Shown here piece after piece: positions 1 through 64,000 of a stretch of 64,000 nucleotides of DNA (its first letter is position 1; every line of letters starts with the position of its first letter). The position numbers and the translations under genes are program-made. The notes below the pieces were generated by a model that was not told the DNA's origin, did not search any database, and saw only the letters and a list, made by a program, of their open reading frames with translations. Source of the stretch: Bolinopsis microptera (Eukaryota > Ctenophora > Tentaculata > Lobata > Bolinopsidae); NCBI RefSeq assembly GCF_026151205.1, contig NC_087080.1, positions 4,319,096 through 4,383,095 on the forward strand. The letters are read 5' to 3'.

Positions 1-528
1 GGAAGACAACAAAGTTCCAAAGGAGTATTCAGGGTGCCACGTTAGAAAATATCCTTGCCAAACGAAACCAGAAACCAGAGGTTTATTTTTACTGAAAATT
101 TCGATTTTCTTTGCCCGAATTCGTTACAGGGTGTTGGTTTGTAGACCACCTTGTTGGTTGTCTGGCGTTTTGCCAGATGATCTTCAATTACCCATCGTTG
201 CCGGGCGATAGAGATTTCTAGAACCATAGTACTGTCAGTGATAGTCCATTGTCCTGACAGCCTCCGTTTTCTAGTACAGCTTCGACTAGATGAATTTAAT
301 CTTCACTGAACAATCAATCAATGAATCTCACCGTGTCTTACAACCTAGGTCCGTAAAGCACAACGAGAACAGGTTATCCGATCTCAAAAAGAGAAGCTGA
401 AGGCCAAGAAGGAAGCCAAGCAATCTACAAAGAAGAAGACCGACACTAAAGCCGTGAGAGCTGCCCAAAAGAAGATCAGCAAATCCCACACGAAGAGCAA
501 ACCTACAAGATCCGGTGTCATGATGTAA
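1..528 (+). CDS. RPL24: 60S ribosomal protein L24, C-terminal part
   Basis: Structural protein of the large ribosomal subunit. Two exons are visible: 1-80 (entered mid-gene, codon phase set at base 3) and 349-528 with stop TAA at 526. The first exon reads KFQRSIQGATLENILAKRN, which follows the eL24 core, and after the intron VRKAQREQ continues the canonical eL24 line. The tail is lysine-rich (KKEAKQSTKKKTD) as expected and ends in SGVMM. The intron (81-348) has GT..AG ends and hairpins that could belong to a small RNA. The 5' half of the gene lies outside the window. RPL10A follows on the same strand 455 bp downstream. Frame and splice junction agree with the family throughout, so identity is secure; only the 3' half can be described. 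Confidence 0.93.
129..281 (+). ncRNA. possible H/ACA-type snoRNA in RPL24 intron
   Basis: Within the RPL24 intron, GGGT..ACCC brackets a first hairpin containing CTGGC-GTTTT-GCCAG. An ANANNA-type box (ATAGTA, 226-231) follows, then a second stem CTGTCAG (232-238) / CTGACAG (254-260), then ACA at 276-278 followed by three bases. Ribosomal-protein introns are classic snoRNA hosts. The spacing between the last stem and ACA is longer than usual, so this is a weak candidate; no target was identified. Confidence 0.22.
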
Positions 529-983
529 ACTGTGTAGCGCTTGATTTTTAATCTATCCACACTGTGTATCACTGCTTACACTTACCTCTATTCTTTGTTA
601 TTGTACCTCGCTAACCCTGCTTATCTGTACAAAGTACTCTGTTCAGACAATGTACTCACAAGTGCTCAGAAACTTAGTTCATGGTATATAGTAGAGGACG
701 AGGGCCCACTCAGCCTCTAATGAGTAGCCTCGTTTTAGGCCGGCCCACCCAGCCGATTTTGGGTAGCCTGCTTAGGCCGGTTTGCCCAAACCGATTGGGA
801 TTTCCCTGGGCGTTCAGTGTTTAGCACTGTTTCGCAAGTAAGATTACTTCTTGATTAAAAAGCTTGAAAAAGATAATCTTTGAACTGTTTATTCTTCTTG
901 TACTTTGATTTTGGACTATATTTGAAACGCTCACCAGCAAATCCCTCGCTTAACCACTGTACTTGTCCTATGTAGGACCAGCC
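529..983. other. RPL24-RPL10A intergenic spacer with tandem hairpins
   Basis: No coding signal. At about 700-805 there are three imperfect tandem GC-rich hairpin modules built from GCCCAC(C/T)CAGCC ... GAGTAGCC / GGGTAGCC, separated by TTAGGCCGG. ATTAAA occurs near 853. The spacer ends in a pyrimidine-rich acceptor (TGTAG at 971-975) eight bases before the RPL10A start codon. Confidence 0.5.
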
Positions 984-2540
984 ATGTCCAAGATCAACAA
1001 GGAGTTTCTGCTGGAGGCCATCACCAGTATTCAGTCTGGCTCTAAAGACAAACAGAGGTTTGTTAATTACTCCATCTAAATGTCAATCATTGTCTCGATC
1101 TCGTTTAAGTTTTTTGGCTAACCTTTCTTCTACGAATGTTTACGGATTTTTCCTTGATCTAAAAATGACGGAAAGTTTTCTTTTTCAGGAAGTTTTTAGA
1201 GACAATCGAGCTGCAGATTGCTTTGAAGAACTACGATCCCGCTCGTGACAAGCGTTTCACTGGTACCGTCAAACTTCGTCACGTCCCCAAGGTAACTTAG
1301 TTTTTATCAGCTGATCTAAAAGATATTGGTGGATGTTACAAGATTAGAAGTATGTCAGAATAATATTCGATATTCGATACTACATTTTATTTCCGTCCTG
1401 TGCCAAGAATTGACGCAACTATTGTCAAAGTTTTAAATCCCTACCAATACGATGCTAAAAATATTCCTATTTCAGAAAAACTACAAGATTTGCATTATTG
1501 GAGATGAAAGGCATATTGATGAAGCTAAGCAACTCGGATACGACTGCAAGGTAACTATACTAAACTTAGAGTTATTCTGGGAAATTCTTTGCTATAAAAA
1601 TATATAGGGTAAAACTCCGTTCAAAGACCAGTTTGGCACTTTGCCAGGTTCGGTAACAAGAGGAGTAAGATTAACAGAATAATTTTAATCAAGCTTGTCA
1701 TTAATGGCAATCTAATATAAACTATTTTTACAGCCTATTAATGTTCATTTTTATTTCCAAATTTGCCCTGTAAAACCAAGCATGGTTTTAATAGATGAGT
1801 TTCTGAACATGTTCTAATATTTCAGAGCGCAGAGGACCTCAAGAAGCTGAACAAGAACAAGAAGTTGGTGAAGAAGCTCGCTAAGAACTACGATGCTTTC
1901 ATGGCTTCAGATGGTCTGATCAAACAGATTCCTAGATCCTTGGTAAGCGAAATTTCTTGTTCTTCTACATAACGGCCATCATTGTCGACCGATTGATAGG
2001 GTATTAACTACTGTAATTGTCGCATAGCCAAATTCCAGAGCGGACGTAAGAATCGCTCTGGCCAGACACTGTGCAACAACAAAGTTTTGAGTTTTTGTTC
2101 TTTGAACAAGAATTTCTGGTAGTTTTGTTGTGAATACTTGTCAAAGAATTCACCTCCAAAATATGCCATACATCATAGATTAAGATTCATAGATTCAACT
2201 AAAATTGTGTGTGATCGTCATTCCTATATTACCCTACTTACCAAGTTTTTCCCCCCCAGGACCTGGTCTGAACAAAGCTGGTAAGTTCCCCACATCTCTG
2301 TCCCATCAAGAAAACATGGAAGAGAAAGTAGAGACCGTCAAGAAAACCATCAAATTCCAGATGAAGAAAGTCCTGTGTCTGTCTGTCGCAGTCGGTAATG
2401 TCTCTATGGAAACCGATGAGCTGAACGCAAATATTATGTTGGCCGTTAACTTCCTGGTATCACTCTTGAAGAAGAACTGGCAGAACGTGAGGTCGCTCAA
2501 CATTAAATCTACAATGGGAAAGCCACACAGAATCTACTAA
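984..2540 (+). CDS. RPL10A: 60S ribosomal protein L10a (uL1)
   Basis: L1-stalk protein of the large ribosomal subunit. Five exons: 984-1057, 1189-1291, 1476-1550, 1826-1942 and 2260-2540. Family landmarks in order are [124 protein letters not shown] and IKSTMGKP. All junctions keep frame except exon 4 to 5: exon 4 ends in phase 0 at a good GTAAGC donor, but the CCCCCCCAG acceptor leaves the exon one G short of the expected Gly codon. A one-base assembly error or unusual junction is likely. An AG acceptor lies just before the ATG. Intron 3 carries a conserved hairpin element. Confidence 0.95.
1616..1723 (+). ncRNA. conserved intronic hairpin element, H/ACA snoRNA candidate copy 1
   Basis: Lies in RPL10A intron 3 and matches a second copy at 2960-3069 in the UQCRQ intron. 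Shared blocks include TCAAAGACCAGTTTGGCACT, GGTTCGGTAACAAGAGGAGT and TTAATGGCAATCTAATATAA. Hairpin TGGCA-CTT-TGCCA is followed by AGAGGA (fits ANANNA), then a second hairpin TTGTC..GGCAA closed by AGATT..AATCT, and ATA three bases before the end of similarity in place of ACA. Host genes and architecture suit an H/ACA snoRNA; a short mobile repeat is the alternative. Confidence 0.4.
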
Positions 2541-2762
2541 TTTATTGTGATCTTTTTTATTCTATCAAATCTGAGCGTTTTATTGTCTGTTGGTCTTCAT
2601 CAAATTTATCCGAAGTGAAATTTAATAATCATTGAAACTAAACAAAATTAATTCGAAGTTTGATAAAACTCAATCCAAACTCAGCCTTGAATGTATTCTC
2701 ATATTCATTTTATCACTAATAATCCAATTTCATTTTAACACGGTATAGTTTTGTACAATAGG

Positions 2763-3392
2763 ATGGGTTTTCATCCCGGCAAAGGAAGGTTTGTACGGAA
2801 TGTGGTACAATACCAGCTGAACCCCTCTGAGCTCCGAACTTTCGCTGGTGAGTCTTAGATCTGAACAGTTAATCTTGCCGGTTCTCTTGAACTGACTCCG
2901 GGCTATTTCATCGCCACAATTTACGTTTACATCTGTTAAATATTTGATTCTGCGAAAAGCTCGTTCAAAGACCAGTTTGGCACTTCGCCAGGTTCGGTAA
3001 CAAGAGGAGTGAAATTAATAGGCGATTTCTAACTAATAGCTTGTCTGTTAATGGCAATCTAATATAAACCCCTTACAACCTCATCGTAATCCTCTTGAAC
3101 ATTTTAAAGGTTGACTTCAAACCTTAAATTTATAGTTTATATCGGTATTGCACGTACCATTCTTATGATGCGGGTCTTGTCTCCTGCTCAGACTATCGCT
3201 ATTAAACTCCTTAAAACATAATAATTTCCAGGTTGGGAGTATCAGTTCAAGAATTACTTCCGTCGTGCAGGTATCTGGTCCCTTCAGTGGGGCCCTCCCG
3301 CCGTCATCTCTTACGGGATCATGAAATGGTGTTCCGACACGTACAGAAACGAATGCTGGAAGGAGTCTAAGGTTTACAACATCAAAGAATGA
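2763..3392 (+). CDS. UQCRQ: cytochrome b-c1 complex subunit 8 (QCR8 family)
   Basis: Small single-TM accessory subunit of respiratory complex III in the mitochondrial inner membrane. Two exons, 2763-2847 and 3232-3392, join in phase 1 and give about 81 residues, the usual family length. The N-terminal segment VRNVVQYQLNPSELRTFAG matches the QCR8 pattern (VxxYxLSPxEQRAF). The second exon begins GWEYQFKNYFRRAG, followed by a hydrophobic helix around IWSLQWGPPAVISYGIM and a charged C-terminus. AG occurs one base before the ATG. The gene sits only 222 bp downstream of RPL10A with no AATAAA between them; AATAAA follows at 3681-3686. The intron contains the second copy of the snoRNA-like element. 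Confidence 0.85.
2960..3069 (+). ncRNA. conserved intronic hairpin element, H/ACA snoRNA candidate copy 2
   Basis: Second copy of the 1616-1723 element, in the UQCRQ intron. The first hairpin arm is nearly identical, with one change (TGGCA-CTT-CGCCA). The AGAGGA box is kept. The middle diverges (TAGGCGATTTCTAACTAA), while the second stem TTGTC..GGCAA and the 3' block are preserved. Keeping the stems and boxes while the linker drifts suggests constraint on RNA structure. Confidence 0.4.
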
Positions 3393-5473
3393 GTTAGACT
3401 TCTGCCCGGACTATGAAATTGGCGAACATGGGTGCGATTTTCTCTCTGACCCGTACTAGATACATTTATTTATTCGATGGGACCATCAAATTCAGCTTCA
3501 GTTTAATCCCGCTTGCATCCTTTTCCTCGATATCTTTTTGTACTCAATTTTGGTTGTTCAAGAATTCAGTTGTTGGATCTGCGTAACATTTCCTCAATTT
3601 ATTGTACAATATCACTTCGAATAATATTATGTAAAATTGTAAATATGATGTGTTAATGATTGATTAATTCATATAACTAGAATAAATAGTTTCATTAGTT
3701 AGAATGATAATGGATAATACGAATTATGGATTATAAACCTGCCAATTTGTACAGTTGATTGAATGCCTGAACCATTAAAAACAGTAGAAATTGGAAGCAT
3801 GACAGAAATTCTTTGGCTTTGGCCATATCACGTGACAGTCTATTGCAGAATTATCAATCATCCTGGCTATGTCAAATGTCACCAACTCCGAGCCCATATT
3901 CATTTGTGGTCTAACAAGCTCGATTGACGATGTCAATCCTTCTCAGTTCGACGGACGAGGTGCCAGGTCAGGCAGTACAAAAGTCTAACATTTTAGTCCC
4001 TTCGAGAGCTAGAGTTAAATATCTCGCTAAAATCACGCCAGTCCCTGCGCGGCGGCCTTTTAAACATTCAAGCTAGCTTCCTGAACAGGAGGAATATACG
4101 CGAGAGGAGCTAGCAATAGACTAGCAAGATAGGTAAGCTGAAATCCTATGCACATTCTAGCATTGATCTTGAAGGGTTGACATCGTCCGTCAAAATAAAC
4201 TTGTCTATTTTCTTCGAAGTATTGCGCGCGGCCGCTTTCTTATCGCAATACTTTACTGGGCCGCGCTCAGCCTGTCATTCCGCCAAATCTATATTCGGTT
4301 AATGAACATAATAGCCTGGGGTCCTCAGGTAACGCAATACTAGGCGACGTTCACATATTTGATATTACGTAATCATTTTTTGGACAATTTTTACCTCTCC
4401 TCCGTAATCAGCTTTACCATTTACACATATCTATTGTGTCTAAATAACACTAGCGTAATCATTCTTAACGGGTACGTGAATGGTGATACTCGTGGAATAT
4501 CTGTTCGACGAGTCCAACTCTGCGCGCGTCCTGGTAGGTTATAAACCTACAAAATCATTCGGAAACACCCCTCAGCTGGTATATATACCATATGACGTAG
4601 TATGTGAACGACCCCTTAGCGCAGCCCGAAGTAAATGTTATGAATTAGCGCGCGCTGGTTAGTCTACTTAACAACGGGTGGTACTCTAAAAATATTTGTT
4701 CCATTATTCCAAATACAAGACCGTCGACGAGTCTAACTCGGCGCGCGTCTTGGTAGGTTAAAAACCTACAACTATATACAATACTCCAAGATTTCTTCGA
4801 GTAATAATCACTGTATCACGACGTGACCCTTATTGTCATTTCATTTACTATCGCAGGGCGAACGCCACAATACAGCCGCGCACGTGAAGTAAAAATGTTG
4901 GACCTTTACTTTACTTTAAACAGAAATTTGTCGCGTGTACTTCATAATACTTTGGTGCTATATCTGAGCAAACCATCTTATATATCTTATAATAAGAACA
5001 AATTAAAAAGTATGTGTAGTAAAATTATGATCAAAAATGATTTTAAAATAAAACCGAAATTGAAGTCGCGCCGCGCATATTTTCGACAATTTACACTGTA
5101 TTGTTAAAATCGAGCGCTCAAGCAAATACGGTCATATTTGATATTGAGGACTCAGTAGCGCAACAATGCGCATCGGCCCCCACCCAAAAGGTGCCTTTTG
5201 GCCCCTCCCCTTCCAATAAAATTGGATTAGTTCTTTAAAAAAAGCAAAAAATAGTTGGACCTCCCTACAGCTTCTTTTACCCCTCTGCAAGCAAATAACA
5301 CTCAAAATATTTTTTCATGTCAACTGAATAATACACAAATTCCCTCTTTAACCAGAAGCAGTTGGCAAAAGGAGCCAGTTGCATGTAAGAGCTTTACTAT
5401 CAACCGATTTACCACTAACCCAGGCCTAACACCAGCTGGACACCAGGTAGATTGTCTCTAATACTTTCAACAC
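3393..5473. other. intergenic region with GC-rich palindromic repeats
   Basis: No convincing gene. AATAAA at 3681-3686 probably ends UQCRQ. From about 3940 to 5170 short GCGCGC-rich islands alternate with AT-rich DNA. Two copies of a palindromic module occur near 4503-4551 and 4723-4770: GACGAGTC(C/T)AACTC, then GCGCGCGTC(C/T)TGGTAGG, then a hairpin GTAGGTT-AWA-AACCTAC. Short open frames here lack family features. Confidence 0.5.
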
Positions 5474-6319
5474 TACTATATGGACACGTTCATTGAAGTT
5501 TGAGGATATTGGTAAATATTAGTGACCCTACTGAACGGCACGATGATGTAAAATGTGTCACACTATGAAACTATATAAACCCTCTTACCCTAAGATAATC
5601 GTTTCATCCTCTAGATAAACTTTGTCGCATAACGATATCTATATCAGACGATAAGATATCGCTTAAATGCGGCCGGCAGTGAGTTGTAAACTTTGTCACA
5701 CTATAAAAACGTGACGGAGTTTATATGGACCCCTTGTTGCCGTGTTTGACCAAATTTTCGAATTTCCAATTCATAGAATAGCTGTATATGACTATTATCT
5801 ACATATTTAGCGACTTTTTTCCTTAAATGGTAGCTCCATGTAAACTCTGTCACACATTTAAGAAATTTATATGAGGGATGTTTATGACATCCTGACAAGA
5901 AATGCCGAACAGTCTAGCATTATTTTGTGAGCTGAATGTGTTTGGAATTGTTCACATATTTCATTGTTATAGGCAAATACAAATACAGAAGGCAGAAATA
6001 GGTAAATTTAGTCACATAAATTTGTATGATATCTCAACATGTGTGAAATTGAGTAAATATTAGTATACCAACTTAAACACCCTATATTACGTACTATGGG
6101 TCAATTAACAATATTTCAACCATACGCCGGTCATATAAATTATTATATGGCAGTGATAATGTGATATGTTAACATTGGATAAATTTCAACACCTGAACAG
6201 GGTAAAAATTTGTAAATTTCGTCACAAAAAAAAATAATAACTTTATTTGCTCCGTGTTGGCAAAATAACTAATTTATCGACATAGTGATGGTGATAAAGT
6301 AACATTATATACTAATTGA

Positions 6320-6990
6320 GGTATGATTCTTCAAAATAGGGGCAAGAAATGTAAATTTCGTCACATCAGCCATTGCATTAGTTAGATAGATTTTCTTTCA
6401 TATCAACTGCCCTTATTATAGTTGGAATGGATTTATACAGGAAATATAGAAACCCATGCCCATTTTTCATCACATTGAAATTATACTGTTGGGGCAGGAA
6501 AAGTAAATTTCGTCACATTTCGGTAAATTAGTGATATCAAACTCAGCATTGTTAAACTTGAGTTCTGATTTGCTGAAAAATAACCTACCAATAATTCCTG
6601 GAAGAATATTGAATTCTAATCGGGGTATGGTTCTTCAAAATAGGGTCAAGAAATGTAAATTTCGTCACATACGTCATTGTAAAATTTAGATACACTTTCT
6701 TTCACATCAACAGTCCTAATTATAGTTTGAAATGATTAATTCAGAGATAAGGAAATATAGAAACCCATGCCCATTTTTCATCACATTGAAATTATACTGT
6801 TGGGGCAGGAAAAGTGAATTTCGTCACATTTCGGTAACTTAGTAAAATTAAACTCAGAATTGTTAAACTTGAGTTCTGATTTGCTGAATAATAACCTACT
6901 AATAATTCCTGGAAGAATATTGAATTCTAATCGAGGCATGTTTCTTCAAAATAAGTTCAAAAAAATGTAAATTTCGTCACATCAGCCATT
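6320..6990. repeat. about 305-bp tandem repeat inside the TIR element
   Basis: About 2.2 copies. Each unit starts near GGTATGRTTCTTCAAAATAG and contains two GTAAATTTCGTCACA-type sites about 152 bp apart, CCCATGCCCATTTTTCATCA and TTGAGTTCTGATTTGCTGAA. Units begin near 6320, 6624 and 6940 (partial). Confidence 0.8.
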
Positions 6991-7166
6991 GCATTTCTTT
7001 CATATCAACTGCCCTTATTATTATTGTGACAATTTTTACATCAACTGCCCTATACTTGAATCAGTTCTATCCGTGCATCGTCCTTATATACAGTTTTCCC
7101 GCCTTCCAAACCAAAATCAGATATAAATGATTTCGGCAATTTACCCAAAATTTTAAATTCCATATA

Positions 7167-8313
7167 GGGTAAGGCACGTAATTTTGTCAGGGTACCTAAT
7201 TTTGTCATTTTGCTCTGAAAAACTGCCTCGGCTCGGAATTTCAGCTTGAAAGAAAAGGTTTGTGTATAAAAAGAAAGCTTAGACTTTGCTGAAACTGCTC
7301 CTACAAAGTTTAAGTTTTTAGCTCTTTTGCATCTGTGTCAAAAATGAAGGCGAAACTGTTAACCCGAAAAATAAATAAGATCCTTAAGGTTTTCTTAAGG
7401 AATTTTCAAAATTTTGATTTATTGCTATTTCAAAAGTAATTGAGCTAGCTTCATGCCATTGCATATTTCAAATATCTTCTACAGCAGAAGTATACGTACA
7501 AATTTTCAAGTCTCTAGCGCAATTATTGTTTAAGTTACAGAGGGTGACAAAATTAGGTTCGATTTTGCCAAAAGTACCTAATTTTGTCAAAAAAATCGAC
7601 CTTTCTCAAATTTCTTGTAAATCACAGATTGTGTTGAAAATGGCCTTATACAACTATTCTGAAGTTTTTTTGCCCATAGGATATGTATAAGGCACTTATA
7701 ATAGCATAACACTTATAATAGCATATTTTCGCCGAGGTGGATAATCTGATTTTTTCAATCTAAAATGACTAAAAAAATAATTGATGAAATTACTAAGCAA
7801 GTGATCTATCTACAGACATGAAAATTTCAACCTAGACCTAGAACCAATTGTTTTTCAAGATACCAGTGGTTTCAGGGGCATTTGGGGGCTATTTTCTAAG
7901 ATTATATACCCAAAAAGTGTCATCTTTTCATCAAGCTACAAAACTATGAAAACATCATATCTTTGGGATTTTTGAGGTCAATGTTGGTAAAAAAGCGCTC
8001 GAATGATGCATCCAGGTAGTCTAAAATACCGAGAAACGGTTACTTTTTGCACAATCTTCAAGTGACAAAATTAGGTTCGGGGTGACAAAATTAAGTAAAG
8101 TCACCTAATTTTGTCATTTTTTCAAAATAATTTTTTTGAACATCTTCAACCCCAGCAATTTCGATCATTTTTGTGATAGAACTTGCCTAGACTGTCTACT
8201 ATAACATGGTGGAGGTTTCATCTAAATCGGAATTTCAGACGAGATTAAAACCCATGGTTTATATCAGGCAGTCGGAAAATTGCCAAAAAATGACAAAATT
8301 ATGTGCTTTACCC
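7167..8313. mobile_element. nested 1147-bp TA-flanked element (Tc1/mariner-like MITE)
   Basis: Left terminus GGGTAAGGCACGTAATTTTG and right terminus the inverse of GGGTAAAGCACATAATTTTG form an imperfect inverted repeat. It is flanked by TA at 7165-7166 and 8314-8315. The empty site is preserved in a duplicated stretch of the host element around 8944-8945, where the flanks join with a single TA. Internal sequence repeats the terminal motif ACCTAATTTTGTCA in both orientations (near 7193, 7550, 7570, 8064, 8088 and 8103). No transposase frame. Confidence 0.88.
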
Positions 8314-8316
8314 TAA

Positions 8317-9345
8317 TGTGACAGAATTTACATCATTTCCCAATAAGTGCATGTATTTGCTAACTTTTCAAAACAACATATTTTAGGGCTATGATTGGTA
8401 GAAGAACCATCAAATAATGTGTTGAAAGGGTTTTGAGGACACCTCACAGTAGAAAAGAGGTATCGTATTCTGAGTGTGACAAAGTTTACGAAATATTGCC
8501 TTAAAACCGTTCGATCCCTGCCCTTTAGCCAAATGTTGTATCACAATTGTTAGAATGACCTAATCTACTATATTTTAAACCAAAAAAATGCTAATTGGGC
8601 AGCTATGGTTAACACAGTCACAAAAATGTGACATTTTTTACATTATAGTGCCTAAAAACAATAAATTTTATTTCTGAGCCGTGTATATGGAAGTATGGGT
8701 CACGTGGCTAATGTCCAGAACTTCTGAACACGTTATTTTTTTTGGTTTACCAATATCCTTAAACTTCAACATGAACGTGTCCATTTACGATTTCGTATCA
8801 TTTTGTGACGATGTTTACATCAACTGCCCTATACTTCAATCAACTGTATCCGTGTATCGTCCTCATATAGAGTTTTCCCGCCTTCCAAACCAAAATCAGA
8901 TATAAATGATTTCGGAAATTCACCCAGAATTTCAAATTCCATATAATGTGACAGAATTTACATCATTTCCCAATAGCCAAGTGCATGTATTTGTTAATTT
9001 TCCAAAACAACATATTTTAGGGCTATGATTGGCAGAAGAACTATCAAATAATGAGTTGAAAGGGTTTTGAGGACACCTCACAGTAGAAAAGAGGTCCCGT
9101 ATTCTGAGTGTGACAAAGTTTACGAAATGTTGCCTTAAAGCCGTTCGATCACTGCCCTTTAGGCCTACATTGTATCATAATTGTTAGATTGACCTAATCT
9201 ACTATATTTTAGACCAAAAAATGCTAATTGGGCAGCTATGGTAAACAATGTCACAAAAATGTGACATTTTTTACATAATAGTGCCTAAAAGCAATACATT
9301 TTATTTTTGAGCAGTGCATATGGGAGTATGGGTCACGTGGCTAAT
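8317..9345. repeat. tandem duplication of the right part of the TIR element
   Basis: The stretch from TGTGACAGAATTTACATCAT at 8317 to about 8740 recurs from 8947 to about 9370 with roughly 95% identity by eye. The block 8804-8946 between them is a diverged copy of 7025-7166. The right arm was therefore duplicated, leaving an internal terminus at 8744-8787. Confidence 0.8.
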
Positions 9346-9477
9346 GTTCAGAACTTATGAACACGCTAGATTAATAATTGTTAAAATTAAACCACTATCG
9401 TCAAAAACGCTGTTTTAGAAATTTACCAATTTCCTCAAACTTCAATGAACGTGTCCATATAACAAATAATTTGAGGG

Positions 9478-10407
9478 ATGGCAAGTAACAATGTACCCGA
9501 GAGGGTGTCGATACGAAAAAAACGTGGAGTCAAGACGAGTCCCCCTAAGGATTCATCTTCTGATAATGTCCCAGTGCCAGAGGAAAAATACTGCCAATGT
9601 GATGTTTACATGTCAGAAGAACTATCAGTTGAATGTGAAGCTTGCCAATTATTTTGGCACCTGAGTTGTGTTGGTTTATCTGGCCTTAAAAACGAGATGT
9701 TACTGAATCTAACAAACTGGAAGTGCCCATACTGTTTTGTGGCGCCTCATACCTCAGCTGACACTAAGGAAAATGGGGCTGTCAGGGCTATTATTAAAGA
9801 GGAACTCCAACATTTGACCCCAGCCCTGACTAACTCGATTAAGGAAGCTATTAAAGGAAGCGCAGATAAAACTGTCAACAAAGCTGTGCAACTTTACTCA
9901 GAAATTACAGCAAAATCTCAGAGGACAGTAATAGAAGATCTGAGCAACTCCCAGTCATCAGAAAATGTTATTGCTAAAGTGCAGTCCAAGATGCACACTG
10001 ATGCATTTGAAAGGAACAGAAGGAAACATAACTTATGTGTTCTGAAGGTTCCTGAGAGTAAGGAGAAGAACCCTAAGCAGCGTCAGAAGGATGATGTCTC
10101 TTTCTGCGTAGAAACACTCAAGATGAAGAAAGACGACATTGTTAGCTGCCATCGTGCTGGAAAAGTTGATCCAAACAACCATGACTACTGTCGACCTCTC
10201 ATCATACAGACAGTCGACGAAGAGTCAGTAAATTTTTACTCTGACTTTGGTAAAGGCTGGAAGGAATCGTCCTACTGGATCAATCAAGACCAGTGTAGAT
10301 CAGACCGCGAGATCCATTTTTTAGCCAGAAAGGAGAGGAAGAAGAGACAGTTGGAAGCAGAGAAGAACAGGTTGGAAAAGACGAAAGGAGAATCAGTAAA
10401 GGCTTAA
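9478..10407 (+). CDS. non-LTR retrotransposon ORF1 protein (PHD finger, coiled coil)
   Basis: Nucleic-acid-binding ORF1 of a LINE, 309 aa. Residues 39-86 form a PHD-type zinc finger, Cys4-His-Cys3: C39, C41, C53, C56, H61, C64, C83, C86. A helical region follows (about 100-180), then an RRM-like segment (NLCVLKVPESKEKN ... VSCHRAGKVD) and a basic tail (ARKERKKRQLEAEKNRLEK). PHD-bearing ORF1 proteins are typical of CR1/Crack/Daphne-like Jockey-superfamily elements. The start ATG is only 16 bp after the end of the preceding TIR element. The frame is intact and overlaps the opening of ORF2 in the -1 frame. Confidence 0.85.
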   Translation: MASNNVPERVSIRKKRGVKTSPPKDSSSDNVPVPEEKYCQCDVYMSEELSVECEACQLFWHLSCVGLSGLKNEMLLNLTNWKCPYCFVAPHTSADTKENGAVRAIIKEELQHLTPALTNSIKEAIKGSADKTVNKAVQLYSEITAKSQRTVIEDLSNSQSSENVIAKVQSKMHTDAFERNRRKHNLCVLKVPESKEKNPKQRQKDDVSFCVETLKMKKDDIVSCHRAGKVDPNNHDYCRPLIIQTVDEESVNFYSDFGKGWKESSYWINQDQCRSDREIHFLARKERKKRQLEAEKNRLEKTKGESVKA

Positions 10408-13400
10408 ATATATTTTACACCAATGCTAATGGACTTTTTAATAAAATTGATTCAGAACTTAAATGTATTTTACCAGTATATAAATCTATTGATGTGATTT
10501 GCATAACAGAAACTCATTTTAGTAGTGACATATTAGATGCTGAAATTTTTATTGAAGGTTTTACTATGTTTAGAAAGGATAGAGATTTTAAGATTGACAA
10601 TTCAACCAATATTATAAGTGGGGGTGGTGGTTCTATCATTTATATCAAGAACAGTTGTAATGCTTCTTTAGTAAGCTCTTTTTTAAGTGCACCAGACTCT
10701 TTAGCTGTTAGTATTAACACATCTGGTGGATTGATTACTATTTGTTGTATTTATAGATCAACTTCTTTAAATTTAAAACAGAACAATACATTACTATCTT
10801 GTATCAAGGGTATATGTAGTGAAAAGAACAATTCTGAAGCAATCCTTATAGGAGATTTTAATTTACCTACTGTATCATGGGTAAATGGAAGTGTAAATAA
10901 TAATATCTTTAGTAGAAATCAATTTTTAACTATTCAACAGAAGTATATGGATATTTTTAATGACAGTGGTTTAACATGGTACTTTACCAACGAAACAACC
11001 AGAAGACGGCTTGTGAAAGATACTCTCCAGGAGAGCCTCCTTGATCAGGTCTTGTATACAAATGATGCTCTTGTCAACGGTTGTAAGATTGTTTCACCGC
11101 TTGGTAAGAGTGATCACGTTGGGATACTTGTCGAACTGGTTGTTTCGCCAAATACTGATAAGAGTCCTAAAGAGAAAACTGTAAAACCTATCTGGGGTAA
11201 GATTTCGTCTGATGAATTATTGAAGTTTAGTATGGATAACATTGACTGGGATTATAGTTCTACAAATTATAATGTTCAAGAAATGTGGACTGAACTACAT
11301 GGTAAACTGGAGGCTGTTGCCGCTGCTGTCCCAGCTGCTTCTGTTTATCTCGACAACAGGCCTGTCAAGTTGCCATGGAGTACAACTTCACTTAAGAGAA
11401 TGAGGAAGAATAAGGACAAAGCATGGGCTGAGTTTGATAGAAATCCATCTGTAATCAATTTTAGTTATGCTAATAGCAAGCAACATATTTTTGAAGTGGC
11501 TGAAGTTAAAGCTAAAGTTAACTATGAAAAGAAGATTACATCTAATTTAAAGCAGAATAGTAAGTCTTTTTACTCATATTTACGTAACAAAAGGCAAGTA
11601 AAATCAAGTGTGGTTTCCTTGGATAGAGGAGATGGTACACGCACAGATAGTTCTGCTGAGTCTGCTGAAGTACTTGCAAGTGCCTTCAGCTCAGTGTTTG
11701 TGTGTGAGCCACCTGGCCCTCTTCCTAAAAATGACACTTTGGATTATGATAAAGATGTTATTAGTGATTTGCAAGTTAGCAGTGCTGATATTAAGAAGCA
11801 ACTTTTAAAGCTTAATATTTTTAAGAGTTCAGGTCCGGATGGTGTTCATCCAAAGTTATTAAAATCGTTAGCTTATGATGACAACTTTGTAGAAGCAGTC
11901 ACTAAATTATTTAAAATGTGTTCAGAAACGGGATCTCTTCCTGAGGTGTGGAAGTCAGCATCCGTTGTAGCATTGTTTAAAAAGGGTGTTAAATCAGATC
12001 CCTTAAACTATAGACCAGTTTCCTTAACTTGTATTTTGTGCAAAGTGTACGAAAAGTTGGTGAGGGCACATTTATTGGATTTTTTAGAAGAACGAATATC
12101 AAAGCATCAGCATGGATTTGTTAAGGGCAAATCTTGCTTATCTAATCTTTTAGAGACATTTGATAATATTCTTGATATTTTAGATGAAGGTGATCCTGTT
12201 GATCTACTGTATTTTGATTTTAGTAAGGCCTTTGACACTGTCCCCCACTTTAGACTTTTATCTAAATTGGAGGGGTTTGGGGTCAAAGGAAAAGTTTTAG
12301 ATGTTATTAAAGATTTTCTTACAGACAGAACCATGAGGGTTTGTGTAGAAGGACAATGGTCTGAGGTGAAACACGTGTTATCTGGTGTTCCCCAGGGGTC
12401 AGTATTGGGTCCTTTGCTATTTATTCTTTATATTAATGATTTGCCTGATATAGTCAAGAATAAGATTAAATTATTTGCAGATGACCTCAAGTTGATTGGT
12501 AATGCAGCTAACCACAGCAGTGTTGCTGAAGATATTGTAGAACTGGAAGTCTGGGAGAGTATTTGGCTTTTGAAGTTTAATCCTGCTAAATGTAAAGTTG
12601 TTCATATTAATCTTAATAGCAACCCTAACTTAAATTATTTAGTAAATGGTGTAGAACTTGAAGTATCTGATCAGGAAAAAGATTTGGGGGTTATTACCCA
12701 TAGTTCCCTGCTTTGGAATGAACAGATAAAAGCATGTATTTCCAAGGCAAATCAAATGATTTGCTGGATTGTAAGGAATTTGATAATTAGAGAAAAATGT
12801 GTAATGATAGCCATCTATAAAGCTTTGATAAGACCTCATCTAGAGTATTGTGTCCAATTGTGGAATCCAGTTGTGGCTCATGGAAGTTGGGGGACTGTTT
12901 TGGAGCTGGAGAGCGTCCAGAGGCGGTTTACCCGTCTGATTGATGAGGTGGGTACTCTTCCTTACAGCCGTAGACTGGAAATCCTTAATTTGACAACGCT
13001 GGCAGAGCGGCGAATACGTGGGGACCTTATTGAAGCTTTTAAGGTTATTAATGGCTTGACTGATTATGGTTCAGACTTGTTCAGACCAAGCAGATCAGGT
13101 CTTAATCTGGTTTCATCCAATAGATGTAGTAAGAGTGTGACAAAGGTCAAGAATCTTCAGTGTTCTTTTCTTCCAGAGCGGGTTGTTCCTTATTGGAATA
13201 AACTCCCTTCGGAGGTGAAGAACTGCTTGACAGTTTTGAGTTTTAAAATTGGATTGGAAAGTTTTAAAAAGAATATGATTTCTAAATGTATTGTAAATGA
13301 CTTTCATTTTTGGAATGTTTCGAAAGAAGTTTTAACAAGAATTGAAGGTACCAGTTATATCAGTAATAAGGAAAAACACAATGATTATCTGTGGTTCCAT

Positions 13401-13457
13401 CCTTATGTAGCAAAGAAACGTTTTATAAATCTTTACTCCACTGGGAAGTATGAATAA
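10299..13457 (+). CDS. non-LTR retrotransposon ORF2: endonuclease-reverse transcriptase
   Basis: APE-type endonuclease plus reverse transcriptase that carries out target-primed reverse transcription. The frame opens at 10299, inside ORF1 in the -1 frame. It encodes LNIFYTNANGLFNKIDSEL from about 10405, the normal N-terminus of an APE domain, with no ATG before 10566, so translation by frameshifting or reinitiation is likely. Landmarks: ITETHF, ILIGDFNLP, SDHVGI (endonuclease); SSGPDGVHPKLL, NYRPVSLT, HQHGFVKGKSC, YFDFSKAFDTV, GVPQGSVLGPLLF, LFADDLKLIG (catalytic DD at 12474), LGVITHSSL (RT). No internal stop is seen, so the copy may be active. Family: CR1/Jockey-like. Confidence 0.9.
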   Translation: MRPRDPFFSQKGEEEETVGSREEQVGKDERRISKGLNIFYTNANGLFNKIDSELKCILPVYKSIDVICITETHFSSDILDAEIFIEGFTMFRKDRDFKIDNSTNIISGGGGSIIYIKNSCNASLVSSFLSAPDSLAVSINTSGGLITICCIYRSTSLNLKQNNTLLSCIKGICSEKNNSEAILIGDFNLPTVSWVNGSVNNNIFSRNQFLTIQQKYMDIFNDSGLTWYFTNETTRRRLVKDTLQESLLDQVLYTNDALVNGCKIVSPLGKSDHVGILVELVVSPNTDKSPKEKTVKPIWGKISSDELLKFSMDNIDWDYSSTNYNVQEMWTELHGKLEAVAAAVPAASVYLDNRPVKLPWSTTSLKRMRKNKDKAWAEFDRNPSVINFSYANSKQHIFEVAEVKAKVNYEKKITSNLKQNSKSFYSYLRNKRQVKSSVVSLDRGDGTRTDSSAESAEVLASAFSSVFVCEPPGPLPKNDTLDYDKDVISDLQVSSADIKKQLLKLNIFKSSGPDGVHPKLLKSLAYDDNFVEAVTKLFKMCSETGSLPEVWKSASVVALFKKGVKSDPLNYRPVSLTCILCKVYEKLVRAHLLDFLEERISKHQHGFVKGKSCLSNLLETFDNILDILDEGDPVDLLYFDFSKAFDTVPHFRLLSKLEGFGVKGKVLDVIKDFLTDRTMRVCVEGQWSEVKHVLSGVPQGSVLGPLLFILYINDLPDIVKNKIKLFADDLKLIGNAANHSSVAEDIVELEVWESIWLLKFNPAKCKVVHINLNSNPNLNYLVNGVELEVSDQEKDLGVITHSSLLWNEQIKACISKANQMICWIVRNLIIREKCVMIAIYKALIRPHLEYCVQLWNPVVAHGSWGTVLELESVQRRFTRLIDEVGTLPYSRRLEILNLTTLAERRIRGDLIEAFKVINGLTDYGSDLFRPSRSGLNLVSSNRCSKSVTKVKNLQCSFLPERVVPYWNKLPSEVKNCLTVLSFKIGLESFKKNMISKCIVNDFHFWNVSKEVLTRIEGTSYISNKEKHNDYLWFHPYVAKKRFINLYSTGKYE

Positions 13458-15640
13458 ATTAAATTTTGTAATGTTGTTTTTATTCATGATTAATATTTGA
13501 TAAATTATTACCTTTAAATTTGATGGAGAAATAGTTATTTTTCCATGTAGTGTGATGATACTTTGTAGACATTAGTGATGATGTTATGTCATAATTTTTA
13601 CTTTACTTTTACTTTTACTTTACGAGGCATATGAATTGTAGTGTGATACGCTACCACTCTGTGCCACACAATTAATGCGTCGTGCTACAAGCAAACATAT
13701 TTTAATTAAGTTAAAGTACATTGATTGGGGACTAACTAGTCAGTAGTCTTCAAATTGATTATCACAATTAACTATCAAGAACTAGTGTGAACTATAGAGA
13801 AAAGACAATTTTTTGAGAAAAGACAATTTTATTATTTATCACCAATTCAATACATAATCAATAAATATATATCCGAATAAATTTGATTTAAAATTAAATG
13901 AAACAAGTATGCTAGCAGCTAGCGCGCTTGTATTTAATAAACATTCACGCTGTTAAAAATGGGTCTTACCACACCGCCACTCACATTAGCACAGTTGGTG
14001 AACGGACCCAGGCGCTGTTAAGCTTTTATGAGCCCTGGTTGACTGCTGAGAGTGGCGACGGGTCTGACATTAATTTTATTTTAGTTTTCCCTATATTCCA
14101 ATAAAATTTTAGTTTTGAGTTGAATGATTTTTATGCGATATTTAAGTTGAAGCTGCTTTGTGCTTGCAATACATTATTGCTTGAAAATTGTTTAAATATG
14201 CTCGCTATACGCTTAATTTTTAGATACCGTATGTATATGTACACATCAGCTCATAATACTAAATAACAATAATAAATAAATTAAAAGCATGAAGAGGTCC
14301 AAAACCAGTTCAAGCATTCGACACCAGGATGAATACATTGACATCGGAAGCTGCAAGCTTATTAACGTTTGATTCCACGATGATCCGTTATTATGCAGTC
14401 ACCTTCAGGCGGTGTCGACGGATCATCCGAAAAGGGTTTTTGACAGGCTGTGCCCTTACCATAATTAAACTGAACCATTGCCTGGTACGATGTAAACATG
14501 AGTGGTGGATAAGAGAGCCGCGCAAGCGCTCGCGCAAGCGCATTTGTGTCGCTCTGACAAATAGCGCTTGAGTAATTTAGCTACCAAGACGTAAATCGCG
14601 CGTTACGTAAAGTATCATTTTTCCCTTCGGATAAAGCGAACGGTACACCCGCGTGTAACCTTCTTCAATGGGTTGTGTGCGTGTTTGGTGGAGTGAGTGT
14701 ATAATGTAATGATTGAATGAATCTTTTTCTTTTGTGGTGTATATATGATGTGAGTGACAGGTGTAAAATGTAAAAGATGTAAATATAACGACACAAAAAA
14801 GAAAATACGATCATAAGTGGTGCCACGTATATTAATATTATATTGAGCTCTGTCCAGGTAGTAACTGTGTTATAGTAAATTTAATCTTTTGATATTAGGA
14901 CGAAACTAGAATATTCGAACCATGTGTACATGTCTGTGCAAGGAAGTCCTATGGTTCTAAAGAAGCTATACTGTGACTTTTTTACTGATCGATAAAAAGT
15001 AACCATCAGAGCCATACAGAGAACGTGTTAAAGTTAGTCACATGATAGTTCAGCATAGTTCAGTATGGAGTGATGAATCATAATCTATGCATTTTTAATT
15101 TGGTCTTACAGTTGGACAATAAGCGTTGATCACTATTATATCTAGTATTTGGACAATAATGCTTAAAAATATTTTGAGTATCATTTCACTACCTAACCTA
15201 TTCTGCATAATTCACAGTATAACTTTATTTAATTCTCATTCTCTATTTTAGATTTATTACAAACCAGCTTGATTGTACTCCGCTACTATATTAGGTCCAC
15301 AAGGTGGGACCATGTTTTTGTATTAATTACAATGATGTTTTTAAAAAGATTAGATTTGAAAAATTCCAACAAATATTCATATTTTATACCCTCAGCAAAT
15401 ATGATCTGAAGTTAATATCCTGATTCCTGAGAGCTGATTTGACATGACTGGTGGTGAAAACGTAAGTAAAATAATTATCGAAGTTCGCATTTTTCTATTA
15501 CCTACTCTACTCAATAATGGGACTTGATTTACAACTATAGTTTGCTGATATTATACATAAATTTCATAATTTATACCATTTTCAAACTCGTGTGCTGATA
15601 AATGAATAAATGATATTTAAACTCACTACTTTTTCTTGAG
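13458..15640. other. LINE 3' UTR and intergenic DNA
   Basis: The LINE 3' UTR probably ends at the short TTTTAC-type microsatellite at about 13595-13624. Beyond it no gene is supported. A GCGCAAGCGCTCGCGCAAGC repeat lies near 14520-14541. ATGACTGGTGGTGAAAAC at 15444-15461, followed by GTAAGT, looks like a first exon but does not splice in phase to the next exon. Confidence 0.4.
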
Positions 15641-16766
15641 GCAAAAAAGCACATTTTACAGCCAAAAGCTAGTTTGGGCTCCTTACTGGGAGCAGCCTGC
15701 CCTACATGAATTGCCTCCTTCCCTTTTAAATGGATCTTACTTACTTAAACCTTTTCAGGTTGATCCGGATATTCCACTTAATCGAGCAAGTTCTGAATAC
15801 AGAGCTGCTCTTGAAATTGAACTCTGGAAAGATATCACTCAACAAGAATTCTTTGCAAATCTATCTAGGAAAGAAGAGAGGATTTTTTCTGAATTGAGTG
15901 GCGTCTTTAAAGAAGAACAAGTTCGTATTGAATCAGAAGTCAGAACTTGTAAACGATCTTATGATGACTTACTAAAGCAGTACAAGAATAAGCTATCGTC
16001 TCTAGAAAAAAGGGAGACAAAATACACTAACAACGAAGCTTCTTTTGAGCGAACACATAGTTTATTTTCTAAAGAAAGAACAGCCAAGTTGGATGATATC
16101 AAGCAAAAATCCAATTACAAAAGTGATTTTCTAAGTATTGAGTTAGAGACTGTGAACAGTAAAATTAGAACTGCTGAGCATCTCAATTCAAGGCATGCTC
16201 ACAGGATAGAAGAAACTGAAAAGACAGCGAGTTTGAAAGAAATGGAATTATCCGCTACGTGTCAACCGGATCATTACCAAATACCTGTTAATCTACAGGA
16301 GGAACTATTCACTGCTAAAACCGAATTAGCCAACTCAAAGGATAAATTGTCTAAGACCACCATTGCCAAAGAAAGGTACAAAATGAAGCTTAAGTCTGTA
16401 CTTGAAGAGCTGTCCAAATGCAAACAGGCTACAAATCAGCAACAGTTTCAGATTAATTCACTGCCCCCTCTTACAGTCCAACCAAAATATACGAAAAATG
16501 CTGACCTAGTAAAGACCAAACATGGGAATTCAGACCTTGATGGTATTAAATCAGAACTAGAAAACATTATAACAAGTATGTCTAGCAGTACTCAAAAAAC
16601 TTTATCTATTCCATCAAGCCAAGTCGAGAGTGAAATTGCAAAGCTGATTAGTGAAAGGAACACTCTCCTTAATACGGGAGTCTATATGTCAAATGACTTT
16701 ATTATACAGCAACTTGATAAACAGATCAAGTCATTGCTACCTCTGAAAGAAAAATCAGTATATTGA
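15641..16766 (+). CDS. CEP120: CEP120-like coiled-coil protein, C-terminal exon
   Basis: Centrosomal/centriolar coiled-coil protein; only the last exon is seen (about 374 codons, stop at 16764-16766). A strong acceptor (ACTACTTTTTCTTGAG) precedes base 15641 in phase 2. The segment SSEYRAALEIELWKD..EFFANLSRKEE, a long coiled coil, and the end LISERNTLLNTGVYMSNDFI..LDKQIKSLL resemble the C-terminal third of CEP120, which also ends in an ERDTLLRTGVY-like motif. The N-terminal C2-domain exons were not found upstream, where two transposons occupy 8 kb; they may lie outside the window, or this may be a 3' remnant. AATAAA is at 17015-17020. Identification rests on remembered family pattern. Confidence 0.55.
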
Positions 16767-17689
16767 CAGCATCGAGAGATACTATGTTGCAAATCATTTT
16801 ACAGATCCTATTTCGTTTCCGAATTTCAATTTACACAAAATTCATGTAATATTCGAAATTAAAGTTTATCGTGAGTTTCTAAATTTCTGTTATTTATTTG
16901 TATATATAGTCCTTGATGTTCAGGATGGCCGATGGTACACAACTCCTTAAAACTTCGATTCATGTTCTTAATACTACATTGTGATGGTAACTGAATATAT
17001 TTCCTTAAAATGATAATAAAAGTGTTGACAGCAATCGTGTTGCTTTGATTGAAATATTGAATTGAGCTATATTACATATTATCGTCGTGGTTTTTTCTAA
17101 AGGGCGAATCTAATAGAGGTCTATAACATCCCAAACAGTTTGAAGCTCTATCGTGCTTAGTTTAGATTTTCAAATAATAATAAGGGCGAATGTTATTTTC
17201 GAGATTTCAATAAACGCCCAATGTTATACATAATTATAATGTTTAATAAATTAAACTGAAATCGTTTGTGTTAATAAATTGACACTAGTAATACTAACTT
17301 CTCTCAACTAACCTCTCTCACTAACCTCCCTAGACGAGAACTTAAAGGCCGCAAGTTTGGCAAATTTTTCAGCTTAATTGCAGTGTTTTTGTCCCCAAAT
17401 TTTGTCTCCAAATCGCACTATTTACAAAATATTACCGCACTTATATATTGCCCTCTGTCGCCTCTGCTCGCTTTATGTACAGTAAGATAGTGTAAATATT
17501 TTGAACTAAAAACGTACATTACAGTGATTATTGTCGTTATTGAGGTATTTTATGGAAATTTGACATTTGTGTTCAGCTCTGGTTTAGGCCCTCGTCCATC
17601 TTACCGTTCTTATTGTCACATTTTAACAGCAGCATGTGTAACTTTAACATTCTGCAGTTAAATCTAACAAATATTTACATCAGAAAGAT
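16767..17689. other. CEP120-like 3' region and spacer upstream of kinase gene
   Basis: Contains AATAAA at 17015-17020 and otherwise AT-rich sequence. The kinase promoter presumably lies here. TTTACATCAG, a possible acceptor, ends six bases before the kinase ATG. Nothing else is supported. Confidence 0.4.
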
Positions 17690-20600
17690 ATGGATGATAA
17701 TATAATGAGCTCATTTAAAAGCCCAATAAATCATGAGAATGTAAACAGTTCCACGCCTCGTGTAGTCATCACCTCACCAGGACCAACAGGCTGTTTAATC
17801 AATTCTTCTCAAACCAAATCATCAACTCCCGCTGTCAGTTTCGGTGGCTGTCGGAGGAAGCTGGAGTATGACTATATCTGGTCACAGATTGACAGTCTGT
17901 GTAATACCAGCGCCCACGTGAGTTCCGTTTAACTTCTGATTGATTTTTTGAAGTTATGATATTCTCTGATCTTGTCTACATTTCAAATATTCGATCCTAA
18001 ACAATTCCTTAAATTAGTGTTCCTGCAAATATCCCAGCTTGATCTGACACGATCTATATAAATAACTATTTACTATTATTTTAGTCCTTATCTTCACAAG
18101 ATATCATAATTTGTTCATATTTCAGATCCAGAATTCTTTTTTAGAGGTTTTCGGCAAAAAAACTGACATCTCATATGGAGCTAAGGTACGCTACGACAAA
18201 CATCAAATCATAACTTTGCTTCATTTCCAGTACTCCGATTAAATATATTAGACTTTATAGCCTTCTTTCTAGGTATTTGTAGAATCTAAAACCATGTAAA
18301 TCAGTTACTCTACCGATCATTACTTTTCAGGCTAAAAGTGAGTTTGATAACGACATGGACACACTCATAGAGCGTCTTGAGAAAGTTTGTAAACTGCTGA
18401 AGGAGGACGACGTTGCTCATCGCAGTCTTGCTGTTGTTCTATACGGTATAATAATAATAGTTAATAGTACTATGTTTACAGTACACTACAATGCACTGAA
18501 GGGGTATCCTAAGACGTTTCTTGAACTTTTGGCAGGGTACCCCCTCCTCATTTAACCCGGCATAGTTTAGTGTAAAATCACACATACCTAAACGTTTGAG
18601 GTATAAATTCCACTGTAATATGAGTAAAACCCTTCCCGGCGTTAGTGAAGGACTCTAACGGGACTCTAACGTTAGTACAGCTCTTTCCTCAGAATCGTCA
18701 GTAGCAGCATACAATGAAACCGACACAAGTAAACTCTCTGATGCCAGCTTCAGTGATAGTTTCGAGATCATCAACACGTCACGAGTGAGTAGATAGTAAC
18801 TTGTTAATTTGTTAATTTGTTAATTTGTTAATTTGTTAATTTGTTAATTTGTTAATTTGTTAATTTGTTAATTTGTTAATTTGTTAATTTGTTAATTTGT
18901 TAATTTGTTAATTTGTTAATTTGTTAATTTGTTAATTTGTCAATTCATTGATTTGTTAATTTTTTAGGTTCAAAACAAACAATTAATTTCTTAATTTCTT
19001 AACTTCTTAATTTCTTAATTTCTTAATTTTTTAATATCTTAATTTCTTAATTTCTTAATTTCTTAATTTCTTAATTTCCTTATTTGTTAATTTCTTAAAT
19101 TGTTATCGACGACATGGTTTACTAGACTACTGGGTACAGAGGCTGCATCTATCTGATCACTTTCAGGAAGGATCCAACTTAATCTGTAGTGATTGTAACT
19201 TGCTGTTTAAGGAAGAAATATAATATCAGTAAGGTTATGAAAATATGGCACGTACTTACTGCGGTAATTTATCTTATCAGGGAGCTCATGTTACTCAGAT
19301 TGGAACAAAATGTTCCAGTAGTTTTGACTTATTTTGCATGGGTGACAGTTAAAATATACTAATCAAATCAACCTTCGTTGATCCGACAGCGTATAAGAAT
19401 TGCAGAATTGCAACCTGTCGGTGTCTTTATCTGGTTCAGCTTTTCTAGTTCCCCTGGCTGTAGTTTATTTGACGCTTAGTTTCAATATTCTGGATCTTTC
19501 TATTACAATCTCCAGAGCTATGGGGCCTGAGAAATCTAGCTTATCTAGTTGTTTACGGTTATTTATGTGTTGAGAAGATAACGTAAATAACGGTGATTTT
19601 ATATGCCAAGAATCATCATATCAACATAAATTATACATATTATGTTATAAATCATACATATTATATTATAATATAATAATACCTTCGCTTCTTTGGCCTT
19701 TGGGCTCCGCGTGATAATTCCCGACAGCTTGTTGGAGGGAATTTGCATCCCGAAGAACCGAAGGTATTATTTCTTATAACTGTTCAAGACGGGATTCCGC
19801 TTGGAACATGTGTAATGTGATACGTGCGCTTGATACAATATTGTGTGTAATATATAGTGCACCACTGTTATTTGTTTTGAAACTTCGCGCCAGCCAGTCT
19901 GAGGTGACTCGCTTCTCTGCTGATAATACGCTTGATTGATTGTAAACCGAGACGGTGCCCAGGTGGTTCTAATGACCAATTTAAATCTTAACAAATATAT
20001 TATAAAAATTGTAATAATCCCTCACAAGGGCACTGCACTCTTAATAGGAAAATGCCACACTGTGTAGAACAGCAACTTTACGATGTAATTTAAACCTCAT
20101 CTGACAAATATCGCGAAAACTTTAAGTTTTGTGTGCTCCAACGGCCAGAATGAATGACTCAATCAAACAAAAAATTGTATCACAACGGGACAAGTTCCCA
20201 TCCTCATACAAACACTATCGTCCCTAATAAAATAACAACACATGTATTGTAAAAAATACACTCTAGTGAAAGCCACACTCATCTAACTGATTTGTCTTCG
20301 GTATGAATTGTCCCTCCTTTGATGTAGTGGTGCTTGTTTGGCTCAGCTTCTTTCTTCTTATGCAGGTTTTGAACAAGAAGTCTGTGCTTAACACGATCCT
20401 CCAAAGAGCGGTCTGGACTAATGAAGACTGAGCTGAACTTCTCTGATTGTCGCAGCTTTCGAGCTTGACTGATTATTTGATAGGCTGTACTGGAACTGGA
20501 CAGAGTAACCTTGACTGGCCGAGTAGTTTTCTCCTTCGACTTGCCAACTCTACTGAGCTCCATTGCTGGTTTCAGTCCAATCTCTTCAAAAATTTCTTCG

Positions 20601-23600
20601 ACAGTTTTGTTTAAGTCTTTGCTGGAATCTTCAGGCAAACCAAAAAACATAATGTTCTTGCTCCGGTCTTCTGCTTGCACCACAGACTTGACGACCTCTT
20701 TCAAAGTCTCGGCGGTAACTGAACTTGCAGGTTGACAAACCATGACGTTTTCCTGAACTGTATCGCTGTACGATTTAAACTGACTTTCTACCATGTCTTT
20801 GACGACGGTCTGCACTGCCTGCAACTGTTTCTGCAACTGTTTTTCTTTGCAGTCAATTATTGATTCCTGAGCGCTGATGACCAATTTCTGATTCTCAATC
20901 AACTGATCCTTGATTGAGCTCAATCTGTTTTTCATCTTCTTCAAATTGTCATTTTGAAAGCGAACCAAATGAAACGATTCCGAAAAAAACGCTGCAAACT
21001 TTTCCTTATCCTCTAGATTTAATTTCCTTTTATTCAAAAAGTGTTTGCACAACACAGAAGTTATGTGAATTGGTTCTTCACAACCGAACTGATCCATAAC
21101 TCTTGTCATCCAATCCTCAGCTTTAAATATAATACTGTCGATCTCCGTGTCATCTACAGCTGCCATGATGCAGGGCTAAGCCACAAGGTGAAAGGCACAA
21201 TATCTCACCGTTAAACAAGGTGAGATAAGAAAGCAGATAAGAGAGCAAATTAAACAAACGTATGCTATTAGTGTAGGGTCTGAACTTGACAAACATATGC
21301 TATTAGTGTAGGGCTGAACTTGATTTGTGTAGGGCTGAACTTGATTTTAGTGTAGGGCTTCTCTTGCGGGAAAAATCTGCAAATTATCAGCTTTCAGTGT
21401 CCACGAGTTTTAGTGCATATAATTCCCGGAAATAGTTATAAATTATGCATATCATATTACCTAACTTCCTAAATATGTCACCCACGGCCACAGCTGCACT
21501 GGTTTATTGTTTATCCAAACATTTAGTATGTACTACATTGTACTAGTATGTAGATGCATTGTACTGTTTAAATGTTGTGATGATATTGTGTCGAGAGTGC
21601 CACGAGAGTGCCGCGACAGTGCCATCGGGATCCGGATGTATAACCTTGTCTGCCGTACTCTCACTGCCGAAAATTTCGTTGCATTTCTTAAATAATTTGA
21701 TCGATTAGTTTTGAGGAATAATACGATTGAAAAAAAAAATTATCCAGGCTCCTTAATTAATTATTTTGAGAAGTTTTAATTCTGTTGCTGTTCGTAATTT
21801 TCACTTTATAAACCCAAAAAAACCCATTTTACCTCAAATTTCCATTTTGGGAATGGTTTTTTTGGGTTTTTAAAATTTTTTCCTTTTTTTGTAACTTTTT
21901 ATCTAATTAGACTACATTGAAAACAAAACCCCTAGGCACTCCTTTCAATGTTTTTTAATCAATACAAGAGTTGACTGACCTATACTGGCCCCTCAATTCT
22001 AACATTTTTTCTTTAAAAAACTCATACTTGCCTGAAATTTGCCTGAAATTTCCATTTTGGGAATAGGTTTTTTGGGTTTTTTTTTCTGGAGTTTGCTAGT
22101 ATTTGCCTTGTATTTTATTCTGTTTGCGTTCAAAGGTTACCCAGATGTATGATATTCTCACTTACCCATTCTTTTATTCAATATAGGTGGGGAGAAGAGA
22201 TGTCATTTATTTTGGCTTTGCTAAAGCTACCTTTTGTCTTCCTTCTTGAAGTCATCTACTTCATCTTTAGATGCAGACCCAAGAAAGACATAAAAAACCA
22301 GCATATCCTGATCACTGGAGCTGGACAAGGGATTGGAGCAGAGTTTGCCCGACAGTTTGCTGCTATGGGGAACACTATCCACTGTGTTGATATCGTGGAA
22401 AAATTAGTAGAGAATGTTGTGGAGGAGTTGAAAAGAGATGGTCACCAAGCTTACTCGTACACATGTGATCTTACCAAGCACGAGCAGGTACAGAAGCTAC
22501 ATGATGACATAGCAGGTGCTGGGTTTATTATCAACATGCTGGTCAACAATGCTGGAGTGGCTTTTGGAGTGAGTATCCAGAAAATGTCTCTAACTCAAAT
22601 ACAGCATTCCATGATGGTGAACATAGTGTCTAATCTGTGGCTTATCAAGCTCTTTATGCCGAAGATGCTTGAGCTCAATGAAGGTCACATTGTGAACGTA
22701 GCATCTCTGGCAGGGTATTTTCCATTGAGAAGTTCTACTGATTACTGTGCAGCAAAAGCAGGTTCAATTCACACTTTGAATCAACTCCGAATGGATCACA
22801 TGGGAACGAACCTAAAGTTCAGTGTCGTATGTCCCTTTTTTGTGAATACTAAGATGATTACTGGTATTGATCCATCTGTTGCTATATCTTCAGTCGCCCT
22901 GGTAACCAAAGCTATTCGAGGAATCAGGGAGAATAAAGAAGTGATTCCTGTTCCTAACATGTTCAGAGTGTTGAAAGTAATCCAAGATATTGCTCCTCCG
23001 TACCTTATGCGAGCTTTAATAGTAGCTACGAGCTCAACTAATGGTGCCGATGCAGAAATAGATGCAAAATTCGTCGGACAAAGAATGAGTGAAAAAGTCG
23101 AATAAACAATAAGTGTAAAGTGGAAGTGTGTTGATCATTGTAACGAACATTTTGAAAAGTTTATAGATTTGGGATAATCGTACTCTGATTTATAATTATA
23201 TACCATAATCATGATGGCATCATGAATCATGATTAATAGAAATATGCCTGTTATCTGGTTAGTTTATTTCGCTTCTTATATTATGTAGGGTAAGGTAACT
23301 AAAAGTCAAGAAATTATTTGTTATACCCAAAATATGAACGAAAATACAGTTTGAAATTTGTGAAATGTCAACAATCAGTATTAATTTTGACAAAAAATCG
23401 TCACTGCAATTTTATCAAACAAAACAAGATCAAGACCACTGCTGCAATATCTTAATTGTGCGTCTCAATAAACGACTGGTTCAGAGTAAAACTGTTCAGT
23501 AAATATTCAACATCCCTGTTCTTGATCAGTATTAAGATTGATTGATTGATTGAAAGACCCAAAGGCCACCCATACGGTTTTTGAGCAGTATACACAATTT

Positions 23601-26600
23601 ATTTTAAACAAAATAAAGTTGAGCTATCCCTGGAAATGAAACGATCTGCATGTGTACCTACTTACAAATTAAGCCAGACCCGCCTTGCAAGGACTTTCAG
23701 TCCTGCGAGCTCAACGGATCATGGTTGACCTAAATATTGTATTATGCCTTGACCTAAATATAATAAAATATGAGCCACAGTTCTTTCTTCTACCTAAATC
23801 TCCACACAAAATCCTGCATCGTAAAAAACTTGTTGAAAACGGTTTATAGAAATCATAAGCCAAAACTTACACTAAATACATACTATGTAAAACAAACTAC
23901 ACAGTACACAGTCATCATCCATGGTCCTTGCTAGTAGCTGTCGGGCGAATGTGCTGTTATAGGAATTATGAAGTTTAATTGGAGCATTTATTAAGTGTGT
24001 TCCATTCACCCTCTCTAGATTTTGATTGCTATTTGCTTGACATTTTTGTTGCAGTCTGATGCAGGTTTTTGATTGAGCGGGTTTTTACTTTTGCACCCTT
24101 TTTAACACTGGTTAGATATAAGTCACTGAACTGAAATCGGAATAAATGGTTAGAGTCCTTGTGAATCGGCCATGAAATGCGATATCGTGAAGGGTAATAA
24201 GATTACAAAAATTGTCCTGGCTCCTGAATTAATTATTTTGGAGGTTTTCATTCTGTTACCGTTCCTAATTTCGACTTAAACGTATTATTTGTGTTGCCTT
24301 GTCCCGAGTGGGTCACGTTGATTATCAATTGTCTTTGTATTACCTTTAGACAGTTCCATCTTATTATACTGTAGTCGAACTGAAATTGTGTTTGTTGGTA
24401 GTTAGTTTATTGTTCAGCCATGAAGTCCAGTATAGATTAGGACCTTGACTATTCGAGCTTAGTTTTAGTGAATGCTATGAACAGAATCCGAGAAGTCTTA
24501 TAAAGAAAGCTCTGTGCAATTCCATCGTTAGATTCCAAAAATAAATACCACGAGGAACTAGTCTTTGCCTTGTATTTTATTCTGTTTGCGTTCAAAGATT
24601 GTAACCCGGATGTAAGATATTATCACTTACCATAACCATTTTTCAATATAGACCGTGAAGATGTCATTTATTTTGGCTTTGCTAAAGCTCCCTTTTGTCT
24701 TCCTTCTTGAAGTCATCTACTTCATCTTTAGATGCAGGCCCAAGAAAGACATAAAAAACCAGCATATCCTGATCACTGGAGCTGGACAAGGGATTGGAGC
24801 AGAGTTTGCCCGACAGTTTGCTGCTATGGGGAACACTATTCACTGTGTTGACTGTTGATATCGTGGAAAAATTAGTAGAGAATGTTGTGGAGGAGTTGAA
24901 AAGAGATGGTCACCGAGCTTACTCGTACACATGTGATCTAACCAAGCACGAACAGGTACAGAAGCTACATGATGACATAGCAGGTGCTGGGTTTATTATC
25001 AACATGCTGGTCAACAATGCTGGAGTGGCTTTTGGAGTGGCTATCCAGAAAATGTCTCTTACTCAAATACAGCATTCCATGATGGTGAACATAGTTTCTA
25101 ATCTGTGGCTTATCAAACTCTTTATGCCGAAGATGCTTGAGCTCAATGAAGGTCACATTGTGAACGTAGCATCTCTGGCAGGGTATTTTCCATTGAGAAG
25201 TTCTACCGATTACTGTGCAGCAAAAGCAGGTTCAATTCACACTTTGAATCAACTTCGAATGGATCACATGGGAACGAACCTAAAGTTCAGTGCCGTATTA
25301 CCCTTTTTTGTGGACACCAAGATGATAACTGGTATTGATCCATCTGTTGCTATATCTTCAGAGGCCCTGGTAACCAAAGCTATTCGAGGAATCAGGGAGA
25401 ATAAAGAAGTGATTCCTGTTCCTAACATGTTCAGAGTGCTGAAAGTAATCCAAGATCTTGCTCCTCCGTACCTTATGCGAGCTTTTGTAGGAGCTACCTG
25501 GCCTACCAAGGGTTCTGATGCGGAAATGGATGCAAAATTCGTCGGACAAAGAATGAGTGAAAAAGTCGAATAAAAAATATGTGTAAAGTGGACGTGTATG
25601 GAGCATTGTAACGAACTTAAATATCTAAATATGATTCAGATTCTTAGATGTGATTTAATTGTACCTTGATTAATAGACAATCATTCAAATAACACAAAAT
25701 GTATTAAAATGAAATTTAGTTTTAATTTTTTTCATAATAATCTGATTAACTTAAGTTTAACCAAGCAAAACAGGATTCCTGCTGATAGAAACATAGTCAA
25801 AATCAAGACCACTGCTACAATATCTAAATTGTGCATCTCAATAAACGACTGGTTCAGAGTAAAAATGTTCACTAAATATTCAACATTCCTGTTCTTGATC
25901 AGTATTACTATTAATCAGTGTAAAACCTCGGCAACAACTGTTCCAGACCTCGGGCTATAATTACTAGCAATATCAACAGCTCTTTTCATGTTGGCTTTGA
26001 AAGTCCCATGCTTGGTTAAAATCTTGCCTATAGTCTTTGTAAGAGTCTGCTCAGATGGTGTCTCCCTGGTTACCATCAATCCAACCCCTTTCCTTTCTAC
26101 CTGTTTATTAAAGTAGGCCGCGGAATTTCGATTGATCCAGACTCCTGAATCTGTGAGCAGTTTGGTTGCTGAGAATTCTCCTGATTTTATTACATTCTTT
26201 TATACTACTATACTAGGTTTAACAGGATTTTGATATCATACTATTATTTTTTGTAAATATTCCATTAGAACCGCCGACATCGTCCGGATCCAAACAAAAC
26301 AATTAGTTAATTAGTTTAATTAACCTGAATTGAAGTTAAGTCTACAATAACTTCCCTCAGACGGACCTGGACCTGTCAATAGAAGAGTCGATTTTAATAG
26401 AACAGAGGATGAATCCTGCTAAAAGGAGGAGGATCTCATTCAGTACCGACTACTCTGTACCACCGTCAGGTTAGTACTTAGTACCGACTACTCTGTACCA
26501 CCGTCAGGTTAGTACTTAGTACCGACTACTCTGTACCACCGTCAGGTTAGTACTTAGTACCGACTACTCTGTACCACCGTCAGGTTAGTACTTAGTACCG

Positions 26601-29600
26601 ACTACTCTGTACCACCGTCAGGTTAGTACTTAGTACCGACTACTCTGTACCACCGTCAGGTTAGTACCGACTACTCTGTACCACCGTCAGGTTAGTACCG
26701 ACTACTCTGTACCACCGTCAGGTTAGTACTTAGTACCGACTACTCTGTACCACCGTCAGGTTAGTACTTAGTACCGACTACTCTGTACCACCGTCAGGTT
26801 AGTACTTAGTACCGACTACTCTGTACCACCGTCAGGTTAGTACTTAGTACCGACTACTCTGTACCACCGTCAGGTTAGTACCGACTACTCTGTACCACCG
26901 TCAGGTTAGTACTTAGTACCGACTACTCTGTACCACCGTCAGGTTAGTACTTAGTACCGACTACTCTGTACCACCGTCAGGTTAGTACTTAGTACCGACT
27001 ACTCTGTACCACCGTCAGGTTAGTACTTAGTACCGACTACTCTGAACCACCGTCAGGTTAGTACTTAGTACCGACTACTCTGTACCACCGTCAGGTTAGT
27101 ACTTAGTACCGACTACTCTGTACCACCGTCAGGTTAGTACTTAGTACCGACTACTCTGTACCACCGTCAGGTTAGTACTTAGTACCGACTACTCTGTACC
27201 ACCGTCAGGTTAGTACTTAGTACCGACTACTCTGTACCACCGTCAGGTTAGTACTTAGTACCGACTACTCTGTACCACCGTCAGGTTAGTACTTAGTACC
27301 GACTACTCTGTACCACCGTCAGGTTAGTACCGACTACTCTGTACCACCGTCAGGTTAGGATATAAATAAGGCCTAAAACCAAGCTGATAAGGGCTTTTGT
27401 AGCTGTGGTCTTATGAACTCACATGAGTGTAGAGGTTGTTATTTACCGGGATCTAGAGGACTAGTCAGGTACTACTGAGTTGGTTGGTTCAAAATCAAAC
27501 ACTCTAAATTAGTTTGACTTCTTGAAAGATAAAGTCAGCAAAGGTTTTATTGGAATGTGGGCACTGAACTCAAATTCATGCGTATATTACAAATTGGATA
27601 AATCAGACATATTTACAATCGAAGCCACGGACGGCTATGGAGGGGAAAGGGGTGTCGTGTGATAAGTGTTTCTCAAATTGGTTGATGTTAATGTAGTGTT
27701 AGGACGGTGAAAGGTTGTTACTTAAAAGGATTGTGTGAATGAATTCGTGGGGGAGGTGCTATTAAATCAATAAAGTTATATACTGTACATGAAGACATGA
27801 GTGTTTCATACAAATTGGTCAAAAAATGTACTATGAGTATGTCCCCAACTAAAATGATTAGTTTATGTTTAAAAACGTGAGATTTCTAATATAACTAATA
27901 CGTCATAGTAGTTTTTAAAAATTTTCAAATTTCACTTTTACATTTCACTTTGTTCGCGTGATTAATATTTAATAAATTCAGTGCTCACCCTCATAAACCG
28001 CCCTCAGAATCTCCTTCAACCTCACCAGACCAGTTTAAATCAAAGCCAGTTGTCCGGTTCACCACTCCACAGCCCACCGTCAGGCGCAGCACTGAGAGCC
28101 ACATGAGCATCGCTAAAATGGCCCTTTCTGAGGCTAGGAAAGGCGGACATCACGTGACATCGTTAAAGGACTTTATCGTTATTAAACCTATCAGGTAGAG
28201 TAACGCTAAATTGTATTTATAGAGTTATAGAGTGACGATTTTTATTAACTAGCTGACCTTTTGTAGATCGGACATTGAAAATCTGTACTGTGAATATTAG
28301 TGGGACAGAAAAATTATGTTTCATTTTTTTCTCTCACATTATCGTTTTTACACCCACAATATGCACAACGTGCATGCTGATTGCTGTTATACATCCTAAA
28401 CTGCTTGCGGAGGTAACCACCAGATTGCATGAAATTTATCCACAATTTCAGTAAAGGAGCGTACGGCAAAGTTTACCTTGCACGACGAAGAAATACAAAA
28501 GAGCACTATGCTGTTAAGGTAAGCAACACGTAACAAGTAGTCAACTCACAACCTTGCTCTGCTAATAACGTTGTAATGTTAACTCTACTGGGGTGGAGAG
28601 GGATTTTATCAAAATGGGAAACATTTTATCTGATTTGATAATATAATGATAATGTAAAGTTCACTGTCGTAGAGTAGTCACTAGAGGTTGAGAACACATC
28701 TCTCTGAAATAGAGTGGTCACTAGAGGTTGCAAATAAACCTCTCTGTTGTAGAGTGGTCACTAGAGGTTGCGAACAAACCTCTCTGTTGTAGAGTGGTCA
28801 CTAGAGGTTGCGAACAAACCTCTCTGAAGTAGAGTGGTCACTAGAGGTTGCGAACAAACCTCTCTGTTGTAGAGTGGTCACTAGAGGTTGCGAACAAACC
28901 TCTCTGTTGTAGAGTGGTCACTAGAGGTTGCGAACAAACCTCTCTGTTGTAGAGCGGTCACTAGAGGTTGCGAACAAACCTCTCTGAAGTAGAGTGGTCA
29001 CTAGAGGTTGCGAAAAAACCTCTCTGAAGTAGAGTGGTCACTAGAGGTTGCGAACAAACCTCTCTGAAGTAGAGTGGTCACTAGAGGTTGCGAACAAACC
29101 TCTCTGTTGTAGAGTGGTCACTAGAGGTTGCGAACAAACCTCTCTGTTGTAGAGTGGTCACTAGAGGTTGCGAACAAACCTCTCTGTTGTAGAGTGGTCA
29201 CTAGAGGTTGCGAACAAACCTCTCTGAAGTAGAGTGGTCACTAGAGGTTGCGAAAAAACCTCTCTGAAGTAGAGTGGTCACTAGAGGTTGCGAACAAACC
29301 TCTCTGAATTTAAATCAGACAGGGTCGGGTGATCTTCTGAAGGTTACCACGCTATTTCCCATTGTTCTGTCTCCAAACAGATATAAATAGCTAGATTTAA
29401 AAAACTAGAACTATTTAAGGTCATGAAGAAGGAAGATTTGATCAGGAAGAACATGGTGGACCAAGTAGTGACGGAGAGGGACGCTCTAGCCCTCGCTAAA
29501 TCTCCCTTCATTGTCAAGCTCTTCTACTCGTTCCAGGTCAGGAGTCAGTACTCGCACGTCATTTCTGATCATATGTTATCATACTGTATTGTGTTGTACT

Positions 29601-31414
29601 TTTTATAGGTCGTGACTCGTTTGACTCCAAAATTCTGTTGCTTCATTTTCGAATTTCGATGTGCCAGAGCGAAAATTGACTCGTGAAAATTGTACGTTTT
29701 TTGTGTTTTTATATTTCCGTGGGGCGTGGGACACAAACTGGCTAAGTCGGCTTACTTCAAACCGTTTCCTGGTCGGATATCTTAATTATTATTATCTTTA
29801 GCAAGGTCCTTTACAAACTAATAAATGGTATAAACTATTGGTTACAATTATGTAACGATTACTTTTTCAGAGTAAACAAGAAGTTTATTTTGTGATGGAG
29901 TATCTGATAGGAGGGGACCTCTGTTCTTTCCTAAGGTTAGCCCAACAATCACTTGTTTTTTTCCGGGCAGATACTGCCAAATTGTGATCATATTTACCCG
30001 CCGAAAAAGCGCCTCCCTGTTGGCGCCCCTCCCTAAAATCTCTTTTTAGAGCAGTTTTGCTAGTACCTCAGTTTTGCTAGTACCTCTGTTAATATTACAA
30101 ATTATGAATATTAACATGAACCAATGTCAAATTCTCTCCATCAGTTACGTTGGGTGTCTGGAAGAAGATCACGCAATAGTGTACGTAGCAGAAATAGCCC
30201 TGGCTCTCTGTTACCTCCACACTCACGGCATTATCCACAAGGACATCAAACCTGAGAACATGCTTATCGACCGTGCGGGCCATGTTAAACTCACCGACTT
30301 CGGCCTCTCCTCCATCAGACTCCAGCGGAAATTAACAATAAGTGACCTGGTGTACAGCCCCTACACGCGATACAGTCCCTCACGGAACTGGCGAACTCCC
30401 GGACAGTTAGCTTCCTTGACCACCAAGATAGCGTTTAAAAGTCCGGGTCCTGTCAGCTCACCTTTTTTGTCGTCCCCCACAGCCAGTATAGCTACTCCAA
30501 TTACTCGGAGGAAGAGATTTGTTCCTAAACGGTGCTCCTTCGGTAACCTCTCCAATAACAGTCTTAACATCACCAAATCTCCCACACGTTTGAGTGTAGT
30601 TAAATCGCCTGGCTGTTTGCCAGTTGTGTCGCCTGGCTTTCTGCCAGCCCCCTCGCCTGGCTCTCTGCTGGCTGTCTCTCCTAACACCAGTCTCATGGAT
30701 TCCAGCCCGGGTAACTCCTCAATAGTTTCTCATTACCGAGACGAAGACATCTCTTTCGGTGAAAACGACGATGCTGATCTCAGTGGTCATGATGAAAACT
30801 CGGGTTGTCAGAATGAAGACAAACCAGATTGTCAGAGCAATGAAGACAAATCAAGTTGTCAAAACGACGACAAGTTGTCAAAACGACGACAACTTTGTCA
30901 GGACAACGATGACAAGTCAGGTAGTGACGACAGATCGGAATCAGGCTGCGCTGAAGTACGTCAAGATGTGTCACGTGTCATCGGCACGCCTGACTACATT
31001 CCACCGGAGCTGTTGTTACACAAGACCCACACCATAGCTGCAGACTGGTGGTCATTAGGCGCGTGTTTCTACGAGATGTTAGCCGGTGTGCCTCCTTTTC
31101 ATGACTCTAATGTTCCTGATATCTTTAGGAATATTCTTAATCTGGATTTGGAGTGGCCGGAAGATATGTCTACCAATGCCAGGGAAGCTATAGAGTTGCT
31201 CCTGAAAAGTGAGCCACATCAGCGGGCAGGTCTTGATGAACTTAAAGAGCACATTTTCTTTGAAAACATAGACTGGGAAAATATGTTAGGAATGGAGATG
31301 CCGTTTGTTCCTGAGCCTGAAAATGATACTGATACGGGCTATTTTGAGGGACATAACTCTGCTTTTAACATTAAGCTCAGTGACTTTGATGGGTGCACTC
31401 TGGTGCGTGAGTAA
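17690..31414 (+). CDS. MASTL: MASTL/Greatwall-Rim15 family AGC kinase
   Basis: Ser/Thr kinase family that phosphorylates ENSA/ARPP19-type proteins to inhibit PP2A-B55 at mitosis or in nutrient signalling. Ten exons, all phases consistent, 769 aa: 17690-17917, 18126-18185, 18331-18445, 18693-18784, 26361-26469, 28008-28194, 28452-28518, 29420-29536, 29871-29935, 30145-31414. The N-terminal extension (about 260 aa) is unlike vertebrate MASTL and more like Rim15/IRE layouts. Kinase: [12 protein letters not shown] loop, YAVK lysine, HKDIKPEN catalytic loop (HKD in place of HRD), TDFGLSS. The MASTL-type insertion (RTPGQLASL, then a low-complexity acidic region of about 200 aa) splits the activation segment before [12 protein letters not shown]-tail [16 protein letters not shown] is the AGC tail. 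Intron 4 houses SDR genes; intron 5 starts with a donor-site array. Confidence 0.88.
18806..19090. repeat. 8-bp microsatellite (TTGTTAAT)n then (TTCTTAAT)n
   Basis: About 17 copies of TTGTTAAT from 18806 to 18942, a short interruption, then about 12 copies of TTCTTAAT to 19090. It starts some 20 bases after the donor of kinase exon 4 but does not contain exon sequence. Confidence 0.95.
19675..19771. mobile_element. 97-bp MITE-like inverted repeat
   Basis: Ends in a perfect 13-bp inverted repeat AATAATACCTTCG (19675-19687) / CGAAGGTATTATT (19759-19771). AT-rich flanks hide any target duplication. Inside kinase intron 4. Confidence 0.5.
20279..21166 (-). CDS. solitary LINE ORF1-like protein
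   Basis: 295-aa open frame inside kinase intron 4, opposite strand. A helical N-terminal half with a coiled coil ([20 protein letters not shown]) is followed by an RRM-like/CTD region: [59 protein letters not shown]. This order is typical of ORF1 proteins of Jockey/CR1/L2-like LINEs; no PHD finger is present, unlike the 9.5-kb copy. No ORF2 or RT remnant follows on the minus strand, so it is a truncated or ORF1-only copy. The frame is fully open despite that, pointing to a recent insertion or to retention. Confidence 0.65.
   Translation of the reverse strand: MAAVDDTEIDSIIFKAEDWMTRVMDQFGCEEPIHITSVLCKHFLNKRKLNLEDKEKFAAFFSESFHLVRFQNDNLKKMKNRLSSIKDQLIENQKLVISAQESIIDCKEKQLQKQLQAVQTVVKDMVESQFKSYSDTVQENVMVCQPASSVTAETLKEVVKSVVQAEDRSKNIMFFGLPEDSSKDLNKTVEEIFEEIGLKPAMELSRVGKSKEKTTRPVKVTLSSSSTAYQIISQARKLRQSEKFSSVFISPDRSLEDRVKHRLLVQNLHKKKEAEPNKHHYIKGGTIHTEDKSVR
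21167..22199. other. intronic spacer with short tandem duplications
   Basis: At about 21256-21355 the segment TGCTATTAGTGTAGGG..TGAACTTGA is repeated three to four times with variations. Two related blocks, TTTCCATTTTGGGAATRGGT followed by poly-T, lie at about 21840 and 22050. From about 22105 the sequence is duplicated upstream of the second SDR copy, including CCTTGTATTTTATTCTGTTT. Confidence 0.5.
22200..23105 (+). CDS. short-chain dehydrogenase, SDR16C type (HSD17B11/13, RDH10-like)
   Basis: NAD(P)-dependent retinol/steroid dehydrogenase family, usually ER- or lipid-droplet-anchored. Intronless, 301 aa from the ATG at 22200. An N-terminal hydrophobic anchor [20 protein letters not shown] (3-22) is followed by RCRPKKD. 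The Rossmann motif TGAGQGIG is at 39-46, NNAG at 116-119 and the catalytic set is N141-S169-Y182-K186 (YCAAK). The acceptor TTCAATATAG lies 13 bases before the ATG. AATAAA is at 23467-23472. The gene lies wholly within kinase intron 4 on the same strand and is tandemly duplicated 2.46 kb downstream. Substrate cannot be told from sequence. Confidence 0.85.
   Translation: MSFILALLKLPFVFLLEVIYFIFRCRPKKDIKNQHILITGAGQGIGAEFARQFAAMGNTIHCVDIVEKLVENVVEELKRDGHQAYSYTCDLTKHEQVQKLHDDIAGAGFIINMLVNNAGVAFGVSIQKMSLTQIQHSMMVNIVSNLWLIKLFMPKMLELNEGHIVNVASLAGYFPLRSSTDYCAAKAGSIHTLNQLRMDHMGTNLKFSVVCPFFVNTKMITGIDPSVAISSVALVTKAIRGIRENKEVIPVPNMFRVLKVIQDIAPPYLMRALIVATSSTNGADAEIDAKFVGQRMSEKVE
23106..24660. other. spacer between SDR copies
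   Basis: 3' UTR of the first SDR copy with AATAAA at 23467-23472; the 23441-23532 segment recurs at 25811-25908. The rest is AT-rich with no gene. At about 24567-24654 the upstream flank of SDR copy 1 is repeated. Confidence 0.5.
24661..25573 (+). pseudogene. SDR16C tandem copy broken by a 7-bp duplication
   Basis: About 95% identical to the 22200-23105 gene. At about 24850-24857 the sequence GTTGACTGTTGATATC replaces GTTGATATC. The 7-nt tandem duplication shifts frame and makes a TGA after residue 65 (..HCVDC). The remaining 240 codons are intact in the other frame, including NNAG and YCAAK, so this is the single clear lesion and the duplication is young. The start context differs (acceptor TTTTTCAATATAG, then ACCGTGAAG before ATG). 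Unless an unannotated splice bypasses the duplication, it is not a functional enzyme. Confidence 0.8.
25920..26183 (-). other. unassigned coding-like open frame without start
   Basis: Minus-strand frame of about 80 codons ending at a TGA near 25920. It reads [36 protein letters not shown] and [20 protein letters not shown], with protein-like composition. It has no ATG and no sure acceptor. It may be an exon or old fragment of an unknown gene or mobile element inside kinase intron 4. Not identified. Confidence 0.25.
26442..27353 (+). repeat. 5' splice-site minisatellite, kinase exon 5/intron 5
   Basis: The last 28 bases of exon 5 (AGTACCGACTACTCTGTACC, then ACCGTCAG) plus the donor GTTAGTACTT are repeated in tandem as 38-bp units, with some 31-bp units lacking TTAGTAC. 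By count there are 25 CCGTCAG|GTTAG junctions. Only the first (26469) follows full exon sequence. Using a later donor would read into an in-frame TAG (TCA GGT TAG) at once, so later donors would truncate the kinase. Confidence 0.9.
27354..28007. other. remainder of kinase intron 5
   Basis: Non-repetitive AT-rich intron after the donor array, ending in the acceptor AACCGCCCTCAG at 28007. No gene seen. Confidence 0.5.
28670..29308 (+). repeat. 40-bp minisatellite with a hairpin in each unit, kinase intron 7
   Basis: About 16 units of GTAGAGTGGTCACTAGAGGT then TGCGAACAAACCTCTCTGTT, with alternating TGTT/TGAA variants. Each unit has a 7-bp stem AGAGGTT-GCGAACA-AACCTCT. It lies 150 bp after the donor of exon 7 and about 110 bp before exon 8, and does not copy exon sequence. 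Confidence 0.92.
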
Positions 31415-31739
31415 ATTGTGATTAAGAGTTAGATAATATTATGTAGTTATAGTTTGGGCTCCAGATTTATGCAGAATTTAAAGTTTAAGATTTGATCTAT
31501 TTTTAGTAATTTAAATTCGAGGGGTACATTTCCACCCAATTATAAACGGTCGTTTGGAGTTGTTTTGTCGTGGCGCGGAGTCGTTTTCTGTGGACTTAAT
31601 CGCGCGCTTAGAAAGTCCGCAAAATTTGAATTGACGTCAATTCAAATTAGTCGCGACGTAGGTGAATGACATGACCCATAACAAAGGAGTAATTGAGCTG
31701 ATATAGACCACTTATTTCTGTTTTCATTCAATCTTTTCA
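31415..31739. other. kinase 3' region with palindromic CRE-like site
   Basis: No gene. A perfect 26-bp palindrome at 31623-31648 is centred on TGACGTCA, the full ATF/CREB site. GC-rich words (GTGGCGCGGAG, ATCGCGCGC) lie just before it. Confidence 0.6.
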
Positions 31740-33115
31740 TTTTCCGAAGGATTTGTCAAGTTGTGTCGTATCCCATTTCTTGTCCTATGATTCAAAAACT
31801 GAAAATGATTTTTCCATTTATTCGGCGATTTTGACTTCCAATACTTCAAATTGTTCTCATACAATCCTCTGTTTACTGATTAATTGGTCATTTGATAAAA
31901 TATTTGAAAATGGGACAGAATTTGTAAAATATGAATTTTCGTTTTGTTAAGATTTCTGCAGTGAGGTTCCTCCGACCGGAATCAAACTTATAGCACCCCA
32001 ATCGTATCATTTGCCATCTATAGTTGACTGAATAATTGGTTTCGGGTGAGAAATTCAGTCAAAACTGTAAAATTTCGTTCCTGGAAGTTTCATCTTCAAA
32101 AACTGAAAATGGGACAGAGAATGGGACAATATGATTTTTCAATTTTCTTGGGGATTTTGACTTCCAGTGCCTCAATTTGGTTTCAAACCATCATCAATTA
32201 ACTGACTAATTAGTCTCTGAGCAAAAGATCCACCCAATCTGTCAAATTTGTGTTCAGAAAATTTCATATTTGAAAATGGGACAGGATTTGTAAAATATGG
32301 ATTTTCGTTTTGTTAAGATTTCTGCAGTGAAGTTCCTCCGACCGAAATCAAACTTCTAGCACCCCAATCGTGTCATTTGCCATCTATAGTTGACTGACTA
32401 ATTGGTTTTGGGAGACAAATTTAGTCAAAACTGTAAAATTTCGGTCCTGGAAGTTTCATCTTCAAAAACTGAAAATGGGACAGATAATGGGACAATATGA
32501 TTTTTCAATTTTCTTGGGATCTTGACTTCCAGTGCCTCAATTTGGTTTCAAACCATCATCAATTAACTGACTAATTGGTCTCTGAGCAAAAGATCCACCC
32601 AATCTGTCAAATTTGTGTTCAGAAAATTTCATATTTGAAAATGGGACAGAATTTGTTAAGTATGAATTTTCGTTTTGTTAAGATTTCTGCAGTGAGGTTC
32701 CTCCGACCGGAATTAAACTTCTAGCACCCCAATCGTATCATTTGCCATTTAAAGTTGACTGAATAATTGGTTTCGGGTGAGAAATCAAAACTGTAAAATT
32801 TCGGTCCTGGAAGTTTCATCTTCAAAAACTGAAAATGGGACAATATGATTTTTCAATTTTCTTGGGATCTTGACTTCCAGTGCCTCAATTTGGTTTCAAA
32901 CCATCATCAATTAACTGACTAATTGGTCTCTGAGCAAAAGATCCACCCAATCTGTCAAATTTGTGTTCAGAAAATTTCATATCTGAAAATGGGACAGAAT
33001 TTGTAAAGTATGAATTTTCGTTTTGTTAAGATTTCTGCAGTGAGGTTCCTCCGACCGGAATCAAACTTATAGCACCCCAATCGTGTCATTTGCCATGTAT
33101 AGTTGACTGACTAGC
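31740..33115. repeat. about 360-bp satellite, roughly four copies
   Basis: Units marked by GGGACAGAATTTGTAAAATA near 31913, 32277, 32644 and 32992 (spacing 364, 367, 348). Shared landmarks: AGATTTCTGCAGTGAGGTTC, TAGCACCCCAATCGT, TTGACTTCCAGTGCCTCAAT. The last copy is cut at about 33115, within the 3' end of a minus-strand open exon. Confidence 0.88.
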
Positions 33116-33361
33116 TTGAGTTCGTTTGCTAGGCTGAGCTGCGCGCGGCCTCGCTTTCGTGCGTAATGTCTTAATAAGGTAAATCGCGTGTTCCAAATAT
33201 TCCAAATTTTCTTCCATGCGCAATAGATGTTTCAGGACAAGAATCGTAAAGATGTCGCCTAAGTTGGTTGGAACATAATGATAATGCAAATGTAAGATCC
33301 GTGCGGAAATGATCATCGATAAATTATACTGTTCGGCGAACACTACCGAAGAGAGGAGCCC
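33086..33361 (-). CDS. unidentified terminal exon
   Basis: A minus-strand exon after acceptor TTTTTACAG, 91 codons to TGA at 33086. It reads GLLSSVVFAEQYNLSMIISA, YVPTNLGDIFTILVLKHLLR, MEENLEYLEHAIYLIKTLRT and then a basic tail RPRAAQPSKRTQ. Helical, TPR-like composition; family not recognised. The final nine codons and the stop lie in the satellite at 31740-33115, so the native end may have been replaced. Possible upstream exons exist around 33375-33500 (TKLVTPLVCCYEVESQLGHN) and 33590-33700 (DHYKLYTPLLTTLPTCC, donor GTAAGA), but phases do not all agree, so a full model is not offered. Confidence 0.4.
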   Translation of the reverse strand, partial: GLLSSVVFAEQYNLSMIISARILHLHYHYVPTNLGDIFTILVLKHLLRMEENLEYLEHAIYLIKTLRTKARPRAAQPSKRTQASQSTIHGK

Positions 33362-34025
33362 CTGTAAAAATGTTACCATTCATACCATGGTTTGATGGGC
33401 GACACTGTCGCCGCGACAGCTGCATTTCAATTTTGAGATTGTGGCCCAACTGGGATTCCACCTCGTAACAGCAGACCAGGGGAGTGACCAACTTAGTCAC
33501 TGACACATTAATTATTGTATGTAATTGAGTGGGTGACATCTATACAATTCTGAGAATAAACCTTGGCACTCGGGCGACATTTGCACGACATTCTTACAAT
33601 TTTGCTAGAAAATATCTTCGTGCGTCTCGTGAGACAACATGTTGGCAATGTTGTTAACAAGGGAGTATATAATTTATAATGATCCAATACAAGCAGTACA
33701 CTGAAAAGATCGAGTAATTGGTAAAAGAAGAAATGGAGCTTCATCAATCATTGCAAACAATCAATATTTGGTATTTTCGTTAAAAATTAATAAATAAATC
33801 CAACTTTGTCCATGAAATATCTTCTTAAATGAATTTAAGGTAAATTGAAATGACTGGTCAAAATTGTATCATACATAACTAGGAAATTAATGGGAAATGA
33901 CACCGAAGAAATTTGTTGCAAAATATCTCTATGCAGTATTAAGAAACTTTGGCAGTTCATACATAACAATTTAACGGGCCAAATTAGTTCTTTCGATCAA
34001 TCTGGCGCAACAAAAGTTATAACAT

Positions 34026-34456
34026 TCAGTTTGGTTCAGCAAAGCTATTGGAGTCCATCAGCATGTCTAACTTTTCTTGCAAGAAATCCAGCACATCCGC
34101 TATGATAAACAAATGTGTATCGTCTAGGTCTGATATGATGAACCTGAAAAATCGGGGAATTTAGAGACACAATTAGAGACACAATTAGAGACAAAAAACG
34201 AAAAACAAATTGATAGATAGATATGAATTGTTGACTCAATTTGTTTTGATATAAGATAATATTACGATAATAAATTAACTTTATGTTGGATCATACACAT
34301 GATATTGTCAGCATTTTACAGACAATCCCTCAGTTAAAATAAAGATGGTCATATGATTCACCTCTGGCCGACTGCTCCATTTTCATCAATATGCACCAAG
34401 AATTGTTTGACTGCTGCATCACATGTTAACAAAACTCCTTTAGTTACATTTACCAT
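34026..34456 (-). CDS. GTF2H5: TFIIH subunit TTDA/Tfb5
   Basis: Smallest core subunit of TFIIH, needed for nucleotide excision repair. Two minus-strand exons, 34456-34362 and 34143-34026, joined in phase 2, encode 70 aa (human is 71). Exon 1: MVNVTKGVLLTCDAAVKQFL, then VHIDENGAVGQ. Exon 2: FIISDLDDTHLFIIADVLDF, then LQEKLDMLMDSNSFAEPN. This matches the family line [20 protein letters not shown] ... FIIQDIDDTHVFVIAE..LQE..LMDQN along its whole length. The intron (34144-34361) has GTGAAT..TTTTTCAG ends. Both exons are short and were not obvious as open frames. It is the downstream neighbour of the TMEM70-family gene, same strand. Confidence 0.93.
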
Positions 34457-34756
34457 CGCCTGTTCGATTATATGTAAAATTTATGTTTACAGCTAGAGTT
34501 GATAAGGTACATTTTACATGACGTGATAGAGATAAACAAATTAAACATGGATAACAGCTGAAATCTGAGGACTAAGACTAAGATGATCATTTAGTAAAAC
34601 AAAGATACAGTTCAGTGAAAACAAACAACAGTCTCGCATGAACAACGGAGTCAAATGAAACGACATACATTTTAAAGATTAATCTCCATCGCCCATATTA
34701 ACACTTAGAAAATAACAATTTAAATAAATCAAAGAAAACCCTGAAAAAAATCATGT

Positions 34757-35602
34757 CTAAGTCTTAATGGACAAAATATCGCGAGCCAATTTCCCAGTAT
34801 CATGAAGCTGTTTCACTTCCAACAACATGGACAATAAACAAGTCCCAAACACAATCCCGAGGTATAACCGTGCAGGGAGCACAAACCCATCTTTTTGATC
34901 CCGCTGTGAAACACCAGATTTACCACGTTTAGTAGATTGTTCGGATGAGAGAACAGAGATAAGTTCAGCTGTTTCCTCTGCTGTTTCCTTCCAGAATAAA
35001 ACGTACGGAAGGTTCGAAGGACCGGACAGCTTACACAGTTTGCTTTCACGGATGATTTCACATTCTTTAACCGGACAAACAGACTCACATCTCTTACCGA
35101 ACAAGTCTAGATGTGAAACTTTAACAGTTTTGTTAAAACTATTGAACTCCAGTCTGCCGATTATACAGCTGATAAAAGCGGGACAAGAAAGCAAGATAAG
35201 AGTTGCAGTAGATAAGGCAGTACAGAAGTACTGATAGCTGATGTCTGATGTGACCAGTTGGTAAGACATAAGTGATAGGTTTCCAATACTAAGGCCCACC
35301 AAACCAGCATGCGACCCTAATTGTATCGCACGTAATCTTTGCATTGTTAGTGCTGAAAGTTTTGTAACGACAACACTCCGTTTTATTCCAGTTTCCGTTG
35401 AGAATTGTCTGATCCGCCGGGACGTCACGTGATGAAATGATGTTGTCCCGTGGTATGTTGATGAGTCACGTGCACTGGGAGCAAGACATACCGGAGAACA
35501 AGACGCACGTGTAGTTGTAGAAAGAGCACGTGTAGTTGTAGAAAGAGCACGTGTGATGTTTGAATAAATATGCGAGTAACATATTCCACCAATGACCATC
35601 AT
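34757..35602 (-). CDS. TMEM70/TMEM186/TMEM223-family mitochondrial protein
   Basis: 281 aa, intronless. The N-terminal region is Ser/Thr/Arg-rich (ALSTTTRALSTTTR, an in-frame tandem duplication) and resembles a mitochondrial presequence ending near RRIRQFSTE. Two hydrophobic segments follow (about 100-118 SHAGLVGLSIGNLSLMSY and 130-155 FCTALSTATLILLSCPAFIS), then the matrix-type domain GRLEFNSFNKTVKVSHLDLF, GKRCESVCPVKE. A hairpin TM pair followed by a 'TVKVSHLxxFGKR..CPV' segment is the pattern of this complex I/V assembly family, TMEM186 being the closest by memory. An extra C-terminal hydrophobic stretch (LYLGIVFGTCLLSMLLEV) is atypical. Which member it is cannot be settled. Confidence 0.5.
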   Translation of the reverse strand: MMVIGGICYSHIYSNITRALSTTTRALSTTTRASCSPVCLAPSARDSSTYHGTTSFHHVTSRRIRQFSTETGIKRSVVVTKLSALTMQRLRAIQLGSHAGLVGLSIGNLSLMSYQLVTSDISYQYFCTALSTATLILLSCPAFISCIIGRLEFNSFNKTVKVSHLDLFGKRCESVCPVKECEIIRESKLCKLSGPSNLPYVLFWKETAEETAELISVLSSEQSTKRGKSGVSQRDQKDGFVLPARLYLGIVFGTCLLSMLLEVKQLHDTGKLARDILSIKT

Positions 35603-35977
35603 CTTCCCTGCTATGAATTATAGGAATATTAAACCGCTTGATTTTAGCAAGTGCCCTCGACGTCAACCAAATAAAGAAAAATAGCTTTTCAAAGAAGTAA
35701 GGTTTAAAATTTGGGATTAACAATAGAAAAACAATTGAATTTACTACAAATTCATGGCTTAAATTTCTCTTCCATTGAGGGCTGGAATGTATCTATCATA
35801 CCTTCAAAGTCCAAATATTCGTTATTTAAGTTTATCTCAAACAAAACATTCGTAAATTAATATTCAAATGTGTTAAAGTGTATCTGATATCGTCATTTTT
35901 TACTTTCGTCTCGAATCTCGATTACATATTTCAATGCAAAACAGAAGATCTGTGGGAACTCATCCTATATTTCAACC

Positions 35978-36070
35978 ATCATGAAATATCAACATATATC
36001 AACATATATCAACATATATCAACATATATCAACATATATCAACATATATCAACATATATATCAACATATC
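35978..36070. repeat. 10-bp microsatellite (ATATCAACAT)n
   Basis: About eight to nine perfect copies of ATATCAACAT, 20 bp from the stop codon of MED29 on its 3' side. Confidence 0.95.
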
Positions 36071-36088
36071 CCAACACTGAACACAGCC

Positions 36089-39030
36089 TCAACTCCCCAT
36101 ACTCTGATCACTATCATGACTCAGTTCACTCCGGAGTCTGGTAAGGATACCCTCAAGTTCCTTCACTCTGCCGTTGTGCGACTTAGCTAAGCTTTTGTAC
36201 TGGTTGTAGTTCATTTTGGGGTCACATGGCATTATCATGCTGTACTGAGCAAGGATTAGAGCTTGTCTTCTCTGCTTCTGCAACGATAAGATAAGATTAC
36301 TATACGCTTTAAACTTAAATACAAACTGAATTCAGGAAGGTTTTTTGTTTGAGATATGTTATACATACCACTAGACAATATTGCAGATATCAGATGTAAT
36401 GAAACGTAATTATATCTTGAAAACTGTTTCTTTCCCAACTACAAACCTTGTGCCAGATAAATAATAGAATTAAACAACTATTCAAGGTATCTAAGTTTGT
36501 ACTAAGTAATCAGTATCTGTTCTTTGAACAATAATCCAAGTTTTATCTCGTACATACCAGCTCGTAAAGCATAACATCACAATTACATACCAGCTCGTAA
36601 AGCATAGCATCACAATTACATACCAGCTCGTAAAGCATAGCATCTTGATTACATACCAGCTTGTAAAGCATAGCATCACAATTACATACCAGCTCGTATA
36701 GCATAGCATCACAATTACATACCAGCTCGTAAAGCATAGCATCACAATTACATACCAGCTCGTATAGCATAGCATCACAATTACATACCAGCTCGTAAAG
36801 CATAGCATCACAATTACATACCAGCTCGTAAAGCATAGCATCACAATTACATACCAGCTTGTAAAGCATAGCATCACAATTACATACCAGCTCGTAAAGC
36901 ATAGCATCACAATTACATACCAGCTCGTAAAGCATAGCATCACAATTACATACCAGCTCGTAAAGCATAGCATCACAATTACATACCAGCTCGTAAAGCA
37001 TAGCATCACAACTACATACCAGCTCGTAAAGCATAGCATCACAACTACATACCAGCTCGTAAAGCATAGCATCACAATTACATACCAGCTCGTAAAGCAT
37101 AGCATCACAATTACATACCAGCTGGTAAAGCATAGCATCACAATTACATACCAGCTCGTAAAGCATAGCATCACAATTACATACCAGCTCGTAAAGCATA
37201 GCATCACAATTACATACCAGCTCGTAAAGCATAGCATCACAATTACATACCAGCTCGTAAAGCATAGCATCACAATTACATACCAGCTCGTAAAGCATAG
37301 CATCACAATTACATACCAGCTCGTAAAGCATAGCATCACAATTACATACCAGCTCGTAAAGCATAGCATCACAATTACATACCAGCTCGTAAAGCATAGC
37401 ATCACAATTACATACCAGCTCGTAAAGCATAGCATCACAATTATGTGAAAACTCCTCCAAACTCCTCTCGAAAGGAGGCACAGCTACTTCAGGGCCAGGT
37501 TTAGTGGTAACACTGTCTACCGTGGAGTTCTGGGTAAAGTTCACTCCTGCACTCTTCATTAGTGTCTGGGGTAGGGTTATAATTAGAAAGATAATTAGAT
37601 AATTAGAAAGATAATTAGGGGTGTTATAATTAAAAGTTCTCCAAGTTTAGATGAATACCATTTAAAATACTATAAATATTACAAGTATTACAGCACTGCA
37701 CCCTGGTTGTATTCAACAAGAAATCAAGTAACGGGGTATAGATACGTGAAGGAGCTTCAAAAGCTAGCATTATATCGGGGTCGTACCTGCATAGTGCATA
37801 CTGTATCGACAATGCTAATCCTCTCCAGTTCTACACAGTATAAAAGTAAATACTCACGTGTAAGCTAGTTTTAAGAGTGACCATGTTTGGTAAATACTCA
37901 CGTGTAAGCTAGTTTTAAGAGTGTTCATGTTCGGTAAATACTCACGTGTAAGCTAGTTTTAAGAGTGTTCATGTTCGGTAAATACTCACGTGTAAGCTAA
38001 TTTAAGAGTTCCATGTTCGGTAAATACTCACGTGTAAGCTAGTTTTAAGAGTGTCCATGTTTGGTAAATACTCACGTGTAAGCTAGTTTTAAGAGTGTCC
38101 ATGTTTGGTAAATACTCACGTGTAAGCTAGTTTTAAGAGTGTCCATGTTCGGTAAATACTCACGTGTAAGCTAGTTTTAAGAGTGTCCATGTTTGGTAAA
38201 TACTCACGTGTAAGCTAGTTTTAAGAGTGTCCATGTTTGGTAAATACTCACGTGTAAGCTAGTTTTAAGAATGTTCATGTTCGGTAAATACTCACGTGTA
38301 AGCTAGTTTTAAGAGTGTTCATGTTCGGTAAATACTCACTTGTAGGCTAGTTTTAAGAATGTCCATGTTCGGTAAATACTCACGTGTAAGCTAGTTTTAA
38401 GAATGTTCATGTTCGGTAAATACTCACGTGTAAGCTAGTTTTAAGAGTGTTCATGTTCGGTAAATACTCACTTGTAGGCTAGTTTTAAGAATGTCCATGT
38501 TTGGTAAATACTCACGTGTAAGCTAGTTTTAAGAGTGTCCATGTTTGGTAAATACTCACGTGTAAGCTAGTTTTAAGAGTGTCCATGTTTGGTAAATACT
38601 CACGTGTAAGCTAGTTTTAAGAGTGTCCATGTTCGGTAAATACTCACGTGTAAGCTAGTTTTAAGAGTGTCCATGATCGGTAAATACTCACGTGTAGGCT
38701 AGTTTTAAGAGTGTTCATGTTTGGTAAATACTCACGTGTAAGCTAGTTTTAAGAGTGTCCATGTTTGGTAAATACTCACGTGTAAGCTAGTTTTAAGAGT
38801 GTCCATGTTCGGTAAATACTCACGTGTAAGCTAGTTTTAAGAGTGTCCATGTTCGGTAAATATTCACGTGTAAGCTAGTTTTAAGAGTGTCCATGTTTGG
38901 TAAATACTCACGTGTAAGCTAGTTTTAAGAGTGTCCATGTTTGGTAAATACTCACGTGTAAGCTAGTTTTAAGAGTGTCCATGTTTGGTTTCAGTTCAGT
39001 AGAAAGATCCGGTACTTGGGGTTGAGCCAT
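36089..39030 (-). CDS. MED29: Mediator complex subunit 29
   Basis: Tail-module-associated subunit of Mediator (Drosophila Intersex). Three minus-strand exons, all phase 0: 39030-38956 (25 codons, MAQPQVPDLSTELKPNMDTL..), 37565-37416 (50 codons, TLMKSAGVNFTQNSTVDSVT ... PPFERSLEEFSHNCDAMLYE) and 36277-36089 (62 aa and stop, containing NYNQYKSLAKSHNGRVKELE). Together 137 aa. The join LKTSLH|TLMK mirrors family LKESLQTLMK, and FERSLEEF mirrors FDKCLEEF. The protein lacks the Gln/Pro-rich N-terminus of vertebrates. Both introns begin with a tandem array that copies the preceding exon end and its donor. In intron 2 the array is in frame and open, so isoforms with extra 11-residue repeats are possible. 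Confidence 0.82.
36552..37442 (-). repeat. in-frame 33-bp splice-donor minisatellite, MED29 exon 2/intron 2
   Basis: 27 units. On the minus strand each is AATTGTGATGCTATGCTTTA then CGAGCTG|GTATGT, i.e. the last codons of exon 2 (NCDAMLYEL) plus a 5' splice site. The functional exon end is the first unit (37416). The unit is 33 bp with no stop in the exon frame, so each later donor adds exactly VCNCDAMLYEL. Scattered variants (SCDAM, YQL, YKL, NQDAM, NCDVM) show the copies are not all identical. A second frame on the same strand is also open across the array only because 33 is a multiple of three. Confidence 0.93.
37846..38988 (-). repeat. 44-bp splice-donor minisatellite, MED29 exon 1/intron 1
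   Basis: About 26 units. On the minus strand each is CCAAACATGGACACTCTTAA then AACTAGCTTACAC|GTGAGTATTTA: the last 33 bases of exon 1 plus the GTGAGT donor. The exon-proximal copy (38956-38988) is the one preceded by the start codon. 44 is not a multiple of three, and a second-donor product would reach a TGA in the next copy. Variants include TTGTAGGC for GTGTAAGC and one 42-bp unit. Confidence 0.93.
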
Positions 39031-39495
39031 AATTAGCTTTCAGTCTTGCTAAACCTAGTAAAGAATTACATTGATTGAATAGAATAAAAAGTGAATTTAA
39101 TGTGGAATTTGTAATGTGGACAAAATTATATGCCATATTATATTAAGCGATAAATTGTTAAATATACAAAAATTTGAATAGCTTGACAGATCGATCATTG
39201 TCAAAGAATCAGAGGTCAATAAGTTGATATATTATTCAATTTTTCGATATTAATTCATATTTTAGAAAATTCTGGAAATACGCTAGACAAAATTCGACGT
39301 TTAAATAAATCAGCAAACTTATTCAATCAAACTGAAAATGATCTATAAAGTTGATGGAGAATGTTAAGAAAATTAATTACCAAACCCCATTCTAACAATT
39401 GAAAATAGAAAAGGGTAGAAAAGAAACGGAGCAACAAGTATAGACCAAACAAAGTGCAAATATCATAATTTATGTCACTATCCAAATTGTCAATG

Positions 39496-41097
39496 TCATG
39501 AAAATTTCGGATCATCAAAAGCAAGATCAGGTTCAATTAAACCCTTAGTCTGATCTGATTGTTCTTGTTGGACAGCACTGACAACAGTCTCCGGATCAAC
39601 CCACAGACTGTTCTCATCTAGTGAATACACCCACTCCAGACCCTCTGGGACACCCTCCACTGCATCATTGTACGTTAAATCAATGTCATCCAACTTACTT
39701 ATATCCTCTGAATTAGTCAGGAAACTAAGTATTTCAACCGCTTTTTCCTTCAAAAACTCGTGTTTTGAGAGACAGAAGGTGCCAACTGGCAAGGGTTTAT
39801 TGCAGTTTACAATAGTAGTGTTTTTATATTGATTCTGTTCGGAGTAATTTTGGTGTAGTAGCCGGAGAACATCGTTGAGTGCCATGAAGACAGTCATTTT
39901 GTCAGTCACTGACACCACCCCCCTACCTGGTAGAGGTAGTGTTTCTTTAATCTCAGCCAGGGCTTTAATACACCTTATCAATAATGCCGGATCAAGGGTC
40001 TTGCCGATGATCCCTTCAAATAGTTGTGTGGATACTGGTCTCTGGATCTCATCTATATAATCTGTAGGAGTTTCAGTATGGTATCTAACTTGACGTTTCT
40101 GAGGAGCATCTCGAGGAGTTTCACAGACATATGGCAGATTCTGAGATTGGTATTGGGTCACATCTGACTGAGGAGTGGGGAGATGAGGAGAGGGTGTGTT
40201 CTGTAATTCATGAGGATAGAAACTTGACGGTCCCGGGATTGGTTGGTGTGGAGACGGTGCAACCAAGGAATTGTGACTACTGCCGGGTTGTTCTGACCAA
40301 TACTGACCAGGTACAAAACCAGGGACCTGCTTAGGGGGAGAGCTTTCAACTGATGGAAAATGGGATTCATCAGCTGGGTCAAAGCATTTTATGTTGGTAT
40401 TATCAAAAACATTTGGTATTGAGGTTAGAGGACTCTTCAGTCGTATTTTAAAGTTTTCCGTCTCAGTCCCTTTTCCACTATGATGAAGAGATTGACCCTT
40501 AGGACTAGAGCGACTGATTGATGAGGAGGTGCTAGGATTTTTCACTTTAGACGAAGGTTTAAAGTTAGGGAGATATTTGACTTTTGGTGCAGGTAGATCG
40601 TGGAAAGGGGCTAACTGTGACGCTGAAGATAAGATAGGTTGAGTTGATGTGGGAGGTGGTGGCAAACTGGGGCGCTCATTTACGACACTGTTTGGAGAAT
40701 AATGGTCATAATCCTGATTGAATCTTTCTCTGTTTATATTGGGAGGTACAACATTATTCCGGGTGGAATTTTTTCGAGCAGGCTCTTTTTGGGATCTCGT
40801 TCCTCTGTTCTTCATAGCGTCAAATCTGCAAACTCGATTTCCTACATCATGAGAAGATTGCAGTTTTGGCCGTTTAAGTTTGTCTCTAAGATCACGGCCA
40901 GAATTAGCGGGTACCACGGAATTGGCAGATTTTACCTGGTTTTGGGTTTGGTGCAAATTATTGCGCCTGGACGTAAAAGGAGGGGGTCCTGAAAGTGAGT
41001 CTAATCCGTCAGGAATATTAGAGTTGCTGATCAGGGGTACTTTAGAGTTGCAGATCAACAGCCGTTTTTTGCTCATGATCTGGAAGGATTTATTCAT
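39496..41097 (-). CDS. disordered protein C with small C-terminal helical domain
   Basis: 533 codons, intronless, from ATG at 41097 (a second Met, MSKKRLL, at codon 8 may be the true start). Residues 1-350 are basic and Pro/Ser/Gln-rich, predicted disordered. Residues about 355-430 look folded: TQLFEGIIGKTLDPALLIRC, IKALAEIKETLPL, VTDKMTVFMALNDVLRLL. The tail is acidic (WVYSLDENSLWVDPETVV). The folded part aligns by eye with the C-terminal domain of protein A at 44770-46701, also intronless and on the same strand, suggesting divergent paralogues. No known family recognised; the layout would fit a nuclear co-regulator but that is a guess. Confidence 0.7.
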   Translation of the reverse strand: MNKSFQIMSKKRLLICNSKVPLISNSNIPDGLDSLSGPPPFTSRRNNLHQTQNQVKSANSVVPANSGRDLRDKLKRPKLQSSHDVGNRVCRFDAMKNRGTRSQKEPARKNSTRNNVVPPNINRERFNQDYDHYSPNSVVNERPSLPPPPTSTQPILSSASQLAPFHDLPAPKVKYLPNFKPSSKVKNPSTSSSISRSSPKGQSLHHSGKGTETENFKIRLKSPLTSIPNVFDNTNIKCFDPADESHFPSVESSPPKQVPGFVPGQYWSEQPGSSHNSLVAPSPHQPIPGPSSFYPHELQNTPSPHLPTPQSDVTQYQSQNLPYVCETPRDAPQKRQVRYHTETPTDYIDEIQRPVSTQLFEGIIGKTLDPALLIRCIKALAEIKETLPLPGRGVVSVTDKMTVFMALNDVLRLLHQNYSEQNQYKNTTIVNCNKPLPVGTFCLSKHEFLKEKAVEILSFLTNSEDISKLDDIDLTYNDAVEGVPEGLEWVYSLDENSLWVDPETVVSAVQQEQSDQTKGLIEPDLAFDDPKFS

Positions 41098-41623
41098 TTA
41101 CTTCATCATTATAGATCTGGATTATTGAAAACAATTTCAACCAAGATAGTAGATAATGCATGATACGATCAGAGATTTTGCAGGATGTAACTAACATTTT
41201 AATTCAAGGTAGGGGGAGTGTAAAATACAGTATATTTGTTTGCTCAGGTTTTGAGCAAGAATAAGCATGATCATCTAATTAAAAAAAATCAAACAATAAG
41301 ACTAAGAAAGGAAGAGACAAGATCATTTTAAAGGTGACAACTCACAAAATTTAAAAAAATGAATAATAAAAGAAATCAAAATCGAAATCTCATCAATATT
41401 ATTAATATAACACAAATAAGTTCCCTATAATTAACATTAGAAATGTAAACGGGCATCCAGAGTAGTTGTGTCACAGGACCATACTAGCCAACTTTTCAGT
41501 CACAATCGAATATCATTTCCCTGAAAAGAAAGATGCTTCAAAACTGAACTCTGTGGTGAAGATCATATATAAGTAAACAAAGCATTTAAATAATATCAAA
41601 TGAGTTTTAACTATGTTTAAAAC

Positions 41624-42447
41624 TTACTTTAGTTTCTCTTTGTCGAATGTAACGGGTTGCAGTGGATGGTTCTCGGCCAGGAATGCGGTAACCTTGTTCA
41701 TTCCTTTTGGGTATTTGAAGCTTACACTGCATTTCTTATTTGTTCCATTAAATTCCCAAAACTCACATTCACATAGGTTCTGGGGCAAACCTTTCAGACC
41801 AGATTTAGGTTTCTGGAAATAGGTGAATCATTACCGTAATCCAAAAATTTTATAAAATATAAGTTCTTGGACCTTGTTAGAAAAATTCAACACAATATTT
41901 CAAATTGTCATGATATTGTTTTACACTAACCGTAAGATTAACTTTCATGATAACATGGTCAGATTGTCCTGGTTTGGTTTCGTATTTCCTTTTTGGTGGC
42001 TTTGATGGCATACTTTTATTAAGCCACTGATACAACGTAACTCTGTTCTCTGGCCTCACAACAAAGGAAGTTTCCAGATCAGCAGTTAGCAGGGCATGTC
42101 CCCATTTGAACCCTTTGAAGGATATCGGGTTTCCTTTGTCACTTTTTGCTTCAATAGACAGCTGGGATTTGATATCGAATATTTAATTGCCTAGTTGATC
42201 CAGCCGATAGTAATTATATATTGCTTTCACTCGGATAAGATTTTAACATTAAGTTTTTCACTGTTGATAATTGTAATCCCCAACAAACCTTGGCCTTATC
42301 AACGATTCAGAGAATTATCTTCAAAAAAGTTTTGATTTAAGACTACAAAACCTACCCTTTGCATGCATATAACACTCCTGCGATACGTCCTACTGATCCA
42401 ACATGAATAGTATTTACTGTCTACCAAGCGCTTTGACTGCTCCAAAT
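41624..42447 (-). CDS. unknown protein B, three 3' exons
   Basis: Minus-strand exons 42447-42356, 42161-41931 and 41812-41624 (stop TAA at 41624), splice phases consistent, at least 169 aa; the first exon(s) were not found. Sequence landmarks: LEQSKRLVDSKYYSCWISRT, GFKWGHALLTADLETSFVVR, PENRVTLYQWLNKSMPSKPP, LCECEFWEFNGTNKKCSVSF, FLAENHPLQPVTFDKEKLK. It looks like a compact beta-rich domain with conserved-looking Trp/Cys, but I do not recognise the family. Acceptors TTATTTTCAG, AAATCCCAG and ATTTCCAG and donors GTAGGT and GTTAGT are all good. It lies between the paralogous genes A and C on the same strand. Confidence 0.55.
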
Positions 42448-44769
42448 CTGAAAATAACATATTAGACTTATTACCTTTGATAATACTTACAAACAATCAT
42501 GTATAAATGGAACATGTTAAAGGACCAGTTAACTGAAAAAAAAGTTATCCTCATATTTTGACAGATTGTGACAAATAGCAAACTAAGCAACGAGTCGAAA
42601 TTCCTAAATCTCTAACTGCTCTCTAACGCGTGTAATTAGCGTTTGTATTATTTTGGCGATGACGTCATATAGTCCCTTGCACGCACAGAGCAGCTCGTGA
42701 GACTGTATTTTACAGGTAAAAATGGACATAATACAATGTTTCTCCCCCAAATAACTCGAAAAGTAAGTGTTTTAGGGTACATGTTGCTTCATAAGTTGTA
42801 TATAAACATGGCCATTCTGCACAATTTGCACTCATTCAAAAATCTGTTTGGCCTTCATAGCCCAATTTACGAGATACCCATATTTTTGCATGATTTCTGG
42901 AACCGGAAATCAGTTTTTCGCCAATAACTGAAAAAGTAAGCACTTTAAGGCATCTGTTTCTTCGTAAGTCATATATTAATATGCTAATTGCGGTTCTTTT
43001 GCACCCTGTCTAAAGACTCTATCACGATCCTATCGAAAATGGGCTCAGCACCACGCCCAAAATGGTTTTTGGCGAATTTCTCGAAAAGTAAGGATTTTAG
43101 GCCATGTGTTGCTCAATAACTCCTATATAAACTTGCATATGCGGCTTCGTTTAAGCCCATTTTGAAGTCTCCACGACCTTCAGAAGCAAAGGGTCGGTTA
43201 CGTTATTGGGTCAATATCGGCGTGGTCAATATGTCTCCAACCGAAAATCCTTTATTCATACTTTTGGGAAGGTCTTTGCAAAATTTCGTGAGTATACGAA
43301 AATTTGCAGGTTCAATTCCATAAATGTCCATAAATGACTGGACTACACAAGTTTAGAGTTAACTTTAGAGAAACTCATAAATCATTATTATCTAAAATTA
43401 AGCTGTCAGTGTCCATGATCAACCTATGGCTACAATGTTTTACGTGAAAATTGAAATGTAAAAATCAGGAGTAATATAAAAAGTGTATTTTTAGATTAAA
43501 GTGCTATCTCATAGTTTAAGAATTGTATAGATTAACGTTTGTCGTTTAGCCATCTAAGAATCGATCGTGCCGTAATATATATGGCCAAAGAATAATAGGG
43601 TCTTGGAAATTCTATAGTTGTTGAGTGGGTCGATTGACTGAACACGTTTGCACTAATTGGTATTTAATTTTATGATCATACAAGTAGGACGATAACTAGG
43701 TAAGTCAAATTCAAAACACTCCGCACACTGTACACTCCAATCAGTATTTAGTAGACCGGGTATTTTTCGGTTCCCACGGCACCGTTCTGATAGGAGCTAC
43801 TTCAACTAATGGTCCCATGGGTACGGCCGTAAAATAGCCAGACTTCTTGTCTCCTGTACTGTCTGGCACGTGTGGATTAAAGTAAGAGATTTCGCTATGC
43901 TAAAAATATAATTGCTCTCGGAACTATGTCTTTTACAGCGAACCATTCGACTGCTCGCATTCTTCCGAACAACTGTAATATTATATTACAGAGTTACACT
44001 CTGATCAGCTATATTTAATATATAGCACATTATTTTGTGTATTAGTTTCATGTACTGGGGAAAAATAATCGGTACAGTCTCCCTTCGTTTGTAATGAAGC
44101 AATGAAAACAATCCAAAATTATCACATATGACATAACTTGTAATAGCAGAAACTTTCTAACCGTACATTCACCCGCCACTGTTCAAGAACTTATGTCACT
44201 GTTTAAAATCCTGACGTGAGCACTGTACATCCAATCAGCTATTCATATAGTTAGGGTGATAGCCAAAACTATAAGGATTTTGTAGAACTAGGGAAATAGT
44301 CAGAACTCTAAAATTTGAGTGAGTTACACGTGTTTTATTGACGATGATAAACATTTGTGCATTGTATTACGCTATGCAAGCGCGCACTGAGGGACTTTAT
44401 GACGTCACGCGGCCACAGCTTATTATTGCAATAACACGCGTTACACGTACGCTAGAGAGTTAGTTCTTTCGGCGATACGATTCTTTACCAGTTTGTCACA
44501 GCTGATTTAAATCTTAGCCAAATTGGAGACTAAAAAGTTAGGGTTAGGTTGGGTTGAGAAAAATTAATAATTATCATACCCAAACCCCACCCTAACCAAA
44601 ACCCTAATTTTTTGCCCCAACAAATTTCACACCCTAGAGTCTCATGCCCTTCAGTCCGGACCACATGACATAGTCGACAGTATAAAAATGATCAATTGAT
44701 AGGGTTGATCTAATAGGTCACATGGCATCAGAATATTTAGTGAAATAATTTAAAACATCAAAACTTTGA
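42448..44769. other. gene-poor stretch upstream of protein B
   Basis: May hold the missing 5' exon of protein B. From about 42720 to 43150 three related blocks occur (TCGAAAAGTAAG(T/G)..TTTTAGG followed by TGTTGCT(T/C) and TATATAAAC), an old dispersed repeat. Near 44540-44620 an inverted repeat of AGGGTTAGGTTGGGTT / AACCCCACCCTAACC is present. No gene supported. Confidence 0.4.
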
Positions 44770-46701
44770 CTAACCAGATCCACTATCTGAGTCTCTGTCT
44801 GTTTCCTTAACAAATCCTCTGGACATCTTGTATTTATTCGAAAATTCATCATCACCAATTTCACATTTTGTGTTTGTTACATCAGGAACAAAGTCGGGAT
44901 TGATAACTTGAAATCCATAGCGTAATATTGAATGGCGTAACTGCAACTTGATGTAATTATCTAAGTGCTCTCCCAGTTCATCGATTGCATGAAGTATGGT
45001 CTCTTTGTCAACCCAAGATATGGAAGCATCTTTCCTTAGAGGCAACACTCTGATGATTTCCCTCACAATGTTTGAAGCAGCTTTTAGTTGATGGATATCA
45101 TGAATGCTCTCAATCAGACTGAACAGATGACTAAGTTTCATGTGACTTTTAGGAGTTGAGGGTCGTTTTTTTCTCATCCTTTTACATCTGGATACTTCAT
45201 AATTATCATCTTTTTTGTTAGATTTGGATGGTGAGTGGTATTCAGAGCCAGAACTCTCTTCATGTCCAAAGTTTGTCTCTGTTGTTACTTGGCAATTTTC
45301 ACTAGCAGGTTGAACATTACCAGGAGGAATGGCCTCAACAGTGCTAGCTGTTGTTGCAGAGTTCACAAAATTATTTTTATGGTTTAAAGATGGGTCTGCA
45401 GCAACAGCTAAATTAAGAATCGGGTATTGAGGGGTTACAAGGCAGCGGTAAGGATTTATGAATTCGCTTAATTGAGGACCAGGACTATGGAGAGTGTTAG
45501 GATAAGATCCTGCAGTTGTGATATACTGGACACTGCTCTGCGCAGGGATTGAAGAATGCTGATGCACAGAATAGTTTTGTAGGCTGGAGTTCTGGTGGCT
45601 TGCGTCCACACCAATTTGCTGAGTAGGGTAGTTTGGAAATGGAACATCTGGCTGGGCCGGCTGGTTTAGTGGCTCCAGATGCTGTATCATTTGTTGTTGT
45701 AAAGCGGGATTGGATCTGTCTTCTGAAATATGGGAATCTTTTTCTGCAACTGTTGCATGTGATGTCATGATACATGTGGTTGTGGAGGATTTGGGTATTG
45801 GAATTAAATTCTCTACATCACGCCTTTCTAATTGGGTCAATATCATACTTGCCTTTGGCTCTTTAGATACAGCAGCAGCAGGTGAACTTCTGTTTTTATT
45901 TTTAGGTATGGAGCAAGAAGACTTGTTATCAATCAAGGTGTGAAAAGTTATTGGCTGATCTGATAATAAGTCTCTTTTGTTTGCAGAGATTTCATCATAA
46001 TATGAACCTGATCCTAAATCAGAGCTCTTACTATCCTGCTTTGCATCTTGAATAACACTTGCAAATTTTAAATTATGAACTGGATGTTTGGAATAAGTCC
46101 GACTTTGGTGGTCTCCTTTCGCTTTATGGTGGATTGTAGATTTATAGTCAGATCCTTGCCCTTTGCTTTTACATGTTTCAGGACTTGCCTCATAACTTCT
46201 CTTTGGTATGCTATCAAACGATTGATTGTCATATAACAAATGGACGATTCTATTTTTTTCTGTGTAATGATGAAATTCAGGATCATTGGAAACAGACTTA
46301 CACGAAAAAGAAGCATTGTATTGTGGAGAATCTCTGACAAAATGACTTGGAAAAACAGGTTTCTGAACGTTTTTTTGCTTCTTATTTGAGCGTTTTCCAT
46401 CTATACTATTACCAACTGAAACATCTTCCTGTCTGTATTTAAGCCCTCCAAGATTGGCGATCTGTGGCCTGATACTAGAGGATGATGGAGTTTCAAGCAA
46501 AGGCGGTCTATTACTTTGGAAATGATAAGAATTATTCAAATGTATTGTCCTATCTAGTCTATGGTGGGATATTTTTCTTTTGCTGTTGTTACTCCAAACC
46601 TGGTCGGGTGGATCAACTTGGTGTGATTTGAATTCCAAAAGGTTTCTAGGACTTGGCTGACCTTTAAACACAACTTTCCGTACATTTTGTTGTTTACTCA
46701 T
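44770..46701 (-). CDS. disordered protein A with small C-terminal helical domain
   Basis: 643 codons, intronless, ATG at 46701 (MSKQQNVRKVVFKGQPSPRN). The first about 490 residues are Ser/Lys/Gln/Pro-rich and disordered, with low-complexity stretches such as HQNSSLQNYSVHQHSSIPAQ. A basic patch CKRMRKKRP could be a nuclear localisation signal. Residues about 525-600 look folded: LSHLFSLIESIHDIHQLKAA, SNIVREIIRVLPL, WVDKETILHAIDELGEHLDN. This segment aligns with the folded part of protein C (LF..I, I..LPL, V.DK.T...A...L). Function unknown; paralogy with C is an inference from pattern and gene order. Confidence 0.7.
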   Translation of the reverse strand: MSKQQNVRKVVFKGQPSPRNLLEFKSHQVDPPDQVWSNNSKRKISHHRLDRTIHLNNSYHFQSNRPPLLETPSSSSIRPQIANLGGLKYRQEDVSVGNSIDGKRSNKKQKNVQKPVFPSHFVRDSPQYNASFSCKSVSNDPEFHHYTEKNRIVHLLYDNQSFDSIPKRSYEASPETCKSKGQGSDYKSTIHHKAKGDHQSRTYSKHPVHNLKFASVIQDAKQDSKSSDLGSGSYYDEISANKRDLLSDQPITFHTLIDNKSSCSIPKNKNRSSPAAAVSKEPKASMILTQLERRDVENLIPIPKSSTTTCIMTSHATVAEKDSHISEDRSNPALQQQMIQHLEPLNQPAQPDVPFPNYPTQQIGVDASHQNSSLQNYSVHQHSSIPAQSSVQYITTAGSYPNTLHSPGPQLSEFINPYRCLVTPQYPILNLAVAADPSLNHKNNFVNSATTASTVEAIPPGNVQPASENCQVTTETNFGHEESSGSEYHSPSKSNKKDDNYEVSRCKRMRKKRPSTPKSHMKLSHLFSLIESIHDIHQLKAASNIVREIIRVLPLRKDASISWVDKETILHAIDELGEHLDNYIKLQLRHSILRYGFQVINPDFVPDVTNTKCEIGDDEFSNKYKMSRGFVKETDRDSDSGSG

Positions 46702-47415
46702 AACACGGAACGACTCTGTGATTGACTTGCTTGAAAATGTGCACTTCCCTAAATAAGATTATGCGAAGGATAACATAACATAAATCCATTTGCTAAGATC
46801 TGGCGTAAGAAGCAACTACATAGCTCATATCACAGCGGCTGTAAAATGTAAATAATGATTAAGTAAATAATTGCGTGTTATTTCTGTATGTATAAAGAAT
46901 AAAGATATGCATTATAACTTTGGCTGTGCGCTACCTTGTGGCAGGCTACTATATATAATATGTGATTCATTGCAAATAAAAGTGTGAATCTACTTTTAAA
47001 CACATCAGCATAATTCTGTAGTAGCAATCATTTTTTAAAAGAAAAAAAGGGGGACCCCCAACCCATGTAGCTGTCAGTTAAACAAAACAAAAATTTCAAT
47101 TTTATGCCATTTATTACAGAGTAAACAAGTTTACAATAAATCAATTTGATATTTAAAGGAATCCTAATTCAATGTGTAGTATGGTTGTCACTCTTTGAAT
47201 GGATAAGATATAGGTTGACGGGGCAAAGAAATGTGCGTGCTGTTCGCTATTGCTCACACCAAACGGCAACCTAGTGAATGGTTGTGAGAAACCTCACAGC
47301 AAGTAGACCAAAGTGGCTCTTGCTTGTGAACTTATATAAACAAACTTAAGAGACCTTATAGCTCGTCTTCTGAGGTATGATATTGAAGGATACGTCATCC
47401 AGTCCAAGTGCTGGG
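46702..47415. other. upstream of protein A; dispersed repeat
   Basis: At 47049-47075 GGGGGACCCCCAACCCATGT and at 47287-47316 CCTCACAGCAAGTAGACCAA are parts of a repeat that occurs reversed, without the 0.2 kb between them, at about 53928-53980. No gene. Confidence 0.5.
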
Positions 47416-47704
47416 CAGTGGCATAACGAAGGGCCCCGCTGACCCCGCTGTGTGGTAGGGGGGGGGGCATCTTAGGGGGCCCAAAATCGTCGTTTGAATG
47501 TGGGACAATTTTGAAAAACTTAACTAACGTACTAGAAAAACTGCGCATTTTGTTCTAGAAACACACTTTTTTAGAAATTTTACCGGCGTATCCTCTAAAA
47601 TCACATAATTTGTTCAATTTTAGGGAGAGACGCCAAAAGGGGAGGGGGCGCCAACAGGGGGCGCATTTTTGGCGGGGGCACCAACAGGCAATGTTACGCC
47701 ACTG
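47416..47704. mobile_element. 289-bp hAT-like MITE
   Basis: Terminal inverted repeats CAGTGGC(A/G)TAAC, flanked by a perfect 8-bp target duplication GTGCTGGG (47408-47415 and 47705-47712). An 8-bp duplication and CAGTGGCGTAAC-like ends are typical of the hAT superfamily. The interior is GC-rich with G/C homopolymers. It interrupts a coding-like minus-strand stretch (47600-48030, e.g. KEHPVGFGKYQVWFHIYYEA) of unknown origin. Confidence 0.85.
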
Positions 47705-50240
47705 GTGCTGGGCTTTTTGTCTTCCTCTGATTCTCCTGAGTGCTGCGAGTGTGCTTCGTAGTAGATGTGGAACCATACCTGGTATTTTCCAAACCCAACC
47801 GGATGTTCTTTTCCCATCTCCTTTATTGCAGTTTCCACATAAATCCGATTTTGGAGTGACATGCTTTTCTTCTGTCTTGTCCATTATCTGATTTCAGTCT
47901 TTCCGATTTTAGATACTCTTCAAAGTGATCTTTTCGAGTTGTGGGATCGAGGGGGTATAGGAGCAGAAGGTATAGGAGAAGGCTTCTTCCCAAGTAGATG
48001 CTCATCAGCCTCGACAACAACAATGTGAACAAGTTAAATGATGTGAAGTGTGTAGGTATGAATCTAGTGTGAAGATGTTAATTGAATTTTTATATTTTTA
48101 TGTAGGGTCATTGTGATATTATGTTAATATTGTTTAATTTATGTATTTTATCAAATCTAGTGTTATGTGAAGCGAAAGGATTTTTCAAACAATGGAGACA
48201 TAATATAGCAATGGCCCTATATAAAAATTCGATATAAAAATTCAATATAAGTAAAACAAAATCTGATATTTTAACTGCACTACCACTTTTCACACTGGGC
48301 AATGAAGCGAAATGGCGAGAACCATGAATGGCATTATATGGTTGAACAATGAGAAGTGCAAAACAAATCAAATCAAATCTGATCTTGTCTTATGTTGTAT
48401 GACCCGCCGCGCACGAGTGCGCGGCTCTCCTGTATCGTAAGAACGATAAACCTTAGTGAAACGATCGTGGGGGTCACGACGTGATACAAATCAAATTAAA
48501 CGTGGGAGCCATATATGCTAAATGCAGCGTGCAAAAGGTGAACTTGACGTGACGCGCGAGGACAAACGCGCTGTTGAAAATCAATCACCTCTAGCGAGCC
48601 CGGCAGGCCAGGTGGTAAGGTGATTTTTGGGAATCTAATCTCAATCATAAATTTCTATCAGCGCGAGCGCGGTGCTAGTCATTTATTATAATGATGGCGC
48701 GGAGCCTAAACTAATGTGTAATGAATTCGAAAATAAGATACAAATTCTAAATCAGAAGTGAAAATTATTTTAAAAATATTTTATTGACTTACTTGTATTC
48801 TTAATGTTTAAATTTCATAAAACGATAAGTTATAATGCCTTGTTTCACGTTGTAGTACTGCCGCGCACGAGTGCACGGCTTCGTCATTCGTGGATTTCAC
48901 CACAAAACCATTGTGTGCAATAAGCTGCCTGCTGATCGGTTTTCAAAAGGTGATACCAGATCGAAATGCTGCGTTAATTGCGCAGCTCCTATAATAGGAT
49001 ACAATACTCACTATATTATTCCATATAACATATAAGGCCTGATCAAGTAGCTTGGGCTTTGGCGACGTCACGAGATATCCTAGTCAGCATTCGACACGTT
49101 ACGTATATGATCACGTGACCAAGGATTTAAGAATCAGGGTCACGTGATAGAATCGGCGGTCACGTGACTTAAATTATCCCTTTATAACGCAATAAAAGGC
49201 ATAGTTTTGATCAGAAGGTCATCATGACTTCCAGACTTCTGACTGGAAAGTAAGGTTAAGAATCCTTTACGTGCACGACAGTCCCCTTATCATGACACTT
49301 CTAAAATAATTTAACGTTAGTCACATAATCCCTAATATAAGACAATATTCATGCTAAAGTAACTAGACTAAAGATATAAACCACTATAAAAAACTAACCT
49401 ACTCAGCTAAAGACTTGAGATCAAAGTTACAATACAAACAACAAACGGAACACAAACTCCATAATCGCAATAAACAGAGCTGAAGTAAGGCTACACACTA
49501 GGTTATGAAAACAATCTACGGGAGTAGAACATCTTAACAAGTAGTTCCGAACTTCTCAATCAGCCCGTGTCTACACACGATCGATAAGTATATTTCTAGA
49601 AGCCGTTCACGTATATATCCTAACAGAGCCAAGTCGTCAGTAATTTTAAATACCCTGTCTGAAAACGCCTCAATATTATTACAAATCCGTGAGTATGGCA
49701 CAAGTAGCTGCAACTGATCAGCTCTAGTGAAACAAATTTTAGTGAAACAAATTTAAAATTTTATCCTTTATTTTACAATCATAATATAATAATATTTATA
49801 AGCCTCCGTTTTGAAAGTTTTAAATTTTAATATATTCACATTTCTATTTAAAATTCAATTTAATGTATAAGTCAATAATTGGCCGCCAAAGCCGCGCATT
49901 CTTGAAAACAGAATTAAATTGTTTTTTTTTAAAATTTTAATTTTACAAAGCCAGCTTTGTAAAATTTACTATTAGATCATAATATATCGTCAGTTCTAAA
50001 TATTTACAATGCAACATTTCATTAATCTACATACAAGCGTACTCCAGCCCCTGCACGCATCCGTTCTTATGCGGCGCGGCTCAAGCCGCGCATGCACGTA
50101 TTATTTTATACTTTTTGCTTTCTAATAAATATCGTGTCAAATATCGTGTCTAGATCGGACTGCAATCATTGACAGGCCTATAATTATTATTATTATTATA
50201 AAACAGGATCTTACCGACAAAAATGATTCTTAAAAATGCC
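47705..50240. other. repeat-rich intergenic DNA
   Basis: Holds a decayed coding-like minus-strand fragment (47713-48030), GC hairpins CCGCGCACGAGTGCGCGG (about 48404-48421) and a near copy (48861-48878), and three CACGTG sites at 49111-49168. No intact gene seen. Confidence 0.45.
49111..49168. promoter_or_regulatory. three CLEAR-like GTCACGTGAC sites
   Basis: TCACGTGACC (49111-49120), GTCACGTGAT (49139-49148) and GTCACGTGAC (49159-49168), the last a perfect CLEAR/TFEB consensus. No start codon of a recognised gene is close; protein A is 2.4 kb away on the minus strand. Confidence 0.4.
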
Positions 50241-51230
50241 TTAATGCGGTAAACTGTACCCTTGAAAAAGATTTTCCCAATATCTATCACAAAAAAAAAA
50301 TCTGTTGCATGCAGCTATATCTCTAATTTCGTTCAATTCATACAAGTTGTCCATTTGCAAATTTCTACTATTTAAATCACTTCTTAAAACCGATAACAAG
50401 TTCATTCTAGCTCTCCCCAATCTTCCAATGAATAAATTATCTGATTCAATAGCAAAAGAGAGAGCCGTTTGGGCTGGGGTGTTCTCCATACTCCTGAGAA
50501 TGTGTCCAAACATCTTCCACCGCTGGTGTTCACTACTCTTGGATAACTTTTCAACTTAGCACCTTTCATACAATGCTTTGTTGCTTATCATACCTTTAGG
50601 CCATTTTATGTTTAAAATGGACCTGAGGTGTCTACGATGGAGTGTCCATTTTCTCCATGGTTGCTTTCTTAGGACTCCAACTATTTGAGTTGTAAATCAA
50701 TACAGATACAACTTGAGCATCGTATAACCTCAGCTTTCTTTCAAGGGATATTTTCTTACCAGACAGCAAAACTTTATCAAAGTTCTTAAAAGCAATCTCA
50801 GCTAGGATTCTTCTTCTTTGAATGTCCTTCTCAGTACACAGTAAGGAACATAGTGACTTGTTACTTCGCCATGGTTCGTTATTAGCTAATGGCTGACCGT
50901 TTGTATCTTGATCAGATTTTTTCGCCAGGTAGAAGGTACTGAATTCAGTTTTACTTTCATTTACTTGGAGGTTCCAGTCTTTGAGAACTCCTTCACTGTA
51001 GGAAGCAAAATTCTCAGTTTCTCGATGTCCTCGTCAGCAAAGTCACAATCGTCTGAATATTCCCACTCAGTTGGAAAACCTAGTTCTGATACTAGTGGGT
51101 TTGGTCTCCCAGATACAGCTCTGAGGTGGTGTAAGGCTGCTGCAAGAATAAGTGTGAATAGCTTTCCAGATAAACTGTCACCTTGAAAGGCTCCGAGTAA
51201 ACTTTCAAACTCCTCCGACAGTGAGGAGTT
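50240..51230 (-). pseudogene. decayed reverse-transcriptase fragment
   Basis: Minus strand. One frame near 51220-50960 reads SEEFESLLGAFQGDSLSGKL, FTLILAAALHHLRAVSG and then EYSDDCDFADEDIEKL: the RT 'QGDxLSGxLF' motif and a YSDD catalytic box. Further downstream, 50513-50241 encodes MFGHILRSMENTPAQTALSF, as in the C-terminal region of LINE ORF2 proteins. Frameshifts separate the pieces. It is an RTE/Nimb-like LINE remnant, different from the 9.5-kb element. Confidence 0.7.
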
Positions 51231-51605
51231 AACACGAACTCTAAATTACCTATTTTTAAATGACCGATATCTTGATTTTTAATACGATTAGAGCGTAAAA
51301 AGGATGCTTCCCGGAATCAGCACAATGAAGAGAACAAGATGCTGTTGAACTTTCAATTATTCATCTTCCACCGGTAGTCCCTAGAACCAATGTTTCTAGA
51401 TCTCCATGAACAGAGTAGTTTAAAGCACGGATATTAAAACACTTTTGACTTTATAATTGTTGGGAAGACTGTTGAATTTGTTTATTGGCTCGCGACTGCA
51501 ATGTGCGAGAAACCAATCTGTTATAAATAGCAACTTATTAAATTAATTATTTATCAAAATGCAGATTGACTGGACGGATTAGCGCTGTACGAATAACAAG
51601 ATAAG

Positions 51606-52559
51606 ATGAATGAACAAGACGAAGAGCGCAGCCCCAACCCTGTGGAAAAGTTTTGTGAAGTCCTCGTTTTGTCACTGTTTCTTCTATTTATGTTTCCTAG
51701 GATGAGCATAAATTTTCTGCGGCCGCCCGGGATATATAGTATAGACAGTGGCGAACAACCTGAAGATAAATATCCCTCGAGGTGTTTAAAGATGTGCCAT
51801 ACTCTTCAACTAAATGTTAATAACCTTGAAGAAGCTTTCAAAGGTAACAGTGACCTTTGTGAAACAACAGCAGCTCTCTCCCTCGGTGAAATCAGTGTAT
51901 ATAGTTCTCCATTGAGTGCACCATTCAGTAGCTCTAAAGCTTCCATTCGAAGTTCCATGCAATATCAGTACCTCCTTGTGGACTTTCATGCTTTTGTGGT
52001 TTTTAGTACAAGTGATGGAACGTGGTGGGCACTCGATAAAACGGCTGAAGGTATATTCATTAGCTGGGGAGAGAATAAACATTCGGTTTTAGAATGTTTC
52101 GATGGACATTTACGTCCCAACCCAAGGCGAAGATATAATGAAATGATTTTACCACTTGCCAGTGATGTGTCAGATCGTACTATTGATGTTCTAGTTCGCC
52201 GTTTAACAAAAATATTGAAATCTAATAAGTACGATTTGATTGAAAAAAACTGCCAACATTTTGCCAAAGAAATATTTGATAAATTAGCAATAGATAATAC
52301 TTGGGAACTATCTACAGTTTCTGACTTGACAAGCCCATTAACGCTTTTATCAAGACTCTTAAGAAATTTAAATGGTGGATACTCTCAGGCAGAGTATTTG
52401 TACATTGTCTTCCTTTTCTATGAACTATACCTCCTATTCGGAGAGAGCAGAGAAATAGAAACCAACCATTATCTGTTTGTAGTGTACACAGTTATTTACG
52501 TTACCGGAATTGAAATATCGATTATGTTATGTCTGTACAATTCCCATTTGTTTTCTTAG
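51606..52559 (+). CDS. papain-fold (LRAT/PPPDE-like) membrane protein
   Basis: 317 aa, intronless. A hydrophobic N-terminal helix (VLVLSLFLLFMFPRM, about 19-33) precedes a domain with LLVDFHAFVVFSTSDGTWWA and DLIEKNCQHFAKEIFDKL. The His in DFHAF and the NCxHF Cys are placed as in the NlpC/P60-like LRAT superfamily (NCEHF in LRAT); PPPDE peptidases are an alternative. Two C-terminal TM helices follow (YLYIVFLFYELYLLFG, YLFVVYTVIYVTGIEISIML). The enzyme could be an acyltransferase or thiol hydrolase; substrate unknown. Its TAG stop (52557-52559) doubles as the AG of a pyrimidine-rich acceptor 16 bases before the next gene's ATG. Confidence 0.5.
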   Translation: MNEQDEERSPNPVEKFCEVLVLSLFLLFMFPRMSINFLRPPGIYSIDSGEQPEDKYPSRCLKMCHTLQLNVNNLEEAFKGNSDLCETTAALSLGEISVYSSPLSAPFSSSKASIRSSMQYQYLLVDFHAFVVFSTSDGTWWALDKTAEGIFISWGENKHSVLECFDGHLRPNPRRRYNEMILPLASDVSDRTIDVLVRRLTKILKSNKYDLIEKNCQHFAKEIFDKLAIDNTWELSTVSDLTSPLTLLSRLLRNLNGGYSQAEYLYIVFLFYELYLLFGESREIETNHYLFVVYTVIYVTGIEISIMLCLYNSHLFS

Positions 52560-52575
52560 TTATTCTGCCGAAACC

Positions 52576-53238
52576 ATGTTAAGTGTAATATACATTGGGC
52601 TACTCTGTATTCTCATCTTAGAAGCTAAATATTATTCATTTCTTGGTATCATCAGAAAACGAGCCATTCAGTACCGAAAGATGTGTCAGTCAGCTACTTG
52701 GTTTGGAAAATATATATCTTTACCTCTGGGTTATACGATGGTTTATGTAGTTCCTGTTTGTTTAGTTATTGAGTCAGTGCTAATATCGCTGTTTAAATGT
52801 GTAGGAATTATACTTTATTCGATACATTTTGTTACAACGCACCAACCACTTGAGATTGACGAGTTTATGACCAATTTGATCAATAAGGTGGTTAATTTAG
52901 GTCCTGTTTGTTTAATTATTGCCTTAGTGCTACATTTATTGCTGTTTGCATGTGTAGCAATTATACTTTATTTGATAGATTGTTTTTCGCATCAACCATT
53001 TGAGATTGACGAGTTCGTGACCAACTTGACGGTTAATGGCGGTTTATTTATTGAGTCAGTGCTAATATTGCTGTTTGAATGTGTAGCATTTATACTTTAT
53101 TTGATACATCTTCTTACACCGCACCAACCACTTGAGAATGATGAGAAAGGCCCTGAAATTAATGTTTTTATTCCCATTACATTATTGTATATACCCACTG
53201 TAAGACTTCTAAATTTAACCCCTAGATATATACAGTAA
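52576..53238 (+). CDS. multi-TM protein with three internal repeats
   Basis: 220 aa from ATG at 52576. A module of about 47 aa is repeated three times: PVCLVIESVLISLFKCVGIILY ending THQPLEIDEFMTNLI; PVCLIIALVLHLLLFACVAIIL ending SHQPFEIDEFVTNLT; LFIESVLILLFECVAFILYL ending PHQPLENDE. Each has one or two hydrophobic helices and an HQP(L/F)E acidic loop. It follows the papain-fold gene directly, in another frame. Either it is a separate cistron starting after a splice acceptor, or the two are joined by an unusual splice or frameshift. No known family recognised. Confidence 0.5.
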   Translation: MLSVIYIGLLCILILEAKYYSFLGIIRKRAIQYRKMCQSATWFGKYISLPLGYTMVYVVPVCLVIESVLISLFKCVGIILYSIHFVTTHQPLEIDEFMTNLINKVVNLGPVCLIIALVLHLLLFACVAIILYLIDCFSHQPFEIDEFVTNLTVNGGLFIESVLILLFECVAFILYLIHLLTPHQPLENDEKGPEINVFIPITLLYIPTVRLLNLTPRYIQ

Positions 53239-54686
53239 CACGAATTACTGATTAGCGGATTGAAATACCAGACCAGCTTAATTACAGACTTTATTGCATG
53301 ACGAAATTATAATAATTAATTGGTATAGGTATTTATATATATTTATGAGGTTGAATGCGATCTCGGAAAGCAGGCCTCCCCAGTGTGAGCTCGAGAGCGG
53401 GAGCCCTGCCGTCAGAGGTACGTATCGAGGATGACTCGGACCGAAAATCTTTTCAAGGTTTTTCTGGAAACTACTTTTGTTCAGGCGAAAATATTTTTTC
53501 GATTTTCAAAGTCCAGACCTAATATTTTTGAAAGTTTTTCTGGGAACCACTTTTTTCCAGTGTTACCCTGATCATTATGAGCCGAGAATATTTTTCGGGA
53601 CCTAGCCCTTTTTCCTGAAAATTAATTTGCGCATGTGCCGTGCATAAATTCTGCTTTCTTGTATTGTCGTAATTTGAAGTTTACTTTTTTATTCATATTA
53701 CAAATAGCTATTATAATAATTTTGAGAAACAACTTTAATTTTATCTGATTCCATAGACCATAATTTCTGTCGGAATTCAACTTAAATAGGAATAGTCCAT
53801 TTAATGGTAAAATGGTCAAAGCTTTTACAGAATCCATTATCTGGCTGTTTGGAATGAATCTTATCTTGGTAATAATGTAGTAAATCCTGGTATTTCAGTA
53901 AAAACCTGGTATTTGACTCACTTTGGTCTACTTGCTGTGAGGTGTCTCAGCTACATGGGTTGGGGGTCCCCCCTTTAAAAAAAGAGAAAGTACATCTACA
54001 TTGTAGTTTCATAATTTTATAATTCAATAGATTGCTGATTGTTTAGTACACTCTAATGTAACTTACAAAATAAACTTATGACTAAAGTTCTCTTTAAAAT
54101 AATGCCCAGCTACAAAATTCGTGATCTTTAGTGTACTGTACTGTAATATAATGGACTGTACTGTGAGGCATAGTACTATACTATGTACCCACTTTTTTCT
54201 TTATCAGTTGTGACGGAATTGTAATGAACAAAATCCTTATAATCATTTATGATATGTTTGATTTCTTGTTAATGTTTGTCATTCAAATTTGGTAGACGGC
54301 CCCAACGTTAATGTGGCTCTTGCTATGTGTTGGTTCAGCCGAATTAATTATTATGTAATAAAGTTTATTTTTCTCGTTAGTTGTCATCCGGCCAAACATT
54401 AAGCAACTTATATTGCAGTACCATTTATCAATTAGTATATCAAAATATGTCATTGTAATTTTGCATGGCTGAAATGTAACGCTTGATTTATATATATAAT
54501 GATTAATTGAATTTTCAAATAAAAAAAAGTAAAATCCGAATTGGAATATTATTTATGAGTCGCATAGTTGAAATGTTTCTTGGGTAAAATTTGTATTGAT
54601 CCCATTTGATGCGACAAGGCAAAGACTCCTATCAGAAACCCACTATCCGTGTTTTGATTATTAGTGATACTTTTGCAGCATAGACA
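53239..54686. other. intergenic DNA upstream of CISD3-like gene
   Basis: Contains a short duplicated stretch (AAAGTTTTTCTGG.AACYACTTTT at about 53450-53560) and the reversed repeat shared with 47049-47316 at about 53928-53980. A good acceptor, TACTTTTGCAG (ends 54677), is nine bases before the next ATG. No gene. Confidence 0.45.
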
Positions 54687-56185
54687 ATGCTCCAGCGAAG
54701 ATTAACTCAAATTATAAGGAGACAGCTGAGCAGTCGACCTGTTGTTGAGTCAAATCAGAATTTCCCAAAGCCTTTTAAGGTAAGTGGGACAAAGCATGAT
54801 TCTTAGAAAAGAATAGACTAGAATAAAATCAAATAGATTTTTTTGTATAATAAAATAGCGTACCAATTTGTTTGCAATGTTAAAAAAAACATTTCAGTTG
54901 GAGAAAGGAAAGAAATATAAATGGTGCACGTGTGGTCACAGTGAGATACAGCCTATGTGTGATGGTTCCCATCGTAAATCTGGGTACATCCCAGTTAGAT
55001 TCACGGCTGAGAAAACAGAGACTGCACTATTGTGTTGCTGTAAGAACACCAGTAACCCTCCATATTGCGATATGACTCACTTTAAGGTTAATCAAATAAT
55101 CTGATATTTATTTATGCTCCAAGTTGGACAATGACAGTTTGAAATGAACGAATGCTCAAATTTTGTTTAAACTTTGCTCAAATTTTGATTTTGATACAAT
55201 AATTTTCACTTAACCTGGATTTCAGATCCTAAGAGGAAATCTCCTGAAGAACTTTACATCCCCTAAAATAGCTACACCCACTGATAAACCTCTTGTTGCT
55301 GCCAGATTACCGAGTTTTCAAAAGTTGGAAGAACGTGAGTGCTATTCTTTACTTTATTCTATTCAACTTTCAGAATCGCATATTTAGTGGTTTGAAAATA
55401 CGATCACCCAATAAAAAGACATAAATGGTTCTGTTCGATATGTGTTGGGCCCCAAAAAGCCCAACACATATCGTAAATCCGAAAAGGGCCCTAGAAATCG
55501 GGGCCTTTTGGGGCCTTTTGACTCTGTATTTTTGGCATGAATTTGGTTCAATGTTTATAGACCATAATCTCCATGTAAATACACTTAAATAAACACAAAA
55601 GTACTGTGCAAGTAGTCAGATAATATCATTAAAGCACTTAGCATATATCAAAATTGATGAAATTTAAGTTAATTCTAGGGCCCCAAAAGGCCTTACACAT
55701 ATCGAAAAGCCAAAAAGGGCCCTAGAAATCGGGGCTTTTTGGGGCCTTTTGGGGCGTTGCCCCCCCCCCCCCCTAAGATGTATACAGTTCTCACAATAAT
55801 TTCGTTATAGGTAAGACATACATGTGGTGTGCCTGTGGAGCCAGCAAGACCCAGCCTTTCTGTGACAACTCACATGCTTGTAGTTCAATGAAACCACTAG
55901 CTTTTACACCAGAAAAAACCAAACCCAGGTATGTTTCATACTTAATGTTATATATATACATACTAATTTTTAGCTTGAAATTTTATAACTCCCGATTATT
56001 TTGCTTTTCTAAATCCATCAACACTATAATATGAGTAAAGTATTGAGACGTTTAACAGTTAACTTACTCTACACGACCTTGTCAGGTGGTTGTGTCAGTG
56101 CAAGCAGACTAAGGATGCCCCTTACTGTGACGGGACACACCTGGATGTGGAGATACAGACTGCGGTTGAGGGACAACCTTTGTAG
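54687..56185 (+). CDS. CISD3: CISD3-like iron-sulfur protein with four CDGSH motifs
   Basis: Mitochondrial NEET-family 2Fe-2S protein. Five exons in phase: 54687-54779, 54898-55086, 55226-55334, 55811-55928, 56086-56185; 202 aa. Exon 1 (MLQRRLTQIIRRQLSSRPVV) is an amphipathic mitochondrial presequence. Cluster sites: WCTCGHSEIQPMCDGSH, CCCKNTSNPPYCDMTH, WCACGASKTQPFCDNSH, LCQCKQTKDAPYCDGTH. Vertebrate CISD3 has two; here the two-site unit is duplicated, with the second halves linked by about 45 residues. Site 2 has CDM and site 3 CDN in place of CDG, but all the C-x-C..C..H ligands are kept. The short poly-C/GGGGCCTTTT repeats in intron 3 are unrelated. Confidence 0.88.
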
Positions 56186-57005
56186 CTCAAATGTTGACAC
56201 TACTTTGGTTGTGCTACTCATCAACTGTTTTATTTAATACTCATAGCCATGATTGGACTGGATGGTTATGTGTTGTTGTGGGATTTTATAATTGTTCATT
56301 TTTGGACGGATTTGTACCTTAAGGAAACGTGACCCTTTGTTAAGGTGGTAGTGGAAGTTAAACTTTTAATTTATTAAAATATTAAAAGAGATTTATTACA
56401 TGATACATTGTGTGTATCACATTTACATGTTTGTTTTTGGATCGTAAAGCACTTCTTTTGGAGTTGCAGTGACTTTGTAAATAATAGTTGATAATCAGTC
56501 TGTACCACTGTACTATCAGATAAGTTAATATAATTTATAATATTAGTAAGATGCCAAACACTGTGTGCTGCATTGAATTTGATTGAAATTGTTGTGTGAT
56601 TGTTCACACATTATTGTGTGATTGTTCACATTTTCACACCCTCAGAATAAAAGTAAAGTTTTACAGTTTTAGGAATATTTATCAGTTTTCACAGTATTAC
56701 TAATTTATTTCCCATACATATCATGCAACTTACTCCAGAGTAACATTACTATTCACTATAGTATTACTTGTCCCTTTTCTTACTTCGCATTTATTCGCCA
56801 CTTCTACGAATTAAAATTTGCTAATTTGCCTGTAAATCTCACTCTTTACAACTCGATTTGCCTTTATAAAAAGATGCTAATACTGAAAAATACTGAAGAA
56901 TACAAGAATATATAACATATTATTAACATAATTAACATATTATTATCATAATTAACAATATTATAAGTTACTACCTAAAGTTAATCTAAACAACTTCTAG
57001 ATAGG
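56186..57005. other. CISD3-septin spacer
   Basis: AT-rich. Short direct duplication ATTGTGTGATTGTTCACA at about 56590-56630, and ATTATTAACATA repeats at about 56915-56955. An acceptor-like CTTCTAGATAG directly precedes the septin ATG. No other gene. Confidence 0.45.
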
Positions 57006-60000
57006 ATGGTTGTAAGGTCTGATAATCGCTCAGCTCACGTTAAGGTTCTTCGTTCTCTGGTACGTGTTTTATTTGATAATATAGTTTATTCTTGCTCATT
57101 AATATTATTTTAAACACTGAATACACTAATTTATACACAAGTTTTCTTCTTTTAAACCCAATCGTAAGATCTTTAAGATTTATACCTGAAACCTGTCCCC
57201 TAGCTATTGTACCACAGAACCTGCAATACTCCCGTAGTACTAACTATAACCTTCCCCCAAAATACACTAAAACTCCCCTTAATAATTAACTAACTAAAAC
57301 CCCCCTTAATAATTAACTAAAACCCCCTCCCTCCATAGGGACAAGATGGAAGGACACTGCCCCTAATAATTAATTAACTAAAACCCCCCTCCCTCCATAG
57401 GGACAAGATGGAAGGACACTGCCCCTAATAATTAACTAACTAAAACCCCCTCCCTCCACAGGGACAAGATGGAAGGACACTGCCCCTACAAGGACATGTA
57501 GGGTTCCCTTATTAACTAACTAAAACCCCCTCCCTCCACAGGGACAAGACGGAAGGACACTGCCCCTACAAGGACATGTAGGGTTCCCCTTAATAACTAA
57601 CTAAAACCCCCTCCCTCCACAGGGACAAGATGGAAGGACACTGCCCATATCCAAAAATTTTTTAATTTCCTACATTCTCAATTTTTTCGTTTTCTGTGGC
57701 CCGCTCGCTTCGCTCGCATAAAACATCTTTGTATTTGCGCGGTTCAAAGATTTTTCATGGCTGATTCCAGATTCTCAATTTTACTTTTTTAGGGCCCGGA
57801 ATGCTTTTTAATAGATAATCCTAGGTTACTTTTGGGGGCGAAGCCCCCGAAAATTTTGGAAATTTAAACTAGATTTGGCCTCCTGGAACGAATCTGACAA
57901 TGGAGAACGATTTTAGCATACTATTTTCTGATCTCAATTTTTATTGGGATAAATTGTCTGGATTCTAGAATCCCTAAACACTTGGCTTAACTAAAGCACG
58001 AAATAATCCTAGGTTACTTTTGGGGGCGAAGCCCCCGAAAATTTTGGAAATTTAAACTAGATTTGGCCTCCTGGAACGAATCTGACAATGGAGAACGATT
58101 TTAGCATACTATTTTCTGATCTCAATTTTTATTGGGATAAATTGTCTGGATTCTAGAATCCCTAAACACTTGGCTTAACTAAAGCACGAAATAGGAGACA
58201 GCATGAAGTATCAAGAGTTTATAATTTTAGTCTGCTCTTTCACTTAAATTCCTACTGAAATATTATCGAAAATTCTCAGAGTTGGCTCTCGAATTTCCTA
58301 CTTTTTGTCAATAATTTCCTACTTTTAAAAATTTCCTACATTCTTAGAATGCGAGAATGCGGGTTTTTGGATATGGGGGACACTGCCCCTACAAGGACAT
58401 GTAGGGTTCCCCTTAATAACTAACTAAAACCCCCTCCCTCCACAGGGACAAGACGGAAGGACACTGCCCCTACAAGGACATGTAGGGTTCCCCTTAATAA
58501 CTAACTAAAACCCCCTCCCTCCACAGGGACAAGACGGAAGGACACTGCCCCTACAATACAAGGACATGTAGGGTTCCCCTTAATAACTAACTAAAACCCC
58601 CTCCCTCCACAGGGACAAGATGGAAGGACACTGCCCCTACAAGGACATGTAGGGTTCCCCTTAATAACTAACTAAAACCCCCTCCCTCCACAGGGACAAG
58701 ACGGAAGGACACTGCCCCTACAAGGACATGTAGGGTTCCCCTTAATAACTAACTAAAACCCCCTCCCTCCACAGGGACAAGACGGAAGGACACTGCCCCT
58801 ACAAGGACATGTAGGGTTCCCCTTAATAACTAACTAAAACCCCCTCCCTCCACAGGGACAAGATGGAAGGACACTGCCCCTACAAGGACATGTAGGGTTC
58901 GACTCCCTCCCCGACCAGTTGGTTAACAAGTGTGTTAACCTTGGCTTTGACATGAACATACTCTGTGTAGGAGAGACTGGTATTGGTAAATCAACTCTCA
59001 TGGACTGTCTCTTCAAGGCTAACTTTGATGGTGAGTAAACTCTTACTTCCTGGTTACTTAACATATGAACATGTTACGACGTGTTCATATTGGGCATGAT
59101 CTGGATTTAATTAATCTTCTATCTGCTTTAAAGAGATGTAGTAGGAAATATTACTTGTAGATTTAACGGAATGTATAATTAACTGTATATTCTTATATTT
59201 TAAAAAGTGTAGTGACGCGTCCCACAAATATGCAGCTAAACTATGTAACCTGCATACCTGCATACCTCCATACCTGCATACCTGCCCCTCTGGTAGACAT
59301 ACACATTAACAAACCACACTTCATGTCCACTGTAAATTAGAAGAGAGTCCGTGTTATTATATACCTGAGGCTGCTATCTAGTGTACAATGTGTGAGGGAG
59401 AAGAGAGGAGTAGTGTTTACTAGTACAATTCTGCTGGGTTATTAGAAGTACACTAATTAGTAAGCTTAGTAATCTATGTGTACTGTGTGGCTCTCCGGTG
59501 TCAGCTTACATTACTTATATCTACCAATACACTGCTAGTAGTTATAATATATACCAGTACTGATAATTACATTACATACGAAATAATCAGTGCACATTTA
59601 TCAGTACATATTAAATAATCAGTACACATTTATCAGTACATATTAAATAATCAGTACACACTACACATTCACTAAGTTATTCATCTACTACAAGACAATC
59701 CTCCCTGCTAATTACAGTTTATCGCATATAAGTTCGCTTTACACTCATTGAATAACTTGGCACACTACTTTAAACATAAGTAGTAAATTGACCAGTACAC
59801 TACAAACCCTAATAACTTTGCACACTGTATCTACACACACTGCACGCCACACCCTACACTTCATATTACAGAACTTACTTTTTATTCCAACTTTTGTAAA
59901 GCTTCCCCCCTGAATGATGAAACCAAATAAGGACACAGAAATGTCAAACTTAGATCATTTTGACTACTGCATAAACTATAAATAAACTGATAAAAGCGGA

Positions 60001-61810
60001 AAGAATTAGCTTTATTCGAACCTTTAACAACTTTTGGGCGATGAAAAATCTTACGAGTATACAGTAGTAAGTAGTGAACCAGTTTACCATATTAGTAGAA
60101 CATTATAAATACTGATATAACATTCTGATTAGTTTAGATTTGTAGTGTTGATGACTTTAAAAAGTTAGAACATCGTCATAAAGGGCGTGACACGTGTTGA
60201 ACACTTAGGCACGTGACACGTGTTGAACGTTACCTAACATTAAACACGTGTCAAGTCACGTGTGTTGAATTAAACCTATCAGTTACAGTGTGACACACTA
60301 AACACTAAACACTCGTTACAGATACAGTACACTCGCACAAGTCGCCGGGTGTCGAGATCTCAGAACACATTTACAACTTGAAGGAGGGAAATGTGAAGCT
60401 GAGACTTGCTATTGTGGACAGTGTGGGCTACGGGGACCAGATCAACAAGGAGAACAGGTAAAATACAAGGAAATGTTTTAAAACTTGCGATATGACAGTT
60501 TAGAAGATCCCTAATAGAGATAAAAACGTATCACACGACAATGTTCAATATTGCAGATCAGACTAATTTCACATGTTTAATATAGTATTATATATTTATA
60601 TAAGATAGTTTTAATATATATAAGGAATTGTTGTATTTATAAGCAGTCTAAACCCAAATTAACAAGTTGATTAACCTAACTTCCACCCACAGTTTCAAGC
60701 CACTAGTTGACTACGCTGACGAGCAGTTTGAGAACTACCTCCAAGAAGAGCTGAAGATAAAGAGAGATCTGGTTACCTTCCACGATAGCAGGATACACGT
60801 GTGTCTCTATTTCCTCGTCCCTACTGGCCACTCGTGAGTCAAGCTTGTTAAATTGAATCTTTCAGTCGAAACAAAAGCGTCTGGTCAACGGACACCCTGA
60901 AAATGTTTGGTCGGTCTGATATTATCAATCATGTTAGTGGTTAATATTACGGAGTAGCTCGTATATCATAATATTATATAATAAAACTATGTACACTCGA
61001 CGTGACAAGGGTACCACCAAGAATTATATTCAGCAAATCGTTAGTAATAAAAATACCACATTATCGCCATTGGGGACTAGTGTTCAGTGTTCCTACTTGT
61101 TCGTCTCAAACAGCCCTATCGCATATAACATGTGGAAACTGGAAAATCATTTTCACCCTTTTTTACCCATTCTAATTTCAGTATTCGCTCTCTGGATCTA
61201 GTGACAATGAAGGCGCTGGATAAGAAATGTAATATAATTCCTATCATAGCCAAGAGTGACACCGTCAGCAAGTCTGAACTGGACACCTTTAAAGCTAATG
61301 TGAGTTTTAAATGGGAGAGATTTGGAGGTGTTCATTGTTAAAGTCCAGTAATTGTAAAATTATTGTAAATTATTGCAACTTTATTGCAACTTTATTTTAA
61401 GTTAATTGTAAAATTATTGCAACTTAATTACAACCCGCTCAGATTATGGAGGAGTTGAGAGCAAATGATGTTGAGATCTACACATTCCCTACCGACGATG
61501 AGACAGTGGCTGATGTAAACAAGGAGATGAACGAAATGATGCCATTCGCAGGTACGTGTCAAGAGTTTCTCTTTCACTTTCACTTTCTCTTTCACATTCG
61601 CAGGTCTGTTTCAATACACTATTTAACACTATTTAACACTGTCCCCCTCCCCCAGTTGTTGGGTCACGTGAGGACGTTAAAGTGGGTGAGATAACAGTAC
61701 GAGGGAGGGAGTACCCGTGGGGTGTGGTAGAGATTGAGAACGAACAGCACTGTGACTTTGTGAAGCTCAGAGAGATGCTCATTAGGACCAACATGGAGGA
61801 TCTTAGGGAG
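57006..61810 (+). CDS. SEPTIN6: septin, SEPTIN6 group (3' end outside window)
   Basis: Filament-forming GTPase of the cytoskeleton. Exons: 57006-57059, 58856-59030, 60322-60457, 60693-60833, 61182-61299, 61443-61551, 61656-61810, all in phase (about 295 aa so far). Landmarks: [21 protein letters not shown]-loop [22 protein letters not shown] (switch II), [37 protein letters not shown] (G4), [19 protein letters not shown] and [12 protein letters not shown]. This is the SEPTIN6/8/10/11/14 pattern. The expected C-terminal coiled coil must be encoded downstream of 61810 and was not located before 64000. Intron 1 contains an 11-copy array of the exon 2 acceptor, itself interrupted by a transposon. 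Confidence 0.93.
57320..58899 (+). repeat. 3' splice-site minisatellite before septin exon 2
   Basis: Eleven copies of an about 80-bp unit. Each has a branch-point-like ATAACTAACTAAAA, a pyrimidine tract CCCCCTCCCTCCA(C/T)AG, then the first 45 bases of exon 2 (GGACAAGATGGAAGGACACT..). Acceptors occur near 57337, 57397, 57460, 57539, 57620, 58443, 58520, 58609, 58690, 58770 and 58855. Only the last continues into the coding exon; earlier copies reach TAA shortly after the duplicated exon part. A 734-bp element splits the fifth copy. Confidence 0.9.
57644..58377. mobile_element. 734-bp TIR element with 8-bp TSD inside septin array
   Basis: Ends CCCATATCCAAAAA / TTTTTGGATATGGG; flanked by GGACACTG on both sides (57636-57643, 58378-58385), an 8-bp target duplication that suits hAT or P-like elements. 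Interior: a 188-bp perfect or near-perfect tandem duplication (about 57818-58005 and 58006-58193, starting AATCCTAGGTTACTTTTGGG). No transposase. It interrupts one array unit, so it arrived after the array had formed. Confidence 0.85.
60188..60264. promoter_or_regulatory. cluster of five CACGTG E-boxes, septin intron 2
   Basis: Five CACGTG palindromes lie within about 75 bp (near 60190, 60212, 60218, 60245 and 60257), several as ACACGTGT/GCACGTGA. CACGTG is bound by bHLH-ZIP factors such as MYC/MAX, USF and MITF/TFE. Confidence 0.5.
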
Positions 61811-64000
61811 GTGGGTCTTTTCAAACACAAGGATTTGTCTTTTGTGGGAATTTATTAAAGGCTCACTAGTCTCTTGAGTGACTAGACTTGATCAAATTGT
61901 GCATTATTTAGAAAGAGACACTATTGTACGTAAAATTATGGAAAACATACTTACTCTCAGGTAATGCAAATGGGAGGGTTTAGAGGGTTAGGTTAGGTAA
62001 TCTGGAATGTTTGAAAAAGCTCCGTATTTTCTGAAAATTCTCTAACATGCTATATATAACTGCCATGCTGTATTTAATTACTTTAGCTGATCACTTTGTC
62101 CGTTGAGAAACTAATAACTAATTGTAGCGTACTCAGCTAAATTAGCCTCGTTAGTTTCTACACGCACAGTGTCAACACGCTCACATTTAAGAAAGTAGAC
62201 AACTAGGTAACCTGGTTACCTGGTTACCTGGTTACCTGGTGACCTGGTTACCTGGTTACATGGTTACCTGGTTACCTGGGAACTACGTCAGTAGACAGAT
62301 AGCTTTTACCGGCTTAGTTTCTTTTGGGCTGTTTTAGGTAGGATGAAGTTGCCTCAAATAATTCGGCGTATATTTGGGGAAATTATATTTGAGCTACATA
62401 ATAATATGGTCATTTGCACTTTTGCAGTATCAAGTTCAACATTTTAAAGGCCGTTAAATATGACGATGGTTACGGCTTTAGGCAGTATCCAGATACAGGG
62501 TTGTAACCCACTAAAATACAATATCTGGAGAGATTGGGATAGAGATTGGTTTTTTTATTAATTTTTATTGGTTTTTATTGCGTCGCAACTCCGCAAGTTT
62601 GGACTCAGAGCACACTGGCAGAACATAATTACACTTTCTTAGTTTGAACTACACGTTACACACTGCAAACGTCAACACTTTCACTTGTAAAGACTAAAGA
62701 CCTGACACAACACGAGTGTAAATACTAAGTATTCCACTTGCACGTCAGACAGTAAATCTGGTAACCTGGTAACTTGGTAACTTGGTTACCTGGTAACTTG
62801 GTAACCTGGTAACCTGGTAACCTGGTAACCTGGTAACCTGGTGAACCTGGTAACCTGGTAACCTGGTGAACCTGGTAACCTGGTTAACTGATCTATAACT
62901 AACTGGTATTATATCTGACTCACATGTTACCCTGACATAACATGTTACTTTATTATATAATACCATAAAAAACTTTCTCTGGCCTCTGCTATAACATTTA
63001 GGTCCTCGACATTTCTTAAGGTTTAATCTCTGGAATTTAGGTCGGCTATGAAATATTTCCCACCAAAACTGTAATACGACACTAACAGTGTTATCGGTGT
63101 ATGTATTTGTCAAGATAAAACACTAATACGGCACTAACAGTGTATGTATTTGTCAAGATAAATGTAAAGATGAGACAGTATTATATAATAGTGTGTATTG
63201 TTGAGATGTGTAACCTTACACCGAACACTGTGGCACACTGAAGCTGGTTTCTGTAGGGTGTGAAGGTAACGTCACCTCGTTCATATCATCCGAGTTAGCG
63301 GTAACCTGGTAACCTGGTAACCTGGTAACATTGAAGCTGATTTCTGTAGAGTGTAGGGTTTGAACGTAATGTCACCTCGTTAATATCATCCGAGTTGGCG
63401 GCCTACAATTCTTACTAACTCCAGATATACCTAGAATTAATAATGTGTCATCGGCTTTGTAAAAATATCATGAGCGAGTAGAAATAAGGGATAATAATAA
63501 TGTAAATTTGTATTGAAGTGCTGAAATATCAAGTATCTGACCTCACTTTAATTCGAGTATTAGCTCATATTGAAAGCATTACGTCACAGTGCTAACAAAG
63601 CCGGTTACAACCCAACTCTTGTTGTTAGTTTGGGCGACTATAAGTACTCGCTGTAATGTATGATCTTATATTGTGTGACTGATTACACGTTGGCGGGTGT
63701 AATGGGTTCAGATATGAAACAACTTACAAAACATGTACAGTGTGTATCTTCTGTTTAACTTTAGAGTAGGTGTTCTATAAAGGAACATATTTAGGTAAAA
63801 TGAAGGTTGATCTTGAAAAAACACATGTATAAGATACAACAAACAACACTGAGTATAGAGATTGACTATGGATATTAGCAGTGTTATAGGTTGACAGTGT
63901 ACTGAAGCAGCCTGTTTTAGCTGCTGTTATCACACCATGTGTACTACGTAACGCGAAGTTATCATGAAGTGTACTAACAAAACACAGTGATTTATTTTAA
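61811..64000. other. septin downstream intron with ACCTGGTT minisatellites
   Basis: Three blocks of the same 8-bp word: TACCTGGT at about 62207-62280, GGTAACCT at about 62757-62885 and about 63300-63328. The 63220-63290 and 63325-63400 segments are partial duplicates (GAAGCTG.TTTCTGTAG, GTCACCTCGTT.ATATCATCC). The remaining septin exons were not recognised. Confidence 0.5.

Follow-up and report, generated by a model that had tools for sequence, protein, structure and literature searches.

Tandem arrays that repeat exon ends together with splice sites at intron borders in Bolinopsis microptera

Results

The window, that is the whole stretch of 64,000 nucleotides analysed here, holds a Greatwall-like kinase gene, MED29 and a septin gene, and four tandem arrays that overlap exon-intron junctions of these genes. 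In the kinase gene, TRF and exact reading located a donor array at 26442-27358 (+ strand), with 24.9 copies of a 38-bp unit and some variants of 31 bp. Each unit consists of 26 nt of the exon end followed by GTTAGTACTTAG, and 25 copies of CAG|GTTAG were read exactly, with donor number 1 at 26470. This donor closes the exon at 26361-26469 (+ strand), which was placed by exact reading and kinase identity; its acceptor at 26360 and the continuation of its frame into the exon at 28008 (G|AATCTCC) were both read by eye. The kinase domain matched PF00069 (E=2.6e-41), and greatwall was the best kinase match, with 192.9 bits compared to 138.1 for the next kinase. No support was found for the upstream kinase exons implied by an earlier note on this DNA, which had numbered the intron as intron 5. 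A fifth array, detected by TRF in an intron interior (28669-29308, + strand, 40 bp x 16), contains no splice junction, and provides an internal contrast to the donor array of the same kinase gene.

MED29, identified by PF11568 (E=1.9e-11), lies on the minus strand and carries two donor arrays, both delimited by TRF and exact reading. Exon 1 (MAQPQV...TSLH; 38956-39030, exact reading) borders an intron 1 array of 26.0 copies of a 44-bp unit (37846-38989), in which 33-34 nt of exon are joined to GTGAGTATTTA. Exon 2 (ending in ...CDAMLYEL; 37416-37565, exact reading and PF11568) borders an intron 2 array of 27.1 copies of a 33-bp unit (36551-37443), comprising 25 nt of exon and GTATGTAA, and exact reading gave 27 copies of CTG|GTATGTA. 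Exons 1 and 2 are both phase 0, and with exon 3 (start 36277) they form one ORF closed by a stop. The 33-bp unit amounts to 11 open codons and the frame stays open whichever of the 27 donors is taken (ORF 36543-37646), so that the exon end is placed there by homology only. This unit, the one tested among the four window arrays, is private, since all 18 exact 29-mer matches across the genome fall within its own array.

The septin intron contains an acceptor array spanning 57310-58900 (+ strand), with TRF rows of 62, 80 and 81 bp. TRF and exact reading resolved two blocks, one with 5 acceptor copies (57310-57646) and one with 6 copies of ~81 bp (58378-58900). The last of these 11 copies opens the coding exon at 58856 (exact reading), and septin exons farther downstream within the window match PF00735. 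Between the two blocks lies a MITE-like insert (57644-58377, + strand), recognised by its 14-nt perfect terminal inverted repeats (57644-57657 and 58364-58377), which holds a 188-bp direct duplication (57815-58193).

The copy numbers given in the earlier note (about 25, 26 and 27 donors, and 11 acceptors) were reproduced by TRF and exact reading, and comparison of the TRF consensus units bore out that the four arrays are unrelated in sequence. The gene-compatible copy had been said to be always exon-proximal. This holds for the kinase, MED29 intron 1 and septin arrays, where a stop codon, read by eye, occurs within about one unit, but as a frame argument it fails for MED29 intron 2. Provided that the exon-proximal site is used, the coding sequence is unchanged and the introns are lengthened, as had been proposed. 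Four of the five window arrays that could be placed in introns (unit at least 20 bp, at least 3 copies) straddle a junction, compared to 5-6 of 30 in a blind gene sample, the window having been chosen for this feature.

Arrays at intron borders recur in other genes across the genome, in agreement with the earlier note, many introns opening or closing with dozens of border copies, and were also found in the blind sample. The first donor fits the protein in a septin (L009) and in the kinesins L039 and L040, and the last acceptor does so in the septins L006 and L007 and the kinesins L038 and L039. Some other copies in L038 likewise keep the frame; as this applies to all copies in MED29 intron 2, frame is no proof of exon-proximal use at either place. 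The septin paralogues L006 and L007, which are ~95% alike, have nine acceptor copies each at a common junction in differing layouts, indicating turnover in place.

In the eight arrays examined for their extra donors, these were near-consensus, with 10-58 per array. When the splice-site columns of extra copies were compared with the rest of the unit, variability was lower in five of eight arrays and higher in three, so that no consistent constraint was seen, and the unit length of 11 of the 15 listed straddling arrays is not a multiple of 3. The idea that the arrays supply ready-made alternative sites is thus not upheld. At the ends of the duplications, exon and donor share microhomology, read by eye, of ~5 nt in L016, 4-5 nt in L011 and the kinase array, and 0-3 nt in most others.

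The intronic part of the donor unit measured 6-12 nt in all 9 of 9 arrays tested (window included), a set that leaves out arrays lacking a coding junction as well as L004, whose intronic part is ~20 nt. The probability of such clustering by chance, calculated post hoc and without L004, is 4e-6 when the window arrays are counted and 4e-4 when only the six arrays outside it are. The units of L001 and L032 lack an exon part. Eight arrays (L012, L013, L014, L017, L050, L052, L053 and L054) were kept out of this test, a coding junction not being established for them, and the motif-found arrays of this kind scatter, with 5 nt in L050 and ~24 in L052 and L053. Pfam searches on motif-found arrays gave a match above cut-off for L016 (homeodomain, 5e-22), matches below cut-off for L011 (1e-4 and 0.0056) and L051 (Sushi, 0.024), and none for L015, L001 and L004. 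Motif-found arrays (L001, L004, L011-L017 and L050-L054) were dropped as an enrichment sample, having been ascertained via the donor motif.

For the blind sample, genes were chosen by protein domain without regard to repeats, and a TRF score of at least 100 defined an array. The 129 intron intervals contained 30 arrays, of which 5 (6 with L006) straddle a splice junction, compared to 3.0 expected under even seeding (P=0.16), and 11 reach an intron end or stop no more than 20 nt from it, compared to 5.3 expected (P=0.004). L006 was scored as interior because its TRF row stops 169 nt before the acceptor; on direct reading, its copies continue into the exon. A stricter set of 104 introns gave 3 straddlers among 20 arrays, with 2.3 expected. 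Unreliable splice models were removed by hand (11 from the 129-interval test and 12, one of them in a paralogue, from the 104-intron test), as were one interval with out-of-order hits and the paralogue loci L007 and L037; junctions of five gap introns were set by eye in the 129-interval test. L009 and L010 are parts of a single gene, and so are L023 and L024. Tandem arrays make up 10.3% of the 156,336 bp covered by 36 sampled gene loci, and being so common, several are to be expected in 64 kb. The proposal of a process that duplicates intron borders has the excess at intron ends in its favour, but the straddlers do not establish a dedicated process.

Splice words were also counted in tandem triplets across the genome, with the caveat that these counts are governed mostly by large arrays. 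The donor word AGGTRAGT gave 2819 triplet matches in 19244 occurrences (14.6%), and its reverse 211 in 15618 (1.4%). For CAGGTAAGT there were 450 triplets in 2463 occurrences, compared to 0 in 1212 for the reversed control, and the acceptor word gave 991 compared to 243. At least nine arrays among the CAGGTAAGT matches listed, and at least five among the AGGTRAGT matches listed, lie in many unrelated places. Pooled controls of 16 9-mers gave 485 triplets (GATNCANGA) and 2996 (AGNACNTAG), a spread which indicates that the background varies widely from word to word, and one unrelated control word was estimated to have 9% of its occurrences in triplets. We dropped the zero of the reversed CAGGTAAGT control as proof of targeting, as the pooled controls show that other 9-mers often lie within arrays too, and acceptor triplets as strong support, as many among the matches listed have periods of 10-15 bp. 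Straddler and intron-end counts, together with the 9% control word, argue that junction arrays are not overwhelmingly targeted; they are common, and perhaps 2-fold enriched.

Discussion

The junction arrays are probably ordinary minisatellites of local birth, filtered by selection in a satellite-rich genome, with the extra splice sites as passengers. Short tandem duplications would arise by slippage or microhomology-mediated copying, and slippage or unequal exchange would allow the arrays to grow and homogenise. Arrays in coding exons would be purged and intronic ones tolerated, and those straddling a junction would survive only when each unit includes a whole splice site. Such straddlers may be tolerated because the exon-proximal site retains its full context, and exon definition, by pairing the nearest sites across the exon and so keeping the shortest exon, would drop the other copies as intron. 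These steps, along with the neutrality of the extra copies and the choice of copies that would be spliced, are inferred. The arrays had been held to go beyond ordinary intronic satellites in being anchored on a splice site; every unit does hold a complete site, but selection alone can give that.

A filter alone, however, predicts no excess at intron ends, where 11 of 30 arrays were seen; intronic parts of 6-12 nt are not what even seeding with a 6-nt minimum would give; and the donor-word triplets (2819 compared to 211 reversed, and 450 compared to 0 for CAGGTAAGT) are also contrary to it. All three observations, and the acceptor-word counts, favour an amplification directed by splice sites, in which duplications would start at active sites and units end just past the donor. 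Candidate causes are nascent RNA bound by U1, R-loops, chromatin at exon edges, or microhomology between the donor hexamer and the exon. We consider such directed amplification unlikely: the straddlers by themselves reach only P=0.16, the pooled 9-mer controls give 485 and 2996 triplets, large arrays weigh most in the counts, and L004, L001, L032, L050, L052 and L053 depart from the common anatomy. A fuller version, in which splice sites would be duplication hot spots, duplications would stop 6-12 nt behind the donor, roughly where base-pairing to the 5' end of U1 snRNA stops, U1 binding on nascent RNA would mark the DNA to be re-copied, introns would grow from their borders, and splicing would skip up to ~110 competitors via a strict shortest-exon choice, is more doubtful still.

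Use of the extra donors and acceptors, either as alternative sites or as U1 snRNP binding arrays that shield introns from premature 3'-end formation, appears distinctly improbable. The near-consensus donors in eight arrays and the open frame through all copies of MED29 intron 2 would accord with such use, but most straddling units shift the frame, the splice-site columns lack consistent constraint, and acceptor arrays have a like anatomy without a donor. That the introns were born when an exon segment with AGGT was tandemly duplicated (the Rogers model) is very improbable; the window arrays lie at one intron end only and the opposite end is unrelated sequence, so that donor and acceptor do not both come from one duplicated segment, and the presumably old intron positions in the septin, kinesin and homeobox genes would count against it as well. 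Several units do carry AG|GT, and PMC4974935 describes a related case from fission yeast that has multiple copies. Collapse or expansion of arrays during assembly is the least probable account, for although copy numbers are those of a single assembly, individual copies have distinct variants, insertions interrupt the arrays, and arrays of this class turn up at many unrelated places (at least nine and at least five arrays among the matches listed, plus the blind sample).

The arrays have the head-to-tail 10-100 bp units, the several to many copies and the high identity (mostly 93-98% by TRF) of intronic minisatellites or VNTRs, and are private where tested; they differ in overlapping a splice junction, each unit being an exon end plus a splice site. 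Among the papers listed by full-text literature searches, none describes such arrays in its title or abstract. Introner elements have one design, with splice sites, common to many introns, whereas the present arrays have units that are unrelated from one gene to another and copied from the adjoining exon; no single element was found at many unrelated introns, the four consensus units being unrelated and that of MED29 intron 2 private. Tandem duplications over splice signals that preserve the coding sequence, as seen here, are described in PMC4974935 for ATP2A1, potato RdRp and fission yeast 24-bp AGGT repeats; in the present arrays, unlike those cases, existing introns lengthen at one end, with no sign of a new intron. 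The overall tandem-repeat load is similar to that of the ctenophore Hormiphora (TRF 14 Mb, 13%; PMC8527503), although the available part of that report does not mention splice junctions.

The arrays amount to natural competition assays within conserved genes (septins, kinesins, MED29 and a homeobox gene), lining up ~9-112 near-identical donors or acceptors. Intact protein would mostly come from the exon-proximal copy only; as regards frame, MED29 intron 2 is an exception, and so is part of the L038 array. The choice of 5' and 3' splice sites in an early-branching animal becomes directly testable, use of the first donor and the last acceptor being that of exon definition, as opposed to the rule from in-vitro work that, of two strong donors, the one nearer the intron prevails. 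The arrays also show a route to longer introns without change in the protein.

Splice-junction arrays of the window and their genes

The genome searched comprised 264,652,675 bases in 232 contigs, with the window at C9:4319096-4383095. TRF placed the four window arrays where the earlier note had located them by reading. In MED29, exact sequence reading gave a complete ORF across three exons when the first donors were used, and this ORF matched Pfam PF11568 (E=1.9e-11). Sequence comparison indicated that the kinase with the donor array is Greatwall-like; its exon stops in phase 1 where the first donor begins, and by eye the frame resumes at 28008. Two blocks hold the 11 copies of the septin acceptor, and the final copy opens the coding exon at 58856. 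The claim that the exon-proximal copy (first donor, last acceptor) is always the gene-compatible one cannot be upheld from frame for MED29 intron 2, where no donor is favoured because the 33-bp unit is open. Exon 2 of MED29 and the intron 2 array (36543-37646, minus strand) form a single 367-codon open frame with an 11-residue repeat, and translation would survive retention of this array. Judging from frame and homology, splicing would bypass the other copies.

Reading frame was surveyed in 15 arrays that straddle a splice junction and have at least an open frame into it. Unit lengths were 38, 33, 44 and 81 bp in the window; 61 (L006), 29 (L009), 29 (L011), 32 (L015), 35 (L016), 34 (L051) and 41 bp (L004) at loci outside it; and 21 (L038), 33 and 26 (L039) and 11 bp (L040) in kinesins. 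Four of the 15 lengths were multiples of three, five being expected by chance. Among these, the septin 81-bp and L039 donor arrays ran into an in-frame stop (by eye), while MED29 intron 2 stayed open all through and L038 over short runs.

Position of arrays in a blind sample of introns

Genes were picked by Pfam matches, not by repeats (septins, TCP1, myosin heads and kinesins), with a compact cluster of exon matches as the sampling unit. This yielded 6 septin loci (from 13 regions), 12 further loci and 20 kinesin loci, in which script-built splice models defined 149 intron intervals. The 104 reliable introns of the stricter set held 26 array clusters: 3 straddled a junction (3.0 expected under even seeding, P=0.61), 6 lay at most 20 nt from an end (2.6 expected, P=0.03) and 17 were interior. 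Straddling and near-end clusters together numbered 9 vs 5.6 (P=0.06; 0.02-0.09 at other cut-offs).

A wider set of 129 intervals, 25 with a query gap, held 30 arrays at a TRF score of at least 100. Of these, 5 straddled a junction vs 3.0 expected (P=0.16), 6 abutted an end vs 2.3 expected (P=0.02) and 19 were interior. The two end classes together were in significant excess (11 vs 5.3 expected, P=0.004); the excess of straddlers alone was not significant. The figures for all 45 arrays were 6 vs 3.9 straddling (P=0.17) and 14 vs 7.35 for the ends together (P=0.003); for the 20 arrays with units of at least 20 bp they were 5 vs 2.5 (P=0.08) and 8 vs 4.1 (P=0.02).

The straddlers were donor arrays in septin L009 (29 bp x 9.9), kinesin L039 (33 bp x 52) and kinesin L040 (rows of 11/21/32 bp), and acceptor arrays in L039 (26 bp x 112, in a gap interval) and kinesin L038 (21 bp x 24); a 61-bp acceptor array in septin L006 was found by reading. 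A straddling array is therefore present in roughly 4-5% of sampled introns.

Genome-wide splice-word counts

The donor word AGGTRAGT occurred 19,244 times (reversed word 15,618) and gave 2,819 spaced-triplet matches (reversed 211). CAGGTAAGT was present 2,463 times, with 450 triplets, and its reversal 1,212 times, with 0; the acceptor word TTTYCAGR gave 991 triplets vs 243 for its control. These triplet figures are matches rather than arrays and are dominated by large arrays; the individual places listed were the first of each search. Two controls, each a pool of 9-mers, yielded 485 and 2,996 triplets, ~1.4% and 9% of the ~33,500 occurrences each that base composition predicts. Given this wide spread, the donor word is high, yet not far above the range of unrelated words.

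Anatomy and turnover of units

The intronic part of the unit measured 6-12 nt in all nine donor straddlers tested (units of at least 29 bp, spanning 29-44 bp). If units were placed evenly above a minimum of 6 nt, this pattern would have a probability of 4e-6, and of 4e-4 when just the six arrays from outside the window are counted. Domain support is weak or absent for three of those six (L011, L051, L015). The regularity was spotted post hoc, and the test was run without L004 (about 20 nt) and without eight motif-found arrays lacking a demonstrated coding junction (among them L050 with 5 nt, and L052 and L053 with about 24). Arrays at two further loci, L001 and L032, begin precisely at the donor, without an exon part.

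Splice-site columns were less variable than the rest of the unit in 5/8 donor arrays and more variable in 3/8, with the columns off by one base in MED29 intron 1 and covering the site partly in L016 and L011. The first (coding) copy equalled the array consensus in 5/8. The septin paralogues L006 and L007 (C12), ~95% alike, both carry nine acceptor copies, but these are laid out differently, and a dispersed ACGTCA-type repeat has enlarged some of them. In L007, and once in L006, the unit has expanded to 149 bp and takes in the acceptor, the start of the exon and a repeat of this type.

Origin of the arrays

The earlier note had suggested a process that duplicates intron borders. Even seeding with selection would suffice for the observed design, with no special process needed; selection would require a whole splice site within each unit and a coding copy adjoining the exon. 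A directed mechanism may nevertheless contribute, given that arrays are modestly in excess near intron ends and that the intronic part of donor units is short; the regularity of this part is the best lead to a targeted mechanism. At title and abstract level, where subscription journals are poorly covered, we found no earlier description of splice-junction arrays beyond intron gain by tandem duplication (PMC4974935).

Mobile elements in and near arrays

At least one array of the intron interior accompanies a mobile element. The kinesin duplicates L036 and L037 are 98-99.8% identical, and L036 (C13:5067800-5070900) carries at about 940-1872 a 932-bp insertion missing from L037. The inverted ends of this insertion match, 11-bp tandem repeats lie inside it, and its target duplication measures 8-9 bp. 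The window's septin acceptor array is interrupted by a MITE-like element (57644-58377), which has 14-nt perfect terminal inverted repeats and a 188-bp perfect duplication inside. The L038 acceptor array is split at about 4566-5416 by an inverted-end insert, possibly a TTAA-type element, whose ends are TTAAGGCCACAGGGGGG and CCCCCCTGTGGCCTTAA. Elsewhere in the window, non-LTR retrotransposon-like ORFs with reverse transcriptase motifs were seen by eye at 9475-13457, and two adjoining, almost identical short-chain-dehydrogenase-like ORFs at 22047-25573 (also by eye) probably represent a recent tandem gene duplication.
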